The notes beneath the pieces are model-generated. The model did no database searches. It was not told the DNA's origin and saw only the letters and a list, made by a program, of their open reading frames with translations. Both the position numbers and the translations under genes were made by a program. 64,000 nt of DNA from Virgibacillus doumboii (GTDB lineage Bacteria > Bacillota > Bacilli > Bacillales > Amphibacillaceae), in contig NZ_CADCWQ010000001.1 in NCBI RefSeq assembly GCF_902806455.1, positions 2,542,001-2,606,000 on the forward strand. Direction: 5' to 3'. How positions within the stretch are numbered: position 1 is the stretch's first letter; each line of letters starts with the position of its first letter. Shown here piece by piece: positions 1 to 64,000 of the stretch.

Positions 1-107
1 GACTGGTTGTTCGATTTAGCACCTGACTCATCAGATGAGTTTCCACAGGCAGCCAAAATAACTACTACTGTTAACATTACCATTAAAAATTTCCGATTGT
101 TTTTCAG
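1..107 (-). CDS. Lipoprotein, N-terminal part only (runs off the left edge)
   Basis: Reading leftward from 107 gives a short basic N-terminus (KNNRKF), a hydrophobic stretch and the lipobox ILAAC followed by GNSSDESG, which is the pattern of a Bacillus lipoprotein signal peptide. The best Shine-Dalgarno (GGGGGC, 115-120) lies 7 nt before a CTG codon at 105-107. ATG codons at 83 and 77 are in frame but would remove the positively charged n-region. I therefore prefer CTG as the start, which is unusual. About 35 residues are visible, too few to assign a family. The rest lies outside the window. Confidence 0.6.
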   Translation of the reverse strand, partial: MKNNRKFLMVMLTVVVILAACGNSSDESGAKSNNQ

Positions 108-287
108 TTTTTATGCCCCCTGCCATAAGTTGAATAAGAATTTTCCCAATAAATTACAATGATAGCATAAAAAATTGAATATTCCTTAGATAACGTCTTT
201 TTCCGATCAAATTCGTTTCGTATTTTATAATTTTCCTATATGATTTGATTGCATCACTGACCCGGTAGTATCGCTTCCGGACTTTCT

Positions 288-770
288 CTATTTAATATCG
301 TATATATCCCGAACAACCACATGTTCCGGCTGTTCAGGTATTCTTTTCAACGATTCTTTCAGGAACTCAGGATAAAGTACTATATCATCCAACTCATCAA
401 GGGGAACCCACTGATAAATCAGGCGATCCCCTTCTTCCCCATAAAAGGGGCCGTCACGCAGAGCCAGTTCCTCCGCTACCCCAGACACACTATAATACAG
501 CCCAATCTCATGAAAATCCCTCTCATTATATGTAAAAAAATTCTCCGTAATCCACAATAGCCTGTCCACTTTCACATCGAATCCAAGCTCTTCTTTTACT
601 TCACGTACTACTGTTGAAGCGGAATTCTCCATCATTTTCACTCTTCCGCCCGGCAGTGCCCAGTGTCCATCGTTTGCCTGCCGGTGGATGAGTACATGGC
701 CATTTACAATCATCACTGCTGCCGTCCGGTAATTGAATACGGCATTTTTCACGTCAAACGTAGCATCCAT
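288..770 (-). CDS. Nudix hydrolase
   Basis: A 160-residue protein with a complete Nudix box at residues 42-64: G, five residues, E48, seven residues, then REVKEELGF, matching GX5EX7REUXEEXGU. Nudix enzymes hydrolyse nucleoside diphosphates linked to another moiety, using Mg2+ bound by the box glutamates. The substrate cannot be read from the sequence. The ATG start at 770 follows a GGGG Shine-Dalgarno. It lies 21 bp downstream of the ecsB stop, so it may be cotranscribed with ecsAB. A cytosolic housekeeping or sanitising role is inferred. Confidence 0.9.
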   Translation of the reverse strand: MDATFDVKNAVFNYRTAAVMIVNGHVLIHRQANDGHWALPGGRVKMMENSASTVVREVKEELGFDVKVDRLLWITENFFTYNERDFHEIGLYYSVSGVAEELALRDGPFYGEEGDRLIYQWVPLDELDDIVLYPEFLKESLKRIPEQPEHVVVRDIYDIK

Positions 771-791
771 TTTGTTCCCCCTCTTGATTAA

Positions 792-2003
792 CTATCCCAT
801 TTTCTTTTTTACATAACCATTTATAAACAAATAATTAAATAACGTCCCGCCAGCCAAAACAATTAGAAAGCCCGTGATTTCACCGATCAATAACAATAAA
901 AGACTGAAAATTACCGTTTGGATAAATGTTAATTGAAAAAGCATTTTCACCAGAGACTTTTGGCGGACCTCCAACTCAACAGGATACAAATCCAGCCACA
1001 TATTCGTGCGATGATGATGGTAAAGTGTCATCATCTGAAAACTGCTCATGTACAGGAACAGAATGGCAAAGATTATTTTGATCCACATATTTGGAACAAA
1101 ATATATAAACAGCCCGCCAATAACAATCAACCGTACATACATCCCCAAATAGTCACTGCTGCGAACAAAGGAAATCCGGTACAAATAATCAAATGTATGT
1201 TTCTGCGTAAACGGCACATGACTAACAAGCTCGACAAGCCAGTGTCTGCTTTTCACCTTGTTTTTCAAGTGTGGAACATCGGTGAACATGTTAGCGAGAC
1301 GATAAAAAGCCTGCATACGATTGCGGTCTTTCTCAACCAGGACATCCCACAAAATTCCCGCTTGTTTTCTGGAAATCGTTAAATCATACAAAAATAGAAG
1401 CGTAAATAATAGCGTGGTAATGCCGGCGGTCAGCATTTCTCCCTGAATAATAAAATAGAACACAGCAATATTCAAAAGCATCCGCACAACCTGGTCAACC
1501 TGGCGAATTCCAGGCTCTCTGATCTTGAGCATCCACCAGTTTGCAATCAGATTCCAGCATTTGAAAATAACAACAACAAGAAGCGTCAATAAATAAACCT
1601 CTCCGACTCGTTCCGGATATGAAGCAAAATAAAGCGGGCCAAAAGCAGCTCCGGCAAGTAAAATTAAATACAGCTGGATTACAAAGCTATATATAAGTGC
1701 ATCCCGAAAATACGGACCCATTTTATTTTCAGCGGCAATCAGGAAAACCAAATCGGGTTCTTTTAACAGTGTTCGGACCGGACTGTAGCTTACCAACAGA
1801 CCAAACACCACTCCGCCAATAATAGCTGTTGGAAAGTTCTCGGGGAGCTGTGTCAGCCACTCTTGGTAATAATACGCAAGCGCCGAAACAAAAAACAGCA
1901 TGGCAAATGCGATATGACCGTTAAAAATATACCGTGTGTAACGGCTTGTCTCTTTCAGGTGCGCCGAAAACCGTTTTTTAAAAAAATCATGTGAATTAAA
2001 CAT
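792..2003 (-). CDS. ecsB: ABC transporter permease EcsB
   Basis: A 403-residue polytopic membrane protein with about eight to ten hydrophobic segments, matching the EcsB family. Its ATG start overlaps the end of ecsA by 8 bp, so the two are translationally coupled. In Bacillus subtilis the Ecs exporter affects protein secretion, competence and intramembrane proteolysis by RasP. A role in clearing peptides from the membrane is known for the family; the substrate here is inferred. No ecsC follows, and the next leftward gene is the Nudix hydrolase. Confidence 0.92.
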   Translation of the reverse strand: MFNSHDFFKKRFSAHLKETSRYTRYIFNGHIAFAMLFFVSALAYYYQEWLTQLPENFPTAIIGGVVFGLLVSYSPVRTLLKEPDLVFLIAAENKMGPYFRDALIYSFVIQLYLILLAGAAFGPLYFASYPERVGEVYLLTLLVVVIFKCWNLIANWWMLKIREPGIRQVDQVVRMLLNIAVFYFIIQGEMLTAGITTLLFTLLFLYDLTISRKQAGILWDVLVEKDRNRMQAFYRLANMFTDVPHLKNKVKSRHWLVELVSHVPFTQKHTFDYLYRISFVRSSDYLGMYVRLIVIGGLFIYFVPNMWIKIIFAILFLYMSSFQMMTLYHHHRTNMWLDLYPVELEVRQKSLVKMLFQLTFIQTVIFSLLLLLIGEITGFLIVLAGGTLFNYLFINGYVKKKMG

Positions 2004-2739
2004 GGCTATCTTCCTTTGTTAATTGCACATACAAATCATCGAGCGTTGCTCCAGGCATATTAAAGTCCTTGCGTAATTCATCAAGCGTTCCGACCGCACG
2101 TATCTCGCCCTCGTGCAAAATAACAAACCGGTCACAATTACGTTCGGCAGTTGCCAAAATGTGTGTTGACATCAAAACACCCGAGCCATTTGCTTTCATA
2201 TCATCCATTAATTGCAAATATGATTTTATTCCAAGCGGATCCAGACCTACAAATGGTTCATCGACAATATATAATGGCGGTTCAATTAGGAATGCGCACA
2301 TAATCATGACCTTCTGCCGCATCCCTTTGGAAAAATGCGTCGGGAACCATTTGAGCCGCTTCTCCATTCGAAATTCTTTCAACAAGGGTTCCAGTCTTTT
2401 TTCAAAGACATCTTTAGGGATATCATATGCCATTGCTGTCAGTTGCAGATGTTCATATAATGTCAATTCATCATAAAGGATAGGCATCTCGGGGATGTAG
2501 GCCATCTGATTCCGGTATGTTGTCGGGTTTTCCTGAAACGTTTTACCATTGACGGCGACTGTTCCCTTTTTCGCCTGCATCAATCCAATGATATGCTTGA
2601 TTGTTGTACTTTTTCCAGCACCGTTCAATCCGATAAGCCCAACAATTTCCCCCGGGAACAGATCAAATGAAATACCATGCAAAACGTTTTTATGTGTATA
2701 TCCACCGTAGAGATTTTCAATATGTAACAAAGGTTCCAC
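1996..2739 (-). CDS. ecsA: ABC transporter ATP-binding protein EcsA
   Basis: A 247-residue ABC ATPase. Walker A is GLNGAGKST (residues 37-45), the Q-loop region is intact, the signature reads FSKGMRQK instead of LSGGQ, Walker B is LYIVDEP and the H-loop histidine is in STHIL. The degenerate signature SKGM is typical of EcsA-like exporter ATPases. The GTG start at 2739 follows GGAGGAAG. It pairs with EcsB, whose gene overlaps the 3' end, and is divergent from hit, as in Bacillus subtilis. Confidence 0.94.
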   Translation of the reverse strand: MEPLLHIENLYGGYTHKNVLHGISFDLFPGEIVGLIGLNGAGKSTTIKHIIGLMQAKKGTVAVNGKTFQENPTTYRNQMAYIPEMPILYDELTLYEHLQLTAMAYDIPKDVFEKRLEPLLKEFRMEKRLKWFPTHFSKGMRQKVMIMCAFLIEPPLYIVDEPFVGLDPLGIKSYLQLMDDMKANGSGVLMSTHILATAERNCDRFVILHEGEIRAVGTLDELRKDFNMPGATLDDLYVQLTKEDSHV

Positions 2740-2999
2740 AAGACTTCCTCCTCGTTTTCACTTAGCTAAAATTTTACCATGTTTACCGGACTATGCCAAA
2801 AAAACCTCTCCCCGAATTTCGACAAAAAAGTACGTATATAATTCTGTTACCGGTACACAATATGAAATGAAGTAAAGAGGATGTACAACAGTCATAAAAT
2901 TTCGAGTTAAACACAAATGAGGTGTTGGCGATCGATAATTCTGTGATGAAAAATCTAATGATATAAACCCTTTTGCCAGGCCCGTCTCAAGAAATTGAG

Positions 3000-3151
3000 A
3001 TGTTGACAAAAAGGTTTTTTGTAATCACGTTAAAACGGCGGATGCGATTTAACTTAAATTACAAAGTCCCCAACGTTAGAAAGTCGTCATCCTCTTACTT
3101 CTTAAAGCAGGCAAGTCCACTAATCAGTGGGCTTGACCTGTTTATTTTTTT
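3000..3151 (+). ncRNA. Candidate small RNA ending in a strong terminator
   Basis: A stem CAGGcAAGtCCACT / AGTGGgCTTgaCCTG (3108-3140) is followed by TTTATTTTTTT. No rightward gene lies upstream, so the terminator needs another source. The preceding 50 nt hold C-rich, probably unpaired stretches (GTCCCC at 3066-3071, TCCTCTTAC near 3090), of the kind Bacillota small RNAs use to pair with Shine-Dalgarno sequences. A TTGACA is at 3003-3008, but I see no convincing -10, so the 5' end is a guess. Confidence 0.35.
3108..3151 (+). terminator. Orphan intrinsic terminator
   Basis: An imperfect stem of about 13 pairs is followed by a T-rich tail at 3141-3151. It is oriented rightward, with no coding sequence upstream on that strand. 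Confidence 0.75.
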
Positions 3152-3178
3152 GCTTTTAGTAAATGATTCTCTCCAATC

Positions 3179-3290
3179 CTTGATGAGTTACCGTTCTTCC
3201 GGTATTCTGCTTTATTCGGGCACTCATTGGCTTGATGAGTTACCGTTCTTCCAGTTTTCCGCTTCATTTGGTCACTCATAGGCCTGATGA
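3179..3290. repeat. 52-bp tandem repeat, two full copies and a partial third
   Basis: Units begin with cTTGATGAGT at 3179, 3231 and 3282 (the third reads CCTGATGAGT). Each full unit ends in ACTCAT, complementary to its own ATGAGT, so each can fold into a hairpin. The unit length equals that of the unrelated array at 10937. Confidence 0.75.
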
Positions 3291-3402
3291 GTGATTTCGT
3301 ATGTCAACTGCATTAAAACAACGTCAATAATCCTCCACTTCACTTTACTTTTACCCTCATTCCTTTATACAATAAAATAAAATACCTGTAGGAGTGATTT
3401 GA

Positions 3403-3828
3403 ATGGCACATGAGGACTGCATTTTTTGTAAGATTATTGACGGTGAAATTCCATCCGCAAAAGTTTATGAAGATGATCAGGTTTATGCATTTCTGGATAT
3501 CAGTCAGGTAACTAAAGGACACACACTTGTTATTCCGAAGACACATACCAAAAATATTTATGAAACACCACCGGAAATTGCAAGTGAATTATTTGAACGA
3601 GTTCCAAAAATCGCTAATGCCATCAAAAAGGTTTATCAGCCAATTGGCATGAACTTATTAAACAATAACGAAGAGCCTGCTGACCAATCAGTTTTCCATT
3701 TACATATTCATATCATACCACGGTACGGCGATGGTGACGGCTTTTCATCAAATTGGGAAGTGCATTCTGATGACTATTCACAGGAGGATCTACAGCAAGT
3801 CGCCAAAGACATTAATAATGCACTGTAA
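3403..3828 (+). CDS. hit: HIT family protein (Hit)
   Basis: A 141-residue histidine-triad protein with the active-site motif HLHIHIIP near residues 99-106 and an N-terminal CIFCKII metal-binding stretch typical of bacterial Hit proteins. The family hydrolyses nucleotide phosphoramidates or dinucleoside polyphosphates. The in vivo substrate is unknown. The ATG follows GGAGTG with 7-nt spacing. Its place between ecsA and trpP matches Bacillus subtilis. Confidence 0.95.
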   Translation: MAHEDCIFCKIIDGEIPSAKVYEDDQVYAFLDISQVTKGHTLVIPKTHTKNIYETPPEIASELFERVPKIANAIKKVYQPIGMNLLNNNEEPADQSVFHLHIHIIPRYGDGDGFSSNWEVHSDDYSQEDLQQVAKDINNAL

Positions 3829-3866
3829 AAATTAGAAAATTATTACTTTTTATTTTAGTATTTTTC

Positions 3867-3875
3867 TGGTATAAT
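3867..3875 (+). promoter_or_regulatory. Extended -10 promoter of trpP
   Basis: TGGTATAAT at 3867-3875 is a perfect TGN-TATAAT extended -10. The -35 region is weak. Transcription from here would give a leader of about 80 nt ahead of trpP. Confidence 0.6.
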
Positions 3876-3927
3876 AACGTTAAGTTTACGCAACCGGCAA
3901 TGAGTGCACAGTTGGTAAACTAAAAAT

Positions 3928-3956
3928 AAGCTAAGCATAGCTGAGAAGAGGAGAGG
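3928..3956 (+). promoter_or_regulatory. Predicted TRAP-binding site over the trpP Shine-Dalgarno
   Basis: Six NAG triplets occur with exact 2-nt spacers: AAG 3928, AAG 3933, TAG 3938, GAG 3943, GAG 3948 and GAG 3953. A further GAG lies at 3970 inside the gene. The last triplets contain the Shine-Dalgarno sequence itself (GAGGAGAGG, 3948-3956). In Bacillus subtilis, tryptophan-loaded TRAP binds such repeats and blocks translation of trpP. I infer the same here. Confidence 0.7.
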
Positions 3957-3961
3957 TACAA

Positions 3962-4483
3962 ATGAATACGAGAGTTTTGGTACTTTTATCATTGTTATTG
4001 GGGATTGGTGCGGTATTGCACTATGTCATTCCGGGATTTATTTATGGTATGAAACCTGACATGCTGTTGTCGATGATGTTTTTGGGGATTATCTTATTTC
4101 CAAAAGCAAAATATGTTGTAATATTATCAGTTGCAGCGGGAGTTATTTCCGCCATAACCACACAAACAGTTGGTGGCCAGATTGCAAACATGATTGATAA
4201 ACCGATTACCGGTTTATTATTTTTCGGACTGCTGTTACTGGTTAAAAATCGAATGAACGATAAACTGTATGTGCCCGTGTTAACAGCTGTTGGTACGATG
4301 ATTAGCGGATCAATATTTTTAACCGTTGCCCTTTATGTTGTTGGATTAATGGAAGGTGCATTTACATTACTGTTCCTGACAATCGTATTGCCTGCTGCTG
4401 CATTAAATACAGTTTTAATGATTGTGGTTTATCCAATTGTACAAAACATATTAAAACGGACACAGCCCCTGACAGTAACGTAA
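3962..4483 (+). CDS. trpP: Tryptophan transporter TrpP
   Basis: A 173-residue, very hydrophobic protein with about five membrane segments, matching the TrpP/YhaG family throughout, including GMKPDMLLSMMFLGI near the N-terminus and NMIDKP in the middle. It imports tryptophan, probably with an energising module by analogy with small ECF-type S proteins (inference). The ATG at 3962 lies 5 nt after a Shine-Dalgarno that is itself part of a NAG-repeat site, so translation is probably repressed by TRAP. A terminator follows. Confidence 0.93.
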   Translation: MNTRVLVLLSLLLGIGAVLHYVIPGFIYGMKPDMLLSMMFLGIILFPKAKYVVILSVAAGVISAITTQTVGGQIANMIDKPITGLLFFGLLLLVKNRMNDKLYVPVLTAVGTMISGSIFLTVALYVVGLMEGAFTLLFLTIVLPAAALNTVLMIVVYPIVQNILKRTQPLTVT

Positions 4484-4503
4484 ATAATTACAAGTTATAT
4501 CAA

Positions 4504-4534
4504 TCCTCTGGCACATCTTGTCAGAGGATTTTTT
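4504..4534 (+). terminator. trpP terminator
   Basis: TCCTCTG / CAGAGGA stem followed by six Ts. Confidence 0.9.
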
Positions 4535-4610
4535 AAAATAATACCATACGGGTTTGAAAGTAGTCTTAAACAAGGAAAAGATATATACGTGGTGAAAGGA
4601 GCGTATCGTA

Positions 4611-4976
4611 ATGGCAAACGGAAAATCATTATTATTGGGATTTATGGTTGGAGGTGCAGTTAGTGCTGCAGCAACCTTAATAAGTACACCTTCATCCGGA
4701 AAAGATTTTCGCAGCCGTGCCAAAGAGCAAAGCGGTGAATGGAAAGAGATGCTGGATAATCTGAAACTTGATGGCTTGCGTCTGAAGAAACAAATTACAG
4801 AAACCTCCCGGGAAGGTGCTGCACTGGTAAAAGAATTGACCCAGGAAATGAAAAATTCAGTTGAAGAATGGAAATCAACAGTTGAGCCGCACCAGGAGAG
4901 TATCCATAAAAATTTGGAACAGATTGAATCAAGCCTGAGGGACCTGGAAAGTAAAATGAAAAAAGAATCCGAATAA
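4611..4976 (+). CDS. yhaH: YtxH domain protein YhaH
   Basis: A 121-residue protein with one N-terminal membrane segment (about residues 6-26, LLLGFMVGGAVSAAATLI) followed by a charged, helical region rich in K and E with coiled-coil character. This is the YtxH-family layout, and position and length fit B. subtilis YhaH. Function is unknown; relatives are general-stress or envelope proteins. The ATG follows GGTGAAAGGAG. It has its own terminator downstream. Confidence 0.88.
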   Translation: MANGKSLLLGFMVGGAVSAAATLISTPSSGKDFRSRAKEQSGEWKEMLDNLKLDGLRLKKQITETSREGAALVKELTQEMKNSVEEWKSTVEPHQESIHKNLEQIESSLRDLESKMKKESE

Positions 4977-4985
4977 GATGAAAAG

Positions 4986-5015
4986 AAGTTATCGTAGGTT
5001 TACGGTAACTTTTTT
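4986..5015 (+). terminator. yhaH terminator
   Basis: AAGTTA-t-CGT / ACG-g-TAACTT stem followed by TTTTTT. Confidence 0.8.
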
Positions 5016-5035
5016 GTTACCGGGGTTGGTCGGCT

Positions 5036-5180
5036 CTCAAGCGGATGTTTCTGCTGTGGGGCTGATGTTGATTTACTCTCGGGCTGATGTTTTTTACTCC
5101 CGGGTTGATATTTCCGCTGTCCAGTTGATATACGCGCCCCTCCGGTTGATGTTGCTGTCCAGACGATATTTTTCCCCCGA
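5036..5180. repeat. Degenerate 20-21 bp repeats
   Basis: About seven imperfect units of the type gGCTGATGTTTctGCTgtcc follow each other. They resemble the cleaner 20-bp array at 54971-55110 (CTGCCGATGTTTCTGCT). A short frame through them has no ribosome binding site; I treat it as non-coding repeat. Confidence 0.65.
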
Positions 5181-5235
5181 GTAGCCCGCCCTAAGATCCC
5201 AGAACCAGTACTCCTGCCCCATTAGTAAAGCCAAA

Positions 5236-5266
5236 AAAAGACTGCCCATTCGGACAGTCTTTTTAT
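5236..5266 (-). terminator. opuA operon terminator
   Basis: On the minus strand a GACTGTCC / GGGCAGTC stem is flanked by A and T runs just after opuAC. Confidence 0.9.
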
Positions 5267-5280
5267 TGTTTCCTATTTAA

Positions 5281-6246
5281 TTACTCACCAATACCCTCAG
5301 TCCATTTTTTCAGAAGATCAGGATTGTTTTCAAGGAATTGGCTTGCTGCATCAGCTGGTTCTGTACCATTATTGATTTCAACCAGCAGTGTGTTTTCCGT
5401 TTCCGTATTGTAATCTTCAGTAATACGCTTCACGACCTCATATGCTGCAGGTGAGTCTTCCTTGAAACTTGTATGTGCTACAGCTTCGATACGGTCACCT
5501 TCACCACCGTATACTTCTTTAGGGTCTTCCAGCATCTTCAGATCCATTTCTGCAAACATCCAGTGTGGTTTCCAGCCTGGGACAATAATTGGCTCTTCAT
5601 TTTCAATTTTTGTCTGCAGTTCAGACAGCATTGCACCTTCAGAGCTTGCTTGCAGTTCCCAATTTTCCAAACCATATTCTTCAATTGCTGTTTGCGTGTT
5701 CTGCATAACACCAGCACCTGGGTCAATACCAGTGATTGTCCAATCTGTAGCTTCGCCCAATTCCTTATTACCTTTCAGGTCTTTAATTGAGTTCACATCC
5801 ATATAGGAAGGAACTGTCATAGCAAGTGGAGCTTTGTCAACAAATGCACCGATAGCTTCCACATCGTTCTGATATTTATCCCAGTAAGACTGGTGAGTTG
5901 CTGGCAGCCATGAAGCTGTCATAAAGGATGAATCATCATTGGCAACACTAGTCCACATCGAACCAGCATCAACCTGCTTCGTTTCCACAGTGTAGCCTAC
6001 TTCTTCCAGAACCTGAGCTACCAAAGGCGTACGTGCAATTGCGCCTGCCCATGCAACATATGGAATAGTCAGTTCTGATTCACCAAGTTCCAAGCCACTG
6101 CTGCTTTCACTGCTTTCGCTGCCGTCGCTGCCGCTGTCGCCAGAGTTGTCGCTTCCTTCTTCACTATCTCCACCGCCACATGCTACCAACGTAAGTGCCA
6201 GCACGAATACTGCAGCTAAACCTAGAAGTTTAAATTTCTTAAACAT
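5281..6246 (-). CDS. opuAC: Glycine betaine-binding lipoprotein OpuAC
   Basis: A 321-residue substrate-binding lipoprotein. It has a signal peptide with lipobox LVAC at about residues 20-23, an acidic Ser/Gly/Asp-rich linker (about 24-50), then an OpuAC-type binding domain with aromatic residues suited to a cation-pi cage (several W and Y). It would deliver glycine betaine or proline betaine to OpuAA-AB at the membrane. Last gene of a three-gene operon followed by a terminator. The acidic linker fits a halotolerant host. Confidence 0.93.
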   Translation of the reverse strand: MFKKFKLLGLAAVFVLALTLVACGGGDSEEGSDNSGDSGSDGSESSESSSGLELGESELTIPYVAWAGAIARTPLVAQVLEEVGYTVETKQVDAGSMWTSVANDDSSFMTASWLPATHQSYWDKYQNDVEAIGAFVDKAPLAMTVPSYMDVNSIKDLKGNKELGEATDWTITGIDPGAGVMQNTQTAIEEYGLENWELQASSEGAMLSELQTKIENEEPIIVPGWKPHWMFAEMDLKMLEDPKEVYGGEGDRIEAVAHTSFKEDSPAAYEVVKRITEDYNTETENTLLVEINNGTEPADAASQFLENNPDLLKKWTEGIGE

Positions 6247-6330
6247 AGTAATCCATTCCTCCTAAAAATCTAATGATGTATATGTTCGAGTTATCTTATA
6301 TCTCCTTGAAAAAGAAAACCCGTGAACAAC

Positions 6331-7173
6331 TTAACCTTTGTTTGCCCCTTGTGTTATACGGTCAAGTAACATTGCAAGTATAACAAGAGACAGACCACCT
6401 TCAAAACCTGGTCCGATTGCAACCTGCGTTACAGCCCTGTATACGACTGTACCAAGGCCTGGAGCCCCTACCATTGAGGCGATAACAACCATCGATAATG
6501 AAAGCATGATTGTCTGGTTAACGCCTGCCATGATTGTTGGCATAGCAAGCGGGATTTGAACTTTTGTCAATCTTTGCCCCGTTGAAGAACCAAATGCATT
6601 TGATGCTTCAATCAATTCCTGATCAACCTGGCGAATACCAAGGTTTGCAAGCCTTACAGTTGGCGGCATAGCAAAGATGATTGTAGCAACTACACCCGGT
6701 ACCATACCCAGACTGAAGAAAACAACCGCCGGGATCAAATAAACGAAGGCCGGCATCGTCTGCATAAAGTCGAGAACAGGTGTTACAATTGCCTGCACAG
6801 CATTTTTCTGTGACATCCAAATACCAATCGGGATCCCAATGACCATCGAAATTACAACTGAGACTATAACAAGTGAAACTGTTTCAATTGTTTCCGGCCA
6901 ATAACCAAGATTGTTAACAAGACCAAGTCCAATGAGTCCAAAAAGACCCAATTTCCAGTTGACAACCCACCACGCGAGCAATGCAACTAAAACAATCAGT
7001 AAAATTGGTGGAACAAGTTCTAATAGTAAAACAAAATTCTCAGTAATAAATTCAAGGACTAATGTAATGGTGTCAAAGACTGCTGCAAAAGATTCAGTTA
7101 AAAAATCAACAAATGATTCTACCCAACTAGCTAATGGAAGTTTGGGGAAAAGTGTCCCTTGAATATCATCCAT
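6331..7173 (-). CDS. opuAB: Glycine betaine ABC transporter permease OpuAB
   Basis: A 280-residue permease with about seven membrane segments and the binding-protein-dependent transport motif ([20 protein letters not shown]) that docks the ATPase. I chose the ATG at 7173: it follows GGGGGTGAAG by 6 nt, overlaps opuAA by 8 bp and gives the start MDDIQ. A GTG/ATG pair up to 7197 is the alternative. It imports osmoprotectants together with OpuAA and OpuAC. Confidence 0.92.
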
Positions 7174-8380
7174 CTGCTTCTTCACCCCCATTTCCATTAA
7201 TCACTTCATCATCACCTGCAAGTGCTGCTATTACAGAACCTCTTACAACAATACCTGCCAGTTTTCCGGAATCATCTACAACGGAAACTGGTGCATATGC
7301 TTCTGCCATTGGTTCAAACAGATCAGCAAGCAATGTATCCGGATGGACGGTTGGTATATCTCGTGTGATGACTTCTTCCAGGCCCAATTTTTCCTTTGCA
7401 GCCTTTGCGGCTTGGTCTGCTGTGACATAGCCAAGCAGTTTACGCTTATTGTCCACTACATAAATGGTTGACACACCGTTGTCCTTCATCAACTTCAGCG
7501 CAACATTTGCTCCCTTGTCAACCGTTACAGTTTCTGCACGCTTCATAACGTGAGATGCTGTCAACACTTTGGCAAGGTCAACGTCTTCAACGAATCGCTC
7601 CACATAATCGTTCGCTGGATCCATTAAAATTTCTTCAGCTGTTCCGATTTGGACAATACTTCCATCCTTCATCAGAGCAATCCTATCGCCAATCCGAAGT
7701 GCCTCATCCAGATCGTGTGTAATGAATATAATCGTTTTATGCACCCTTTGTTGCAGTTCCATTAATTCATCCTGCATATCTTTCCGAATCAATGGGTCCA
7801 ATGCACTAAAAGCTTCGTCCATTAATAGGATATCCGGATCATTGGCAAGCGCTCTTGCCAGACCTACACGTTGCTGCATACCGCCAGAAAGTTCATTTGG
7901 GTATTTATCCAAATACCCGCCCAGGCCAACCAGTTCAAGAGCCTCGCGAGCCTTTTTGGCACGTTCCTCTTTGTCTGTACCTTGAATTTCCAAACCGTAT
8001 TCAGCGTTTTTAAGTATTGTTTTGTGAGGAAGCAACGCAAAATTCTGGAAAACCATACTCATTTTTTTCCTGCGTACGTCACGGAGTCGTTCTTTATTCA
8101 TTTCCGTAATATTTTCCTCGCCCAGCCATACATTACCTGAAGTTGGTTCAATCAAACGGTTCAACATACGAACGAGCGTGGATTTACCACTTCCTGATAA
8201 ACCCATAATAACAAAGACTTCTCCATCGTCGACTTCAAATGAAGCCTGGTTTACGCCGACCGTCATTCCGGTAAGCTTCAGAATTTCATCTTTTGATTTA
8301 TTTTCGTCAAGGTATTTGACGGCTTGCCTCGGGCGCCTTCCGAATATCTTTGTTAATTTTTCAACCTTGATTTTACTCAT
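7166..8380 (-). CDS. opuAA: Glycine betaine ABC transporter ATPase OpuAA
   Basis: A 404-residue ATPase: Walker [10 protein letters not shown] (residues 60-68), signature LSGGMQQR, Walker B ILLMDEA, then tandem CBS domains in the C-terminal 130 residues. In OpuA-type importers CBS domains sense ionic strength or cyclic-di-AMP and gate transport. First gene of opuAA-AB-AC. The ATG follows GAGGTGAAAAG. It is divergent from a GbsR-type gene that probably controls it. Confidence 0.95.
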
Positions 8381-8753
8381 CTTTTCACCTCGCTTAACTC
8401 CTGTACTGTGGTTTTACTACTCTTTCATGAGTATTTTATACATGATTAACTTTTTCATGTATGTATGCAGAAATGAACCAGGTCTCTGCCAAAAGAAATT
8501 TGATAGATTCCAGAGCAACTTTTCTATCTGTCTCTGATACTATTTGCCCCCTTCATTCCATCAAACTTTAACGGAAGGTGATAATAGTCATCCTACTTTT
8601 CTATCAGATTAAATTCATAAAAAAGATAAATCACAACTATGTGTTTGCATCATTAACAATAAATTTAATTGACCATAAATCACCCACTACATAACTATAT
8701 AACTTTTCCCATGAAAAATTCAACTATTAAATACCATTAATTTTGTATATATT

Positions 8754-8779
8754 TTTTGTACAGTTTAAACTGTACAAAA
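8754..8779. promoter_or_regulatory. Perfect 26-bp palindrome, candidate operator
   Basis: TTTTGTACAGTTT is followed directly by its exact reverse complement, centred at 8766/8767. It lies 374 bp before opuAA and 257 bp before the GbsR-like gene. Size and symmetry suit a dimeric winged-helix (MarR/GbsR) regulator; no T-tract makes it a terminator. Confidence 0.55.
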
Positions 8780-9000
8780 TTGTGTAGCTTTATTCTTAAA
8801 TTTCCTCCAATTTGCTTTGATTTGCTAGTGTAAATTCAATTTCAAAAATTTTTCGGTTTGATGTAACCTTGGTATAGCAAGGATTTCACATTACAAATTC
8901 GTTTCAGTTTGATTAACAAATAATTAATTCTTTTTTCGAAAATATCCCGAAACATCCATTATGAGTAGATATTTTTTGGAAAAAATGGAAATTCATAAAA

Positions 9001-9016
9001 TCAGATAATAATCTGA
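9001..9016. promoter_or_regulatory. Inverted repeat ahead of the gbsR-like gene
   Basis: TCAGAT-AATA-ATCTGA lies just before the GGGGG Shine-Dalgarno of the regulator gene; possibly an autoregulatory site. Confidence 0.35.
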
Positions 9017-9036
9017 GAGACACATAGGGGGATTGT

Positions 9037-9510
9037 ATGTTTACCGGTAAACAAAATGAAACGACAGACAAAATTATGCTTGAATTTGCAAAAACAATTG
9101 AAATGTTTGGTTTAACACCGTTGGAAGCAAGACTATTTGTCTATTTATATATTAAAGATAAACCAATGACATTGGATGAAATGAGCGAGGCATTAGGTAA
9201 AAGTAAAACCTCTATGAGCACCAGTTCCCGAAATTTATCCGATTTAAACCTGGTAACGAGAGTCTGGAAAAAAGGTGTGCGAAAAGATTTATATGAGGGT
9301 AACTCCCAGCTTTATAAATCATTTATGAATACATACACAAATAAATGGATTGATGCTGTTGATCATCAAAAAGATTCGCTGGAAGAAGTTCGTAAAGAAT
9401 TAGAGCAGCATAATCATGAGCAGGATCCCAAAATTCATCAGCAGCTTCTAAAAATAATTGAATTCCATAAAGAGGTTGAAGCATCATTCCGGAACATAAA
9501 AAAGGACTGA
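9037..9510 (+). CDS. GbsR/OpcR-type regulator of osmoprotectant uptake
   Basis: A 157-residue MarR-like protein with the GbsR-family winged helix (DEMSEALGKSKTSMSTSSR, about residues 47-65, and beta wing VWKKGVRKDLYEG) and a helical C-terminus. GbsR binds choline and represses choline-to-glycine betaine genes; OpcR represses a choline importer in B. subtilis. Divergence from opuAA suggests it represses opuA in response to a quaternary amine; the ligand is inferred. The ATG follows AGGGGGA. Confidence 0.88.
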   Translation: MFTGKQNETTDKIMLEFAKTIEMFGLTPLEARLFVYLYIKDKPMTLDEMSEALGKSKTSMSTSSRNLSDLNLVTRVWKKGVRKDLYEGNSQLYKSFMNTYTNKWIDAVDHQKDSLEEVRKELEQHNHEQDPKIHQQLLKIIEFHKEVEASFRNIKKD

Positions 9511-9525
9511 AAAAACCTGTGCCAG

Positions 9526-9882
9526 TTACCTTTTTATGTTCAGCTTTTCATTAACGCTTAATATTTTAATAAACTCGTCCATTAATGAAGGGTAGTACCC
9601 TTCTTTTTTTAATGCATAAATCGTTATATCCGGATTCAGCTTTTCATTAAGCATACCTGCAAAATGAATCAGCAATAACGTGAAATCCAAAAACCCCTCC
9701 TCTTTTTGGGCCACATATTGGTTATTCAATCCTGCCAGCAGATCCATCAGTTCTTCAAACTCCGATTCAGTTACGTTACTTTCAATCAGCAATTTAATCA
9801 ACGGATATTGATTAAAATCGATAATTTTTGACAGCAATCGCAAGTGAAAGGCCGCTGTTTCATTTTGTTCGATATATTTCAA
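9526..9882 (-). CDS. yhaI: DUF1878 protein YhaI
   Basis: A 118-residue acidic helical protein matching YhaI (DUF1878). The start is TTG at 9882, preceded by GGGAGGT with 7-nt spacing. In B. subtilis yhaI lies beside hpr/scoC; here no scoC is present and a GbsR-type gene converges on it instead. No catalytic motif is visible and function is unknown. Confidence 0.85.
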   Translation of the reverse strand: MKYIEQNETAAFHLRLLSKIIDFNQYPLIKLLIESNVTESEFEELMDLLAGLNNQYVAQKEEGFLDFTLLLIHFAGMLNEKLNPDITIYALKKEGYYPSLMDEFIKILSVNEKLNIKR

Positions 9883-10051
9883 CAGAAAGACCTCCCAACA
9901 GTTAATTTCATCCCTGATATGACAAGCCTAAAGGCAGTCTGAAAAAAAGTGAAATTTTTTTGGTTAAAACTATTGATTTTTACGGTAAAACGTACTATTA
10001 TGCTTGAGGACTAATAAGAACCTGATGCATTTTAACAGGAGGGATCATAAA

Positions 10052-10597
10052 ATGAATTGCTGGAAAACTGTTAATTTGAATAAAGAGTTTGGAATAAACA
10101 GGTTGTATCTTCTTTCATTTTTGATCGGCCTGTTGACATTCATATTTCTGTATGTGCCTTTTTCAGTTATGCACAATTCCGTAAATATAAATGAATTCGG
10201 GATTTTCCCGTTGATGATAGCATTATTCTTTTTGCCTATAATCCACGCCTTTATGCATATTTTACCATTAAATATGATGAATAATCGAGCAAAGTTACTG
10301 TACAGCCGAAAAAATGTATTATTTCCCTATGTTAATTATTATACAAAAAAACCTGTACCAAAAAAAGTTTCATTACTGGCTGCATTTGCACCAACCATGT
10401 TTATAACGATCCCAGGTATAATGGCAACCTATATATTCGCTGAATACTATGTATACTTTTTACTATTCACGTCTGTTCATATAGCAATAACTTTTACCGA
10501 CTTTTTATATATCATTAATATATCAAAAGCACCTAAACAATCACTTATTGAGAATAACAATAATGAATTTGCCATATTAATTAAATCGCATAATTAA
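10052..10597 (+). CDS. DUF3267 membrane protein, metal-site glutamate absent
   Basis: A 181-residue protein with four or five membrane segments, similar to the DUF3267 zincin-like family (YhaJ-like). The ATG at 10052 follows a strong AGGAGG. Family members usually carry HExxH; here the motif reads HAFMH, so both histidines remain but the catalytic glutamate is Ala. It may have lost peptidase activity or never had it. Context (yha cluster) fits, but function is unknown. Confidence 0.7.
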   Translation: MNCWKTVNLNKEFGINRLYLLSFLIGLLTFIFLYVPFSVMHNSVNINEFGIFPLMIALFFLPIIHAFMHILPLNMMNNRAKLLYSRKNVLFPYVNYYTKKPVPKKVSLLAAFAPTMFITIPGIMATYIFAEYYVYFLLFTSVHIAITFTDFLYIINISKAPKQSLIENNNNEFAILIKSHN

Positions 10598-10600
10598 ACT

Positions 10601-10635
10601 AAAGGGACCTGACAATTCACAGTCAGGTCCTTTCT
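10601..10635 (+). terminator. Terminator of the DUF3267 gene
   Basis: AAAGGGACCTGAC / GTCAGGTCCTTT stem; it is A- and T-flanked and can work in both directions. Confidence 0.85.
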
Positions 10636-10680
10636 TAATTCTGCCTTTCCTGAAGAAAATTTATTGCTAATAGTTCGCAG

Positions 10681-10826
10681 TTGACATGAAAAGTGAATTA
10701 AAAATAAATCTGATTAGTAACAGTTGGCGAGACTCTCTGACCGCGCACCTTGAACGCTTTCCTAGCCCTAGTTTCGGAATGAACTCCTGAAAGCACTTTT
10801 GTACCGGGAGTTTTCATTTTTTATTT
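10681..10826 (+). ncRNA. Candidate small RNA with promoter and terminator
   Basis: TTGACA (10681-10686), a 17-nt spacer and ATAAAT (10704-10709) form a plausible sigma-A promoter. A transcript from about 10716 would end at AACTCC (10782-10787) / GGAGTT (10807-10812), with an inner AAAG/CTTT pair, followed by TTTTCATTTTTT. Between them lie about 65 GC-richer nucleotides without an open frame. I do not recognise the RNA family. Confidence 0.5.
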
Positions 10827-10936
10827 AGTCACTGCAATCTTATATAAGCCTATTTCGATTTTTGTTTATCCTATTCATACTAAGAACACGCACCCTTTAC
10901 ATTATTTCAGGTATCTATAGCAGAATGAAACTATGG

Positions 10937-11300
10937 CTAGTTTAAATCAATCTCTTTTTTATCAAGAGAACGCTCCTCATGAGGATTTCTAGTTTAAATT
11001 GATCTCCTTTTCTTCGTGAGAACGTTCCTCACGAGGATTTCTAGCTTAAATCGATCTCCTTTTCTTCGTGAGAACGTTCCTCATGAGGATTTCTAGCTTA
11101 AATCGATCTCCTTTTCTTCGTGAGAACGTTCCTCACGAGGATTTCTAGCTTAAATCGGTCTCCTTTTCTTCGTGAGAGCGTTTCTCACGAGGATTTCTAG
11201 CCTAAATCGATCTCCCTTTCTTCGTGAGAGCGTTCCTCATGAGGATTTCTAGCTTAAATCAGTCTTCTTTTCTTCGAGAGAAAGTTCTTCTCAATAATCT
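10937..11300. repeat. Seven-copy 52-bp tandem repeat with internal palindrome
   Basis: CTAG(C/T)(T/C)TAAAT recurs at 10937, 10989, 11041, 11093, 11145, 11197 and 11249, exactly every 52 bp. Most units contain TCGTGAG-AACGTTC-CTCACGA, a 7-bp-arm inverted repeat. The units are near identical throughout, so this is not a CRISPR array. Confidence 0.9.
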
Positions 11301-11629
11301 CTAATCCAACAATAGCAAATTTAAGCAGAGCGGAATACATGCACCTTCATTAGGGTATGCTGGCCCGCTTTTAGTCGTCCTTCCTTCTAATGGTAGCTAA
11401 GACATCGGTGAGACACCAGCCCGATAGCAATCTTTTCTGGGAGCATGAAACTTTTCATAGTAGTTCGCAGTCTATGAAAACTATTTAACAAAGTTATCAT
11501 TCTTGATGATGCTGCAAACAGCACAAGTCTTATGAAACCAAAAATCAAATTTATACTGTTCATGATGACCATCTTTTGATACAGTATTAAATATGGATTA
11601 TGTGGTATGCTTGTTAAGGAGGTTTTTCC

Positions 11630-11815
11630 ATGAGTATTCTTTTCCCCGTTTATGCGGTATTTATATTATTGATATTTAACTCGTTGACACATCAGTTTTG
11701 CCTGAAAATGGAGATGAAAGAACGGAAACAATCTACTGTATTTCGGGTAATAAATATCATGATACTCGTATTACTGGTATCTTCCTACGTCAAGGTGTTA
11801 AATGTAACGACATAG
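11630..11815 (+). CDS. Small membrane protein
   Basis: 61 residues: two hydrophobic segments (about residues 3-20 and 39-57) joined by a polar, charged loop (KMEMKERKQS). The ATG follows AAGGAGG with 8-nt spacing, so translation is likely. It sits just before prsA. I do not recognise a family. Confidence 0.6.
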   Translation: MSILFPVYAVFILLIFNSLTHQFCLKMEMKERKQSTVFRVINIMILVLLVSSYVKVLNVTT

Positions 11816-11896
11816 TATTTGATATTGCTTATCCTATTTTTTTTGCAATAAAAATGGTATATTAAATCAGATAATATTATTAGGAGTGTTCATAAC

Positions 11897-12790
11897 ATGA
11901 AAAAACTTGCAATTGCAGTAACACTTTCAGCCAGTGTTCTTGGTTTGGCAGCTTGTAATTCAGATAATGGTGATTCTGAAGTAGTTGCGGAAACGAGTGC
12001 AGGAGATGTTACAAAAGAAGAACTTTATCAGGAATTAAAGGATCGTAATGGTGCTGCCGTTCTTAAAGAATTAGTTACAATGGAAGTTTTAAATGATAAA
12101 TATGATGTTACTGAAAAAGAAGTTGACAAAGAAGTTCAAAGTATTAAGGATCAATTAGGAGATAAGTTTGATTCCTATGTCAAGCAACGTTTCAAAGATG
12201 AAGCAACACTACGTAAAACAATTCGCAACAGTCTTCTACAGGAAGAAATGGTTGCCGAAGACATGGAGATTACCGAGAAGGATTTAAAAGAAAAATACGA
12301 ACGCATGAAAAAAGAAGTACAGGCACAGCATATACTGGTTAAAGATGAAAAAACTGCAAAAGAAGTGAAACAGAAGCTGGAAAATGGCGGAGATTTTGCT
12401 AAATTGGCGAAAGAATATTCCACCGATAAATCCAATGCAAATGATAGTGGGAAACTTGGATATTTCTCAACCGGCAAAATGGTACCTGAATTCGAGAATG
12501 CTGCATATAGTTTAGAAGTAGGTGAAATCAGCGATCCCGTTAAAACACAACATGGTTACCATATTATTAAAGTAACGGACAAGCGTGATAAAGAAGAGGA
12601 TATCGGATCATTTGAAGAAAACAAGGATACAATCCGCCGCAATATTATAAATCAGCGTATGGATGTCCAAAAAGCACGTGAAAAAATGAATAAACTTGTT
12701 GAGGATGCTGATGTGGACATTAAAGCTGAAGGCCTGGAAAACATTTTTGAACAACCGTCAGGCCAATCATCAGGTCAATCACAAGGCTAA
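11897..12790 (+). CDS. prsA: Foldase lipoprotein PrsA
   Basis: 297 residues: signal peptide with lipobox LAAC (Cys at about residue 20), an N-terminal chaperone region, and a parvulin-type peptidyl-prolyl isomerase domain (about 138-230; AQHILVKDE, FAKLAKEYS, GKLGYFSTGKM, GYHIIKV), then a charged tail ending in a QSSGQS repeat. PrsA folds secreted proteins on the outer face of the membrane. Own promoter region and terminator. Position next to yhaL-yhaM matches Bacillus subtilis. Confidence 0.96.
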   Translation: MKKLAIAVTLSASVLGLAACNSDNGDSEVVAETSAGDVTKEELYQELKDRNGAAVLKELVTMEVLNDKYDVTEKEVDKEVQSIKDQLGDKFDSYVKQRFKDEATLRKTIRNSLLQEEMVAEDMEITEKDLKEKYERMKKEVQAQHILVKDEKTAKEVKQKLENGGDFAKLAKEYSTDKSNANDSGKLGYFSTGKMVPEFENAAYSLEVGEISDPVKTQHGYHIIKVTDKRDKEEDIGSFEENKDTIRRNIINQRMDVQKAREKMNKLVEDADVDIKAEGLENIFEQPSGQSSGQSQG

Positions 12791-12803
12791 AAAATATAGA
12801 TAA

Positions 12804-12843
12804 AAACGGCTGATCCATATATTTAATGGATCAGCCGTTTTTC
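12804..12843 (+). terminator. prsA terminator
   Basis: A perfect AAACGGCTGATCCA / TGGATCAGCCGTTT stem followed by TTT. Confidence 0.92.
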
Positions 12844-12937
12844 TTAAAAGATAAAGAAACCGGCTCTCTCGCCGATTTCCACCAATCTGACTTCTGGCTT
12901 CTTGCCTCTGGAAAGACGAGGCTAAGCCAAGTTTTTC

Positions 12938-13132
12938 TTATTGTGATACATGCTGTTTCTCATCCCGCTTCTGTCGTTCCTCTTCCATCCGTTCTATATA
13001 GACTTTGCCTTCTTTCTCAATAAACTCCTGTTCCAGTCTCCGTTCGGCACGCATTGCCCTGAATGCCATGTATCCACTGAGAAAAATGAAAATGATCATC
13101 ATAAAGACCCACCAAGGTACTCCAGCAATCAC
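12938..13132 (-). CDS. yhaL: Sporulation protein YhaL
   Basis: 64 residues: PWWVF followed by one membrane segment, then a charged tail with FIEKEGKVYIERMEEER, matching YhaL. In B. subtilis yhaL is a sporulation-associated small membrane protein of unknown function. It lies between prsA and yhaM as in relatives. Confidence 0.85.
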   Translation of the reverse strand: MIAGVPWWVFMMIIFIFLSGYMAFRAMRAERRLEQEFIEKEGKVYIERMEEERQKRDEKQHVSQ

Positions 13133-13200
13133 GATTAGCCCTCCTTGTCCATCAATCTACAACATGTATATGTACAAAAGGAGAGAAAAATGACCGGTTT

Positions 13201-14148
13201 TCAGTTCTCTTCGAATAGCGGTTTGTAAAATGCCCTGTTATCCATCGCAAACATCCGCTCCGTAAACTCTCCGGGCTTAACCTTAGCTAACGAACGGTTC
13301 AGCATATTCATTTTTGCATCGATTAAATCAATCAAGTGCAGTAACTCCGCCTCCCGGACCAGCGGTGGTTTCGGACTTCCCCACTCTGCTTTTCCATGGT
13401 GGCTTAACACAAGATGCTGCAGGATTAAAACTTCTTCACCTTCAATTTGCAGTTCCTTGGCCATGTGACCGATTTCTTCGACCATCATCGGAATATGTCC
13501 AAGCAGTTTTCCTTCCAGCGTATACGACGTGGTAACAACACCGGATAATTCCTTCAATTTACCGAGGTCATGCAGAATAATTCCCGCATATAGCAAATCT
13601 TTATTTAATTCGGGGTATAATTTGTGCAGTTCTTTCGCCAATGAAATCATGCTGACAACATGATGTGCCAAACCAGAAACATATTCATGGTGATTTTTTG
13701 TTGCAGCAGGATATGTAAGTAATGCTTCCTGGTATTTTTTAATAAAAGCCCTGGTAATTCGCTGCAATGCCGGATTTTTCATCTCAAAAATAGCTTCCGT
13801 CAGTTTTTCCATCAGAACTTCTTTCTCAATCGGCGCTTTTTCGACAAAATCATCTACTTTGACACCATCTGTTGGTTGTGCCGGTCGTAAGGAAAAGATT
13901 TTAAGCTGTGGTTTACCTCTGAACTGATTGACTTCCCCAGCGAGTTTCACAATTTGTTCTGCAACAAAAACTTCTTCATCTTCTTTTGAGATGTCCCAAA
14001 GTTTAGCATCAATTTCGCCTGTTGCATCACGCAGGATAAGCGTCAAAAATGGTTTGCCGTTACTTGCAACTCCTCGCGAGGATTCTTTTATCAGAACGAA
14101 ACTGTCAAATGCATCACCAATACTGTGATGTCCTATTCCTTTTTTCAT
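13201..14148 (-). CDS. yhaM: 3'-5' exoribonuclease YhaM
   Basis: 315 residues: an N-terminal OB-fold (about 1-110) and an HD domain (about 155-300) with H-H in GLAHHVVSM and the HD of ILHDLGK, plus a later HH (LSHHGKAEW). YhaM removes 3' nucleotides from RNA (and single-stranded DNA) in a metal-dependent reaction and trims mRNA ends after termination. The ATG follows GGGGGGAG. It may be cotranscribed downstream of yhaO-yhaN and the GbsR-like gene. Confidence 0.95.
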
Positions 14149-14210
14149 TTGTTTCTCCCCCCTGCTGCGTATAGTTCAGTAAACAGTAAGGCTGAGGTGA
14201 CAGCCATTAT

Positions 14211-14771
14211 TTACTGTCTTTCATCGTCATTCTTTGGAATGTAATCAAAGATTTTCCCCGATTCAATTACCTGAATAAATTGCATAAGCCACTCATAATA
14301 ATTCTGTGCGTATCTGAGACGTTCAATATCATGCTGAATTTTTCCTTTTAAAGAATCATCATTCGACTGCTGTGCGATCTTTTCCAAATCTGCTATTGCC
14401 TCATCAGCTTCTTCGATGTTTTTTTCTGTGTGATGACGCCAGCGATTTCCGAATAATGATGTAAATGACTTGTACCAATCTTCTTCTGATTCATACAAAT
14501 CTTTACGAATACCCCGTTTAAATGTCGAGTCGACCATTTTCATGTCTGACAATGCACGAACACCGGTCGACATACTGGTTTTACTCATTTCCAGGGCATC
14601 ACGCATATCATCAAGCGTCATTGGATTATCGGAAAAGTACAGTACACCGTACAATCGGCCTACAGAGGAAGTAATGCCGTACAAATTCATGTTTTTAGCG
14701 ATTACCTGGATAAATTTTTCGATTATTTCTTCATGTCTTTCTTCGTCACTTGGTGTATTTTCTTTAGGCAA
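14211..14771 (-). CDS. Second GbsR-family transcriptional regulator
   Basis: 186 residues from a TTG at 14771, chosen because GGAGG lies 7 nt ahead; an upstream TTG at 14801 has no Shine-Dalgarno. The winged helix (LDDMRDALEMSKTSMSTGVR) and wing (FKRGIRKDLYES) match GbsR closely, and length is close to B. subtilis GbsR. The C-terminus is a long helix, probably for dimerisation. No gbsA/gbsB lies nearby; it sits between yhaN and yhaM, so its target must be elsewhere or opuA. Confidence 0.88.
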   Translation of the reverse strand: MPKENTPSDEERHEEIIEKFIQVIAKNMNLYGITSSVGRLYGVLYFSDNPMTLDDMRDALEMSKTSMSTGVRALSDMKMVDSTFKRGIRKDLYESEEDWYKSFTSLFGNRWRHHTEKNIEEADEAIADLEKIAQQSNDDSLKGKIQHDIERLRYAQNYYEWLMQFIQVIESGKIFDYIPKNDDERQ

Positions 14772-14830
14772 TGGAATCCCTCCATCTGCATTATTAATCA
14801 ATTTATCTGAAAATAGTTTACCATTAATAA

Positions 14831-17800
14831 CTAATTTATGCGAACAGAACTTTTTGATAAGTCTATGATTCTTGCATCACTGGCATAGCCAATGACATCC
14901 TTTTTGCATGTGAAAAGGATAATTTGTTGTTTGCCGGATATGTCAGACAAAAGTTTTATTATACGCTCGGTTCGCACCGAATCAAAGTGTACAAATGCAT
15001 CATCGATAATGAATGGTAACCGGTGTTTTTCACTCATTATTTCACTGATACCCAGCCTTAAGGAAACATACAACTGGTCAACCGTTCCTTGCGACAGCTC
15101 GTTTACATTGTATCGTATTCCATCATCAGTTTCTGCCCGAAACGGCTTGTTGCCCTGTGGAGGATAAATGCGCATGTAATTATTGTCTGTTAATGTCCGA
15201 AAGTAATGTGTTGTTTTCTCAATAACCTCCCCAAGATATTTATCACGGTAGTTTCGCTTCGTTTCAATTAACATTTCTTTAGCTGTCTTATACACCGACC
15301 ATTCCTCTGCCAATTTTCGCAGCTGTTCCTGTTCCATACTGTACCGATGCAACATTTCCGAGTATGATTCAGATGACTCCATATTCGAGAGCTCTGCGTT
15401 TATATCTGCAAACGCCTTCCGATTATCGTCTATTTCTTTTTCAAGAAGTTTTAGTTGTTCTGAAATTTGTTTATGATGAACATCCAACTCGCCGTCTGGA
15501 ATCACCTCTTTTTGAAGTACCTCTTGCCGGATTTCTTCGGGCAGAATCCTCACGAGCTGATCATTTAATTGCGCAAGTTCTCTTTCATGGCTCCGTTTTT
15601 CTTCCAGCAGTCTCCCCTGCTTGATAAATTCATCCTCTGTTTCTGAGCCGGCAATTGAAAACAGGTCTGTTATTTCCTTCTCATAAACTTGCATTTTTTT
15701 CTTCATCTCACGCTGCTTGTCTTCATTTTCGGCGATCCATTTTTCATATTGTTCAAGCAGTGTTGTCTTTTTTTGATAATCGTCAAGCAATTCTTCAAGT
15801 ACCAGAAGTGTCTCCGCTGTCGATTTATTCGGCAATTCCCAATTCCGCTCCAGGAAAAACCTGACAACTTTTTCTTTAAACGCATCTTGATAAGTCAATA
15901 ACTGATTATATTGCTTTTCAAACTGCTTTTTATCACGATCAAGTTTGGTAACATTCTTTAACGTATGAAAAAGTTCAGGCCAATACATTATTTCCAATTG
16001 CTGCAAAAATGGATATTGTTCGTGCTGTGAATTAATTTGCTCGGCCAAACGCTTTTCCTTTTGCTCAAATCCACTATTTTTCTCGTTCCATTGCAACATT
16101 TCTATATCAACTGATCGTAACCGATCCTTGACTGCCAATAACTCATTTTTCTTTTTATCATTTATTTCGAGTAATTGTTCCGCTTCCCGTTTCTCTGCCG
16201 GGGTAATCTGGCTATCAGCTATTTCTTCGCTTTGCAGCATATTTTCAATAGTTTGAAAGGACTTCCTGCCATTTATCGATTGAAACACCGCCACAGCGAG
16301 GATCAGAATTGATACACTCAACAAAAGAGGCTGACTTTGTACAAAAGCAAAAGCACCCAGAAGAATTGCCACTATTGAACCTGTGAGCAGCCAGACTTTA
16401 GCATTCTTCTCACTTTTCTCCTTCATTTTTTTCCATTTATTCTGTTGGCTGGCAGACTCCTGTCGCACCTTCTCCATATACACGTGCTGATTGTAATCAC
16501 TTATTCGTTTTGTAAGTTCTTCCGCATGATTTTCCTCTAGAAGGGAATCATTAAGTTCTCTTTGCTGGTTGTTTAAGTAATCACGATTTCTTATGATTTG
16601 CCTGTATTCCTGTTGTAGTTGTTCTTTTGATAAGGCTAACTGATCCGCGTCATTTTTCAGCTGATTCCACGTCTTTTCCAAATGGAATGGCAGGTTGATT
16701 GTTTCTAAGTCTTCTTTTGCAATTCCTATATTTAACTGATCAAGCTCTGTGTCAATTTGCAAATCCAGTTTTTTAATTGACTCCTGGACCGTCCCCATTT
16801 CCTTTTCATTATGCAGGTAGTTTTGTTTTTGGCTGATAATCTCTTCTGCCGCTTTATACACAGGATTTTCATACATTTCAGCACGGATCAAGTCCTGCTT
16901 TTCCTCATATTTCTTCCTGTTGTCCTGAAGCACAGATAGTTCACTTTTCAGCGGCAGCAATTTTTCATTCAGGGTTTCCAGTCGTTCCAATCCATTCTCA
17001 GGAAAAGCAATATGCTCAGGGTAATTATCCAACTGTTTTATCTCATGTTGATATCCTTTGATTACCGGGAGTGCCTGCTGCTTTTTCTCCACTCGATAAC
17101 GTTCTTTTCGTTCCTGCTTTAATTCCTCCTGTTTCTTAGTTATCATTTCAGTTAAAGTTAGCGAATTAGCCTTCTTAACCCTGTAGGCAGCCTCTGAATC
17201 CCGATAATTTTGTAATGACGTGTGCAACTCATCCAATAAATCCAATTGCTGATTGATAACCGGTTTCTTTCCGAAAGGTTTAAACAGGTCACCGATTTTC
17301 GTTTCCAGTTGCTTTTCAATCGCGTGAATATTCTTCGATCCGGTCATCCCGATACCAAGCAAAACTTCACTGAGTTCCTCTTCCTTCATATTTCTGATAT
17401 CCATTAAATCCGCAGCAGAAAATGAAAAAATGGATTGATATGTTGCGTGTGTCATGCCATTTAAACGTTCCTGCAGCCACACTTCATCATGAGTCTGACC
17501 ATCCGGCGTAGAACAAATCGCCGCTCCATTCCGGATTTCATCAAACCGTTCGATTGTAAACTCACCAATATTAGCGTCAAACACTGTCAGTCTTCCGCCC
17601 ATTTTACTGCTTGTTTTCGGACGAAAGAAATTACGTTTTTTGGGAGGCAGACCAAAGAGCATAAATAGGATAAACAGCTGTATTATTGATTTTCCGGATT
17701 CATTTTCTCCGTAAACACCTGTAAATGCTTCCCCGGAAAAATCAATGGAATAATCAACCCATTTTCCGAATCCATAAATAGCAGCATGTTTTAACTGCAT
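14831..17800 (-). CDS. yhaN: SbcC-like AAA ATPase YhaN
   Basis: 989 residues. N-terminal ATP-binding half with Walker A GENESGKS (about 31-38), two long coiled-coil arms, and a C-terminal half with the signature LSQGTVDQLY and Walker B FIIDDAFVHFD. Instead of a CxxC zinc hook, the middle (about 468-515) holds two hydrophobic segments that could cross a membrane. It partners YhaO, whose stop lies 2 bp before the yhaN start. A DNA repair or nuclease complex analogous to SbcCD is inferred. Confidence 0.92.
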   Translation of the reverse strand: MQLKHAAIYGFGKWVDYSIDFSGEAFTGVYGENESGKSIIQLFILFMLFGLPPKKRNFFRPKTSSKMGGRLTVFDANIGEFTIERFDEIRNGAAICSTPDGQTHDEVWLQERLNGMTHATYQSIFSFSAADLMDIRNMKEEELSEVLLGIGMTGSKNIHAIEKQLETKIGDLFKPFGKKPVINQQLDLLDELHTSLQNYRDSEAAYRVKKANSLTLTEMITKKQEELKQERKERYRVEKKQQALPVIKGYQHEIKQLDNYPEHIAFPENGLERLETLNEKLLPLKSELSVLQDNRKKYEEKQDLIRAEMYENPVYKAAEEIISQKQNYLHNEKEMGTVQESIKKLDLQIDTELDQLNIGIAKEDLETINLPFHLEKTWNQLKNDADQLALSKEQLQQEYRQIIRNRDYLNNQQRELNDSLLEENHAEELTKRISDYNQHVYMEKVRQESASQQNKWKKMKEKSEKNAKVWLLTGSIVAILLGAFAFVQSQPLLLSVSILILAVAVFQSINGRKSFQTIENMLQSEEIADSQITPAEKREAEQLLEINDKKKNELLAVKDRLRSVDIEMLQWNEKNSGFEQKEKRLAEQINSQHEQYPFLQQLEIMYWPELFHTLKNVTKLDRDKKQFEKQYNQLLTYQDAFKEKVVRFFLERNWELPNKSTAETLLVLEELLDDYQKKTTLLEQYEKWIAENEDKQREMKKKMQVYEKEITDLFSIAGSETEDEFIKQGRLLEEKRSHERELAQLNDQLVRILPEEIRQEVLQKEVIPDGELDVHHKQISEQLKLLEKEIDDNRKAFADINAELSNMESSESYSEMLHRYSMEQEQLRKLAEEWSVYKTAKEMLIETKRNYRDKYLGEVIEKTTHYFRTLTDNNYMRIYPPQGNKPFRAETDDGIRYNVNELSQGTVDQLYVSLRLGISEIMSEKHRLPFIIDDAFVHFDSVRTERIIKLLSDISGKQQIILFTCKKDVIGYASDARIIDLSKSSVRIN

Positions 17801-17802
17801 CC

Positions 17803-19041
17803 TCAGTCACCTCCATTTTTTAAAAGTTCATGAACGAGAAGTTGCTTTGCTTTATTTTTAACTGTCAATGCTTCTCCATTGGATATTGACTCCATATGTT
17901 TTCTCGCCTGTTTATGATGAAACAAATCGTTTACATAGGTTTTAACATCTGCTCCGTCAGCATGCCGTATCAATTCACTGACGAAGTGCTCTCCCTGTGC
18001 CAACTCACTATCAATATCAGAAATTCTGGATTCCACAGTCCAACGGTAAATATATTTCCATTGGGTTTGATGAATGAACGTTTCATTAACCAATTCAATG
18101 ACGTCATCCAACATGTTTTCATCATGCCATTGTTGTAGTGTTGATTGACTGCTCATCAGCGTTATGTCCAGCAACTGGGCTCCCGAATGCTTTGTATATG
18201 CCTCTATCTCAGCCTGGATTTTGGCTTCCAGCTGATGAAGTTCCACACAATCTGTTACATCAACTCTCAGTTCATTAAACTGAAGTGACTGTAATGGCAT
18301 AAATGTTGCTTTTGTATCTGTTTCTGATAATTCAACATGATAGCACCCCTTCTCACCAGTCTCTTTGCGGTTGCGCCCCTGAATGTTACCAGGATAGATT
18401 ACTTTTGGCTCCTCCTTCAGTACTTCCCGCTGATGAATATGGCCGAGCGCCCAGTAATCGAAATCCTTCCTGGTTAAATCCGATAGATGAAATGGTGCAT
18501 ACGTATCATGATTTGTATTACTGTGGAGGCTTCCATGGAGCATCGCAATGTGGAAAGGAATTCTATCGGAAACCGGTTCATATTCGGTTGCTTTTTGTGC
18601 GGTTACTGAACGGTTTTCATAGCTGAATCCGTAAATTGCTGCTTTTTCTTCCCCGTCTTTTTTATATGTAAAATAACTTACCTTTTCTTCCGGGAAAATA
18701 AATACATTATCCGGGTAAGTAACCGGATGGATATTTCCATTGATAAAGTCATGATTCCCGTAGGATAAATAAACATTAATGTGATACCGCTGCAGCTGTT
18801 CAAATGCCCTTCGCAAACGAACCTGAGCTTTCAGGCTTTGTTTTTCATTATCAAATAAATCCCCGACAATCAATACAAAATCAACATTTTTATCAATCGC
18901 AGTTTGCACCAGCCGATCCAATGCTTCAAACGTACTTTCCTTTACGTTACGAAAAATGGACTCAGGCAAATGTGCCAGCCCTTTGAAAGGACTATCCAAA
19001 TGCAGATCTGCCGCATGAATAAACGAGATTTGTTGTACCAT
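17803..19041 (-). CDS. yhaO: SbcD-like metallophosphoesterase YhaO
   Basis: 412 residues with calcineurin-like phosphoesterase motifs in order: HAADLHLD, GDLFDN, GNHD, MLHGSLH and LGHIHQRE. These bind two metals for phosphodiester cleavage, as in SbcD/Mre11. I chose ATG at 19041, with GGTGA 4-5 nt upstream; a TTG one codon earlier is too close. Two bases separate it from yhaN, and the pair probably forms a nuclease-ATPase complex. Confidence 0.93.
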   Translation of the reverse strand: MVQQISFIHAADLHLDSPFKGLAHLPESIFRNVKESTFEALDRLVQTAIDKNVDFVLIVGDLFDNEKQSLKAQVRLRRAFEQLQRYHINVYLSYGNHDFINGNIHPVTYPDNVFIFPEEKVSYFTYKKDGEEKAAIYGFSYENRSVTAQKATEYEPVSDRIPFHIAMLHGSLHSNTNHDTYAPFHLSDLTRKDFDYWALGHIHQREVLKEEPKVIYPGNIQGRNRKETGEKGCYHVELSETDTKATFMPLQSLQFNELRVDVTDCVELHQLEAKIQAEIEAYTKHSGAQLLDITLMSSQSTLQQWHDENMLDDVIELVNETFIHQTQWKYIYRWTVESRISDIDSELAQGEHFVSELIRHADGADVKTYVNDLFHHKQARKHMESISNGEALTVKNKAKQLLVHELLKNGGD

Positions 19042-19173
19042 CAACTCACCTTCTTTCTTAAGGAATGGTTGTATTTTTAGTTTATCAGAATTTTAAAGCG
19101 AATGCACGTTCGATTGATTAGTCTAAAAGTAATTTGTTCCATTTGAACTTTACTCCTGATATTTCCTCCATGT

Positions 19174-19201
19174 AAAAAAGGCCACATATAGTGACCTTTT
19201 C
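19174..19201 (-). terminator. yhaQP terminator
   Basis: AAAAGGtcAC / GTggCCTTTTTT on the minus strand, directly after yhaP. Confidence 0.8.
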
Positions 19202-19202
19202 G

Positions 19203-20456
19203 TTATTTGTCCTTCCCGGATAATTCAATTGCCTTTTTAAAGTCCTTCAATGAGGTTGAGCGGCCATACATTAAGACGCCGCCTCTGTAGACCCGTGCAC
19301 CAATTGCAGCAAACAACAATATTGTTGCTACCAGGATCCCCATCGATAAAGCTACTTCCCATATCGGTATATCAAGCATGCCGACACGAAGGAACATTAG
19401 CATTGGTGAGAAAAACGGTATATACGAAGTTACTACTACAAGTGTTGAGTCCGGTGATTCAAGTCCGAACATAGCAATGAAAAATGCAATCATAACAAGG
19501 AAAATCATTGGCATAATCATCTGCTGAACATCCTCAATTCTGCTGACAAGTGAACCAAGCATGGCTGCCAATGTTGCATACAATAAGTAACCGAGCAAAA
19601 AGAATACGATTGCATAAACATATACCGAGGCTGATGTATCCTGAATGCCAAAGTACTGAAATATTCCACCAGTTAATTCATCCTGCTTGGAAACAATCAG
19701 TGCATATCCAACGCCAATAATTAGTCCAACCTGTGTTAATCCCAATAAGGCAATCCCGATAATTTTTGCAAACATATGGGTCACAGGTGATGCACTTGAA
19801 ATTAAGATTTCCATAACACGCGACGACTTTTCCGTTGCTACATCATTTGCAATCATCGTTCCGTATGTGATAACGGTAATATAAAGCAAAAACAGCATGA
19901 CATAAACAATACCCCGTGCCTGACTAAGCTCTTCACTTGTTTTGGCATCATCGTCTAAAGCAACCCTGTTAAATGTTACGGGAGAATAGATTTCCGTAAT
20001 TGTTGCCTGGTCAATACCAGCCTGCTCTGTTGCGGCAGCTACCTTTAATTGCTGCAATTGCTGTTGAATAGCCGACTGTTCACCAGCTTCAGCAATGTTA
20101 TTGGCATAATACGTAGCTTCCGGTAATTGCTCATCATTTAATGACAACGTAATAAGTGCAGCATACTCCTCTTCCTGTACTGCTTCTTTACCATCTTCTT
20201 CCGTTCCGTCAAAAGCTGTCAGGTCCAGATCCTCATCAGCGCTTTCAACGTTTTTTTCCAGAGGTGCGAATAATTGACCTGTCTCATCAATAACCGCAAT
20301 TTCATCAGCCCCATCATCAGAGAACGTTTCTGAAATGGTCTGAAAGTTTGCAATGGCATAAATAAATAATAATGAAATAATGGTGCTGATTAAAAATGAT
20401 TTTGTTTTAAATCTCGACATATACGTATGTGACATGATAATCCAGAATTTATTCAT
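19203..20456 (-). CDS. yhaP: ABC transporter permease YhaP
   Basis: 417 residues, NatB/ABC-2 type: one N-terminal membrane segment, an extracytoplasmic domain (about 40-180) and five or six C-terminal membrane segments. The ATG at 20456 overlaps the yhaQ end by 8 bp and follows AGTAGGTG. An in-frame GTG three codons upstream is less likely. Family members export Na+ or small antimicrobials; the substrate here is unknown. Confidence 0.9.
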   Translation of the reverse strand: MNKFWIIMSHTYMSRFKTKSFLISTIISLLFIYAIANFQTISETFSDDGADEIAVIDETGQLFAPLEKNVESADEDLDLTAFDGTEEDGKEAVQEEEYAALITLSLNDEQLPEATYYANNIAEAGEQSAIQQQLQQLKVAAATEQAGIDQATITEIYSPVTFNRVALDDDAKTSEELSQARGIVYVMLFLLYITVITYGTMIANDVATEKSSRVMEILISSASPVTHMFAKIIGIALLGLTQVGLIIGVGYALIVSKQDELTGGIFQYFGIQDTSASVYVYAIVFFLLGYLLYATLAAMLGSLVSRIEDVQQMIMPMIFLVMIAFFIAMFGLESPDSTLVVVTSYIPFFSPMLMFLRVGMLDIPIWEVALSMGILVATILLFAAIGARVYRGGVLMYGRSTSLKDFKKAIELSGKDK

Positions 20457-21348
20457 AGGAAGCACCTACTTTCTCGATGAAAATATCGTTTAACGATGGC
20501 TCCTCAAGTTCAAATTTGCGCACAAATCCTTTTCCGTGAAGTGCGTCGAAAATTTTCCCTGCAATATCTTCTCTTTCAATTTGCAGCTCACAGCCTTCTG
20601 TTACAGGTTTATACCGTAGTACTCCTGGGTAATCCTTCAAATACTCGACTGGAAAATCTGCATGGACAATTAAATTCTTTTTGCCGAACGACTTTTTAAT
20701 TTCCCGCAGTTCGCCTTGTACAACTGGTTTACCTTTATGTAAAATACATAAATGCTCGCATAATTCTTCCACATGCTCCATTCGATGTGAAGAAAAGACG
20801 ATGGATGTCCCCTTCTCTTTCAAATCAATAACTGCTTCCTTTAACATTTCAACATTAATTGGGTCCAAACCGGAAAATGGTTCATCCAGAATCAGCAGTT
20901 TCGGCTTATGGATCACCGCAGAAATAAATTGGATTTTTTGCTGGTTTCCTTTTGACAGCTCTTCTACTTTTTTATCCATATACTCTGGTACCTTAAACCG
21001 CTTCAGCCAACCCTCCAGTTCTGTTATTACGTCACTTTTGCTCATCCCGCGCAGTTTTCCGAGATAAACTAATTGATCACGAACCTTTAATTTCGGATAT
21101 AGACCGCGTTCTTCAGGCAAGTAACCAATTAAATGACTTTTTTCATAACTGATTGATTCACCATTCCATGAAATATTTCCTTCTGTAATGTCCAGCAAAC
21201 CAAGGATCATACGGAATGTAGTTGTTTTACCTGCACCGTTGCCTCCTAAGAATCCGAACATTTCTTTTTCTGGTATTTCAATGGAAAGGTGGTCAACTGC
21301 TGTGTTTTCTCCAAACCGTTTCGTTACGCCCTTTAATTTTAGTGTCAT
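20449..21348 (-). CDS. yhaQ: ABC transporter ATP-binding protein YhaQ
   Basis: 299 residues: Walker A GGNGAGKTT (about 35-43), signature LSKGNQQKI, Walker B LLILDEPFSGLDP, H-loop SSHRM, plus the C-terminal extension usual for NatA-like exporters (about 220-299). Forms a complex with YhaP. Gene order and overlap match the B. subtilis yhaQP pair. Substrate unknown; the NatAB resemblance suggests sodium or drug export. Confidence 0.92.
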   Translation of the reverse strand: MTLKLKGVTKRFGENTAVDHLSIEIPEKEMFGFLGGNGAGKTTTFRMILGLLDITEGNISWNGESISYEKSHLIGYLPEERGLYPKLKVRDQLVYLGKLRGMSKSDVITELEGWLKRFKVPEYMDKKVEELSKGNQQKIQFISAVIHKPKLLILDEPFSGLDPINVEMLKEAVIDLKEKGTSIVFSSHRMEHVEELCEHLCILHKGKPVVQGELREIKKSFGKKNLIVHADFPVEYLKDYPGVLRYKPVTEGCELQIEREDIAGKIFDALHGKGFVRKFELEEPSLNDIFIEKVGASYE

Positions 21349-21489
21349 TTTTCTTCTCTCCTTCCCATTTTTATGGTACGTTTTTAGTATACAATAGTTT
21401 CAATTTTTTGTGATGTTCTGTAAAAATTTTGCAATATTAAAATGAATTTAGCTTGAGCAAAAAGATTATTCACCGAGGAGGAACTAAGC

Positions 21490-21675
21490 GTGAGAACTTA
21501 TTTTTTAACTGTCTTTGACAAATCAGGGGAGAAGTTACTTGATGAATCCTTTGAAGCTGTCAATAATGATGAAGCAAAGAAAATCGGCGAAGCAAGACTT
21601 GAAGAAGAAGGTTACAGCGAGCATACTCACCGTTGCGTATCTCCCGAGGCAAAACTGGTACTGTTTCACAGATAA
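21490..21675 (+). CDS. yhzD: YhzD-like small protein
   Basis: 61 residues matching YhzD (RTYFLTVFDKSGE, HTHRCVSPEAKLVLFHR). The GTG start at 21490 follows GAGGAGGAAC. Cytosolic, no membrane segment, unknown function. It is convergent with the enoyl-CoA hydratase gene, as in relatives, with a shared bidirectional terminator. Confidence 0.85.
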   Translation: MRTYFLTVFDKSGEKLLDESFEAVNNDEAKKIGEARLEEEGYSEHTHRCVSPEAKLVLFHR

Positions 21676-21678
21676 TAT

Positions 21679-21779
21679 CCTTCACTATTATAATCGAATC
21701 ATTACGCGAAAAGGTGGCATTAATTTTAAAATTTTTAATGCCACCTTTTTCATATCACAAACGATTATAGTAGTGAAGG
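21679..21779. repeat. Nested inverted repeat around a bidirectional terminator
   Basis: Outer arms CCTTCACTATTATAATCG (21679-21696) and its complement (21762-21779) match at 17 of 18 positions. Inside lies a second stem (21711-21745). The whole can form a double hairpin between convergent genes. Confidence 0.8.
21711..21750. terminator. Bidirectional terminator between yhzD and the hydratase gene
   Basis: AAGGTGGCATTAA / TTAATGCCACCTT stem with A/T tails on both sides. Confidence 0.85.
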
Positions 21780-21784
21780 TACTA

Positions 21785-22555
21785 TTATTTTCCCATAAAT
21801 TGAGGTTTGCGTTTATTCAGGAATGCATCGACACCTTCCTGATGATCCTCTGTATTGCGAAGGTCCCACTGAGCTTTTCGTTCGTTTTCCAGATAGTATT
21901 TTAATTCATCAATATTTTTATTATGGTACATCATTTTCGTTTTTAACATTGCTGTCACAGGTGAAGACAGTGTTTTTTCGGCTAATTTTTTCGCCTGTTC
22001 AGCAACTTCATTATTTGCAACGATGTCAACCAGCCCCATTGCTTTAGCCTCCGGACCTATTACCTGCTGCATCCCCCATGCAAATTGTTTTGCTTTCTGT
22101 GTTCCAATACGTTCGCGCAGCCAGAAGTGTCCGCCGCCATCGGGTGCCAACCCAATCCCGATAAACAATAATCCCAGTTTCGAATCCGCTTCGGCCAGTA
22201 CATAGTCTGCTGTTAATGCCAGGCTCAGCCCAAGACCAACCGCAGAACCATGGATTGCAGAAATAACAATCTTAGGCATCATGTATAATTTTAATACTAC
22301 AGATTCAATTGTTTTCATTACTTCTTCATAATAAGCCTTATCGGAAAACTCGGTCATCATGCCAATGTCTCCGCCTGCACTGAACGCTTTACCGCTACCG
22401 CTTAAAATAACAACCTTATCATCATTTTTTTCAACTTCATCCAGCACATTAAGCAATTCGAGCAGCATCTCTTTATTCATCGCATTATATCGATCCGGCC
22501 GATTCAAAGTAATATGGCTAATATTATGCTCACTCTTATGTAAAACAGTATTCAT
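21785..22555 (-). CDS. yhaR: Enoyl-CoA hydratase/isomerase (YhaR-like)
   Basis: 256 residues, crotonase fold: oxyanion-hole motifs GKAFSAGGDI and IHGSAVGLGLSLAL, and acidic residues of the active site in the LGLLFIGIGLAPDGG region. I start at ATG 22555, which follows AAAGGGGG; a longer frame lacks a ribosome binding site. Hydrates or isomerises 2-enoyl-CoA in fatty acid or phenylacetate-type degradation. The physiological pathway cannot be read from context. Confidence 0.9.
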   Translation of the reverse strand: MNTVLHKSEHNISHITLNRPDRYNAMNKEMLLELLNVLDEVEKNDDKVVILSGSGKAFSAGGDIGMMTEFSDKAYYEEVMKTIESVVLKLYMMPKIVISAIHGSAVGLGLSLALTADYVLAEADSKLGLLFIGIGLAPDGGGHFWLRERIGTQKAKQFAWGMQQVIGPEAKAMGLVDIVANNEVAEQAKKLAEKTLSSPVTAMLKTKMMYHNKNIDELKYYLENERKAQWDLRNTEDHQEGVDAFLNKRKPQFMGK

Positions 22556-22636
22556 GTAAAATCCCCCTTTTAAACAGAACTTATTTATAAAAAATTCAAC
22601 CATATTAGTATTTCGACATTTCTATATAAAATCCTT

Positions 22637-22670
22637 TTAAAAAAGCTCACAACCTTTTTGTTGTGAGCTC
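22637..22670 (-). terminator. yheA terminator
   Basis: AGCTCACAAC / GTTGTGAGCT stem followed by TTTTTT on the minus strand. Confidence 0.9.
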
Positions 22671-22679
22671 GTCAGTTAT

Positions 22680-23039
22680 TTATTCGTTTGATTCTTCAGG
22701 AGTGCCATACAGCTCTTCCAATGGTTTGGTAATAATCCGGCTGACATCGTTGATCACCTGATTCAGACGCTGCTCCTGTTCCATTAATTTTGAAATATCT
22801 TCATGCTGTTGAACCAATTCAACTACTTTACGTGCTTGTTCAACTTCTTCTTCTGAGATTTCCTGACCTTGCATTTGTTTTTCCTGCAATTCCATTTGTG
22901 TATTTCTGAAATTATCAAACATTTGCTTAGCAGATTCATCAGCCATTACTGCATCGTAGGCCTCTTTCAAACCTTTGAATTCATCACTTTCACGAATTGC
23001 TTTTTCCAAATCATACGCACTATCATAAATATTAGGCAC
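22680..23039 (-). CDS. yheA: YlbF family protein YheA
   Basis: 119 residues, acidic and helical, YlbF/YmcA superfamily (NIYDSAYDLEKAIRES, FDNFRNTQMELQEKQ). The start is GTG at 23039 after GGAGGACA. Relatives YlbF and YmcA support RNase Y in mRNA maturation; YheA itself has no firmly known role. Neighbourhood matches the yha-yhe region of B. subtilis. Confidence 0.88.
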   Translation of the reverse strand: MPNIYDSAYDLEKAIRESDEFKGLKEAYDAVMADESAKQMFDNFRNTQMELQEKQMQGQEISEEEVEQARKVVELVQQHEDISKLMEQEQRLNQVINDVSRIITKPLEELYGTPEESNE

Positions 23040-23194
23040 GATATGTCCTCCTTCATTTTCGTCTAAAACAACTATAACAAACGATTAAACACATGTATAC
23101 CATAACGGGAAAATGCCTTTAATCGAAAAATTGGTTTTTCCCATTCATTTATATTGCTATAATGGAAAAAAGGACTAGGGAAAGAGGCATTCTT

Positions 23195-24067
23195 ATGATG
23201 GAACAGTTACGCAAAATTTTTTCTTCATTAATTGTTTATAATGATACTCCAGCAACTGATACCGATAAATACCAGTGGTTTACTACCAGCGAAAACCAGG
23301 TTATTGGAATTGACAAAAATGAACTGTCTGATAAGGACGTCAGATTGTTAAGCACCTTTCTGCAGCCTCACAACATTGCTATCCCTGTGATGACACCGGA
23401 AGAACAACAGTGGAATACATATATCAGCACCGAAAATCCTGATGAAACCGATCCTGTAACATACCGGTTTATCTATTTTTCATTTCAAAAATATCAAATT
23501 GAACCCGTTGCGTTTAAGGAAGCTATTAACACTTTTTTTGACAAACAAATCCCTGTTCTATGGGTGAATGACCACGAAGGATTCATTGTTGAAGCAAATT
23601 ACGATGAAAACATTTCATACGAGCAAATTATTGACGTACTGATGAGTGATTTAAGTGTAAAGATATACTTTTTTGTTGGTCCCTATTTGTATAAGCTTTC
23701 TGACGCCAAAGGATATTATCAGATGTTAATAAATGGGGCCAAAATCGCAGCAGGTTACTCTGAAAAATCAGTGATTACGTATATCGATGCAGTACCATTT
23801 CTGTTCATGGATCAAACCGAACAGAACATCCGTACTGAAATCATTGATACAATACTCGGTAAGTTTGCTGACGACGATGATATGCTTAAAACAATCGAAA
23901 CATTTATTGCATGTAATTTAAATATATCGGTGACTGCCAAAGAATTATATATGCATCGAAACAGCCTGCAATATCGTCTCGACAAATTTACCGAAGTAAC
24001 CGGTATCGATATAAAACAATTCCACCAGGCTATGACCGTGTATCTGGCATTACTGGCAAGAAATTAG
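23195..24067 (+). CDS. PucR/CdaR-type transcriptional regulator
   Basis: 290 residues with a C-terminal PucR-type helix-turn-helix (VTAKELYMHRNSLQYRLDKF, about 247-266). The N-terminal 230 residues show no recognised sensor domain. Start ATG 23195 follows AAAGAGG at 7 nt; an earlier ATG at 23162 lacks a site. A TGCTATAAT extended -10 ends at about 23162. I recall such genes next to msmX in Bacillaceae; here msmX lies 17.8 kb downstream across the island, so it may be a separated partner. Confidence 0.82.
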   Translation: MMEQLRKIFSSLIVYNDTPATDTDKYQWFTTSENQVIGIDKNELSDKDVRLLSTFLQPHNIAIPVMTPEEQQWNTYISTENPDETDPVTYRFIYFSFQKYQIEPVAFKEAINTFFDKQIPVLWVNDHEGFIVEANYDENISYEQIIDVLMSDLSVKIYFFVGPYLYKLSDAKGYYQMLINGAKIAAGYSEKSVITYIDAVPFLFMDQTEQNIRTEIIDTILGKFADDDDMLKTIETFIACNLNISVTAKELYMHRNSLQYRLDKFTEVTGIDIKQFHQAMTVYLALLARN

Positions 24068-24385
24068 GCTGTTTTAATAAAAAGCTTTTTTTATGAATTT
24101 GCTTCTTTTTAATCTTTGCAGTGGATAATATTTGATCAAATTTCATCAAATCTACACCAGGCCAGATACAAGAAGGCGGAATCAGAGGATCCGTTTTGCT
24201 CTCTGATCCAAAGACTATATACACTCAATGCGCGTCGTATCGAAGTGATTCGAAAATGCAGCACCTTTATTCTGCAGAAGTCCCGCCAGTAATTTCCGCA
24301 ACGTTGGACTATCACTCTTATAACGTTACGTCACAGTTTGGATTCCTTATTTGTGAAATAGTATAAAAAGGTTTGATTAGCTACT
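24068..24385. other. Left edge of the accessory island, non-coding
   Basis: 318 bp without a gene. It includes a 48-bp dispersed repeat (24292-24339) that recurs at 46410-46458. Confidence 0.5.
24292..24339. repeat. Dispersed repeat, copy 1
   Basis: ATTTCCGCA-CG, GGACTA-CACTC-TATAA and GTTACGTC-CAGTTT match 46410-46458 with a handful of mismatches. Confidence 0.75.
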
Positions 24386-24694
24386 TCATTTCTCAAAAAA
24401 GTTAATATATTTCTCCTTGCTACTTATCTCAACTAAAAACGGTAAAAGTGACATAGCTAAAAGGAAGAAAACAAACATTAAAATTGGAACGTGGATTCCT
24501 GGTTCAAAGAAAAAGTTAGCTAGCAAAGGTGATAGTATAACAGGAGTTAATAAAGCGCATTTTGTTTTTGACTTTTGGGTTTGGTATTGCTTTTCTCCGC
24601 AGTAAGGGCAAGTCATTGCAGGGTCTAATGTAGTAGTTTTTTTGATAGTCTGTTTCCAACCCCATTTGTTATTGCAATTCTCGCAAGTCGGCAT
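24386..24694 (-). CDS. TIGR04104-type zinc-ribbon membrane protein
   Basis: 102 residues: two CxxC pairs, CENCNNKWGW and CPYCGEKQY, form a zinc ribbon at residues 4-35. Two hydrophobic segments follow (about 47-62 and 67-88). This matches the small zinc-finger membrane proteins of Bacillaceae grouped as TIGR04104. Function unknown. AAGGAGTG lies 11 nt ahead of the ATG. It is the first gene of the island. Confidence 0.78.
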   Translation of the reverse strand: MPTCENCNNKWGWKQTIKKTTTLDPAMTCPYCGEKQYQTQKSKTKCALLTPVILSPLLANFFFEPGIHVPILMFVFFLLAMSLLPFLVEISSKEKYINFFEK

Positions 24695-24796
24695 CTTATT
24701 TACCGCACTCCTTTTATTAACTAAATTTAACTAAATCTAAACTTAATTCCCCAAAAGGTATTCTCCTCTGTTACCAAGAAGAATGTTATTTCAAAC

Positions 24797-24817
24797 CCTC
24801 GGATTTATTTCCCGAGG
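24797..24817 (-). ncRNA. Hairpin over the tnpB stop, candidate omegaRNA scaffold
   Basis: CCTCGG / CCGAGG arms with a 9-nt loop contain the tnpB stop codon. TnpB guide RNAs (omegaRNA) derive from the 3' end of tnpB and the element end, with stem-loops before the guide. The guide would then be sequence just left of the element's right end, below 24790. Confidence 0.35.
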
Positions 24818-26148
24818 CCAGCAGATGGAGTGAAACCACAAGCAATCTTTGCCTGTTTACAATCCCACCAAACTGTATACATAGGGGATTCCACACCTAC
24901 GTAGCCCGCGCGTGGCAATCGCTTTTTGGCTTTCTTTCCGATATTAACGGTGCTGTTGATATCTCGCGAAAGCGTTGTACCGCAGTTTACACATGTAAAG
25001 CTGCGAATAGATGGTTCTTTCTTCTCCTTATTGCCGCAAACACAACAGGTTTTCGTTGTATCACGTTCATCAATTTTATAATAATGTTTGCCATTTTTTG
25101 CTTGCACCCAGTTTAAAATACTGCGAAATTTACCGACAGGTGTTTGATTTAACATCGCCCTTCGCATCGTTCCGTACGTCGCAACATCTGGTGATGGTGT
25201 ATAGTCACCAATGTAAATGGCATCATAACGCTTTGAAAAATAATGTGCATAACTAAATAACAACGTCTTCATTTGTTCTCGACGCTTCAATTCAGCTTTC
25301 ACTAAAGCACAATTGAGTCTTTTCCAGCGTTTACTCGGTTCAAAGTAAGTGACCTTTTCAGTACATACGAGCTTGCTTAGCTTTTCGCATTTGTCCCGTC
25401 TGGATTTAATATCATCAATGCGTTTATCCCGATATTTCAGTAAAGCATTCATTGATTTCAATTCGTATGACTTCCCATCACTACCAAGACCCACTGCCAG
25501 ATTTTTATGATTTGGATCAAACACAATAAATGATTGTTCGTTCACTTGCTCGATTTCTTTGCAGTCTTTTATGGTGAAAATGGCATAATAGGAATCCAAA
25601 TCTTTTGTAATGCGAAGCGTTTTTATTTCTTCTGTTTCGCTTAGTGCAACACCCTCCACAAGACCTACGTTGATGCAAATAGATTTTTTCATTTTTTTAT
25701 CTGTTTTCTTTGCTTCTTTTAATTCCTTGTCTGTTAACCTTCCAAAAGTTATGGAAAGTTCACTGGAATTCACTAATTTGAACCCTTTCTTAGGCTCATC
25801 GTAATACAGCGAAAACCATTTCTTTTTCCAGGAACGATACTTCGGCTTCTGATTGGCCAGTTTTTCATCAAAAAAACGGTTGTAGGCATCATTTAATCGT
25901 AATGCCACATTTTTTAAAGGAGATGAATGGACTTTATATAAAAATGGGTTTTCCTTTTTTATTTTGGGTACCTCATTACGCAAATTTCTTCCGGAAAGTA
26001 ACCTCTTCGCATTCCCATCTCGATAGTCTTCCTCAACCGCATCAAGCAATTGATTATACAGCCAATTGCACATTCTGGACTGGGAGTCTAACAGCTGTCT
26101 GTTTTCTTTTGTAACAACCAATCTGACTTTTTTATTGTACGTAAGCAT
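24805..26148 (-). CDS. tnpB: IS607-type TnpB, RNA-guided nuclease family
   Basis: 447 residues from ATG 26148 (GAGG 9 nt upstream). RuvC-I Asp is in IVFDPNHKN (about residue 207); zinc finger CCVCG...CVNCG (about 370-395); RuvC-III Asp in SRDINSTVNI (about 398). At RuvC-II, where most TnpB proteins have an E in VIED, this one reads IYIGDYTPSPD (about 314). It may use a relocated acidic residue or be impaired. TnpB cuts DNA guided by an omegaRNA and helps retain the element. Overlaps tnpA. Confidence 0.88.
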   Translation of the reverse strand: MLTYNKKVRLVVTKENRQLLDSQSRMCNWLYNQLLDAVEEDYRDGNAKRLLSGRNLRNEVPKIKKENPFLYKVHSSPLKNVALRLNDAYNRFFDEKLANQKPKYRSWKKKWFSLYYDEPKKGFKLVNSSELSITFGRLTDKELKEAKKTDKKMKKSICINVGLVEGVALSETEEIKTLRITKDLDSYYAIFTIKDCKEIEQVNEQSFIVFDPNHKNLAVGLGSDGKSYELKSMNALLKYRDKRIDDIKSRRDKCEKLSKLVCTEKVTYFEPSKRWKRLNCALVKAELKRREQMKTLLFSYAHYFSKRYDAIYIGDYTPSPDVATYGTMRRAMLNQTPVGKFRSILNWVQAKNGKHYYKIDERDTTKTCCVCGNKEKKEPSIRSFTCVNCGTTLSRDINSTVNIGKKAKKRLPRAGYVGVESPMYTVWWDCKQAKIACGFTPSAGLGK

Positions 26149-26761
26149 GTTCGTTGTCCTCAATTGCTTGTTTTACTGTCTGTTGCAGTCTTTTTCGTTT
26201 ATGACTTCTACTTCCGTACAAACGACTGCTGAAAACGGTTATAATGGAAAGCATATCTTCAACTAATTCCTGTTCGTATGTTCTATTTTCAGTATGGTTA
26301 ATGATTTCAATTTTCACATGATGGAAGGCGCATATTTGTTCCATTAATTCGTAGCCAAATCGTAATAATCGGTCTTTATAGTTGATGACAACTTTCTCCA
26401 CCTGATTACCCTGTACCAATTGAATTAATTCTTTTAATCCTTTTTTATTGTAAGTCAGTCCACTGCCCAAATCTTCAATAATACGAAATTGATATCCATT
26501 TGCCGTGCAATACTGTGTAACGGAATCAATTTGCCTTTTTAGATCCTCTTTTTGATCTGAAGATGAAACACGACAATAACCGATAACCAGTTTGTCTTTG
26601 ATTGGCTGAACATCACTTTTTATGGAAGACAATGCTTCGATAGAAAATCTCCTGTGTCCTCCTGTAGTGCGGCTGGAAACTATTTTCCCCTGATTTTCCC
26701 ATCTTCTAAGTGTATTAGGGTGTACGCCAAGCATTTTTGTTGCTTCTTCCATTGTATACAC
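26132..26761 (-). CDS. tnpA: IS607-family serine recombinase TnpA
   Basis: 209 residues: an N-terminal MerR-type helix-turn-helix (YTMEEATKMLGVHPNTLRRW) and a serine resolvase domain starting VIGYCRVSSSDQKEDL, with the nucleophilic Ser in VSS, and the later IEDLGSGLTYNKKGL and NYKDRLLRFGYE motifs. It catalyses transposition through a serine-DNA intermediate. The GTG start at 26761 follows GGGGG at 8 nt. It appears complete, so the element could be active. Confidence 0.93.
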   Translation of the reverse strand: MYTMEEATKMLGVHPNTLRRWENQGKIVSSRTTGGHRRFSIEALSSIKSDVQPIKDKLVIGYCRVSSSDQKEDLKRQIDSVTQYCTANGYQFRIIEDLGSGLTYNKKGLKELIQLVQGNQVEKVVINYKDRLLRFGYELMEQICAFHHVKIEIINHTENRTYEQELVEDMLSIITVFSSRLYGSRSHKRKRLQQTVKQAIEDNEHAYVQ

Positions 26762-27221
26762 TTCTTTAACCCCCTTGTGATTAGTATACTTACATTATTC
26801 GACAAAGGAGGTTAGTTTTCCTGCAAGAAAATTGTTAATTTTAAATAATTTTTATTATGCTGTTTTATTACCCCTTCCCCGCATATTATGCTTTACTGGT
26901 TCAACTTTAACATAACTTTCTTCATTAATATGGTGCTTATAAACAATTTAGCCGCCGAAGCTTTTTCCAGATAGGCTACCCGTCAATCCTTTGAAATGGA
27001 ACTAATAAAATCTTTCCACAACATTATTATTTCCCTTCAAATTCCAACGATAACGTAATTTTATTAGTTTTCATCAAATTCCTTCTTACTCAACAAAAAT
27101 TCCTCTTACAAAAAGGACGCCAATCCTGTTCAGGAAACGCGCTCATTTGCTTAACAATTAAAGAAAAATGAGCGCAAATCTTCCTAACCAGGATTTTGCA
27201 CCCATTTGCAGACTCTTTATT
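26762..27221. other. Non-coding stretch right of the IS607 element
   Basis: 460 bp. AT-rich, no gene. At 27118-27215 it contains a pair of GCGCTC/GCACCC motifs, the first structured elements of the island array. Confidence 0.5.
27195..27215 (+). repeat. GCGCCC-type cassette element 1
   Basis: TTTTGCACCC-ATTTGC with core GCACCC at 27200-27205, 17 bp past the stop of the 60-residue gene. A related half, GACGCC-AATCCTGTTCAGGAAA-CGCGCTC-ATTTGC, lies just left (27118-27151). Confidence 0.5.
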
Positions 27222-27404
27222 TTAATTGATTTGTCCAAAACCCCTGACTTTATTCTGCTCTTGCTCTAATTCTTTGACAGACCTTGACCTAGGGCGTTTT
27301 CCTTCCCATTGCTTTTTCGGATACTTATGTTTTTGATATTTTCTCCAGCTAACAAAAATGAAAAATGCTACTGCAAACACAACAGACAAGATGTTGCTAA
27401 TCAT
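27222..27404 (-). CDS. Small membrane protein
   Basis: 60 residues: one membrane segment (about 2-20), then a basic tail (WRKYQKHKYPKKQWEGKRPR). The ATG at 27404 follows GAGGTGA with 5-nt spacing. No known family. It is bracketed by GCGCCC-type elements on both sides. Confidence 0.6.
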   Translation of the reverse strand: MISNILSVVFAVAFFIFVSWRKYQKHKYPKKQWEGKRPRSRSVKELEQEQNKVRGFGQIN

Positions 27405-27514
27405 TACAATCACCTCACTTCTAAAATAACAAATTTTTCAGATTAATCCAATCAGTTATCGCCAAATTATAAAAATTCTTACTACTCACAACAATACAAC
27501 CTTTCTATGCGATA

Positions 27515-27560
27515 TTGACGTTATTCCTTATTAGATATTAGGGCCCGATTGTTTAATAAT
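27515..27560 (+). repeat. GCGCCC-type cassette element 2
   Basis: GACGTTATTCCTTATTAGAT then GGGCCC (27541-27546) and GATTGTTTAATAAT, directly before the stop of the 67-residue gene. Confidence 0.55.
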
Positions 27561-27756
27561 TTTTATCCAAAAGCAGAAGTAGATAACTACTTCCCAAAAG
27601 GAAAAATGCAACTTGAGTTACAACATAAACTGTAAGCTCAACTGAGGTCAGTTTTCGTTCCTTCTTGGCTTTTTTGAAATGGAAATAATAATAAATTGCA
27701 CATATAAGCAACGCTACCCCTGATACTTGGAATATTATTTCTAATAACTCAACCAA
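27553..27756 (-). CDS. Small two-segment membrane protein
   Basis: 67 residues from a TTG at 27756, chosen because AGGAGG lies 8 nt ahead; an upstream ATG at 27804 has no site. Two hydrophobic segments (about 5-25 and 42-62) flank a basic loop KKAKKERK. No known family. A GCGCCC-type element follows its stop at once. Confidence 0.55.
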   Translation of the reverse strand: MVELLEIIFQVSGVALLICAIYYYFHFKKAKKERKLTSVELTVYVVTQVAFFLLGSSYLLLLLDKNY

Positions 27757-27772
27757 AAAATCTTCCCTCCTA

Positions 27773-27976
27773 CTAATGGCCTGATTCCGCAATACGGGAC
27801 GCACAGATCCTTATTGCAGAAATGCGCCCAATCGTATTGTTTGATAAACCCGTTAATTTATCTCCTCTATCCGCACCTAAAAACGTGAATATAGCTGAAA
27901 TAATAACAAAATACGCCCAGTAGCTGTTGTTGTAAATCGCCAACACTATGCCAATAACTCCTAATAATAAAGACAT
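27773..27976 (-). CDS. Small membrane protein whose 3' end runs into a cassette element
   Basis: 67 residues: a membrane segment pair in the first 35, then a tail encoded by a GCGCCC-type element (27798-27840). The tail (RICASRIAESGH) is thus repeat-derived. The ribosome binding site is weak (GGTGATC about 12 nt off). It may be the remains of a gene truncated by element insertion. Confidence 0.35.
   Translation of the reverse strand: MSLLLGVIGIVLAIYNNSYWAYFVIISAIFTFLGADRGDKLTGLSNNTIGRISAIRICASRIAESGH
27798..27840 (+). repeat. GCGCCC-type cassette element 3
   Basis: GACGCACAGATCCTTATTG, then CAGAAAT, GCGCCC (27824-27829) and AATCGTATTGTTTGAT. Close to the element at 33703: GACGC, CTTATT, GCGCCC in the same spacing. 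Confidence 0.6.
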
Positions 27977-28289
27977 TGCTGTTAATGATCACCATTTTGT
28001 GTCTTTTAATACTGCCCAGTTCAAACATTACACCCCTATCGCTCCCGATTCCTAATTAAGTCAATTTTATTTTCGTTGATGTTTTTTACCCGTAACACTA
28101 ATAAACCAACCTAAAACGATGAGTATGTGTCCTATTGTTCCTAAAGTCCTACTAATATCTTCCCATCCCCTTTAAATCCCCCTAACTATTTTAATTAAAT
28201 TTTAACATATTTTACTAAACAATCTGGTCCAATAATGCGATTTTAGGCTCTGTCCTTTATTCCGTTCTTGCGCCCTTTTGCGGCAGAGT
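27977..28289. other. Non-coding stretch with possible gene remnant
   Basis: 313 bp. On the minus strand a short frame encoding TIGHILIVLGWFISVTGKK (about 28067-28165) looks like the end of a tiny membrane protein but has no proper start. A GCGCCC element lies at the right end. Confidence 0.4.
28248..28288 (+). repeat. GCGCCC-type cassette element 4
   Basis: GGCTCTGTCCTTTATTCCGT then TCTT, GCGCCC (28270-28275) and TTTTGCGGCAGAG, just before the stop of the 55-residue gene. Confidence 0.6.
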
Positions 28290-28457
28290 TTATTTAGCTT
28301 TGGCGTTTTTTGTGCCTACAAACATTATTAAAAAGGTATTTATACCAATTATCAGACTTATAGACAGACTTTCATTTTCTATAAGGAAGAATATTACTAT
28401 ACTGACAATTGCCGCAAACAATCCCCATATCAAGCTTGATAGTATTCTTTTGTTCAT
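28290..28457 (-). CDS. Small membrane protein
   Basis: 55 residues, two membrane segments (about 5-24 and 30-48) with a short acidic loop. The ATG at 28457 follows AAAAGGGAGAG; a longer upstream frame would run through a cassette element and is rejected. No known family. Elements lie at both ends. Confidence 0.55.
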   Translation of the reverse strand: MNKRILSSLIWGLFAAIVSIVIFFLIENESLSISLIIGINTFLIMFVGTKNAKAK

Positions 28458-28500
28458 TGCATACACTCTCCCTTTTAGATTTTGGCCCAATTCTAAAGGG

Positions 28501-28540
28501 AACACCTTAATTCGACTTTTGCGCCCGTTCGTATAGTGGA
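28501..28540 (+). repeat. GCGCCC-type cassette element 5
   Basis: AACACCTTAATTCGACTTTT, GCGCCC (28521-28526), GTTCGTATAGTGG. Confidence 0.6.
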
Positions 28541-28699
28541 AGAAACCATTTCTCATATGAACTACTTCAAATTACCGTTATAAAGTCTAATAATACTTCC
28601 CTGTCTTCCTCAAATGAAGGAGACAAATCTGGGTGTTTTTGCAATTCCCCTCGAGATGGAGGAAAAATACTGTAAAGCTTGTGTGGTTTGAACTTAAGA

Positions 28700-28736
28700 A
28701 GCGTCCTTTCAAAAGGTGTACTTTTTGAAAGATGCT
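28700..28736. repeat. Long imperfect inverted repeat
   Basis: AGCGTC-CTTTCAAAAG, a 5-nt loop, then CTTTTTGAAAG-ATGCT: about 15 pairs with one mismatch and one bulge. No T-tract, so not a plain terminator. Confidence 0.6.
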
Positions 28737-28933
28737 GTTAACAGTGCTTTTTACGTTTCATAAATACAACATAAGTTATTTTGAAATATGGCAAAAGGAT
28801 TGCAGGTAATTTGACACTGTATAAGATATTCTGAATCGAACCTTTTCGAGGGGTTGTGCAAAAATACCCAATATACGAGTAGCGATGTGCTGGGGGAAAC
28901 TCACTTAACTCTCCCCTTCAATTCTTGTTTATC

Positions 28934-29785
28934 CTACTGCTGTGTGGATATTCGATGACAACGTTGATAACAGTTAAAGTTATATGGTTGCGTGTTTTCT
29001 TCAATTTTTTTAGTTTGAAATCCATGTTCCGATAGATAGGTTAATAGAATAGACAAGTGATCAGCTGTATTTTGTCTATCATGCATAAGAATAATTGGCG
29101 TCACTCCTGCATTTACTAATTCTTCTATTTGTCCAATCACCGTATCTAAATATTGGTCACTGGATAAGGACCAATCCCTGCTGTCAACATTCCAATCCCA
29201 CAATTTAAAACCATTGCTGTCTAAAACCTCCCGATATGATTTAGTTAAATACGGAACACTGCCATAAGGTGTCCGAATCAAATTGGACCTGACTCCTGTA
29301 ATTTGTTGAAGTGTCTCCTGTGCGGTAGTTATTTCATTAAGAGCAGATTGTTCAGATTTGTAAAAGTGGTTTAAGTCGTGCGTCACACCATGTAAACCCA
29401 CAGCATGACCTTGTTCTACGATTTTGTCTACAACTTCTGGTGATTCCCTCATAGAAGGTTCCAGCATGAAAAATGTTGCTTTAGCATTGAATTGGTGTAA
29501 AGTATCTAAAATATCTATTGTTGCTGAAGTAGGACCGTCATCAAAGGTTAAATAAACAGTCTTTTCTGTATTTGAAGAAACGGATCCATTATTCGCCTCT
29601 GACTTATCTGATTTTGTTTTTCGGGAATCTGGTAAATCTTTATATTCCGGATGTAACTCAGCGCCTGGTGAATCTTTATAATCCAAATATAACTCAGCTG
29701 TTTTGTCATTAGGTTCTAAATCTTTACTACAGGCATAAAAAACAACCAAACAGCCAAGGAAAATAAATAGTATAAGCTTTTTCAT
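28934..29785 (-). CDS. Polysaccharide deacetylase lipoprotein
   Basis: 283 residues: signal peptide with lipobox FYAC (Cys about residue 19), a charged linker with two DYKDSPGAELHPEYKD-like segments, then a NodB domain (about 80-270): TFDDGPT, HGVTHDLNH, RTPYG, WDWNVDSRDW and ILMHD. Members remove acetyl groups from peptidoglycan or other glycans, metal-dependently, outside the cell. It lies downstream of an amidase and a two-component system, suggesting a wall-modification module. Confidence 0.92.
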   Translation of the reverse strand: MKKLILFIFLGCLVVFYACSKDLEPNDKTAELYLDYKDSPGAELHPEYKDLPDSRKTKSDKSEANNGSVSSNTEKTVYLTFDDGPTSATIDILDTLHQFNAKATFFMLEPSMRESPEVVDKIVEQGHAVGLHGVTHDLNHFYKSEQSALNEITTAQETLQQITGVRSNLIRTPYGSVPYLTKSYREVLDSNGFKLWDWNVDSRDWSLSSDQYLDTVIGQIEELVNAGVTPIILMHDRQNTADHLSILLTYLSEHGFQTKKIEENTQPYNFNCYQRCHRISTQQ

Positions 29786-29928
29786 AAAAAGACCTCTATT
29801 CCATTTTTTAATCTTGTAGATAGATTAATAAAATGAGATAAAGACGAAATGAAGATGAAATGGATTTGAGCTAAAGATTGGATGGCATGCTGCGCTGTAT
29901 ATTGCTGTATTGAGTTTTAGTCCTGACC

Positions 29929-30663
29929 TTAAAACACCCCATTTAAAAAGCCTTGTTCATCCGACTGTTCTTTGTATTCTTTAATCCCTTCAACAATTGA
30001 AGCTGCGACACGTGATTGAAGATCGTCCGTACGCATTTCGGATTCGTCCGAGGGATTTGTCAGGTAACCTACTTCAATCAAAGCTGCCGGCATTTCCGTA
30101 TCCCTTACGACAAACAGATCTTTCTTCTTGATTCCTCTATCCCTGAATCCGGTAGATTCAACCACGTGTTTCTGTAAAATCTGAGCAAACTGGCGGGAAT
30201 TATTGTTGTAGTAAAATGTTTCGGTGCCTGAAACACTCGGATTGGAAAACGTGTTGCCGTGAATAGATACAAAAACATCCGCATTCAGTTTATTGGCATA
30301 TTTTGGTCTGTAGCGGCTTTCCTGCGAAATAAAGCTGTCATCTGTTCTTGTCATGAAAACTTCCATTTCCGATTCCTGATCCAACAGTTTTTCCACTTTT
30401 TTTGATAAACTTAACGTAAAACTCTTTTCATATTGGCCGCTGGCGCCTGTTGCCCCGTTATCTTTACCGCCATGTCCCGGATCGATTACCACCTTAAAAG
30501 CTGTGTTTTTGTTTTCACTGTTATTACTGCTGTCCTTAGTATTATTGTTGTTGTCGGAATTGCCGGAGCAAGCCGATAAAATCAAGATTAGAAATATGAG
30601 CAATGTCACAACCAACATATTACCTATCCTGTGATTTCTCCCGTTTTTCTGTTGAAATACCAT
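29929..30663 (-). CDS. N-acetylmuramoyl-L-alanine amidase lipoprotein (Amidase_3)
   Basis: 244 residues: signal peptide with lipobox LSAC (about 29-32), a low-complexity Asn/Ser linker, then an Amidase_3 domain with IDPGHGGKDNGATG (Zn His), E of the YEKSFTL motif, SIHGNTF (Zn His) and ALIEVGYLTNPSDE (catalytic Glu). It cleaves the amide between MurNAc and L-Ala in peptidoglycan. Upstream TAAAGATTAA boxes are shared with the promoter of the response regulator gene. Confidence 0.93.
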   Translation of the reverse strand: MVFQQKNGRNHRIGNMLVVTLLIFLILILSACSGNSDNNNNTKDSSNNSENKNTAFKVVIDPGHGGKDNGATGASGQYEKSFTLSLSKKVEKLLDQESEMEVFMTRTDDSFISQESRYRPKYANKLNADVFVSIHGNTFSNPSVSGTETFYYNNNSRQFAQILQKHVVESTGFRDRGIKKKDLFVVRDTEMPAALIEVGYLTNPSDESEMRTDDLQSRVAASIVEGIKEYKEQSDEQGFLNGVF

Positions 30664-30705
30664 CTTTCATCTATCCTTTCTTTTTCAAAACATCGCTGTA
30701 CGTTT

Positions 30706-30736
30706 TAAAGATTAATAGACAGATGTAAAGATTAAG
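30706..30736. promoter_or_regulatory. Direct repeats before the amidase gene, candidate regulator boxes
   Basis: TAAAGATTAA occurs at 30706-30715 and 30726-30735, 20 bp apart on the same face of the helix. The same core occurs before the response regulator gene. Confidence 0.5.
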
Positions 30737-30810
30737 TGCAGATAAGGTCAATACCGTATAAAAATTTCGCGACTGGTAAAATCGGCTTTGCGGAGATTCC
30801 GCACAAAAAA

Positions 30811-30844
30811 AGCCATCCGTTCAAACCCATTGAACGGATGGCTT
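30811..30844 (-). terminator. Terminator of the histidine kinase gene
   Basis: AGCCATCCGTTCAA / TTGAACGGATGGCT stem followed by TTTTTT on the minus strand. Confidence 0.92.
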
Positions 30845-30850
30845 ACATTC

Positions 30851-32662
30851 TTAATAAAAATATCTACTTTTTTTATTCAAATAGAAGTAAAACAACACGC
30901 CTTCTTCTGTATTCGTTACCCCATACGCCACACCATGAAGTTCTAAAATATTTTTTGAAATAGCGAGCCCTAAGCCCGTACTTCCTTCCGAACGCCCGCG
31001 AGACGTATCACCACGATAAAAACGATCCCATATTTTCTCTAAATGTTCTTCTACAATATGAGTCCCGTTATTTTCCACACTTACTTTTACACGATCCTGC
31101 TCTTCTATCGTGGAAATTCTAATGTTTTTATTTTTCGGTGTGTAACGAATCGCATTGGTAATAAAGTTCGTAATCACTTGTTCAATCCAATGCTGATTTG
31201 CAACAACTTTTGTCCCGGATAGGTGTTTATGAACATGTAATTGCTTGTTAGCGATGTCTAAAGCTAATTGTTCGCAAATATGCTCGATAACCTGATCAAT
31301 ATAGAAGACATCCATTTCCATTTTGTACGTGCCGGATTCAAATTTTGCCAATTCGAGCATATCAACAATGAGCATATCCATTTTATCGACTTCTTTTGCC
31401 ATTGCGTTAAAATAATAATCTTTTTTATCCTTAGCGACACCATCTTCTAAAATGGAGATACAGCTCTTCAATATACTTAAAGGTGTCTTTAATTCATGTG
31501 ACAGACCGGAAATAAATTCTTTACGTGTATGTTCCAGTTGTTTTTCCTTCTCGATATCCTCCTGCAATTGATTAATATGCGAATGCAGCGTGGTCGAGAG
31601 GCTATTAATATTGTGTGATAACGCACCAATTTCATCCTTTGACCTGACAGGTATGGTCTCGGAAAAGTCCAAATTGGCAATCTTGCTTGTCGTATCGTTT
31701 ATTTGCAGCAATGGGTTGGCGATTTTTTTTGAATAATAGAAGGAAACCAGGACAATCAGGAGCAGAACAAATATAATTAAGTATACATAATAGTCTTCCA
31801 ACATTTGTACAGCTTCATCAATTGGCTGTAATGACGTCATAGAAAAAATATAAGCCATTTCACCATTCACATCTTTTATCGGTCTGATTAATATTTTGTA
31901 GTTAATATCATTTTGCTCATAGTCCATTGTTTTCGCATGGCCATTATAATTATCATTAAATAGCAGATTCACTTGAAATTGTTTGATTTGTTCGATAAAC
32001 ACACGATTTGTGTAAATAGTTGAACGTACGGATTCTGCAGGTAATTGTAATTTCTTAATTTTTCCCGTTAAATATATCCGCGACCCTCCTGCTGGTGAAG
32101 GTTCTATTTCAGCGGGTTCTGTTTTAGTGCTGTTTCCATATAACTCTTCCGACAGCAGCTTATTCTCTAATACAAAATTCGTGTTCCGTCTGGTTAAAAT
32201 GGCAGGAACTATTGTATCATCTTTCATTACCCCATCAATCATAATACGCTTTCCTTGTTCTAAATCAAACTTGACCCTTTCTAAATCTTCTAAACCGATA
32301 AAACTGTACAAAGGGATGGTAATATCGCGGTTGGCGAGCTCTTTATTCAGAGAAGTATCTGAATGAATTTTCACAGAAAAGTCATTTGTATATTTAATAT
32401 TTCCTGCACTATCCAACGTTGTAATCCACATCGAATGTTCCTGGTAGAAATCCTGCTCCAGCCTTTTAATTGCCTGTACATTTTCCCCGGCCTTCAGGTA
32501 TTCCTTCTTAAAAGATTCAATACTCGTTTTAATGTCATTTACCTTTTGGGTTGCATAATATTGCTTAAAAAATACAGTTTGTCCAATATAAATCGTTGCC
32601 AAAATGAGTATGCACAATAATGTTGTCAGCAAAAATAATTTTAATACAATGCCTTTTTTCAT
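30851..32662 (-). CDS. Sensor histidine kinase
   Basis: 603 residues: membrane segment about 9-31, a 250-residue extracytoplasmic sensor region, second membrane segment about 285-307, HAMP about 308-360, HisKA with SGLSHELKTPLS (His near 388), and HATPase with FITNAIRYTP, WDRFYRGDTSRG and STGLGLAI. Overlaps the regulator gene by 4 bp. The signal is unknown; the adjacent amidase and deacetylase suggest cell-wall stress or antimicrobial sensing. Confidence 0.92.
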   Translation of the reverse strand: MKKGIVLKLFLLTTLLCILILATIYIGQTVFFKQYYATQKVNDIKTSIESFKKEYLKAGENVQAIKRLEQDFYQEHSMWITTLDSAGNIKYTNDFSVKIHSDTSLNKELANRDITIPLYSFIGLEDLERVKFDLEQGKRIMIDGVMKDDTIVPAILTRRNTNFVLENKLLSEELYGNSTKTEPAEIEPSPAGGSRIYLTGKIKKLQLPAESVRSTIYTNRVFIEQIKQFQVNLLFNDNYNGHAKTMDYEQNDINYKILIRPIKDVNGEMAYIFSMTSLQPIDEAVQMLEDYYVYLIIFVLLLIVLVSFYYSKKIANPLLQINDTTSKIANLDFSETIPVRSKDEIGALSHNINSLSTTLHSHINQLQEDIEKEKQLEHTRKEFISGLSHELKTPLSILKSCISILEDGVAKDKKDYYFNAMAKEVDKMDMLIVDMLELAKFESGTYKMEMDVFYIDQVIEHICEQLALDIANKQLHVHKHLSGTKVVANQHWIEQVITNFITNAIRYTPKNKNIRISTIEEQDRVKVSVENNGTHIVEEHLEKIWDRFYRGDTSRGRSEGSTGLGLAISKNILELHGVAYGVTNTEEGVLFYFYLNKKSRYFY

Positions 32663-33345
32663 GTTATTCCCTCAAATTTATAGCCAGCTCGAATAACCGT
32701 GACAATACAATTTGCTTTAGTGCCTAACTTATACCGCAAATTACGGATGTGACTATTGATTGTGCGATCATCACCATCAAATTCATAGCCCCATACTTTA
32801 GTGATAAGTTGTTCCCTTGTAATAATAATCCCTTGATTTTGCATTAAATAGGTTAATATTTCAAACTCCGTGTATGTCAAAGTGATACTTTTCCCATCTA
32901 CTGTCACTGTTCGTGTAGGGAAGTGGACACAGATACCATTACTGATTAACGTATCTTCATCAGGTAACTTACCTGCCCGGGCATAGCGGCTATCAATTAA
33001 CCGTTTTACTCTTGCCAATAATATTGGCGGGCTGTATGGCTTTGTGACATAATCATCAGCACCTAATTCAAAACCTAGCAGTGTATCATCTTCATCCGCA
33101 CGTGCTGTCAACATAATAATCGCTACATTGGAAGTTTTGCGGATTTTTCTGCAAACGGACCATCCATCTAACTCCGGCAACATAATATCCAGAATAATTA
33201 AATGTACGTCATGTTCTTCAAAAATAGCTAACGCTTCATTTCCATCTACTGCTTCTAATACTTCATATCCTGCATCTAATAAATAATCCTTAACTATTTC
33301 ACGTAAAATGTCTTCATCTTCTACAATTAGTATTGTTTTTTGCAT
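32659..33345 (-). CDS. OmpR-family response regulator
   Basis: 228 residues: receiver domain with acidic pair (VEDED), phospho-acceptor Asp in LIILDIMLPELDGW, Thr in IIMLTARAD and Lys in DDYVTKPYSP; C-terminal winged helix (LTYTEFEILTYLMQNQG, DDRTINSHIRNLRYKLG). I start at ATG 33345, which follows GAGGGAG; a TTG five codons upstream is less likely. It probably controls its own operon and the downstream amidase and deacetylase genes. Confidence 0.94.
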   Translation of the reverse strand: MQKTILIVEDEDILREIVKDYLLDAGYEVLEAVDGNEALAIFEEHDVHLIILDIMLPELDGWSVCRKIRKTSNVAIIMLTARADEDDTLLGFELGADDYVTKPYSPPILLARVKRLIDSRYARAGKLPDEDTLISNGICVHFPTRTVTVDGKSITLTYTEFEILTYLMQNQGIIITREQLITKVWGYEFDGDDRTINSHIRNLRYKLGTKANCIVTVIRAGYKFEGIT

Positions 33346-33382
33346 TTGTCTCCCTCGCAATGTCTAAAAGGTTAGTACCTAT

Positions 33383-33421
33383 GAAAAGATAGCATAACGA
33401 TGTAAAGATTAGATAAAGATG
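33383..33421. promoter_or_regulatory. Direct AAAGAT boxes before the response regulator gene
   Basis: AAAAGAT at 33384, TAAAGAT at 33403 and TAAAGAT at 33414; the last two are 11 bp apart, the usual pitch of OmpR-family half-sites (TGTAAA-N5-GATAAA at 33401-33417). Likely autoregulation. Confidence 0.5.
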
Positions 33422-33540
33422 TTAACTTGATATCATTCCTGATAAACCCTATTGAGGGATCGTTGATGATTAATTGCGATACCCTACATTTAAGTTTTAC
33501 ACGAAATCGAAATTTTGGGCTAGCTCATACTTTAAATAAA

Positions 33541-33570
33541 AGCGGTTATTCAAGATAACTGGCCCTGTAA
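33541..33570 (+). repeat. GCGCCC-type cassette element 6
   Basis: AGCGGTTATTCAAGATAACT, GGCCC (33561-33565), TGTAA. Nearest relative is the element at 35330. Confidence 0.5.
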
Positions 33571-33579
33571 CAAGCTTAG

Positions 33580-33612
33580 CTTTATTTCAGATAGGCACCC
33601 TTTTCTGGAACA
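33580..33612 (+). repeat. GCGCCC-type cassette element 7
   Basis: TTTATTTCAGATAG, GCACCC (33595-33600), TTTTCTGGAACAG. Confidence 0.5.
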
Positions 33613-33702
33613 GTCGTTTTCTGTTATTAGCTGGTATAACATATCCTAAAGTACCTACAGTGGTTTTTTTTAACACATAATGGTAATTACCCCCATGCAA
33701 AA

Positions 33703-33745
33703 GACGCCTCTTATTCAAGAATGGCGCCCTATAATTAAAGATCGC
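33703..33745 (+). repeat. GCGCCC-type cassette element 8, best-formed copy
   Basis: GACGCC (33703-33708), a TCTT-ATTC-AAGA hairpin, then GGCGCCC (33723-33729). CGCC and GGCG pair outside the inner stem, giving a bulged hairpin. It ends just before the stop of the beta-lactamase-fold gene. Confidence 0.65.
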
Positions 33746-33748
33746 TTT

Positions 33749-35179
33749 TTACTTTTCTTCCTCTACCTTTGGAATTTGTCTGAATGCAAATTCAACTCGA
33801 TGTATATTTTTGTTCTCATCTCTCACAAAACGAATGATAGTATCCTGCTCCCTCATGGTAAATAAAAACTGGTTATCACCAATTGGCTTAAGCACTGCAT
33901 CAGGCAATCCAGCGGTTGTTAAATGCAACCTTCCATCTTCTACATAAAATTCATTTATCATGCCATCGCCTGATATGAACGTTCCCTCAAATTCCTTTAA
34001 ACTTTCAAGTGCTAAGTCAACAACCTCAACGTTCAAGTGTGATTCATCGATGGGTTTGCCCAAGTAACCGGCAAATGCACCAAAAAGCAGTTTTGAAGAT
34101 GGGGCTCCTGCTAAGTTTGCAAGCGATATTCCCGTTAGTCCGAGTTCCGGAAGAATATTCATCTGAGCCGTTACCCCTTTAATATCCCCACCATGCTGAA
34201 TGAGCTTGTATCCAAAGAAATCCGGAGTGATCATTAGACCGTAACCGTAGTAAGTCCCATGTGCACATTGGATGTACGGTGTTGTCATGGACGCCACACT
34301 TTCAGGCGACAGAACCCCTACATGACCAACTTCTCCGTCATTCAGAATCATATTTGCAAATTTGAGCATATCATTCACTGTCGACTTTAAGAATCCTGCC
34401 GCACGCATTGCTGGCGCATCCCAAGAATTATTAGATCTAAATATAACATCTTCATTTTCTTTCTTTCGCATGTCATATAAGACGGCTATATTTTCATATC
34501 CCTTCAAATCTTCATAGTGAAAAACACTATGTTGCATACCGGCAGGCTCTAAAATGTTTTCTTGCACATATTGTTCATACGATATACCGCTGATGCGTTC
34601 GGTTATGGCACCTAAAAGGGCATAGGCGTCATTTGAATAACTGAATTCAGTCCCGGGTGCCCCAAGCGGTGTGAATTCTGCTTTTGCAATAGCATTCATT
34701 AACTCCGAATGTGTATCAATCGCTTGGATCGCATCCAATGGATTCTCTTGCTGTTGATCTTCTTCCAATTTTGGATCCTTTTCCATACTTTTCTTTATTG
34801 CGCCCATTAAAGTGGCTAGTGGGGGCAAGCCTGATGAGTGTGTCAAAAAGTGGTGAATCGTCATTTGTTTTGTTTGCTCCTCATTCGGCGTCTTCAATTC
34901 CGGCAAATATTTGATAACAGGGTCATTTACATTCAGCTTTCCCTTTTCTTGTAATTGAAGGATGGCAACAGCTGTAAAGGCCTTCGTTATTGAACCGACT
35001 CCAAAAACGGTATCTGGTGATAACGGAAACTTTGCTTCAATGTCGCGAAATCCAAACCCTTTCTCATAACTCAATTCACCATCTTTGGCTAACCCAATTG
35101 CAAAACCAGGTACTTTGTATTTTTTTAAAATCTCATCACAATATCGTTCGAAATCATGGATCCTTGTTTCTTGTTTCAT
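33749..35179 (-). CDS. Serine beta-lactamase-fold hydrolase
   Basis: 476 residues, class C beta-lactamase/PBP-like: SxxK in VGSITKAFTA (Ser about 64), YxN in FSYSNDAYALLG (about 180) and HGG in LIQHGGDIKG (about 330), then a C-terminal beta-rich domain. No signal peptide, so probably cytosolic; many such enzymes are esterases or D-amino-acid peptidases. True beta-lactamase activity is not implied. ATG 35179 follows GAGAAGGG. Cassette elements lie on both sides. Confidence 0.88.
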   Translation of the reverse strand: MKQETRIHDFERYCDEILKKYKVPGFAIGLAKDGELSYEKGFGFRDIEAKFPLSPDTVFGVGSITKAFTAVAILQLQEKGKLNVNDPVIKYLPELKTPNEEQTKQMTIHHFLTHSSGLPPLATLMGAIKKSMEKDPKLEEDQQQENPLDAIQAIDTHSELMNAIAKAEFTPLGAPGTEFSYSNDAYALLGAITERISGISYEQYVQENILEPAGMQHSVFHYEDLKGYENIAVLYDMRKKENEDVIFRSNNSWDAPAMRAAGFLKSTVNDMLKFANMILNDGEVGHVGVLSPESVASMTTPYIQCAHGTYYGYGLMITPDFFGYKLIQHGGDIKGVTAQMNILPELGLTGISLANLAGAPSSKLLFGAFAGYLGKPIDESHLNVEVVDLALESLKEFEGTFISGDGMINEFYVEDGRLHLTTAGLPDAVLKPIGDNQFLFTMREQDTIIRFVRDENKNIHRVEFAFRQIPKVEEEK

Positions 35180-35329
35180 AAAGTATACCCTTCTCTCTTT
35201 ATTGTCTTCAGATTCATTTTAAACGTTAGAGGTCGCTTCTCCACCGTACATCAGAATGGGAATTTCTACGACTTCAGACCGATATTTTGATGTAGAACCT
35301 TTATCCCATTAAATAGTCCAATCAAGAAA

Positions 35330-35366
35330 ACGGTTATTAGATTACCGCGCCCGTTTGTTTAGTACA
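35330..35366 (+). repeat. GCGCCC-type cassette element 9
   Basis: ACGGTTATTAGATTACC then GCGCCC (35347-35352) and GTTTGTTTAGTACAG. CGGT and ACCG form a stem. Lies about 90 bp past the stop of the toxin-like gene. Confidence 0.6.
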
Positions 35367-35437
35367 GGATTTCCCTGTTTCGATAAAAAATAAGCCCATC
35401 TACAATATCATCAGGGCTTTTATTGCTGCAGAAGTAT

Positions 35438-35719
35438 TTATTTTTCACCAGGAAATAATATACCGAGGACTGTGATGTTATCTTGATTTTTTTCATAATA
35501 CACCCGAAATTTCCTAACAACGATTCGAGATATACCTTTATAGGTTCCAAATTCTTCCGTATAGGTTTCTACAACAAATTCATTTTTTAAAAATTCCTCA
35601 GTATCTAAAATCAATTTAAATATGAATTCCAGAGTCTCTTCTGATGTGAAATGTTCACTCCTAAACTGTAGAAGCTTTTCCCTTACAATTGGGAGCCAGA
35701 TTATATTTTGGGTACCCAC
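35438..35719 (-). CDS. ParE/RelE-like toxin
   Basis: 93 residues with the compact beta-rich C-terminus of ParE/RelE toxins (ISRIVVRKFRVYYEKNQDNITVLGILF). The GTG start overlaps the preceding gene's TAG by one base, so it is translationally coupled to an acidic partner, the usual toxin-antitoxin arrangement. Would inhibit gyrase or cleave mRNA if active; which one cannot be told. Confidence 0.7.
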   Translation of the reverse strand: MGTQNIIWLPIVREKLLQFRSEHFTSEETLEFIFKLILDTEEFLKNEFVVETYTEEFGTYKGISRIVVRKFRVYYEKNQDNITVLGILFPGEK

Positions 35720-35985
35720 TATTCGAAATCCTTTGCAGAAAGCGAATTTAATAACTCTGAAGTTGACATACCTTTTCCTTTTTTATATTCACTTTTGCTT
35801 TCCTCGATCATCTGTTTAAGTTGAGGATTTTTTTCTACATCGGATTTGATTGAATTCTCATCCTCTTCCTGTAGTACGAGGGTAAATTTTCCTTTTCCTG
35901 GGATAGAAAATTGAAAAACTGAATTATCACGATCCATATTTTCTATGCGATTCATAAGTTCTTCTGAGGATTCAATAAATCCCAT
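35719..35985 (-). CDS. Putative antitoxin partner
   Basis: 88 residues, acidic, with a C-terminal segment (MIEESKSEYKKGKGMSTSEL) typical of antitoxins that wrap a toxin. I start at ATG 35985, 4 nt after GGTGAT; a longer frame from 36018 has no ribosome binding site. Directly upstream of, and overlapping, the toxin-like gene. It lacks a recognised DNA-binding motif. Confidence 0.65.
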   Translation of the reverse strand: MGFIESSEELMNRIENMDRDNSVFQFSIPGKGKFTLVLQEEDENSIKSDVEKNPQLKQMIEESKSEYKKGKGMSTSELLNSLSAKDFE

Positions 35986-36073
35986 AAAATCACCGCCAGT
36001 TTGTATTTTCTTTATCATAACACAATATACGTTTCCTGTATTTTAGAAGCTCACTCCGGCTGCTTAAGCAAAG

Positions 36074-36115
36074 GATCTACTTCTGCAATCGCGCCCTATA
36101 AAGGAACAAGCAACA
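36074..36115 (+). repeat. GCGCCC-type cassette element 10
   Basis: GATCTACTTCTGCAATC, GCGCCC (36091-36096), TATAAAGGAACAAGC, ending about 15 bp before the stop of the GNAT gene. Confidence 0.6.
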
Positions 36116-36129
36116 TGGATTGGATTTCT

Positions 36130-36603
36130 TTAGTTAAGGGTAAGAACAAACTCTTCAACATCTTTACCACGCGCATTTGAATACCCGATGTCTTCACCCG
36201 AAAGTGTGAAGCCACATCTTTTTAAAACCTTAAGGGATCCTTCATTGTCTTTCGCGGCACGAGCATATAGTGGACGAATTGTAACCTGTTTTAGAAATTC
36301 TCGTAATGCATTGGTTGCAATTCCCCTGCCCCAATATTCCCTTCCAATCCAATAGGTTACTTCTGGATCTCCGAACTGCTCGAAATGTGCAACATGTCCA
36401 ACTACGATGTTTTCAACAATGATCGTTTGGTTAATAATATCCCTATTCGTAAGTATTTTGTTCCAATGTTCAACGAAGCCATCCCAATCATTAGGATCCT
36501 TGCTTGTAAAGGCAGCCATTTGGTTTGCTTCACTGTCCTGCTGATGCTTAAAAAAAATAGGAAGGTCATCCTCAATCACATTCCGAAGCACTAAATTGCT
36601 CAT
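36130..36603 (-). CDS. GNAT acetyltransferase
   Basis: 157 residues, GNAT fold of the RimJ/RimL type: GHVAHFEQFGDPEVTYWIGREYWGRGIATNAL carries the acetyl-CoA pyrophosphate loop (GRGIAT, about 92-97), and ARAAKDNEGSLKVLKRCGF the second conserved helix. Transfers acetyl from acetyl-CoA to an amine; substrate unknown. ATG follows GAGGAGGAG. Small single-gene unit between two cassette elements. Confidence 0.88.
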   Translation of the reverse strand: MSNLVLRNVIEDDLPIFFKHQQDSEANQMAAFTSKDPNDWDGFVEHWNKILTNRDIINQTIIVENIVVGHVAHFEQFGDPEVTYWIGREYWGRGIATNALREFLKQVTIRPLYARAAKDNEGSLKVLKRCGFTLSGEDIGYSNARGKDVEEFVLTLN

Positions 36604-36699
36604 TAAACTCCTCCTCTGTCGTTTACTTTATTTTAGCGAACGCATATTCCTGTGGCAAAATATTTTTATCGTGTCAAACCACCTTGATATGCTACTAAT

Positions 36700-36742
36700 A
36701 ATTCATTTCCTTCTTCAATTAAATGGCCCTATTCGGGAACTA
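36700..36742 (+). repeat. GCGCCC-type cassette element 11
   Basis: TTCATTTCCTTCTTCAATTA, AAT, GGCCC (36725-36729), TATTCGGGAACTATTTT, directly before the stop of the next toxin-like gene. Confidence 0.5.
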
Positions 36743-37087
36743 TTTTTTTCGCTTCTGCTTTGAACGTGCGGGCAAAATATTAATGACATCAATCTCGTAA
36801 TCTTTTTCATAAACTGCATAAAAAATCAAATAATTTAACATTCGGTGACGGCTTTTTCCGTATGTAAGACAACGCAAACCTTCAAAAGGTCCCTGCTCAA
36901 CCATCTTTCCGGCATATGGAAAAGAAGATAACAGTCGATCGATTTCATCAATCATGTTATCTTCTTTAGTAAACCACCATTCAAGCACATCTTCTCCTTG
37001 CTCCGAAAAGAAGGCTTGGATTTGATCCAAGCTCTTGTTAAACTCTTCTGTAAAATAAACCGAGAACTTCCGGTTATCTTCTGTCAT
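36740..37087 (-). CDS. RelE/ParE-like toxin, second pair
   Basis: 115 residues with a RelE/ParE-type layout: N-terminal helical hairpin (FNKSLDQIQAFF), a core with FPYAGKMVEQGPFEGLRCL and a C-terminal strand pair ending in a basic tail (PARSKQKRKK). Its ATG overlaps the upstream gene by 14 bp and follows AAAGGAG. Activity is inferred only from fold and arrangement. Confidence 0.7.
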   Translation of the reverse strand: MTEDNRKFSVYFTEEFNKSLDQIQAFFSEQGEDVLEWWFTKEDNMIDEIDRLLSSFPYAGKMVEQGPFEGLRCLTYGKSRHRMLNYLIFYAVYEKDYEIDVINILPARSKQKRKK

Positions 37088-37337
37088 GCCGTGACTCCTT
37101 TAACTGTTCTGCGGTATAGCGTCTCATATCCGGATTGTCAAGAAAACGTTGCAGTGATTTCTTTAATTCCGGGTACTCTTCAATTTCCTGTGTCAAATTA
37201 TCGGGTTCTTCATCCAAAGAAGGTGTATCATGTGCCTCTAAAGAGATTAGTTTTCCGTCGACAACAAACATCGCTGAATTTTGATCATTCATGGCATTTG
37301 CTAGTTCTTCCTTCGCATTTTTGCTTAACGGTCTCAT
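37074..37337 (-). CDS. Putative antitoxin, second pair
   Basis: 87 residues, acidic middle (DTPSLDEEPDNLTQEIEEYP), ending in RRYTAEQLKESRHDRR. Overlaps the toxin-like gene by 14 bp. ATG follows GAGGTGA. No DNA-binding motif is obvious; the pair resembles small addiction modules that stabilise cassette arrays in other systems. Confidence 0.65.
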   Translation of the reverse strand: MRPLSKNAKEELANAMNDQNSAMFVVDGKLISLEAHDTPSLDEEPDNLTQEIEEYPELKKSLQRFLDNPDMRRYTAEQLKESRHDRR

Positions 37338-37501
37338 TATCGATCACCTCAAAAGTTACGTTTGTTATTTCCTTCTATTATAACACAGTAATGAGATTCC
37401 GGAACATCATTGCATCATTTAAACTAGGAAGATAAAAGTTTTTGAACACTCTTGCCATACATGAATATATGCGTTTTTCCCTTTGAAAAATTTGTATTCC
37501 T

Positions 37502-38344
37502 TTAAAAATATTTGCTGTAGAAATCATGTCTTAATTTCCCGCTGAGATGAGCATAAATCCTGGTTGTTTCACTCTTTTCATGACCAAGAAGGCTTTGAAT
37601 CACTTCAAGAGGAGCGCCGTTGTCTACCATGTGTGTAGCATAACTGTGACGTAATTGGTGGAGGTGAATCGTTTGTTTGATTCCAGCACGATTAGAGATA
37701 CGTTTAATAATGTATCTCAAAGTATCTACACTCATACGTCTTATGGGTTTACGCTCTGTGACAAATAAACAGGGTTCGTCATCCTCACGTTCATCTAAAT
37801 ACCTTTTTAACCAAATTGCACAGCGTATATTAAAGTAAACTTCCCTTTCCTTATCACCTTTACCATGTACTATTACTGAGTTTCCTGCGAAATTAATATC
37901 GTCTCGGTTTAATTTCGCAACTTCTCCAATCCGGCAGCCAGTCGAATAAAAAAATTCAAACAAAGCATTCTCCATCGGTGTATGACATCCTTCTCGGAGA
38001 TGTTCAATTTCATGTTCGGAAAGAAACTTTGGAATTCGCTTACCTAACTTAGGCTCTTTTAATTTTGCAGCCGGATTTTTTAAGATAAAACCTTCCTCAT
38101 GTGTCCATTTAAACAGCGACTTAATAAATCGTACTCGATGACCCAAACTAGATGGCTTTAAATGTCCCCCAGCTTCTCCCAAGTATTGTTTTAGATTTTC
38201 CGTAGTAATATCACTCATTCTGATATCTCCGAAATAACGCTGTAAAAGATCACGTTGAAAGCCATACATCTTCAAAGTAAGAGGAGAATAACCTTCAATT
38301 CTCTTATCAGACTGGTACTTTTCCCATGCTTCTGACAGCAACAT
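37502..38344 (-). CDS. Tyrosine recombinase (XerC/D-like)
   Basis: 280 residues: SAM-like core-binding domain (about 1-88) and a catalytic domain with all residues: R138 (GCRIGE), K162/K165 (GKGDKE), H229-x-x-R232 (HQLR), H255 (LLGHEK) and nucleophile Y264 (RIYAH). Apparently active. It is too short to be a large phage integrase and lies outside dif-associated context, amid an island of single-gene units with repeated structured elements, so it is the best candidate for moving them. ATG follows GGGAGTG. Confidence 0.92.
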   Translation of the reverse strand: MLLSEAWEKYQSDKRIEGYSPLTLKMYGFQRDLLQRYFGDIRMSDITTENLKQYLGEAGGHLKPSSLGHRVRFIKSLFKWTHEEGFILKNPAAKLKEPKLGKRIPKFLSEHEIEHLREGCHTPMENALFEFFYSTGCRIGEVAKLNRDDINFAGNSVIVHGKGDKEREVYFNIRCAIWLKRYLDEREDDEPCLFVTERKPIRRMSVDTLRYIIKRISNRAGIKQTIHLHQLRHSYATHMVDNGAPLEVIQSLLGHEKSETTRIYAHLSGKLRHDFYSKYF

Positions 38345-38526
38345 ATATTCACACTCCCATACTATGAATCAATTAATTTGATTCTAGTATGGTCATTGCG
38401 TGCAACCTTTATTCAACAATCGAAATGTATAACAAAATAAAAGCCTTAAGTAATAACGAAATTCTCTGTTCAGGACAGTGGACTTAACAATAGCTTGCAT
38501 TTTTAAAACAGCATGCAAATTTTATT

Positions 38527-38862
38527 CTATTTTATACCGCGCTCGGCTTCTATTTCCTTACTTAACTCAGGAAATTGTTTCTTAAACGATTTTACCATTT
38601 TTGCTGTTTTACCAAAGGTGTATTTTTTGACTTCATCATAGGGAATCCATATTTCTCTATCCCTAATCTGTTCATATAGAGATGAAATAACTGTATCACG
38701 ATGGTGTGGAGGAAGTTTTCTTGTTGTACGTATTTCCTTCATTTTTTTGTGATAAAGATTATAAAGCTCAGGAACGATCCAATTCTTTTGACTCTCTTTC
38801 AATTGTGAAAAGCGTTTGTTTGTTTGAAGAAGTTTCCCATTTACCTTTATATGATTTTTCAT
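38527..38862 (-). CDS. Basic protein of unknown function beside the recombinase
   Basis: 111 residues, basic and helical (KSFKKQFPELSKEIEAERG, KMKEIRTTRKLPPHHRDTV). I start at ATG 38862 behind GGAAGG; a TTG one codon earlier is too close. No recognised domain. It lies 182 bp upstream of the recombinase gene on the same strand and could be an accessory DNA-binding protein; that is inference from context only. Confidence 0.6.
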   Translation of the reverse strand: MKNHIKVNGKLLQTNKRFSQLKESQKNWIVPELYNLYHKKMKEIRTTRKLPPHHRDTVISSLYEQIRDREIWIPYDEVKKYTFGKTAKMVKSFKKQFPELSKEIEAERGIK

Positions 38863-38944
38863 CAAGAACCTTCCTTTAAATCTTAGCTCATAATTTTTAC
38901 TTAATTACTATTGTCTCACTTTACTAGAAAGAGAAAAAGACTCT

Positions 38945-38985
38945 CCACTTATTACATAAAAGCGCCCTTTAATTGAAGATTGTTC
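38945..38985 (+). repeat. GCGCCC-type cassette element 12
   Basis: TCCACTTATTACATAAAA, GCGCCC (38962-38967), TTTAATTGAAGATTG. Confidence 0.55.
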
Positions 38986-39104
38986 AACATACTCGAAGCT
39001 ATAGACTTGGTTATGATATGACTTATTGATCTATTCTAGTCTGTATAAAAACCACATTTAAGTAAATAATAACCCTACCTTATCATACTCAAGGAGGTTA
39101 CATA

Positions 39105-40124
39105 ATGAATGAAGGGAACATTCACCTAACATCTGCAGAAATTGGTTCACTTTGGACTGGGTATATGCAGGATAGTATGTCAAAATGTGTCTTAAGTTTT
39201 ATGTTAAAACATATTGAGGATCAAGATATAAAACCCGCTATTCAGTATGCTTATGATCTTTCATCCAATCATCTAGAACAGTTACTCACCATTTTTGAAA
39301 AGGAAAATTACGCCGTTCCAAACGGGTTTACCGAACAAGATGTAAACATAAATGCTCCGTGGCTTTTTACGGATACATTTTGTTTAACGTATGTCAATCA
39401 CATGGCAAAAGTCGGAATGATAGCATACAGCGGATTTGTCTCTATGAGTACCAGAGAAGATATGCGAAATTATTTTATACTAGCATTAAACGAAACAGCT
39501 ACGCTTTATAATCAAACAAGCGAAATTGCTCTTTCAAAAGGAATTAATGCCAGGCATCCTTATATTGAGGTTCCGAAAGAAACGGATTATGTGGACAGTA
39601 AAAAATATTTTAGTGGCTTAAATCCCTTTAGTGACAAGCGTCCACTAAACGCCGTTGAAATTTCCCATATATATATGAATATACTAACAAACGTAGTCGG
39701 GGTGAAATTATGCCTTGCCTTTGCGCAAACTTCGCCATCCAAAGATGTACAAGATTTTATGTTGCGAGGAAAAGAGATCTCGCAAAAACATATTAAGATT
39801 TTTGTTGATACACTTATGAAAGATGATATTGATGCTCCGCAGGTACCTGATACAGCTGTAAGTGATTCAACAACTCAAGCATTTTCAGATAAATTATTGA
39901 TGTATCATATGTCACTTATAAGTGCATCAGGAATCGGAAACTATGCTACTGCTGCCGCCGCCAGTCAACGAAGCGATTTAATGATCAATTATGAACGGTT
40001 ATCGTTAGAAGTTTCCCGACTTGCCAAAAGCGGAGCCGATATTATGATTAAAAACGAATGGTTAGAACAACCGCCTGGAATAAAAGATCGTAAAAAATTA
40101 GCGAAGAACAAACAAAAAGGCTGA
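39105..40124 (+). CDS. DUF3231 family protein
   Basis: 339 residues made of two similar helical halves (about 1-165 and 175-330), each with a ferritin-like four-helix pattern; matches DUF3231. Both halves start with a comparable stretch (LTSAEIGSLWTGYM and LNAVEISHIYMNIL). Soluble, function unknown; several DUF3231 proteins are spore or stress associated. ATG follows AGGAGGT. First of three rightward genes at the right end of the island. Confidence 0.85.
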   Translation: MNEGNIHLTSAEIGSLWTGYMQDSMSKCVLSFMLKHIEDQDIKPAIQYAYDLSSNHLEQLLTIFEKENYAVPNGFTEQDVNINAPWLFTDTFCLTYVNHMAKVGMIAYSGFVSMSTREDMRNYFILALNETATLYNQTSEIALSKGINARHPYIEVPKETDYVDSKKYFSGLNPFSDKRPLNAVEISHIYMNILTNVVGVKLCLAFAQTSPSKDVQDFMLRGKEISQKHIKIFVDTLMKDDIDAPQVPDTAVSDSTTQAFSDKLLMYHMSLISASGIGNYATAAAASQRSDLMINYERLSLEVSRLAKSGADIMIKNEWLEQPPGIKDRKKLAKNKQKG

Positions 40125-40198
40125 CCTTAACAAAGTTAGCCTTTTTAATTATTCAGTAAAACAATTATGATAATACAAATAAAAAGGAATTAACAACC

Positions 40199-40714
40199 AT
40201 GCACGTGGCTATTACAATTTGGGCTATTATCGCCTCATGGCGATGGTGGGATCGGGAACACTTCCACAAGTGCCATACAACAATACTGTACATGTCATTA
40301 TTGAATTTATTATATATTTTTTTGACTAGTGGTTATATATTGTGGAAGATTCAGCCTGACCTTGGACTTCCTTTCCCCATCGTCAGTATGCTGTATACGT
40401 TTATTATTTTCCCTTGCACAGTGATTTTATATTTGTCCCGTTATCCGAAGTCTGTTAAAGGCCAGATCCTTCACAACATAAAATGGATTATGATTTACAT
40501 AGTAATAGAATGTCTGGGTAGTTTATTTGGTCGTATTATTTATGATCATAACTGGCATTTAGGATGGTCACTTTTGTTTGTCCTAACCATGTTTCCTATG
40601 TTGCGTCTACATTATAAAAAGCCTCTACTTGCCTATTTTTTATCCATTTTATTTATTGCTTTTATACTTTATAAATTTGAAGTTCCTTGGAAAGTTCCAA
40701 TGAAGGATCGTTAA
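40199..40714 (+). CDS. CBO0543 family membrane protein
   Basis: 171 residues, five membrane segments, with WRWWDREHF near the N-terminus and a KPLL-YF tail, matching CBO0543-type proteins of Bacillota. Function unknown. ATG follows AAGGAATT. It ends one base before the frame of the next, related gene. Confidence 0.78.
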   Translation: MHVAITIWAIIASWRWWDREHFHKCHTTILYMSLLNLLYIFLTSGYILWKIQPDLGLPFPIVSMLYTFIIFPCTVILYLSRYPKSVKGQILHNIKWIMIYIVIECLGSLFGRIIYDHNWHLGWSLLFVLTMFPMLRLHYKKPLLAYFLSILFIAFILYKFEVPWKVPMKDR

Positions 40715-40736
40715 TATGTTGGGGGTGCAATTTTTT

Positions 40737-41219
40737 ATGACTATGGAGCAAATTATTTTAGTACTGGCGTGGGTAATCTCTATCTCTATTCTTTTAATAT
40801 TTATTCCAAAAGATAAAATTCGCAATGCCATAGTAGCATTCCAATTTAAGCAGGTATTAACATGGTTGTTTGGTCTTGCTGTTGTTCAGATGAGGATGAT
40901 TGAATATCCTGTCAGGTTGTTTGATTATGCAAGCAGGGCAAGTTTCACCTTTGAATTTCTTGCATACCCTGCAATTTGTGCCATTTTTAATGTTCACTAT
41001 CCAGAGGGAAAAAGTAAAATAGCTCAATTTGGTTACTATGCTCTTTATACTTCAGTCATTACAGTTACTGAGGTAATACTTGAAAGATATACTAATTTAA
41101 TTGTGTATATCCATTGGTCTTGGTACTGGACTTGGATAACATTATTTACAACATTCTTTTTGTCACATTTATTTTATAAATGGTTCTTTAGGAAAATAAA
41201 CACTGGACATACCAAATAA
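40737..41219 (+). CDS. CBO0543 family membrane protein, tandem paralog
   Basis: 160 residues, five membrane segments, similar in layout to the preceding protein (LIVYIHWSWYWTWI towards the end). I start at ATG 40737, behind GGGGGTG, which gives the family-like start MTMEQIILVLAW; ATG 40716 is possible. Function unknown. Probably cotranscribed with the first paralog. Confidence 0.75.
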   Translation: MTMEQIILVLAWVISISILLIFIPKDKIRNAIVAFQFKQVLTWLFGLAVVQMRMIEYPVRLFDYASRASFTFEFLAYPAICAIFNVHYPEGKSKIAQFGYYALYTSVITVTEVILERYTNLIVYIHWSWYWTWITLFTTFFLSHLFYKWFFRKINTGHTK

Positions 41220-41329
41220 ATAGAGGGACTACAGCTGTTAATTTTGTGTAGTGTAAAGTTCCATAAAAAACAAAGGGCAGAAAAATGCTACCTAATACTA
41301 CCTTCTGTTTCGTTGATAGAAACTGATTA

Positions 41330-41375
41330 CGGTTCTTTATTTGTTCCGCAATATGGCCCGTTTGTTGTATAGTCA
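41330..41375 (+). repeat. GCGCCC-type cassette element 13
   Basis: ACGGTTCTTTATTTGTTCCG, CAATAT, GGCCC (41355-41359), GTTTGTTGTATAG. Its ends match element 9 (ACGGTT... CCCGTTTGTT). Confidence 0.55.
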
Positions 41376-41535
41376 GTTACCTTATTTTTACCATAAAGAG
41401 ACCCCTTGGACAATAGGGATCCAAAGGGGTAAAACTTCGCATTTTTTATTAACGTCACGAGCTTATTTTATTGGTGCGAAAATAGAGTGAAAAGATATAC
41501 CATTAAAATCAGCAACTGAAAAAGCGAGGTTCCTG

Positions 41536-41600
41536 CTTAGAAGTTCAAGCTAGGCAGTGAGGTGCGAGCTGAAGCAAGCTCGGCACAAGACCTTAGGATG
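41536..41600 (+). repeat. Dispersed repeat at the right island edge
   Basis: AGAAGTTCAAGCTAG, GAGGTGCGAGCTGAAG and GCTCGGCAC match, in inverse orientation, the stretch 46217-46278. Confidence 0.6.
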
Positions 41601-41802
41601 CGGCAGGAAGCATTACTAAATAGTGATAGCAAAATTTCCCTTAGAGATTATGTCGCATTTATTTCTGTTATGCCAAAAGAACAAATCTTTTCGGTAAAAT
41701 ATATACCACAAGCTTATAATTCATTTAAAGGTGCACAAAAACATTCCGTTTTTTTGTGCATCTTTACCATTTACGGGCTGTCCGCTGATTAGCTACACTT
41801 AT

Positions 41803-41819
41803 ACTATAAAACGTTTACA
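41803..41819. promoter_or_regulatory. Cre-like site before msmX
   Basis: TATAAAACGTTTACA resembles a catabolite-responsive element but deviates at two positions of the left half. CcpA control would suit a sugar ATPase. Weak. Confidence 0.3.
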
Positions 41820-41838
41820 TAAATGGGGGAGAAAATTA

Positions 41839-42936
41839 ATGGCAGAATTACGACTGGAAAAAGTACAGAAATCGTATGATAAAAAAGTGGTTGCAGTAGA
41901 TGATTTTAATCTGGACATTAAGGATAAAGAATTTATTGTTTTCGTCGGGCCATCAGGCTGCGGAAAATCCACTACTTTACGGATGATCGCCGGTTTGGAG
42001 GAAATTACTGGCGGGGAACTTTATATTGATGACAAGAAAATGAATGATATTGCACCAAAAGACCGTGACATTGCGATGGTTTTCCAAAATTACGCATTGT
42101 ACCCACACATGAATGTTTACGATAACATGGCATTCGGACTAAAACTTCGTAAATTTAAAAAAGATGAAATTGATAAGCGCGTAAAAAACGCGGCCAATAT
42201 TTTAGGTCTTGAAGCATATTTGGATCGTAAACCAAAAGCATTGTCAGGCGGGCAGCGTCAGCGTGTAGCATTGGGTCGGGCAATAGTCCGTGATGCAAAA
42301 GTGTTCTTAATGGATGAGCCATTATCCAACCTGGATGCAAAATTACGTGTTCAAATGCGTGCAGAAATTCAAAAACTTCATCAGCGCCTTCAAACAACTA
42401 CGATTTATGTTACACACGACCAAACAGAAGCAATGACAATGGCGACACGTCTGGTTGTTATGAAAGATGGAATTATCCAGCAGGTGGGTGCACCCAAGGA
42501 AGTTTATGACGAACCGGAAAATGTATTCGTTGGTGGTTTTATTGGGTCACCGTCTATGAACTTTGTTACTGGAACATTGAAGGATGGAAATTTTGTAACG
42601 GGAGATACGAAGATAAAAATTCCTGAAGGCAAAATGAAAGTTTTACGTGAACAAGGATATGTGGATAAGAACATTGTACTGGGCATTCGCCCGGAAGATA
42701 TTCATGATGAACCTGTATTTATTGATTCAACACCGGATACAAAGATTGCAGCAAATATTGAAGTTGCAGAATTAATGGGAGCCGAATCATATCTTTATTC
42801 CAAAGTGGAGGATCAGGACTTTGTCGCACGGGTTGACTCACGTTCAGACATTACCGGCGGCGAACAAATTGATTTAGCCTTTGACATGAACAAGGCACAT
42901 TTCTTTGATGGGGAGACAGAACAACGAATAAAATAA
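41839..42936 (+). CDS. msmX: Multi-sugar ABC transporter ATPase MsmX/UgpC
   Basis: 365 residues from ATG 41839, behind GGGGGAG; a longer frame from 41731 runs through non-coding sequence. Walker [10 protein letters not shown] (37-45), signature LSGGQRQR, Walker B VFLMDEP, and a C-terminal MalK-type OB domain (about 235-365). MsmX energises several carbohydrate importers in Bacillus, so no permease needs to be adjacent, and none is. Followed by a terminator shared with the SASP gene. Confidence 0.95.
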
Positions 42937-42995
42937 TTTAAACTGCATATTTTTCTAGCAAATGTAAAAAATACCATCAGTGGTATATATAAATA

Positions 42996-43020
42996 GAGGG
43001 AAGTCTTAAAGACTTCCCTC
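42996..43020. terminator. Bidirectional terminator between msmX and the SASP gene
   Basis: A perfect GAGGGAAGTC / GACTTCCCTC stem with AT-rich flanks. Confidence 0.8.
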
Positions 43021-43057
43021 TAAACTATGAAGGGTTTTCCCCTCTTGAGGCCATGGG

Positions 43058-43267
43058 TTATTTAGGTTGTCCACCAAACTGCTGTTGTGCAGATTGTACA
43101 AGACGCTTCGTGATTTCACCACCGACAGAGCCGTTTGCACGGGAAGTAGTGTCAGCGCCAAGGTTAACACCAAATTCTGATGCAATTTCAATTTTCATTT
43201 GATCCAATGCTTGTTGTGCACCAGGAACTACTAATTGGTTTGAGTTGCCTGAGTTGTTATTAGCCAT
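43058..43267 (-). CDS. Small acid-soluble spore protein, alpha/beta type
   Basis: 69 residues from ATG 43267 behind GGAGGTGA. Contains both SASP signatures: [16 protein letters not shown] with the germination protease site (EIASEF) and [18 protein letters not shown]. Coats and protects DNA in the dormant spore and is degraded by GPR on germination. Direct evidence that the host sporulates. Presumably expressed in the forespore under sigma-G. Confidence 0.97.
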
Positions 43268-43443
43268 GTTATCACCTCCTGTACCCATATTGTTAGCAGA
43301 ACTGTAAAACTTATCACGAATTATAGTTGGTAATTGTTGCTTAAAAATCCAGAAGGTGATAACAACTGTCGATTTGGTTCATCGGCAGATTTGCAAGGGT
43401 ATCGGCGAGTCGATGTTAATCAAGCAACCTTCCTGCGAACCCT

Positions 43444-43483
43444 AAAAAAAGCCCATTACAACGCGGTAATGAGCTTTTTTTGT
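43444..43483 (-). terminator. fumC terminator
   Basis: AGCTCATTAC / GTAATGGGCT stem followed by TTTTTTT on the minus strand. Confidence 0.9.
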
Positions 43484-43489
43484 AAGTTC

Positions 43490-44875
43490 TTATTTAGGGT
43501 ATGTCATTTCTTGTGGATTAACATATTGATCGAATTCTTCCGCCGTCAGCAATCCAAGTTCTACTGCGGTTTCTTTTAACGTCGAGTTATCCGCAAAAGC
43601 TTTTTTAGCAATTTTAGCTGCATTTTCATAGCCGATATGCGGATTCAATGCTGTTACAAGCATTAACGAATCATTTAAATATTTTTCAATTTGTTCATGA
43701 TCCGGTTCAATTCCTTTTACACAACGCTCATCAAAAGACAGCATGCTGTCAGCAAGAATTTGACATGACTGCAGGAAGTTATGTGCAATTACAGGTTTAA
43801 ACACATTCAGTTCAAAATTACCCTGACTCGCAGCAAATCCAATTGTTGCATCATTTCCCATTACTTGAGTTGCCACCATTGTAATTGCTTCGGGTTGTGT
43901 TGGATTGACTTTACCCGGCATAATGGAGCTGCCCGGTTCATTTGCCGGGATGGTGATTTCACCTATTCCACAGCGTGGTCCACTTGCCAGCCAGCGCACA
44001 TCATTTGCAATTTTCATCAAATCTGCTGCCAGTCCTTTTAATGCGCCATGTGCATATACTGTTTCATCATGACTTGTCAGTGCATGAAATTTATTTGGTG
44101 CTGAAATAAAATTCTTGCCTGTCACTTCATTAATTGCTTTACATACAGTTTCAGAAAAGTCAGGATGTGCATTTAATCCTGTTCCAACAGCTGTCCCGCC
44201 AATTGCAAGCTCTTTTAGATGATGTAAGCTTTCCGTTACCATTGTTTCGGACTTTTCAAGCATACGGTGCCAGCCGCTCACTTCTTGTCCCAATGTTAAT
44301 GGTGTAGCATCCTGCAGGTGGGTACGGCCGATTTTTACGATATCCTGAAACTTGTCCGATTTCTCTTTTATTGTATCTTTCAGCGTTTTTATCGCCGGCA
44401 GAACCTTATCCTCAAGTTTTAATACGGACGCAATATGCATTGCAGTCGGGAATGTATCATTGGAACTTTGTGATTTATTGACGTCATCGTTTGGATGGAG
44501 TGTTAAATCACTGCCCTGTCCTTTCAGCCATTCATTACCTACATAAGCAATGACTTCATTTACGTTCATATTTGATTGCGTACCACTGCCTGTTTGCCAT
44601 ACAACCAATGGAAAATGGTCATTAAGCTTTCCGTCGATAACCAGATCTGCTGCATAACCGATCGCTTCTGCCTTTTTCTTGTCCATCAGGCCCAATTCAC
44701 TATTTGCTTTTGCTGCACTTTTTTTCAAAATAGCAAATGCCTTCGTAATTTCAACAGGCATTTTTTCGTCACCGATTGGGAAATTTTGTTTGCTTCGCTG
44801 GGTTTGTGCTCCCCAATATTTATCAACTGGTACATTAATTTCTCCTAATGTATCCTTTTCTACCCGATATTCCAT
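43490..44875 (-). CDS. fumC: Fumarate hydratase, class II
   Basis: 461 residues, fumarase C family: [31 protein letters not shown] and the signature [13 protein letters not shown]. Interconverts fumarate and malate in the TCA cycle, as a tetramer without an iron-sulfur cluster. ATG follows AAGGAGGC. Monocistronic with its own terminator. Confidence 0.97.
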
Positions 44876-45062
44876 GTTTTTAGCCTCCTTATGTACATAA
44901 ATCGATATTATTATTCTTTTCTATTGTAACAAATTTAAAGCGGTGTATGTTAGCGGGAACATGGGAATAGTCACAAAAAAGTACATATTTCATTCCCAAC
45001 AATACGGTATTTTCATATATAATACTTTACAAGAATGTTTTTGAGGTAAGGAGGATTTCGTT

Positions 45063-45977
45063 ATGCCATACATTTGGACACATATGCTTTTTTGTGAAGA
45101 TGTTGTGGATACAGTCAAAAATCCTTATTCACTTACAGAGCATGAAGCGTATATGAATCTGGGTGCACAGGGTCCTGATCCCTTTTTTTACTATAATTTC
45201 TGGCCGTGGATAAAAGAAGAACCGGTACATGACATTGGAATGCTTTTGCATACGAAGCATTGCGGACCTTTTCTAATGGACTTGATTGAAGCCGCAAAAG
45301 GGATGGATAAGCATATACAGGCATATGTATTCGGATTTGTTACACATCACATACTTGACCGCAATGCACATCCATATATTCATTACCGGGCAGGCTATGA
45401 AGGAAGCAACCATCAAAAACTCGAGGTACTTATCGATACATTGATGATGAAAAAATACCATAACTTAAAAACATGGAAGGTACCGGTATACAAAGAAATT
45501 AACGTAGGTTACACACTGGACAAAGAGATTGCCGGTTTACTTAATAAAACAATTAACAAACATTTTCCGGAAGTCAAACGGAACTCTCTTTCATATATTC
45601 AAAAAGCATATCGGGATATGAAGTTAGCATTAAAACTTTTGTCTGACCCATATGGTTGGAAAAATGTTGTCTTAAAACCGCTGATTTCATCATATTCCCA
45701 CCAGCCGATTAAAAATGATGTGGATTATTTAAACGTGGAAAATACAGTCTGGCATCATCCGGCTACAAATGAACCATCATCCCAAAGCTTTATTGATTTA
45801 TATGATCAGGGGAGAACAGAGGGTATTGAGATTATGACTGAAGTACTAACGTATTGGCAATCCCGGGATGAAACCTCCAGGAAAAGACTTACTGAACTTA
45901 TTGGAAATATCTCATATGATACCGGTAAACCACTCGAATTAAACCTGGAAAATAAATACAGCGAGCCAATTGTTTAA
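45063..45977 (+). CDS. Zinc-dependent phospholipase C-like protein
   Basis: 304 residues with the zinc PLC/S1-P1-like pattern: WTHMLFCEDV at the start, GAQGPDPFFY, LLHTKH, and FGFVTHHILDRNAHPYIHYRAG holding several potential zinc ligands. No signal peptide, unlike secreted phospholipases, so a cytosolic lipid- or phosphoester-related role is more likely. ATG follows AAGGAGG. Own terminator follows. Confidence 0.8.
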   Translation: MPYIWTHMLFCEDVVDTVKNPYSLTEHEAYMNLGAQGPDPFFYYNFWPWIKEEPVHDIGMLLHTKHCGPFLMDLIEAAKGMDKHIQAYVFGFVTHHILDRNAHPYIHYRAGYEGSNHQKLEVLIDTLMMKKYHNLKTWKVPVYKEINVGYTLDKEIAGLLNKTINKHFPEVKRNSLSYIQKAYRDMKLALKLLSDPYGWKNVVLKPLISSYSHQPIKNDVDYLNVENTVWHHPATNEPSSQSFIDLYDQGRTEGIEIMTEVLTYWQSRDETSRKRLTELIGNISYDTGKPLELNLENKYSEPIV

Positions 45978-45980
45978 AAA

Positions 45981-46022
45981 AAGCAGGAACACGCTTAACT
46001 TTTTCGTGTTCCTGCTTTTTTG
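45981..46022 (+). terminator. Terminator after the phospholipase-like gene
   Basis: AAGCAGGAACACG / CGTGTTCCTGCTT stem followed by TTTT. Confidence 0.92.
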
Positions 46023-46128
46023 TTTGGCTCTTTTCGCAAATTTTGCTGCTTTATAATCTCGTAGTTGATATAAAATGCGCATTAGATTGGTTTAGAATCA
46101 TTTAATTAGGCTTTTTGACGCCGCAGCT

Positions 46129-46228
46129 GGAAAATACTCGCTTTCACGCCTCCGGGTACCAAGGCGACATCTGCTCAAAAAGTTCGTTTTCGCAGTGTCT
46201 TCTTAGCCGCGGGCAAGTGTCGAGCCTC
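46129..46228. repeat. Dispersed repeat shared with 52942-53045
   Basis: Both carry CTTTCAC-CCTCCGGGTACC, AAGGCGACATCTGCTCAAAA and CGCAGTGTCTTCTTAGCCG in order, about 85 percent alike over 100 bp by eye. Confidence 0.85.
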
Positions 46229-46289
46229 TTCAGCTCGTACCTCGCTTACGAGTCTCGTCTAGCTTGAACTTCTGAATTACCAAGATATA

Positions 46290-46458
46290 ATGAGCAATAT
46301 TCAGCGGAGGAAATGCACGTAGACTCCTGTGGGAGCAGAGGCCTAGATGAGACTCCGCAGCGACGAAGGAGCAAGGAGACTCATCAGCCGCCCACGGAAA
46401 GCGAAGTGTATTTCCGCAGCGGCGGACTAACACTCGTATAAAGTTACGTCGCAGTTTA
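46290..46458. repeat. GC-rich palindromic dispersed repeat
   Basis: AGCGGAGGAAATGCACGTAG at the left pairs roughly with a GTGTATTTCCGCAGCGGC stretch at 46406-46423. Inside lie GGAGCAGAGGC, GAGACTCCGCAG and GGAGACTCATC segments. The right part (46410-46458) recurs at 24292. Confidence 0.6.
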
Positions 46459-46522
46459 TAGATATTGTTTCATTGAATACTCAACTCACGACAGTCGCTT
46501 TCTGCAGTTAGCAGTAAATACT

Positions 46523-46675
46523 TATTTAAACATCTTTCTCAACATTTTCCCGGTAGCTTTGCCTGCCACCCTTCGTCCAACTCTTTTTCCAACTTTTCCT
46601 TTTTTGGCAGCATTAGCATCACCAAGTATTCTGGCAACGCCATATAATACTTTACGAATGTTATTAATACGCATG
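46523..46675 (-). CDS. Very basic 50-residue protein
   Basis: A short gene below usual length cut-offs. The ATG at 46675 follows AAGGAGTG at 6 nt. The product starts MRINNIRKVLYGVARILGD and continues with a lysine/arginine-rich helix (KKGKVGKRVGRRVAGKATGK) ending in KMFK. High positive charge suggests nucleic-acid or membrane binding. Similar short basic proteins occur in Bacillaceae, but I know no function. Confidence 0.7.
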
Positions 46676-46700
46676 GTTTCACTCCTTATTGTGGTTTAAT

Positions 46701-47984
46701 CTATACTCCGTCATCTGATGCAGTTTGCCGTTTTGCCTCAAGGGCTCCTTGTTCAATATTGACAAACCTTAGTAAGACAATCCCGACGATAAAGAAGAAT
46801 ACCAATGAAACAATTCCGAGTCTGCTTGATCCGGTCAACTGTCCAACTAACGCAAACAAAAATGGACCAAAGATTGCAGCGAATTTTGATGATATTCCGT
46901 AGAAACCAAAGAACTCTGCATGTTTATTAGCAGGAACCATACGTCCGAATATCGATCTGCTGAGGGATTGTGCCCCGCCTTGAACTAAACCAACACATAT
47001 TGCCAGCAAGTAGAAATGCAGGGCTGAGGACATGAAATATCCTAAAATTACAATACAGAGGTAAACGTATAACGTAATATAAAGTGCTTTTTTTGCTGTG
47101 ATTTTTTTAGCCAGCCATCCAAAGAAGAACGTACAAGGAATACCGACAAATTGAGTAATTAATAATGCCGCGATTAAGGAATTTGAATCAATTCCGATGT
47201 CTCTCCCGTAAATGGTCGCCATTTTAATAATCGTTGAGATTCCATCATTGTACATCCAGAAAGCTAATAGGAAAATTAATAAATGCTTATATTGCTTGAT
47301 ATCTTTAAATGTGTTTCCTACCCTCGAAAATCCGATTGCTATATAGGAACGATCCCGTTTCGTTGCCACTTTCTTTTCTTCCCGGATATTTTTCAAAAGT
47401 GGGATGGAAAAGATAAACCACCATACACCAACAGAAGCAAAGGATACCTGACTGGCTACTGCTGCATTCGGCATTCCAAACCATGAATATTTTAATATCA
47501 TCAATATATTTATTGCTAATAAGATACCACCGCCAATATATCCAAATGCAAAACCATACGAAGAAACCTTATCAATTTCATCTTCATCGGCAATTTCCGG
47601 CAAAAAAGCATCATAGAAGATATTAGCACTTGAAAATCCGACAGTACCTATTATTAATAAGATTGATGCAAATATGTAATCACCTTCGCCAACAAAAGCA
47701 AGCAAAATACTTGCAATAATCCCCATGTAGGCAAAAAACTGAAGGAATTTCTTCTTTGCTGCGGAAAAATCACTGATTGCTCCGAGTATAGGTGCCATTA
47801 TTGCTACAAGCAATGCGGCAATTGACTGTGAATATCCCCAATAGCTATCTGCAAGTGACTGATCTACTCCGACTGCAGCAACATCATAGTAAAACACTGG
47901 AAGCACTGCCGCCATGATGGTAGTTGCAAAAGCTGAATTACCGAAGTCATACAACATCCAACTGAATACCGTTTTCTTTTTCAA
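46701..47984 (-). CDS. MFS transporter, UMF1 type
   Basis: 427 residues, 12 membrane segments, beginning with the family motif FSWMLYDFGNSAFATTI. UMF1/Atg22-like transporters include YxiO of B. subtilis; substrates are unclear, amino acids or other metabolites proposed. TTG start at 47984 behind AGGAGGTT. Transcribed with the small basic gene 25 bp downstream of its stop. Confidence 0.9.
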   Translation of the reverse strand: MKKKTVFSWMLYDFGNSAFATTIMAAVLPVFYYDVAAVGVDQSLADSYWGYSQSIAALLVAIMAPILGAISDFSAAKKKFLQFFAYMGIIASILLAFVGEGDYIFASILLIIGTVGFSSANIFYDAFLPEIADEDEIDKVSSYGFAFGYIGGGILLAINILMILKYSWFGMPNAAVASQVSFASVGVWWFIFSIPLLKNIREEKKVATKRDRSYIAIGFSRVGNTFKDIKQYKHLLIFLLAFWMYNDGISTIIKMATIYGRDIGIDSNSLIAALLITQFVGIPCTFFFGWLAKKITAKKALYITLYVYLCIVILGYFMSSALHFYLLAICVGLVQGGAQSLSRSIFGRMVPANKHAEFFGFYGISSKFAAIFGPFLFALVGQLTGSSRLGIVSLVFFFIVGIVLLRFVNIEQGALEAKRQTASDDGV

Positions 47985-48048
47985 CTATGTAACCTCCTCT
48001 TCCATTTAGCATATCAGAAAAAACCGGTGATTAAATTAAATAATTGTA

Positions 48049-48090
48049 AAAAATGCGAGGAAATGTACTGTAACCATACATTTTCCCCGC
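48049..48090 (-). terminator. Terminator of the chemoreceptor gene
   Basis: GCGGGGAAAATGTA / TACATTTCCTCGC stem followed by ATTTTTT on the minus strand. Confidence 0.85.
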
Positions 48091-48098
48091 AACAAAAA

Positions 48099-49562
48099 TT
48101 AAGCCTTTTCCAATGTTGCTGCCACCTGGTTTGTTTCCTCAATAGCAGACACCAGATTTGTCATCCGATCCACCTGTTCATCAACCATTGCCTCCAATTG
48201 CTGAATGGTTGCTGTCGTTTCTTCAATTAATGAAGCAAGCTGATCAACTGAACTATCGATTGTTTCCGAAGATGCCTCAATATCATTAGCCTGTTTTGCC
48301 AAATAACCCAAATACCTTATAAAGTTGATAAGCTGTTCGGTGATTTTTTCAAAATTGGCTTTCGTTTCCTGAACATTCACTGTACTCTTTTGCAGCTGAC
48401 CTTTGTTATTATCCACTTCTTTCAATGCCTGTTCTGCATCGTCTTCAATTGCTTGCAGGTTCTGGCTGATTTGTTCTGCTGTTTTCTGGGATACCTCTGC
48501 CAGCTTTCGAACCTCTCCAGCAACAACAGCAAACCCTTTGCCGGATTCTCCCGCTCTTGCTGCTTCTATACTAGCGTTCAAAGCAAGCAAATTCGTTTGT
48601 TCGGCAATTTCCTGAATTTTTTCCGTAAAACTATTATTTTCCTGCATTTTATGTACAAGGTTATTCATATTTTGATCGAGCTGATCGAAAGATTTATGAA
48701 ATCCATTCATCGTTTCAGACAGATTATCCATGGACTTCTGCCCTTCCATTGATAAATCTCTTAATTCTTCTCCGTCCGCAGTACTTTTGGAAAACGATTG
48801 AATCATTTTTGATAATTTTTCCCCGGTTTGTTCAATTGTTGTTGATATAGTTGTTGCTGATTCAGCCTGTGACTGGCTTGCATGTGTTATTTCCTGAAAT
48901 GCCTGGCGCATCTCCTGCATGGAACTGGAATTTAAATTACTGTCCTGTTCAATAATGTTCATCTGTGACTTAACATTCGATGCACTGGCCTGTACCACTT
49001 CCGCCTGTTTTCTTTGATTTTCCGAATGGTGTTCACTGTCAGCAAGTGCGTTTTGGGAATCAGTTAATAATTTTCGTGCTACTCTAACCTGAATGACCAA
49101 CACTGCAAAAACAAGGATAAAAAATACAATTGTTATCGCAGTTGCCCTTGCGTCAAATCCGATAACCGCCCCTTTTTCTACAACAAAAAAGGTCAAAAGC
49201 GACAGACCTAAAAAACCTCCTGTAATCAATACAGAAAGTGACAATGAAATTGCCGCAACCGCCAACACATAAAAAGTAAACAGCATATTCGTCACATAAT
49301 CAGAACTTACGATAATACTGAATGCAACAGCGGTTAAAGCTATTATTGCTAAAAAAGGTACTACTTTGGTCAATATTCGTTTGTAATGAAAAATGCCGAT
49401 CAATATAACACTGACTCCACCGCCAACCCCCAATGCGATAAGGTTTTCCTTTGGTGCCCCGACAACGAGTTCAGCGCCAACTCCTAAAATCAATGAAAAC
49501 AATAAAATATAAAACAATATTGCATTTTGCCGATGTGCGATCAGCTGCTTACCATTTTCCAT
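48099..49562 (-). CDS. Methyl-accepting chemotaxis protein
   Basis: 487 residues. Five or six membrane segments in the first 170 residues replace the usual periplasmic sensor, followed by a cytoplasmic signalling domain (about 190-487) with the hairpin tip [21 protein letters not shown]. No HAMP is evident. Signals to CheA/CheW. The membrane-embedded sensor suggests detection of a membrane property or small solute. ATG follows GGGGG at 7 nt. Confidence 0.92.
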
Positions 49563-49623
49563 TCATTTTCCCCCATATGAAAAAGTATCTATGAAATAAG
49601 AACTACATCCACCTCATTAAAAA

Positions 49624-49647
49624 AGCCTCACCAAACAAAGGTAAGGC
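49624..49647 (-). terminator. Terminator of the IDEAL-domain gene
   Basis: GCCTTACC / GGTGAGGC stem followed by TTTTTT on the minus strand. Confidence 0.85.
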
Positions 49648-49668
49648 CGATCATGATGAAGTCGGGAT

Positions 49669-49902
49669 TTACTCCCAAATATAATGTCTGTATTCCTCAC
49701 TTAATTGTAAAAACTTTTCTTTATTTCCTGACTCAATGGAGCTGTTTATCGCTGTTTCAAGTTTCTCCTTATTCCAGTTAAAGCATAATTCATCCAGCAG
49801 CAACCGTGATGACAGCTTCAACTCGTAGGATACTTCCCGTTTGGCATGAAGTGTTTTGCCTTCATACCGAGAATACCGATAAATCATTTTCTGTTTTTTC
49901 AT
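49669..49902 (-). CDS. IDEAL domain protein
   Basis: 77 residues from ATG 49902 behind GGGGGCG. The C-terminal 40 residues (LLLDELCFNWNKEKLETAIN, then FLQLSEEYRHY) fit the IDEAL domain, a short helical pair found in Bacillaceae regulators such as ComK-related and YpiB proteins. The N-terminal half is basic. Function unknown. Confidence 0.78.
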   Translation of the reverse strand: MKKQKMIYRYSRYEGKTLHAKREVSYELKLSSRLLLDELCFNWNKEKLETAINSSIESGNKEKFLQLSEEYRHYIWE

Positions 49903-50031
49903 GGAACACGCCCCCTTGTTCCTTTTTTTCATTATCCTAAATTTTTAAAAAAATTGCAAGAGAAAAAGAATGGGGGACGGCTTAGAAAATTAATTCTTCT
50001 ATTATTTAATGCTTATTCTTAAAAATGTATC

Positions 50032-51246
50032 TTATGGTTTTATATTCTGATATGCCAATAATCCCGCCCCCAAGGCGAAAATAGCTAAGAGACTTGCCAT
50101 CCAGCTGATATTACCTTTCATCAAAATAGCAATTACCGGCGGACCGGCTGCAACTCCAATGAACCGCATGGCACTATAGATTGAGGTAATGATGCCCCGT
50201 ACGTCCTTTTCCAGGCTCTCCGTAATTAGTGCATCCAGACAAGGCAGTGACATCCCTATTCCGACGCCGCAAACAAGGAAAATGGAAAGCAGGTAAACCG
50301 GGTGATCCGTAAACGGTATTACGGCAACCGAACATCCGGAGAGTGTGATTCCAATGAATGTTACCCACTTCATGACTTTCAGATGATCTTTTATTTTTTT
50401 TCCCGCTATAAAAGAAGCAACTGATAATGCGAGTAAGGGGATAGCAAGTAATACTCCTTTCCAGACACCTTTATAATCATATTTATCTTCCAGAATACTG
50501 GAAAGGTAAAATAAAAAGCCAAATAAAATAAACATTAAAATGGCACCGATTATAAAAACAGCAACCAGCCATTTTCCATGTTCTTTGAATACATCTTTAG
50601 CAAGTCCAATATATTCACGAAAACTTCTGTGTTCCTCTTCCTCCCCTTTATTTTTTATAAGAAAGCTGACCATCAGTACTGAAATCAAACAAAATACCGG
50701 GATGGAATAAAACGGCAGATACCATATAAACGCAGCAAGAACAGCACCTAAAATTGGACTTAATACTTTTCCGGTTGTATTTGAAGTTTCAATAATTCCA
50801 AGCGTTGTACTTGCTTCTTTATCATTCCGGAACATATCACCGACTAAAGGCAAAACGATTGGAGCAGCGCCTGATGCCCCGATCCCCTGAAGTATTCTTC
50901 CGATCAATATGACCAGAAATGGATCATCCATACTTCCTGATGCCCATCCTGCAATAAATCCACCCAATCCGGTAATAATCAAAGATGGAACAATTACCTT
51001 TTTTCTTCCAAACCGATCGGATAGAAACCCTGCAAAAGGAATAAAAAAAATTGCCACGATCGAGTACATCGTTATAATATAACTTGATTGCAGCTTCGAG
51101 ATGTCAAGTTCCTTTTCCATCACAGGTAAAATCGGAATCAGCATTGAGTTTCCCAAAGTCATTATCAATGGAATAGAAGCCAATGATACAATAGCCAGGC
51201 GTTTTTCCTGTGAATCCATCTTTGATGATTTTTCTTGACGTTCCAT
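50032..51246 (-). CDS. MFS drug-type transporter
   Basis: 404 residues, 12 membrane segments. The loop 2-3 motif GFLSDRFGRKK and motif C GRILQGIGASGAAPIVLPLV mark a proton-drug antiporter of the 12-segment type. ATG 51246 follows AAAGGGG; a frame from 51264 is less likely. Expected to export hydrophobic toxins; the substrate is not inferable. No regulator adjacent. Confidence 0.88.
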   Translation of the reverse strand: MERQEKSSKMDSQEKRLAIVSLASIPLIMTLGNSMLIPILPVMEKELDISKLQSSYIITMYSIVAIFFIPFAGFLSDRFGRKKVIVPSLIITGLGGFIAGWASGSMDDPFLVILIGRILQGIGASGAAPIVLPLVGDMFRNDKEASTTLGIIETSNTTGKVLSPILGAVLAAFIWYLPFYSIPVFCLISVLMVSFLIKNKGEEEEHRSFREYIGLAKDVFKEHGKWLVAVFIIGAILMFILFGFLFYLSSILEDKYDYKGVWKGVLLAIPLLALSVASFIAGKKIKDHLKVMKWVTFIGITLSGCSVAVIPFTDHPVYLLSIFLVCGVGIGMSLPCLDALITESLEKDVRGIITSIYSAMRFIGVAAGPPVIAILMKGNISWMASLLAIFALGAGLLAYQNIKP

Positions 51247-51447
51247 TAACAGACCCCTTTGCAATAAACATGTTCACTAAATTTAATATTCACCTCTTTA
51301 ACATATTTATTCTTGGTTATATCTTTCCTTAATACAACTTAATTTTAAAGTATCAATTTGTATGGAGAACTCCTTTTTTGTTTCTCTAGACATACTAAAC
51401 AACTCTTTGATAGACTGTTAAAGCTGACGTTACGGATTATTAGAAAA

Positions 51448-51526
51448 CTTGGTTGTCACCAAGATCTTAGGTGACAGCCTTAGTTGCACTTATGCAGTAA
51501 GAAAGGATTTATACTTTCTTAACTGC
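51448..51526 (+). promoter_or_regulatory. Structured leader of the cation-efflux gene
   Basis: CTTGG (51448) / CCAAG (51459) and TGTCACC (51454) / GGTGACA (51470) overlap, so only one stem can form at a time. A third stem GCAGTAAGAAAG (51494) / CTTTCTTAACTGC (51514) lies 37 nt before the start codon. No T-tract follows. Confidence 0.4.
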
Positions 51527-51562
51527 CAAAACGTTTGCAGTAAAATATTGGAGTGCTATTTA

Positions 51563-52432
51563 ATGATGCATGCTGACAATTTAAAAAAAGGTGAAAAAGG
51601 GGCCTGGATCAGTATCGGTGCCTACCTTATATTATCTATCACAAAGCTGATCGTCGCCTATGCCGGTAATTCTGAAGCATTACGGGCGGATGGATTAAAT
51701 AATTCAACAGACGTGGTAGCCTCTGTTGCTGTATTAATAGGATTGAAAATATCACGAAAACCACCTGACGAAGACCATCATTACGGACATTACCGCGCTG
51801 AAACCATTGCCTCTCTTTTTGCCGCTTTTATAATGATGACTGTTGGAATACAAGTAATCATTGATACATTCGGTAAATTATTTGCAGGTGAACAGGCCAG
51901 TCCTGATCTGCTGACTGCCTGGACTGCTTTAGGGGCAGCGATTGTTATGTTTATCGTTTACCGGTATAATCTCTCATTGTCAAGGAAAGTAAAAAGCAGT
52001 GCACTGTATGCAGCTGCCCAGGATAATCGTTCAGATGCGTTTGTAAGTATTGGTGCATTTACGGGGATTATAGGTGCCCAGCTGGGACTTTTCTGGCTTG
52101 ATCCGCTGGCTGGATTGGCGGTAGGATTTATTATTTGTAAAACCGCATGGGATATTTTTAAAGATTCCACGCATACATTGACAGATGGTTTTGATGAGAA
52201 GCAAATTGGAAAGATCAAATCAAGTATTGCAAAAGTGCCAGAGGTAAAAGAAGTAGTGGATGTTAAGGGACGAATACATGGTAATCAGGCTTTTATTGAT
52301 GTTACTATTCTTGTCAATCCGCATTTAAACGTAAAAGAAAGTCACGCGATTACCGAAAAAATTGAAACACTTCTCGAAAAAAAGCATGACATCCCATACG
52401 CCCATATTCACATAGAACCATACCAAGATTGA
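51563..52432 (+). CDS. Cation diffusion facilitator (CDF) transporter
   Basis: 289 residues, six membrane segments and a cytoplasmic C-terminal metal-binding domain (about 205-289). Site-A-type ligands appear in ADGLNNSTDVVAS and DNRSDAFVS (N/D pairs instead of HxxxD), and DEDHHYGHYRAE carries the conserved His pair. The N-D pattern resembles manganese-type CDF members. ATG 51563 follows GGAGTG; an upstream frame would overlap the structured leader. Exports Mn or another divalent metal. Confidence 0.9.
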   Translation: MMHADNLKKGEKGAWISIGAYLILSITKLIVAYAGNSEALRADGLNNSTDVVASVAVLIGLKISRKPPDEDHHYGHYRAETIASLFAAFIMMTVGIQVIIDTFGKLFAGEQASPDLLTAWTALGAAIVMFIVYRYNLSLSRKVKSSALYAAAQDNRSDAFVSIGAFTGIIGAQLGLFWLDPLAGLAVGFIICKTAWDIFKDSTHTLTDGFDEKQIGKIKSSIAKVPEVKEVVDVKGRIHGNQAFIDVTILVNPHLNVKESHAITEKIETLLEKKHDIPYAHIHIEPYQD

Positions 52433-52433
52433 A

Positions 52434-52476
52434 AACTCCTGTGACAGGCTTAGCGGTAATGTCACAGGAGTTTTGT
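52434..52476. terminator. Bidirectional terminator
   Basis: AACTCCTGTGACA / TGTCACAGGAGTT stem with TTGTT after it, between convergent genes. Confidence 0.85.
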
Positions 52477-52488
52477 TCACCCAAAAAT

Positions 52489-52812
52489 TCAACCGATAAA
52501 ATAATCTTTATAATAAATAAATGTTACTACGGCTGCAATGATAGTGTAAACAACAGCTGTGTAAAAAGTAACAGAAGGATTAAAAGATCGTTTCTCTTCT
52601 TCCATTTTAATTCCTGTTTGGGCTTGCGTCTGCATTCGTATGGAATTGGATATAAAACCGCCCGATGATGTAAAAAACCATATAATTACTGCCACACCAA
52701 GCCCGGATATAAAGGCGAAATCGATAAATTCTACATTAAACAGGGCAGCAACTCCCCAATTAATCAGTAATATGAAACATATGGTAACGACTGACCAGAT
52801 AACATTCTTCAC
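52489..52812 (-). CDS. Membrane protein of unknown function
   Basis: 107 residues, three membrane segments (about 4-24, 30-50 and 82-102), a cytoplasmic loop with QTQAQTGIKMEEEKRSF. GTG start at 52812 behind GGAGGGAC. Small families of this kind are common in Bacillaceae; none recognised with certainty. Confidence 0.65.
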   Translation of the reverse strand: MKNVIWSVVTICFILLINWGVAALFNVEFIDFAFISGLGVAVIIWFFTSSGGFISNSIRMQTQAQTGIKMEEEKRSFNPSVTFYTAVVYTIIAAVVTFIYYKDYFIG

Positions 52813-53231
52813 CCACGTCCCTCCTCTTTTCTTACTATACGGGCCATGCCATCATTTGTTTCAACCAAAAAGAAGCTGGGACAAAAGTGTTTTATCAATA
52901 ACAAAATTCGAACATATTGGAAATGGTGCATTAGACCGCTCCGGGAATATACTTCGCTTTCACACCTCCGGGTACCAAGGCGACATCTGCTCAAAAAGTA
53001 CGATTTCGCAGTGTCTTCTTAGCCGGGGGCGGCTGGTGAGCCTCCTCGCGCTGGCGCACTTCGGAGTCTCACCGATGCCTTTCCTCCCGTTAGAAGGAAG
53101 GCCGACTAAAAGCGGCCTTTGCGGCCAACGTCGGCATACCCCTTTGAAGGGGCATATATTCCCTCCGCTGTTTCCATGCATTGTTCGTCTTTTAGCAACA
53201 CTTTTTTGTTTTGTCCCAGCCTCATTACTTC
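52813..53231. other. Gap filled by a MITE-like repeat
   Basis: 419 bp without a gene; almost all is the repeat at 52875-53220. Confidence 0.6.
52875..53220. mobile_element. MITE-like element with terminal inverted repeats
   Basis: GCTGGGACAAAA at 52875-52886 and its exact complement TTTTGTCCCAGC at 53209-53220 bound a 346-bp non-coding segment, with GTGTT/AACAC as further inner matches. The middle (52942-53045) recurs at 46129. No transposase frame lies inside. Confidence 0.6.
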
Positions 53232-53759
53232 CTATAGTCTTTTCAGCAGTTCATCGATGTTTTCCCAGCCGTATGCAGTTTCCTGATACGTGCCTTCTCC
53301 TATGGTTGTCGCTTCTTCACCAACCGGTTCTGCATCATAGCGTTCATAAAAACGGCTTGATGGGTTTTGTTTCAGTACCCAAACGAGAACAGACTGGAAA
53401 CCCAACTCCCTCATTTCCTCGCAGAATGCCTTAAGAAGTCTGGCTCCCAACCCCATCCGTTGAAATTCATCCAATAAGTAAATCGTATAAATTTCACTGT
53501 CGTAATCAAACCGCTTCGTCCGCTCCGGCCCGCCGGAAACAAAGCCAACAATCTTAGTATCATTTTCGATGACCAATGTGCTCTGATCTTTTTTCTGAAT
53601 ACGCAATACAGTTTCCCACAAAGTTTTGCGATTTTCATATGTCATGTTGGAAATATCTTTTTCATCAAGCAATTCGGAATATGTACTTTTCCAGCTGTTT
53701 ACATGAATGTCTGCGATGGATGCAGCATCCTCATAAACAGCTTTTCGGATTGTAAACAT
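53232..53759 (-). CDS. GNAT acetyltransferase
   Basis: 175 residues, GNAT fold with the acetyl-CoA loop QRMGLGARLLKAF (about 103-115) and a C-terminal PSSRFYERYDAE stretch. ATG 53759 follows GGGGGTTA; a longer frame lacks a site. Acceptor unknown. It ends just inside the flank of a MITE-like repeat. Confidence 0.87.
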   Translation of the reverse strand: MFTIRKAVYEDAASIADIHVNSWKSTYSELLDEKDISNMTYENRKTLWETVLRIQKKDQSTLVIENDTKIVGFVSGGPERTKRFDYDSEIYTIYLLDEFQRMGLGARLLKAFCEEMRELGFQSVLVWVLKQNPSSRFYERYDAEPVGEEATTIGEGTYQETAYGWENIDELLKRL

Positions 53760-53804
53760 GTGATAACCCCCTGTTATCGCCTGAAACATAAATCATCTGT
53801 TTAT

Positions 53805-54098
53805 CTATAATGTGAAAAGAAATACGGTTACAATTGCTCCAATTACTACCAGAATTACATTCAAACCGAGATATGCCAGAACAATGGCAACTGCCCCGCC
53901 AATCAACCCGATGTGCGGCTGATCGGCTTTAACGCTAAGAATACCCGGAAAAATAAGTGCCCCCAACGCTGCGAAAGGAATTGCGTTCAGCCAGCGGTTC
54001 ACCCAATCTCGAAACTGCAGCTTATCCACGATAAATGCCGGGATTGCTCTTGGGATCATTGTCACGAGTGCCATACCAATTATAATCACAATTATCAT
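53805..54098 (-). CDS. azlD: AzlD family branched-chain amino acid exporter subunit
   Basis: 97 residues, four membrane segments, with MIPRAIPAFI typical of AzlD. ATG 54098 overlaps the azlC stop by 4 bp and follows AAGGAGG. Works with AzlC to export branched-chain amino acids or analogues such as 4-azaleucine. The operon lacks a nearby Lrp-type AzlB. Confidence 0.9.
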   Translation of the reverse strand: MIIVIIIGMALVTMIPRAIPAFIVDKLQFRDWVNRWLNAIPFAALGALIFPGILSVKADQPHIGLIGGAVAIVLAYLGLNVILVVIGAIVTVFLFTL

Positions 54099-54823
54099 GA
54101 CTGATCCTCCTTCAGTAAAAATACTCCGCTTAAACCGCCAAGTACAGTACCAAAGACGATTGCCCATCCCTGACTCATAAACTGACTAAAGATTACATTT
54201 ACCAGCATTGCAATTACAGCAATTAAGCCAACACGTAATTCTTTTTTAACTGATGGGACAAGGAGACCAATAAACATGGCATACAGAGCAATCCCCATGC
54301 TCTGGCTCAGCTGCTCAGGTATAACTTCTCCCAGAACTCCACCTAATAGTGAACCCATCACCCATGAAAAATAAGCAGTTAATATCAACGCTGTATAAAA
54401 CAGTGCACCTTTTTCCATTTTTGCTTCTTTTGTATGTAAGGATGATACTGCAAACGTTTCATCCGTTAACCCTAATGATAAAGGAATTTTCCAGTTTAGT
54501 CCAATACCCCTTAAACGATTCATAAAGGATAAGCTCATAACAAAATGACGAAAATTAAGGACAAAAGTTGCCACAATAATCTCTACTGCACCGGCACCTA
54601 CAGCAATCATATTCGCTCCCATAAACTGGCTCGCGCCCGCAAATACCATCACACTCATTAATGTGAGTTCAGTCAGCGACATCCCAGCCTGCTTTGCCAG
54701 CACACCATAGGTAATGGCAATCGGCAGGTATCCGACCATTATTGGAAACCCTACCGCTATGCCTTTGCGGATCATTTGAATTGATTGTGATGAATTGTTT
54801 TTATTTAGTGTTTGTGCATCCAT
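54095..54823 (-). CDS. azlC: AzlC family branched-chain amino acid exporter
   Basis: 242 residues, seven or eight membrane segments, with GFPIMVGYLPIAITYGVLAK and FAGASQFMG typical of AzlC. Larger subunit of the AzlCD exporter. Its stop overlaps azlD by 4 bp. The Shine-Dalgarno is weak (GAGCGGG). Confidence 0.92.
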   Translation of the reverse strand: MDAQTLNKNNSSQSIQMIRKGIAVGFPIMVGYLPIAITYGVLAKQAGMSLTELTLMSVMVFAGASQFMGANMIAVGAGAVEIIVATFVLNFRHFVMSLSFMNRLRGIGLNWKIPLSLGLTDETFAVSSLHTKEAKMEKGALFYTALILTAYFSWVMGSLLGGVLGEVIPEQLSQSMGIALYAMFIGLLVPSVKKELRVGLIAVIAMLVNVIFSQFMSQGWAIVFGTVLGGLSGVFLLKEDQS

Positions 54824-55152
54824 TTCCCGCTCATCCCCAATTTAAAAATTGAGACTATTATAACTTATATTTTTTATAATAAAAAGTATTTAGATTAAAT
54901 TGACAGATACTTATTAATAATTATATTTTTCCCTCTCCGGTCAAATATTTGCTGCGAAGGTTTTAGTTTTTCTGCTGATGTTCCTACTGTTCTGCCGATG
55001 TTCTCGCTCTTCTGCCGATGTTTCCGCTGTTCTGCCGATATTTCTGCTCTTCTGCCGATATTTCTGCTCTTCTGCCGATGTTTCTGCTCTTCTGCCGATA
55101 TTCCTACTCCGTTCCTCCCTCCTAACAAAAAACCCCTTCAAATAAGGGATTG
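54824..55152. other. Gap before azlC with a repeat array
   Basis: 329 bp: AT-rich promoter region of azlC at the left, then the 20-bp repeat array (54971-55110). Confidence 0.6.
54971..55110. repeat. Seven-copy 20-bp tandem repeat
   Basis: TCTGC(C/T)GAT(G/A)TT recurs at 54971, 54991, 55011, 55031, 55051, 55071 and 55091, every 20 bp. Frames through it encode low-complexity peptides without ribosome binding sites. Confidence 0.92.
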
Positions 55153-55923
55153 TCATTCCAACACATCAACCAATTTACGCAGTCCTTCGAGCAACCTTGG
55201 TGACGGTCTGCAAAAAAGGGATTCCTCCAGGACATGAATATTGCCTTCCCGGATTGCTTTCATCTCGTTCCATCCAGGGCGTTTCATGAGAAGTTCCGGC
55301 CTCATTTTGGATTCTTTTACCCCGACCCAAACCATACATATATGGTCGGGATCACGCTCTTTAACATCGTCCCAGTCCGTTTGAACACTTGCTGTATTTT
55401 CCGTATCAAAAATATTCCTTGCACCTGCAAGACTGCTTATTTCAGTGAGCCAGTTTACATTTCCCGGTGTAAAGACCGGTTTTGGCCACCATTCCCAATA
55501 TAAAACAGGTAAAGAACTTCCAGCTTTTTCATCAGCTTTTTTTCGGAAAACTTCCACCTCTTTACGAAATGCATTCGCTCGCTCCATCCCCAGTTCTTTT
55601 TCACCCAATGCCGTCCCAACCCGTTCGATATCGTCCGCTATCTCTGTTAAAGAATTAGGATTTAAAATAATATAAGGTAAGCGTCGATCATCAAGGGCTT
55701 CGATATTTTTTTCCATACCTGGAACACTCAATGAAGCGAGAACAAGATCAGGGTTCAATGCTTCCACTTTGTCCATATCAATTGAGAGATCCGGACCAAC
55801 TTTCGGCAATTCCAATACTTCCGACGGCCAGTCAGAAAAATTATCAACACCAACAAGTACATTCGTCATGTCCAGGTATTCTACAATTTCCGTATTACTC
55901 GGACAAATTGAAACGACTCGCAT
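55153..55923 (-). CDS. Cobalamin-binding protein, BtuF-like, without signal peptide
   Basis: 256 residues with the periplasmic binding fold of BtuF (RVVSICPSNTEIVEYL, DLVLASLS, LYWEWWPKPVFTPG, RPSPRLLEGL). It starts directly with the fold, ATG 55923 behind GGGGG, so it has neither signal peptide nor lipobox and should be cytosolic. No BtuC/D genes are near. It could bind a corrinoid or another ligand inside the cell. Confidence 0.82.
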   Translation of the reverse strand: MRVVSICPSNTEIVEYLDMTNVLVGVDNFSDWPSEVLELPKVGPDLSIDMDKVEALNPDLVLASLSVPGMEKNIEALDDRRLPYIILNPNSLTEIADDIERVGTALGEKELGMERANAFRKEVEVFRKKADEKAGSSLPVLYWEWWPKPVFTPGNVNWLTEISSLAGARNIFDTENTASVQTDWDDVKERDPDHICMVWVGVKESKMRPELLMKRPGWNEMKAIREGNIHVLEESLFCRPSPRLLEGLRKLVDVLE

Positions 55924-55953
55924 CACGGTTCCCCCTCTGATAATAAAAATAAA

Positions 55954-56706
55954 TCACTTATCCTGATCGGTGGTAATCATCGGACCGTCTTTTGTAATAA
56001 CAACTGTATGTTCATATTGTGAAGAACGGCCTTTATCTGTTGTTCTGGCTGTCCAGTTGTTCGAATCCATCTTACTTTGCCATGTTCCTTCATTAATCAT
56101 TGGCTCAATCGTTATTACCATGCCCTCTTTTAGACGCAGGCCTTTATTTGGCAGCCCAAAATGCGGGATATGCGGTTCCTCATGAATGGTCGGTCCAATT
56201 CCGTGTCCCGTGAAATCCCGCACAACTGAAAATCCCTGCCCTTCTGCATATGTTTGAATCGCATGCCCGATATCTCCAATTCGACTTCCAACTTGTGCCT
56301 GTTCAATTCCTTTATAAAGTGAAACTTTCGATACTTCCATCAGCTTCTGTCCTGCTTCGTCAACATTTCCAACCGGATATGTCCAGGCGGAATCAGCCAA
56401 TCCGCCATTCAAATTAACAACCATATCAACAGTTACAATGTCGCCATTTCCAAGTTTCTCCTCACGCGGGAATCCATGACAAATTTCATCATTAATCGAT
56501 GCACAAATGGCATAAGGATAACCGCTGAATCCCTTTTGTTCAGGGGTTGCACCATGCTCGGCAAGAAATTCTTCCACAAATGTATCAATTTCCATGGTTG
56601 TAATACCAGGTCTGATCATTTTGGCCACTTCTTTATGACATTTAACAAGCAAATCACCCGCTGCTTGCATTTTCTCTATCTCCCGTTTACTTTTTCGTGT
56701 AATCAT
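55954..56706 (-). CDS. map: Methionine aminopeptidase, type I
   Basis: 250 residues. Metal ligands D, D, H, E, E are found in VDMVVNLNGGLADSAW, GHGIGPTIHEEPHIPHF, IEPMIN and QYEHTVV. Removes the initiator Met when the second residue is small. ATG 56706 follows GAAAGG; ATGs at 56715 and 56727 are less favoured. Not beside secY-infA, so it resembles the second Map (YflG) of B. subtilis. Confidence 0.94.
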   Translation of the reverse strand: MITRKSKREIEKMQAAGDLLVKCHKEVAKMIRPGITTMEIDTFVEEFLAEHGATPEQKGFSGYPYAICASINDEICHGFPREEKLGNGDIVTVDMVVNLNGGLADSAWTYPVGNVDEAGQKLMEVSKVSLYKGIEQAQVGSRIGDIGHAIQTYAEGQGFSVVRDFTGHGIGPTIHEEPHIPHFGLPNKGLRLKEGMVITIEPMINEGTWQSKMDSNNWTARTTDKGRSSQYEHTVVITKDGPMITTDQDK

Positions 56707-56882
56707 AGGTTCCATCCTTTCAAGCATCTATCTTAAAGTGAAGTATATAATGTATAATATGTTACCAATCTTACAATATCAAAAGAAAATTTCATCTTAA
56801 AGTGTATCATAAAACGACTATAAATTGAGACGAAACACACTTAAAAATGCAGAGGTACAACCGCCCCCTGCATTTTTACTGT

Positions 56883-56996
56883 TTAATATCCGCCAAAACC
56901 GTAACCGCCATCTTGGTATGATGTACCAATAATGATCAGCAAAATAAATAATACGACTATAAGCGTGAAGTTTGATCCGTATCCGCCAGCACTCAT
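56883..56996 (-). CDS. YjcZ-like small sporulation protein
   Basis: 37 residues: MSAGGYGSN, one membrane segment [15 protein letters not shown], then the tail [12 protein letters not shown]. This glycine-tyrosine and single-helix layout is that of YjcZ/YuzJ-type spore proteins. The ATG at 56996 follows GGAGGG; an ATG four bases earlier is in another frame and gives no sensible product. Too short for most gene finders. Confidence 0.85.
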
Positions 56997-57081
56997 TCAT
57001 TTCCCTCCTCCTGATCAGATTACTTTATAATTTATGCATCTGATTACATTTTGGGGAGGGCTTTCACTTGTACCAGCTGAC

Positions 57082-57840
57082 TTAGAAATAATCTTTTACA
57101 TTATATATTTTTCCGTTTTCAATACTGGATTCATCAGTCAAAATATCAACGAGTACGCCAGCAACCGCATCGGTACTTTTGAGCATATTATTCTTTTTAT
57201 AATCTCTGAATGTATCAACCTCAACAAATGCGTTTTTGCTGCTTTCCCTGATTTTTTCCTGCATCTTTGTGTCCATTATTCCCGGACTGAAGGCAATGAT
57301 TTTATGTTGTGTTTTCAGTTCCTCCTGCTCCAGTGCAGCGGTTTTCGTATACATATTAATACTTGCCTTAGTCGTGCAATACGCACTCCAGCCGTACACG
57401 GGACGTTCCGCAGCACCTGAGGAGATAATTGTACCGATAAAAGGCACATCCATTTCAGTTGTTTTTTGTAAAAATAAATTTGTTAATACCATTGGTGCAA
57501 CCGTATTGACCTGAACGTGATATGCCAAATCAGCACTTTTAATGTTCATGGATTGATCAATTGGCTCAAGTACTGCTGCATTATTAATTAAAAAAACAGT
57601 TTCCGGATCGTGCGGGAATATACTTTCACTAATCTGATTAAATGTATCTTGAACAGCTTCCATATTTCCTAAATCACAGGAATAATGCTGATACGAAACA
57701 TTTTGCTCTGCTGCAAAGTCATTCAGAAGATCATTCTTACTTCGGGAAATACCTGTTACATGGACTCCCGATTCCATTAACATTTTGGCAATTGATTCAC
57801 CGAGGCCTTTCGATACCCCTGTAACCACTGCATATCTCAT
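57082..57840 (-). CDS. Short-chain dehydrogenase, YueD-like (benzil reductase type)
   Basis: 252 residues, SDR fold: TGVSKGLG cofactor loop (about 7-14), NNAAV, catalytic Ser in ISSGAAERPVYGWSAYCTTK with YxxxK. Sequence flavour (sepiapterin reductase-like) fits YueD, which reduces benzil to (S)-benzoin with NADPH. Natural substrate unknown. ATG follows GGGAGGTC. Confidence 0.87.
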   Translation of the reverse strand: MRYAVVTGVSKGLGESIAKMLMESGVHVTGISRSKNDLLNDFAAEQNVSYQHYSCDLGNMEAVQDTFNQISESIFPHDPETVFLINNAAVLEPIDQSMNIKSADLAYHVQVNTVAPMVLTNLFLQKTTEMDVPFIGTIISSGAAERPVYGWSAYCTTKASINMYTKTAALEQEELKTQHKIIAFSPGIMDTKMQEKIRESSKNAFVEVDTFRDYKKNNMLKSTDAVAGVLVDILTDESSIENGKIYNVKDYF

Positions 57841-57905
57841 AGTTGACCTCCCTGTTTTCAGCTCTCCTGTCTTATATTACCCTTGAACAACAAATTAAAA
57901 ACGAA

Positions 57906-58685
57906 TCAATTTGTAATAACAACAGCCTGGCTGCCCATTTGTTTCCACGCTTTTTCAAAGTTTTTCCGTTCTACTTTTTGGTTTTTTTGGCCGTATGGAT
58001 TATTTATATATACATGGTTTTCATCGTAACCTGTTATAACAACACTATGCACACTAAATGTGACATCAACCTTACCTGAGGGTGTATTCCACGTTTGAAA
58101 ATCGTTTACAGGTACAAAATTCGCTGTCGTGATAATCCATACAGGCAGACCTTGAGATACGTACTGATATAACGTATCAACAGATTTACCTGTCAAATCA
58201 ATTGCCCTGTCACCAACATATTGTTTGGCGAGATCATGGATCGGACCGTGATATACACTCAATCCGGGGCCATCCGCCATATCGCCGACAAATCCTTTAT
58301 TCGGATTTCCTTTCAACCCGTTTTCATAGGTTAATGGAACGCTGGGAATCTTTTCAGCCAGCTCATTTTTCGTAGTTTCATAACCGTGATATTGTAAAAT
58401 CATGGCAAGACTCGAGACTTCACACCCATTATACAGCCGTGGGTGATCCATTTGATTTATTAGCGGGACATCCATTGGTTCCACTGCATTTTTTTGTATT
58501 TTAAAAGCAAACGTTTGGAGGGATTCACTTGTTTTCAATTGTTTAGAATCTGAGTTAACCGTCAATGATTCCTTTTCCTGTAAACTATTACTTTTTGTTG
58601 AATTCTTACTTGAATCAATTGTTGTTTCACTGCAGGCAAACAAAAAAATGAGCATAAAAAGTATGATGTATGGTAAGTGCTTCAT
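57906..58685 (-). CDS. C39-like cysteine peptidase lipoprotein
   Basis: 259 residues: lipobox LFAC (Cys about 18), Ser-rich linker, then a Peptidase_C39_2 domain with the catalytic Cys in YNGCEVSSLAMIL (about 86-98), His in VTFSVHSVVITG and Asn in YINNPYG. Similar to YvpB. Anchored outside the cell; target unknown. ATG 58685 follows GGGGGAG. Confidence 0.85.
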   Translation of the reverse strand: MKHLPYIILFMLIFLFACSETTIDSSKNSTKSNSLQEKESLTVNSDSKQLKTSESLQTFAFKIQKNAVEPMDVPLINQMDHPRLYNGCEVSSLAMILQYHGYETTKNELAEKIPSVPLTYENGLKGNPNKGFVGDMADGPGLSVYHGPIHDLAKQYVGDRAIDLTGKSVDTLYQYVSQGLPVWIITTANFVPVNDFQTWNTPSGKVDVTFSVHSVVITGYDENHVYINNPYGQKNQKVERKNFEKAWKQMGSQAVVITN

Positions 58686-58888
58686 AAAAGTATTCTCCCC
58701 CATGATAGTATACGGTAAATTAATTTAATGATATGTATGAAATACTTTCCAGTACCATTACATCATCAATATATTTTGACGATTGTTAATGATACAACCT
58801 TTAGACGATAAAATAATGACTAAGGTTCCGCCAATTCCCATTATAATTTATAAACCTCCCCCGGCTTGTCACCAAGGGGAAGCTTGTT

Positions 58889-60256
58889 TTAATTATTAAT
58901 TTCATCCCAATAATGAACCAGTGTTTCCATTCCTTTGTCAAAACTGTCCAGCGGGAAACTTTCATTCGGTGAATGTAACCGGTCATCAGGTGTGCCGAAT
59001 CCCAGCAGTACGATTGGAATGTTATAAATATCTTCTATCCATTCAACAACCGGAATGGATCCGCCCATACGTACGTATACTGTTTCTTTGCCAAATGCCT
59101 TTGTATAGCTTTTCGCTGCTTTTTCGATAAGCGGGTTATTTGGTTCCACTTTATAGGCTTTCGCTGACAATTTTTCTTTTTTTACGTCTACTCTAACCCC
59201 GGATGGTGCAACCTTATAGACATGTTTTTCCAGAAGCTGCTGAACATGTTCGGGATCCTGACCGGGTACCAGACGACAAGTAATTTTAGCGGTTGCAGTT
59301 GACGGGATGATTGTTTTTGTTCCCTCACCCTGGTAGCCGCCGTACATACCGTTTATTTCAAATGTTGGGCGGGCCATTGTATGTTCTTTTGCAGTATAGC
59401 CTTTCTCTGAAGCGGTATCGCTAACCCCGGCAGACTTCTGATAATTTTCACCCTGAACTTGTTTTATCAGCTCCCGTTCTTCATCGGTTAATGGTTCGAC
59501 TCCATCATAAAACCCATCAACCGTAATAACTTCTTCTTCATTTTTCATTGATGCCAGAATATGTGTTAATGCCATGATCGGATTTCTGACAGCACCGCCA
59601 TACATACCTGAATGCAGGTCATGATCAGGTCCGGTCACATTAATCTCAATTCCGGTAAATCCTTTTAATCCATACAAAATAGTCGGCTGATTTTCAGCAA
59701 CCATTCCGGAGTCGGAAATTACGGCAAAATCGGCGTGAAACTGGTCTTTTTTATCGTGAAGGATCTGGTAAAGATTCTCACTGCCAATTTCTTCTTCACC
59801 TTCAATACACACTTTTACATTCAACGGGAGTTTACCATCTGTCTTCATATACGCTTCAAAAACGGCAAGTTGCATAAATACCTGACCTTTATCATCACTC
59901 GAACCACGTGCATATAACCGTCCATCACGAACTTCCGGCTCAAACGGTTTGCTTTTCCATTGATCTAACGGATCTACCGGCTGTACATCATAGTGGCCGT
60001 AAAATAAAACCGTTGGCGCTTCAGGTCCTGCCTGGTTATATTCCGCATAAACCAATGGATGTCCGCCTGTATCCTGTTGCTCCACTTTATCGAAGCCAAT
60101 GTCGCTCAAATATTCTTCAATAAATGCTGCAGCCTTATTAATATCCTTTTTATGTACACTATCCGTACTCACACTCGGGATAGACAGAAACTCATTTAAC
60201 TTTTGTAATAGACGTTCACGATTCTCTGTCAAATAGCTTAATGCCTGTTCTCTCAT
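58889..60256 (-). CDS. M20 family dipeptidase
   Basis: 455 residues, M20 metallopeptidase: metal ligands in FYGHYDVQPVDP, GSSDDKGQ, EGEEEIGS and DSGM, with a lid domain about 200-350, and the final His in DRLHSPNE. Cleaves dipeptides after transport. ATG 60256 follows GGAGGATTT; the frame opens five codons earlier. It lies between the C39-like gene and mccB, with separate regulation. Confidence 0.92.
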   Translation of the reverse strand: MREQALSYLTENRERLLQKLNEFLSIPSVSTDSVHKKDINKAAAFIEEYLSDIGFDKVEQQDTGGHPLVYAEYNQAGPEAPTVLFYGHYDVQPVDPLDQWKSKPFEPEVRDGRLYARGSSDDKGQVFMQLAVFEAYMKTDGKLPLNVKVCIEGEEEIGSENLYQILHDKKDQFHADFAVISDSGMVAENQPTILYGLKGFTGIEINVTGPDHDLHSGMYGGAVRNPIMALTHILASMKNEEEVITVDGFYDGVEPLTDEERELIKQVQGENYQKSAGVSDTASEKGYTAKEHTMARPTFEINGMYGGYQGEGTKTIIPSTATAKITCRLVPGQDPEHVQQLLEKHVYKVAPSGVRVDVKKEKLSAKAYKVEPNNPLIEKAAKSYTKAFGKETVYVRMGGSIPVVEWIEDIYNIPIVLLGFGTPDDRLHSPNESFPLDSFDKGMETLVHYWDEINN

Positions 60257-60438
60257 GATTAAATCCTCCAATTTGTCGGTTTTCTTTATTTTAGCATACC
60301 CTCATACCTAAAAACGAATGGAGTGATTTTGCCGTTCCCAATTCTGCAGGGGATGAACCTGAGAATAGTCAACGAGAAATGGCGTTACCTCTCGCACGTT
60401 TTGGTGTTTTACACCATCGTAATACTCGGTGCAAAACC

Positions 60439-60466
60439 AAAAAAGACAGCCCTGACCCGGACTGCC
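60439..60466 (-). terminator. Terminator of the yrrT-luxS-mccAB operon
   Basis: GGCAGTCC / GGGCTGTC stem with TTTTTT on the minus strand, 10 bp after mccB. Confidence 0.75.
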
Positions 60467-60476
60467 TTACAGAAAA

Positions 60477-62551
<2,075 letters not shown>

Positions 62552-62563
62552 CGAATTCGCCTC

Positions 62564-63031
62564 TTACTCTGCAAAGACCTGATGCCATTCGTCTTTTTCA
62601 GCCAGCATATCTTTGGCAATTTTCTGTGCACCTTCAAGACTATGGTTAGCTGCCCAGCCGCACTGAACTTCATTGCATGCAGGGACATCACTAGCTTCCA
62701 GAACATCATGAAGCGTTTTTTCCAGCGCCTCGAGTACATCGTCATAATTGTCGTTATTAATGATGGCTAAATAAAATCCTGTTTGACAGCCCATTGGTCC
62801 AATATCAAGAACATTTTCCATATGATTGCGGATGTTTTCTGCCATTAAATGCTCAATTGAGTGCAGTCCCGCCATATCCATATGTTCCTTGTTCGGCTGT
62901 TTAAAGCGGATATCATATTTATATACTTTGTCACCGTTTGAACCTGATGTAACACCAACCAAACGTACATATGGTGCTTTTACTTTTGTATGATCAAGGT
63001 TGAAGCTTTCTACATTCATTTTTTTCGTCAT
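62564..63031 (-). CDS. luxS: S-ribosylhomocysteine lyase LuxS
   Basis: 155 residues with iron ligands H57 and H61 (HSIEH, E60 catalytic) and the Cys ligand in [11 protein letters not shown]. Cleaves S-ribosylhomocysteine to homocysteine and DPD, the precursor of autoinducer AI-2. ATG follows GGAGAGGT. In B. subtilis mtnN occupies this operon position and luxS lies elsewhere. Confidence 0.97.
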
Positions 63032-63046
63032 GGTAACCTCTCCTTT

Positions 63047-63685
63047 TTACCTTTTTATTGCTGCAATTAACCAAACGAAATCATTCATTTGTTCAAACGT
63101 AACATGAAACCCTGCATCTGTAAAAATACGCCGCATCTCCGGGACTGTTGTGTAATATTCGCGTTGAAGGTCTTCAGCTAAATCCGTGAACCCTTGTTCC
63201 TCGGCCTTCCTTATCATTTGTTCCTTGTGCTGCTCTGTCTCAAACACTGTGTCAGCAAAGACGATTTTGCCCAATGAAGGAAGGAATCCAGCGAAATTCG
63301 TTACAGCCTGTTCCTTTTCTTTATCGGTTAAATGATGGAAGGCATAACTGCTTACGATTGTATGAACCGGTTCGGTCATTTCCGGGAAGTTCAGAAAGTC
63401 ACCTTCATATAAAGTAAGATCCGGTAATTTCGCTGTTGCTTTTGCAAGCATTGCCGGTGATGGCTCGACTCCCGTAACGTCATACCCGGTGTCCATCAGT
63501 TTTTTGGATAAATTACCTGTTCCGACGCCGAATTCAAGAACATTTCCAAAAGAACATTTGCTGACTTCATTTAAAATGACATCATAGTTTGCAAAAACAG
63601 CTTTATATTGTGGATCAACTCCTGCTACACTGTCGTCATATGTGTCAGCCCATTCATCAAATAAACCTAAAAATTCGCGTCCCAT
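63047..63685 (-). CDS. yrrT: SAM-dependent methyltransferase YrrT
   Basis: 212 residues, class I methyltransferase: motif I VLEFGVGTGNLS (about 52-63), acidic motif VEPSPAML, DF in YEGDFLNFP. YrrT heads the mccAB operon in B. subtilis and is a predicted AdoMet-dependent methyltransferase. First gene here; ATG follows GGAGT. Substrate unknown. Confidence 0.9.
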   Translation of the reverse strand: MGREFLGLFDEWADTYDDSVAGVDPQYKAVFANYDVILNEVSKCSFGNVLEFGVGTGNLSKKLMDTGYDVTGVEPSPAMLAKATAKLPDLTLYEGDFLNFPEMTEPVHTIVSSYAFHHLTDKEKEQAVTNFAGFLPSLGKIVFADTVFETEQHKEQMIRKAEEQGFTDLAEDLQREYYTTVPEMRRIFTDAGFHVTFEQMNDFVWLIAAIKR

Positions 63686-63709
63686 CTATATACAACTCCA
63701 TTATTTATT

Positions 63710-63746
63710 AATTCATAGTAATCGACTATGTTTAGTATGAATTATA
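63710..63746 (-). promoter_or_regulatory. Promoter and inverted repeats of the yrrT operon
   Basis: On the minus strand TATAAT occupies 63746-63741. Overlapping it, AATTCATA (63710-63717) and TATGAATT (63736-63743) are perfect arms, and CATAGT (63714) / ACTATG (63725) form a nested second inverted repeat. A repressor bound here would block the promoter; CymR is the natural candidate from B. subtilis, but I cannot confirm its motif. Confidence 0.5.
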
Positions 63747-63788
63747 TGTATAAGCGTATCACATGTTGCATAAGATGGCAAAAAAATA

Positions 63789-63819
63789 GACGAGTGCCGC
63801 TCGTATTGCGGCACTCGTC
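63789..63819 (-). terminator. Terminator of the YhcN-like gene
   Basis: A perfect GACGAGTGCCGC / GCGGCACTCGTC stem followed by TATTTTTT on the minus strand. Confidence 0.9.
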
Positions 63820-63834
63820 CGTCATAATTAATTT

Positions 63835-64000
63835 TTACTCTTTATTTTGCGGGAAAACCCGTTCAATCATGTTGCCCATTTGATCAAACAATCCTTCAAC
63901 CGGCTCCCCATTACCTGCATCATCGGCATAGTTATTAGCCAAGTTGAAAAAATCAGGGTTTGTGGAGACGTAAACATTGTTAACATCATTATCAACCGAT
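63835..64000 (-). CDS. YhcN/YlaJ-type sporulation lipoprotein, C-terminal part
   Basis: The last 55 residues of a leftward gene that begins beyond the window. They contain NVYVSTNPDFFNLANNYADD and GEPVEGLFDQMGNMIERVFP, the typical C-terminus of YhcN/YlaJ proteins, which are spore-envelope lipoproteins in Bacillus. Stop TAA at 63835. A strong terminator follows. Confidence 0.75.
   Translation of the reverse strand, partial: SVDNDVNNVYVSTNPDFFNLANNYADDAGNGEPVEGLFDQMGNMIERVFPQNKE

Follow-up and report, generated by a model that had tools for sequence, protein, structure and literature searches.

Integrons are the textbook system of gene capture. Chromosomal integrons, built from the integrase IntI and the sites attC and attI, comprise co-oriented arrays, the cassettes of which mostly hold a single small gene and have precise borders, together with a tyrosine recombinase. 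Their cargo includes GNAT acetyltransferases, toxin-antitoxin-like genes and genes of unknown function, and the arrays can persist without an intact recombinase. Xer-type recombinases characterise two further systems: XerA and XerH act as single recombinases in chromosome dimer resolution at one site, and pdif or dif modules depend on the host XerCD and on dif-like sites of approximately 28 bp (11-6-11). PMC12907356 describes gene modules of the latter type in Acinetobacter, which carry accessory genes between short Xer-type sites and form arrays, and the IntegronFinder 2.0 article calls integrons in Firmicutes extremely rare (PMC9024848).

The window analysed here, a stretch of 64,000 nucleotides from Virgibacillus doumboii, and the related loci share all of the integron features named above. 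They differ from chromosomal integrons in a XerA-like recombinase instead of IntI, in a palindromic 13-6-13 core accompanied by a second core, in the 5'-terminal position of the element within the cassette, in the location of the recombinase inside the array, where it is itself a cassette at least in locus L212, and in the occurrence as dispersed clusters in Bacillales. From the pdif modules, the system is set apart by a recombinase family of its own, by direct repeats, by a compound, hairpin-bearing element and by a mainly chromosomal location. Archaeal Xer proteins are the closest solved relatives by sequence but, unlike in the XerA/XerH systems, dozens of sites per genome bound cassettes. 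Altogether, it is very probable that the locus belongs to an integron analogue that has a recombinase and sites of its own and moves gene cassettes in the chromosomes of Bacillaceae and related Bacillales, and the window would hold part of one array of this system. A search of part of the literature returned no description of it, and the system is apparently undescribed.

Compound element and its copies in the window

Each repeat represents a copy of one compound element, approximately 80 bp long, which consists of core 1 (TTRTTC-N7-GGGCGC-N7-GAATAA), a small hairpin and then core 2 (GGGCCA-N7-GAATAA). The core has a layout of approximately 13-6-13 with arms that are palindromic around the centre GGGCGC. 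In the genome of V. doumboii the pattern GGGCGC-N{4,9}-GAATAA was found 23 times on one strand and 0 times on the other, compared to 1 and 0 matches for the backward pattern; the exact consensus pattern with two mismatches gave no match. A position-weight model yielded 539 matches on both strands of 47 fetched loci, nearly all of which had been picked for holding matches, compared to 2 when these loci were read backwards.

The original prediction listed thirteen elements in the window. The sequence contains each of the 13 cores on its minus strand, so that the repeat observation itself is confirmed. The number of elements is nevertheless about 12, since the cores at 33595 and 33561 represent core 1 and core 2 of a single element (33543-33615) and the core at 27200 was unsupported, the nearby element being 27083-27159 with its core near 27144. 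With the weight model at a low threshold and overlaps removed, 12 sites were determined, all between 27144 and 41359, and the window read backwards gave 0 matches on either strand. All but one of these sites (11) are minus-strand sites; the exception, at 36724 on the plus strand, overlaps the core at 36729 of the opposite strand. The covariance model (CM) agrees on this stretch at E<=1, with 28209-28290 scoring highest (56 bits) and 41338-41374 and 33665-33744 lowest (18-19 bits), the core at 36096 being absent from its list. The CM adds one weak match directly outside the stretch (26915-26995, 20.8 bits).

The features listed from here to the element at 27083..27159 all lie on the minus strand. 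A core site with the core-2 type centre GGGCCA is located at 41341..41372 (weight model 22.8, CM 19 bits); this site (41359) and site 36729 both comprise the centre GGGCCA without the hairpin part. The site at 38949..38980 (centre GGGCGC, weight model 35.8) marks the start of the recombinase-bearing cassette, and homology of the window with locus L170 of genome G011 begins here, the partner showing the centre GGGTGC. Between this site and the recombinase, a 112-aa ORF (38527..38865) showed no Pfam match and is conserved together with the recombinase in L170. The proposed cassette recombinase, a Xer-like tyrosine recombinase of 280 aa, is encoded at 37502..38344 (PF00589, linkage to sites, conserved catalytic-type residues). 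As predicted, its frame is open, and in the window no site adjoins its stop. Some relatives have a site roughly 100 bp beyond the end of the recombinase gene. An 87-aa ORF (37074..37337, no Pfam match) could be an antitoxin partner by layout, and the 115-aa ParE-like ORF at 36740..37087 stays below the Pfam cut-off. Homology with a block of L204 stops at a distance of 1 bp from site 36729, L204 itself having no site there.

The core site at 36711..36742 (centre GGGCCA, CM 22.5 bits) forms the left border of a mobile cassette with a GNAT acetyltransferase gene (36130..36603), the other border being the core site at 36078..36109 (centre GGGCGC, weight model 18.0, absent from the CM at E<=1). This cassette is common to the window and two other genomes (86% and 88% identity; loci L113 and L130) with both borders at sites, the left one pointing to an exchange at core 2. 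Two adjoining small ORFs without Pfam match (35438..36018), toxin-antitoxin-like by layout only, are followed by a short form of the element at 35298..35367 (core centre 35347-35352, CM 36.1 bits). The next mobile cassette carries a PF00144 serine hydrolase gene (33749..35179) and ends at the element 33665..33744 (core centre 33724-33729, weight model 31.9, CM 18.1 bits). From 35352 to 33729, this hydrolase cassette is common to the window and G011 with 95.5% identity, and both borders lie at sites.

Further along, the element at 33543..33615 (CM 26.5 bits) comprises core 1 with GGGTGC at 33595-33600 and core 2 near 33560, and the element at 28467..28541 (core centre 28521-28526, CM 29.6 bits) forms one border of a 5-kb block. 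Homology with L128 stops 8 bp from the latter, L128 having no site there. The best element of the window lies at 28209..28290 (core centre 28270-28275, CM 56.3 bits). At 27762..27849 (core centre 27824-27829, CM 23.3 bits), homology with L112 stops 8 bp from the element. An 83-aa small ORF without Pfam match (27553..27804) represents cassette cargo, followed by the elements at 27479..27561 (core centre 27541-27546, CM 49.8 bits) and 27083..27159 (core near 27144, CM 29.1 bits, weight model 22.9). The rightward genes had been regarded as an exception to the orientation rule. They do not depart from the cassette organisation, as the gene at 39105-40124 has relatives reversed in the same way in arrays of two other genomes.

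Regarding the fold, RNAalifold predicted no pairs for the first alignment, and the structure of the CM was set by hand afterwards; its outer helices were unsupported by later tests and were of use for finding elements only. When pairing within the own element was compared to pairing across elements, the inner hairpin reached z=7.1 including the conserved GCGC (0/2000 permutations) and z=2.2 for its variable part alone. The outer stem, the counterpart of R''/R' in attC, gave a z of 1.5, which is not significant. Column covariation of the inner hairpin was modest, with the best pairs at ranks 28 and 102 of 3240 by mutual information. The covariation score exceeded all 500 shuffles with an alignment that had been fitted to the structure, and two of five covariation measures (pairs with double-sided changes, further pair types) were not above the shuffles. 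The inner hairpin is thus supported, but the attC-like outer stem is not.

Arrays, cargo and distribution

Among 347 intervals of 0.2-2.5 kb between sites, the longest ORF was co-oriented with the site in 312, opposite in 27 and absent in 8 (no ORF >=40 aa). Exactly one co-oriented ORF of at least 50 aa was found in 246 of the 312 co-oriented intervals. For all 312, the median distance was 93.5 bp from the site to the start of the main ORF and 31.5 bp from its stop to the following site. Accordingly, these arrays consist of mostly single-gene cassettes in one orientation, as known from integrons.

In the V. doumboii genome, at least 60 CM matches at E<=1 were obtained among the best 150 of 1279 candidates scored, at least 56 of them on the minus strand of contig C1 between 2.31 and 3.17 Mb. 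The CM matched 64 of 100 genomes (own included) at E<=0.01, and 35 of the 100 contain at least 4 elements. All 12 genomes of the own genus showed matches, ranging from 10 to at least 46 elements each, and a deeper search of four genomes revealed 92, 124, 32 and 27 matches. The system is thus widespread in soil and salt-loving Bacillus relatives (Bacillaceae and related Bacillales). Of 150 sites listed for four complete genomes, 144 point in the direction of replication, compared to 135 of 198 other ORFs of at least 150 aa in the loci of the same genomes.

Short, intergenic, hairpin-bearing elements with a strand bias along replication could also be interspersed elements of the REP or IS200/IS605 type, terminators or regulatory hairpins that lie between genes by chance. 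This explanation is hardly credible, since the gene travels with its element and both borders fall at a site centre, gene-free intervals are few, and Rfam gave no match for the window at gathering scores. As a full account, REP elements, terminators and single-strand transposon ends are ruled out by the border test described below.

Cassette borders and exchange between genomes

Near-identical cassettes occur in different contexts and species, and their homology begins and ends at the site centre. At >=95% identity, 51 of 97 borders, which are not independent of each other as the same cassettes recur (L206 and L231 do not differ over a length of 14,953 bp), lay at a site in both partners, compared to a mean of 0.07 and a maximum of 2 in 1000 sets of shifted sites; the remaining 46 of 97 did not lie at a site in both partners. 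Both ends coincided with sites in 14 of 46 matches, and in 0 with shifted sites. Cassettes therefore move as precise units, as in integrons. The integron-like cassette reading of the original prediction is hereby supported, most of its proposed tests having been passed.

The borders were mapped at single positions with a set of borders already near a site at >=85% identity. For cassette starts (32 pairs), the agreement was 100% from position 0 and 44% at -1, while for cassette ends (43 pairs) it extended through the centre and fell to 21% at position 6. The centres of the two partners differed in 5 of 40 listed end pairs and in 2 of 32 start pairs, and in these few cases the centre was mostly linked to the downstream cassette. 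Exchange was also found at core 2 without hairpin, for example between L026 and L121 at 98.5%. One comparison gave an occupied and an empty locus: L131 contains an extra site-to-site unit of about 0.88 kb where L103 shows a single site. Since the borders fall at its first core, the element belongs to the downstream gene and not, as had been assumed, to the gene whose stop precedes it.

A cassette spans the DNA between the centres (GGGCGC, sometimes GGGCCA) of two consecutive sites and comprises the right core half, the small hairpin, usually core 2, typically one co-oriented gene and TTRTTC-N7, the latter providing the left half of the next core. Such an arrangement, with the bulk of the element at the downstream gene, is the reverse of attC. 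It argues, together with a left arm that belongs to another cassette and the lack of significant own pairing in the attC-type outer stem, against a true integron transferred into Bacillaceae, with an integrase of the IntI family and folded single-stranded attC sites. This origin would be in line with the arrays of uniform orientation, in which a site mostly goes with a single gene, the own pairing of the inner hairpin, small cargo including GNATs, DinB and glyoxalase, two Cass2 'integron-associated' proteins among 145, decayed or absent recombinases reminiscent of CALIN, and the label 'site-specific tyrosine recombinase/integron integrase' given to relatives by some sources. The integrase itself does not fit (see below), and a true integron is considered very improbable.

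Alternatively, the same cassettes and recombinase could operate through a folded single strand, the hairpin, as in integrons. The pairing of the hairpin within its own element, the direction of the sites with replication and the unequal centres, which follow the downstream cassette as a one-strand exchange would give, are consistent with this route. It is nonetheless rather unlikely, as the core arms are palindromic, exchange occurs at core 2 without hairpin, and the variable part of the hairpin and its covariation gave the low values reported above. For the integron analogue, we assume that excision and insertion would proceed by conservative site-specific recombination between double-stranded 13-6-13 cores, with the orientation set by the asymmetric centre and excised circles as probable intermediates.

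The linked recombinase

The window recombinase belongs to a Xer-like family (PF00589, 132 bits). K162, H229, R232, H255 and Y264 are invariant and R138 is present in 22 of 23 rows; we take these residues to be the tyrosine recombinase catalytic set R, K, H-x-x-R, H/W and Y. Among NCBIfam families XerA_Arch scored best (212 bits, cut-off 220), while integrase_gron remained far under its cut-off (91.3 vs 265 bits). The nearest solved structure by sequence is an archaeal Xer protein, and IntI4 aligns only at residues 203-268. In a fold search XerA ranked first by E-value, whereas lambda integrase showed the higher TM-score (0.62 vs 0.50).

Sites are present in 58 of 62 recombinase-encoding loci, some of which are fragments and which are not independent of each other, with 289 matches compared to 1 in backward reading; 4 of the 62 contain no site. 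On the recombinase strand lie 257 of the 289 sites. In 27 of 50 loci keeping the start region, a site is located 136-211 bp upstream of the recombinase, where about 1 would be expected from the site density. L212 provides the only clear case of a lone recombinase gene flanked by two sites, one 172 bp upstream and the other 100 bp downstream. The centre (GGGCGC, GGGTGC or GGG(G/T)GC) follows the recombinase clade, indicating co-divergence. In an unsystematic look, the sites near the recombinase resembled ordinary sites, and none was singled out as an attI-like platform.

The suggested co-occurrence with the recombinase was borne out by position, but across genomes the association is real and only partial. 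With presence called at E<=1e-40, at least 4 elements were found in 15 of the 22 recombinase-bearing genomes and in 20 of the 78 others (p=0.00036). When the own genus is left out, the co-occurrence is weak, with 7 of 14 compared to 16 of 74 (p=0.034). Genomes without a recombinase of this family include some of the richest in elements (G004, G006, G007, G017 and G049), and recombinase-bearing genomes without an element at the CM threshold are G034, G063, G081 and G087. Ten genomes with arrays and no intact copy were re-searched, and remnants were detected in three (G017, G024 and G007). Arrays would thus outlive the recombinase after its decay; since remnants occurred in only 3 of the 10, another recombinase may serve some of the arrays.

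These rich arrays without the recombinase are compatible with dif-type modules moved by the host XerC/XerD, the linked recombinase being a mere passenger cassette, for which Acinetobacter provides the precedent of gene modules between Xer sites. Two further full-length candidates in the own genome, presumably XerC and XerD, also count for this possibility. Against it stand the positional tie of the recombinase family to the sites, the variation of the centre with its clade, and the sites of the fetched arrays, which are nearly all direct repeats (both strands in 8 of 46 loci). The GGGCGC-centred core is moreover presumably unlike the Bacillus dif site. Host-driven modules are therefore judged improbable, and we infer for the integron analogue that the linked recombinase itself performs the exchange.

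With some preference, we regard the system as a separately evolved Bacillales counterpart of the integron, in which a Xer-like recombinase, itself mobile as a cassette, would shuffle single genes between double-core sites, start arrays without a fixed platform, and build dispersed stores of up to about 100 cassettes per genome that are traded between genera. A system that follows integron logic but employs a different recombinase and site could account for a large part of the turnover of small genes in Bacillaceae, and it allows a direct comparison of two recombinase families reaching a similar solution. Furthermore, the site is a ready sign for finding cassettes of unknown function, and the system is a candidate for a compact, orientation-controlled recombination tool in Bacillus.

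In a plasmid collection, relatives of the recombinase reached at most 64.6% identity, compared to 36.5% in a phage collection. A protein search additionally returned one relative of 83% identity that was labelled plasmid-borne.

Compound site and inner hairpin

All thirteen cores named in the original prediction were found in the window by direct check, each on the minus strand. The core at 27200 is supported by neither the covariance model nor the weight model, and the cores at 33595 and 33561 are two halves of one element rather than separate copies. The weight model confines every site in the window to 27144-41359, and it gave 0 matches in a control with the window read backwards.

The full element, read on the minus strand and best seen in copies of the V. 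doumboii genome outside the window, comprises TTRTTC-N7-GGGCGC-N7-(G/T)AATAA, a hairpin and GGGCCA-N7-GAATAA. It spans about 80 bp (some 10 bp less in shorter forms), and its inner hairpin (GGGCGC/GCGCC) lies between the first and the second core. The pattern GGGCGC-N{4,9}-GAATAA gave 23 matches in this genome, 23/23 on the minus strand, compared to 1 and 0 for the reversed pattern.

Pairing within elements was compared with pairing across elements for 335 non-redundant elements of 439, using 2000 permutations. For the inner hairpin, own-element pairing is clearly favoured (z=7.1, 0/2000); its variable part alone gives z=2.2 (33/2000). Across the same 335 elements, no significant preference was seen for an outer attC-like stem (z=1.5, 139/2000) or for the two core arms (z=-1.2). 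The lack of significant own pairing in the outer stem fits the cassette borders, because the left arm is part of another cassette. Covariation between columns is weaker than the own-pairing signal: in alignment A3, which was fitted to the structure, 71.7% of the cells pair compared to 70.0% after shuffling (3/500), the covariation score exceeds 500/500 shuffles, and two other measures do not exceed the shuffles. Corrected mutual information puts the best hairpin pairs at ranks 28 and 102 of 3240.

Arrays, cargo and distribution

The genome search proposed in the original prediction was carried out with a covariance model built from 27 own-genome elements, with the structure set by hand. At E<=0.01, matches occur in 64 of 100 genomes, the own genome included; many hold only one or two, and 35 hold four or more. 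All 12 genomes of the genus show matches, with 10 to at least 46 elements each, and a renewed search of four complete genomes gave 92, 124, 32 and 27 elements. For the own genome, at least 60 matches were obtained at E<=1 (150 of 1279 candidates scored), 56 of them on the minus strand of contig C1 at 2.31-3.17 Mb, one on contig C2 and three on the plus strand, two of which mirror minus-strand elements. In four complete genomes, with the origin set at dnaA and the terminus placed diametrically opposite, 144 of the 150 elements listed from 275 matches run with replication, compared to 135 of 198 ORFs of at least 150 aa outside cassettes in loci of the same genomes.

In 46 fetched loci (830,662 bases), nearly all of which had been picked for already containing matches, the covariance model gave 304 matches at E<=0.001. 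A weight model built from 150 of these matches found 539 matches on both strands of 47 loci, compared to 2 on both strands when the same loci were read backwards. Removal of mirror matches left 442 sites in 46 loci, with both strands used in 8/46; at L129:3223-15117 (genome G007) two arrays of opposite orientation meet. A literature search with partial coverage found no description of this cassette system.

Neighbouring sites 0.2-2.5 kb apart define 347 intervals. The longest ORF runs with the sites in 312 of them and against the sites in 27; the other 8 have none. Of the 312 co-oriented intervals, 246 contain a single co-oriented ORF of 50 aa or more, and across all 312 the main ORF starts a median of 93.5 bp past the site and stops 31.5 bp before the next. 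Of the rightward genes in the window, which the original prediction set outside the orientation rule, 39105-40124 has relatives of about 77% identity, likewise reversed, in arrays of two other genomes. In a random draw of 145 from 352 cargo proteins of 70-330 aa, the most frequent Pfam families (25 of 97 listed) include GNAT (7), DJ-1/PfpI (6), DinB (6), glyoxalase (3), sigma-70 (3) and the 'integron-associated' Cass2 (2). Nine defence models match one or two proteins each.

Cassette borders

An all-against-all comparison of the 47 array loci revealed near-identical stretches in differing contexts. At an identity of at least 95%, 51 of the 97 borders away from locus ends lie at a site in both partners (-15 to +25 bp); when the sites were shifted circularly 1000 times, this number was 0.07 on average and never above 2. 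Both ends lie at sites in 14 of 46 matches, compared to 0 in the shifts. Some cassettes recur in several loci, so that the border pairs lack independence.

Borders already near a site (identity of at least 85%) were aligned by site. In cassette starts (32 pairs), agreement is 44% just before the centre and reaches 100% at its first G; in cassette ends (43 pairs), it persists through the centre and drops to 21% after it. The centres are unequal in 5 of 40 listed end pairs and 2 of 32 start pairs. In these few informative pairs, the centre mostly travels with the downstream cassette, so that the left edge of the centre is the net exchange point. Among the 29 start pairs whose centre is recognised in both partners, 4 have the border at the second core, GGGCCA, most clearly loci L026 and L121 (98.5%), where the element is complete in one locus and reduced in the other to a bare left arm followed by GGGCCA.

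Within the window, the serine hydrolase cassette (35355 to 33710) is 95.5% identical to a stretch of genome G011, with both borders at sites. The same holds true for the GNAT cassette compared to G007 (36738 to 36091, 86%) and G002 (36730 to 36087, 88%), the left border being GGGCCA in both cases. Four further blocks have a border at a window site on one side only: the 112-aa ORF plus recombinase block starts at site 38967 (84% to G011, site in both); block 28036 to 27837 ends at site 27829 (89% to locus L112, partner site off by a few bases); the ParE-like pair block ends at site 36729 (87% to locus L204, partner without site); and part of a 5-kb block has its border 8 bp from site 28526 (95% to G007, partner without site). 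This 5-kb block (33558 to 28886), located between sites 33600 and 28526, has a counterpart of 95.8% identity in G011 and may be an unusually large multi-gene cassette; by appearance only, its genes encode a two-component system, an amidase and a deacetylase.

One cassette of 674 bp is shared at 98.7% between locus L108 (genome G008) and locus L134 (G049, another genus), with both borders near sites. One comparison of an occupied with an empty position was obtained: a site-to-site unit of about 0.88 kb with broken reading frames in locus L131 corresponds to a single site in L103, the flanking neighbours being the same (90.5% and 84.1% identical).

The recombinase and its linkage to the sites

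The tyrosine recombinase in the array (37502-38344, minus strand) is a 280-aa protein of the Phage_integrase family. Its closest NCBIfam model, XerA_Arch, scores 212, below the cut-off of 220, and the integron model 91 against a cut-off of 265. Of 1218 homologues at E<=1e-30, every organism-named one among the best 120 belongs to a Bacillus relative. K162, H229, R232, H255 and Y264 are invariant in 23 aligned recombinases and R138 is present in 22/23; we take these residues to hold the catalytic roles of tyrosine recombinases. A fold search with the AlphaFold model (pLDDT 79.9, pTM 0.56) placed XerA first by E-value and IntI4 at rank 12, with a higher TM-score for lambda integrase.

The recombinase matches at E<=1e-40 in 27 of 100 genomes, several times with stops or frameshifts, and 22 of these (at least 58% identity) were used as the subfamily for the proposed co-occurrence test. 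Four or more elements occur in 15/22 genomes with the recombinase compared to 20/78 without (Fisher p=0.00036); the link persists more weakly outside the genus (7/14 compared to 16/74, p=0.034). In ten genomes with at least 10 elements and no recombinase, a renewed search found short remnants in three (G017, 82% over 73 aa; G024, 65% over 47 aa; G007, 69% over 36 aa) and none in the other seven.

Sites at low threshold were present in 19 of 20 regions fetched around the recombinase in relatives. Among 62 named loci encoding it, some of them fragments and two mutually identical, 58 contain sites (289 matches, compared to 1 backwards), with 257/289 on the recombinase strand. A site lies 136-211 bp upstream of the gene in 27 of the 50 loci keeping its start region, where about one locus is expected by chance from site density. 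In L212, the recombinase is the only gene between a site 172 bp upstream of it and another 100 bp downstream; in five more loci, the gene has a site no more than 220 bp upstream and one no more than 800 bp downstream. The Sutcliffiella-type loci L209, L211, L212 and L213 share homology that begins about 155-186 bp upstream of the gene and continues to 102-120 bp past its end; sites were recognised there at both ends in L212, only downstream in L209, only upstream in L211 and at neither end in L213. The site centre varies with the recombinase clade (GGGCGC, GGGTGC, GGG(G/T)GC), and in the 64-69% clade the gene is opposed to the array in 5/7 loci.

Altogether, comparison of the sequences establishes a compound site, its arrays, the precise borders of the cassettes, their presence in different genera and a positional linkage to one recombinase family. 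This recombinase would catalyse cassette exchange, presumably on double-stranded 13-6-13 cores and with excised circles as intermediates. The system thus proposed works in the manner of an integron; it differs in the two defining features tested, the integrase family and the attC outer stem, and is therefore not filed as one. It also resembles dif modules, but its recombinase and its site both appear to be its own.

In a divergent recombinase clade (L181:7759, L181:14562, L189:9568), a weak, reversed site follows the stop codon of the recombinase gene at a distance of about 55-60 bp, with a long palindrome after it in the two shown; it is possibly a platform-like site. The recombinase regions of L193 and L224, from records of Alteribacillus iranensis and Bacillus piscicola, are 99.94% identical over 1774 bp, reflecting recent transfer or close kinship. 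In the own genome, a second tyrosine integrase, of 388 aa and different from the first, is encoded about 0.7 kb away from an array and on the other strand (L026:12364-13527, C1:2912363-2913526), and three adjacent tyrosine recombinase genes at C1:3205306-3207845 presumably represent a Tn554-like triple.
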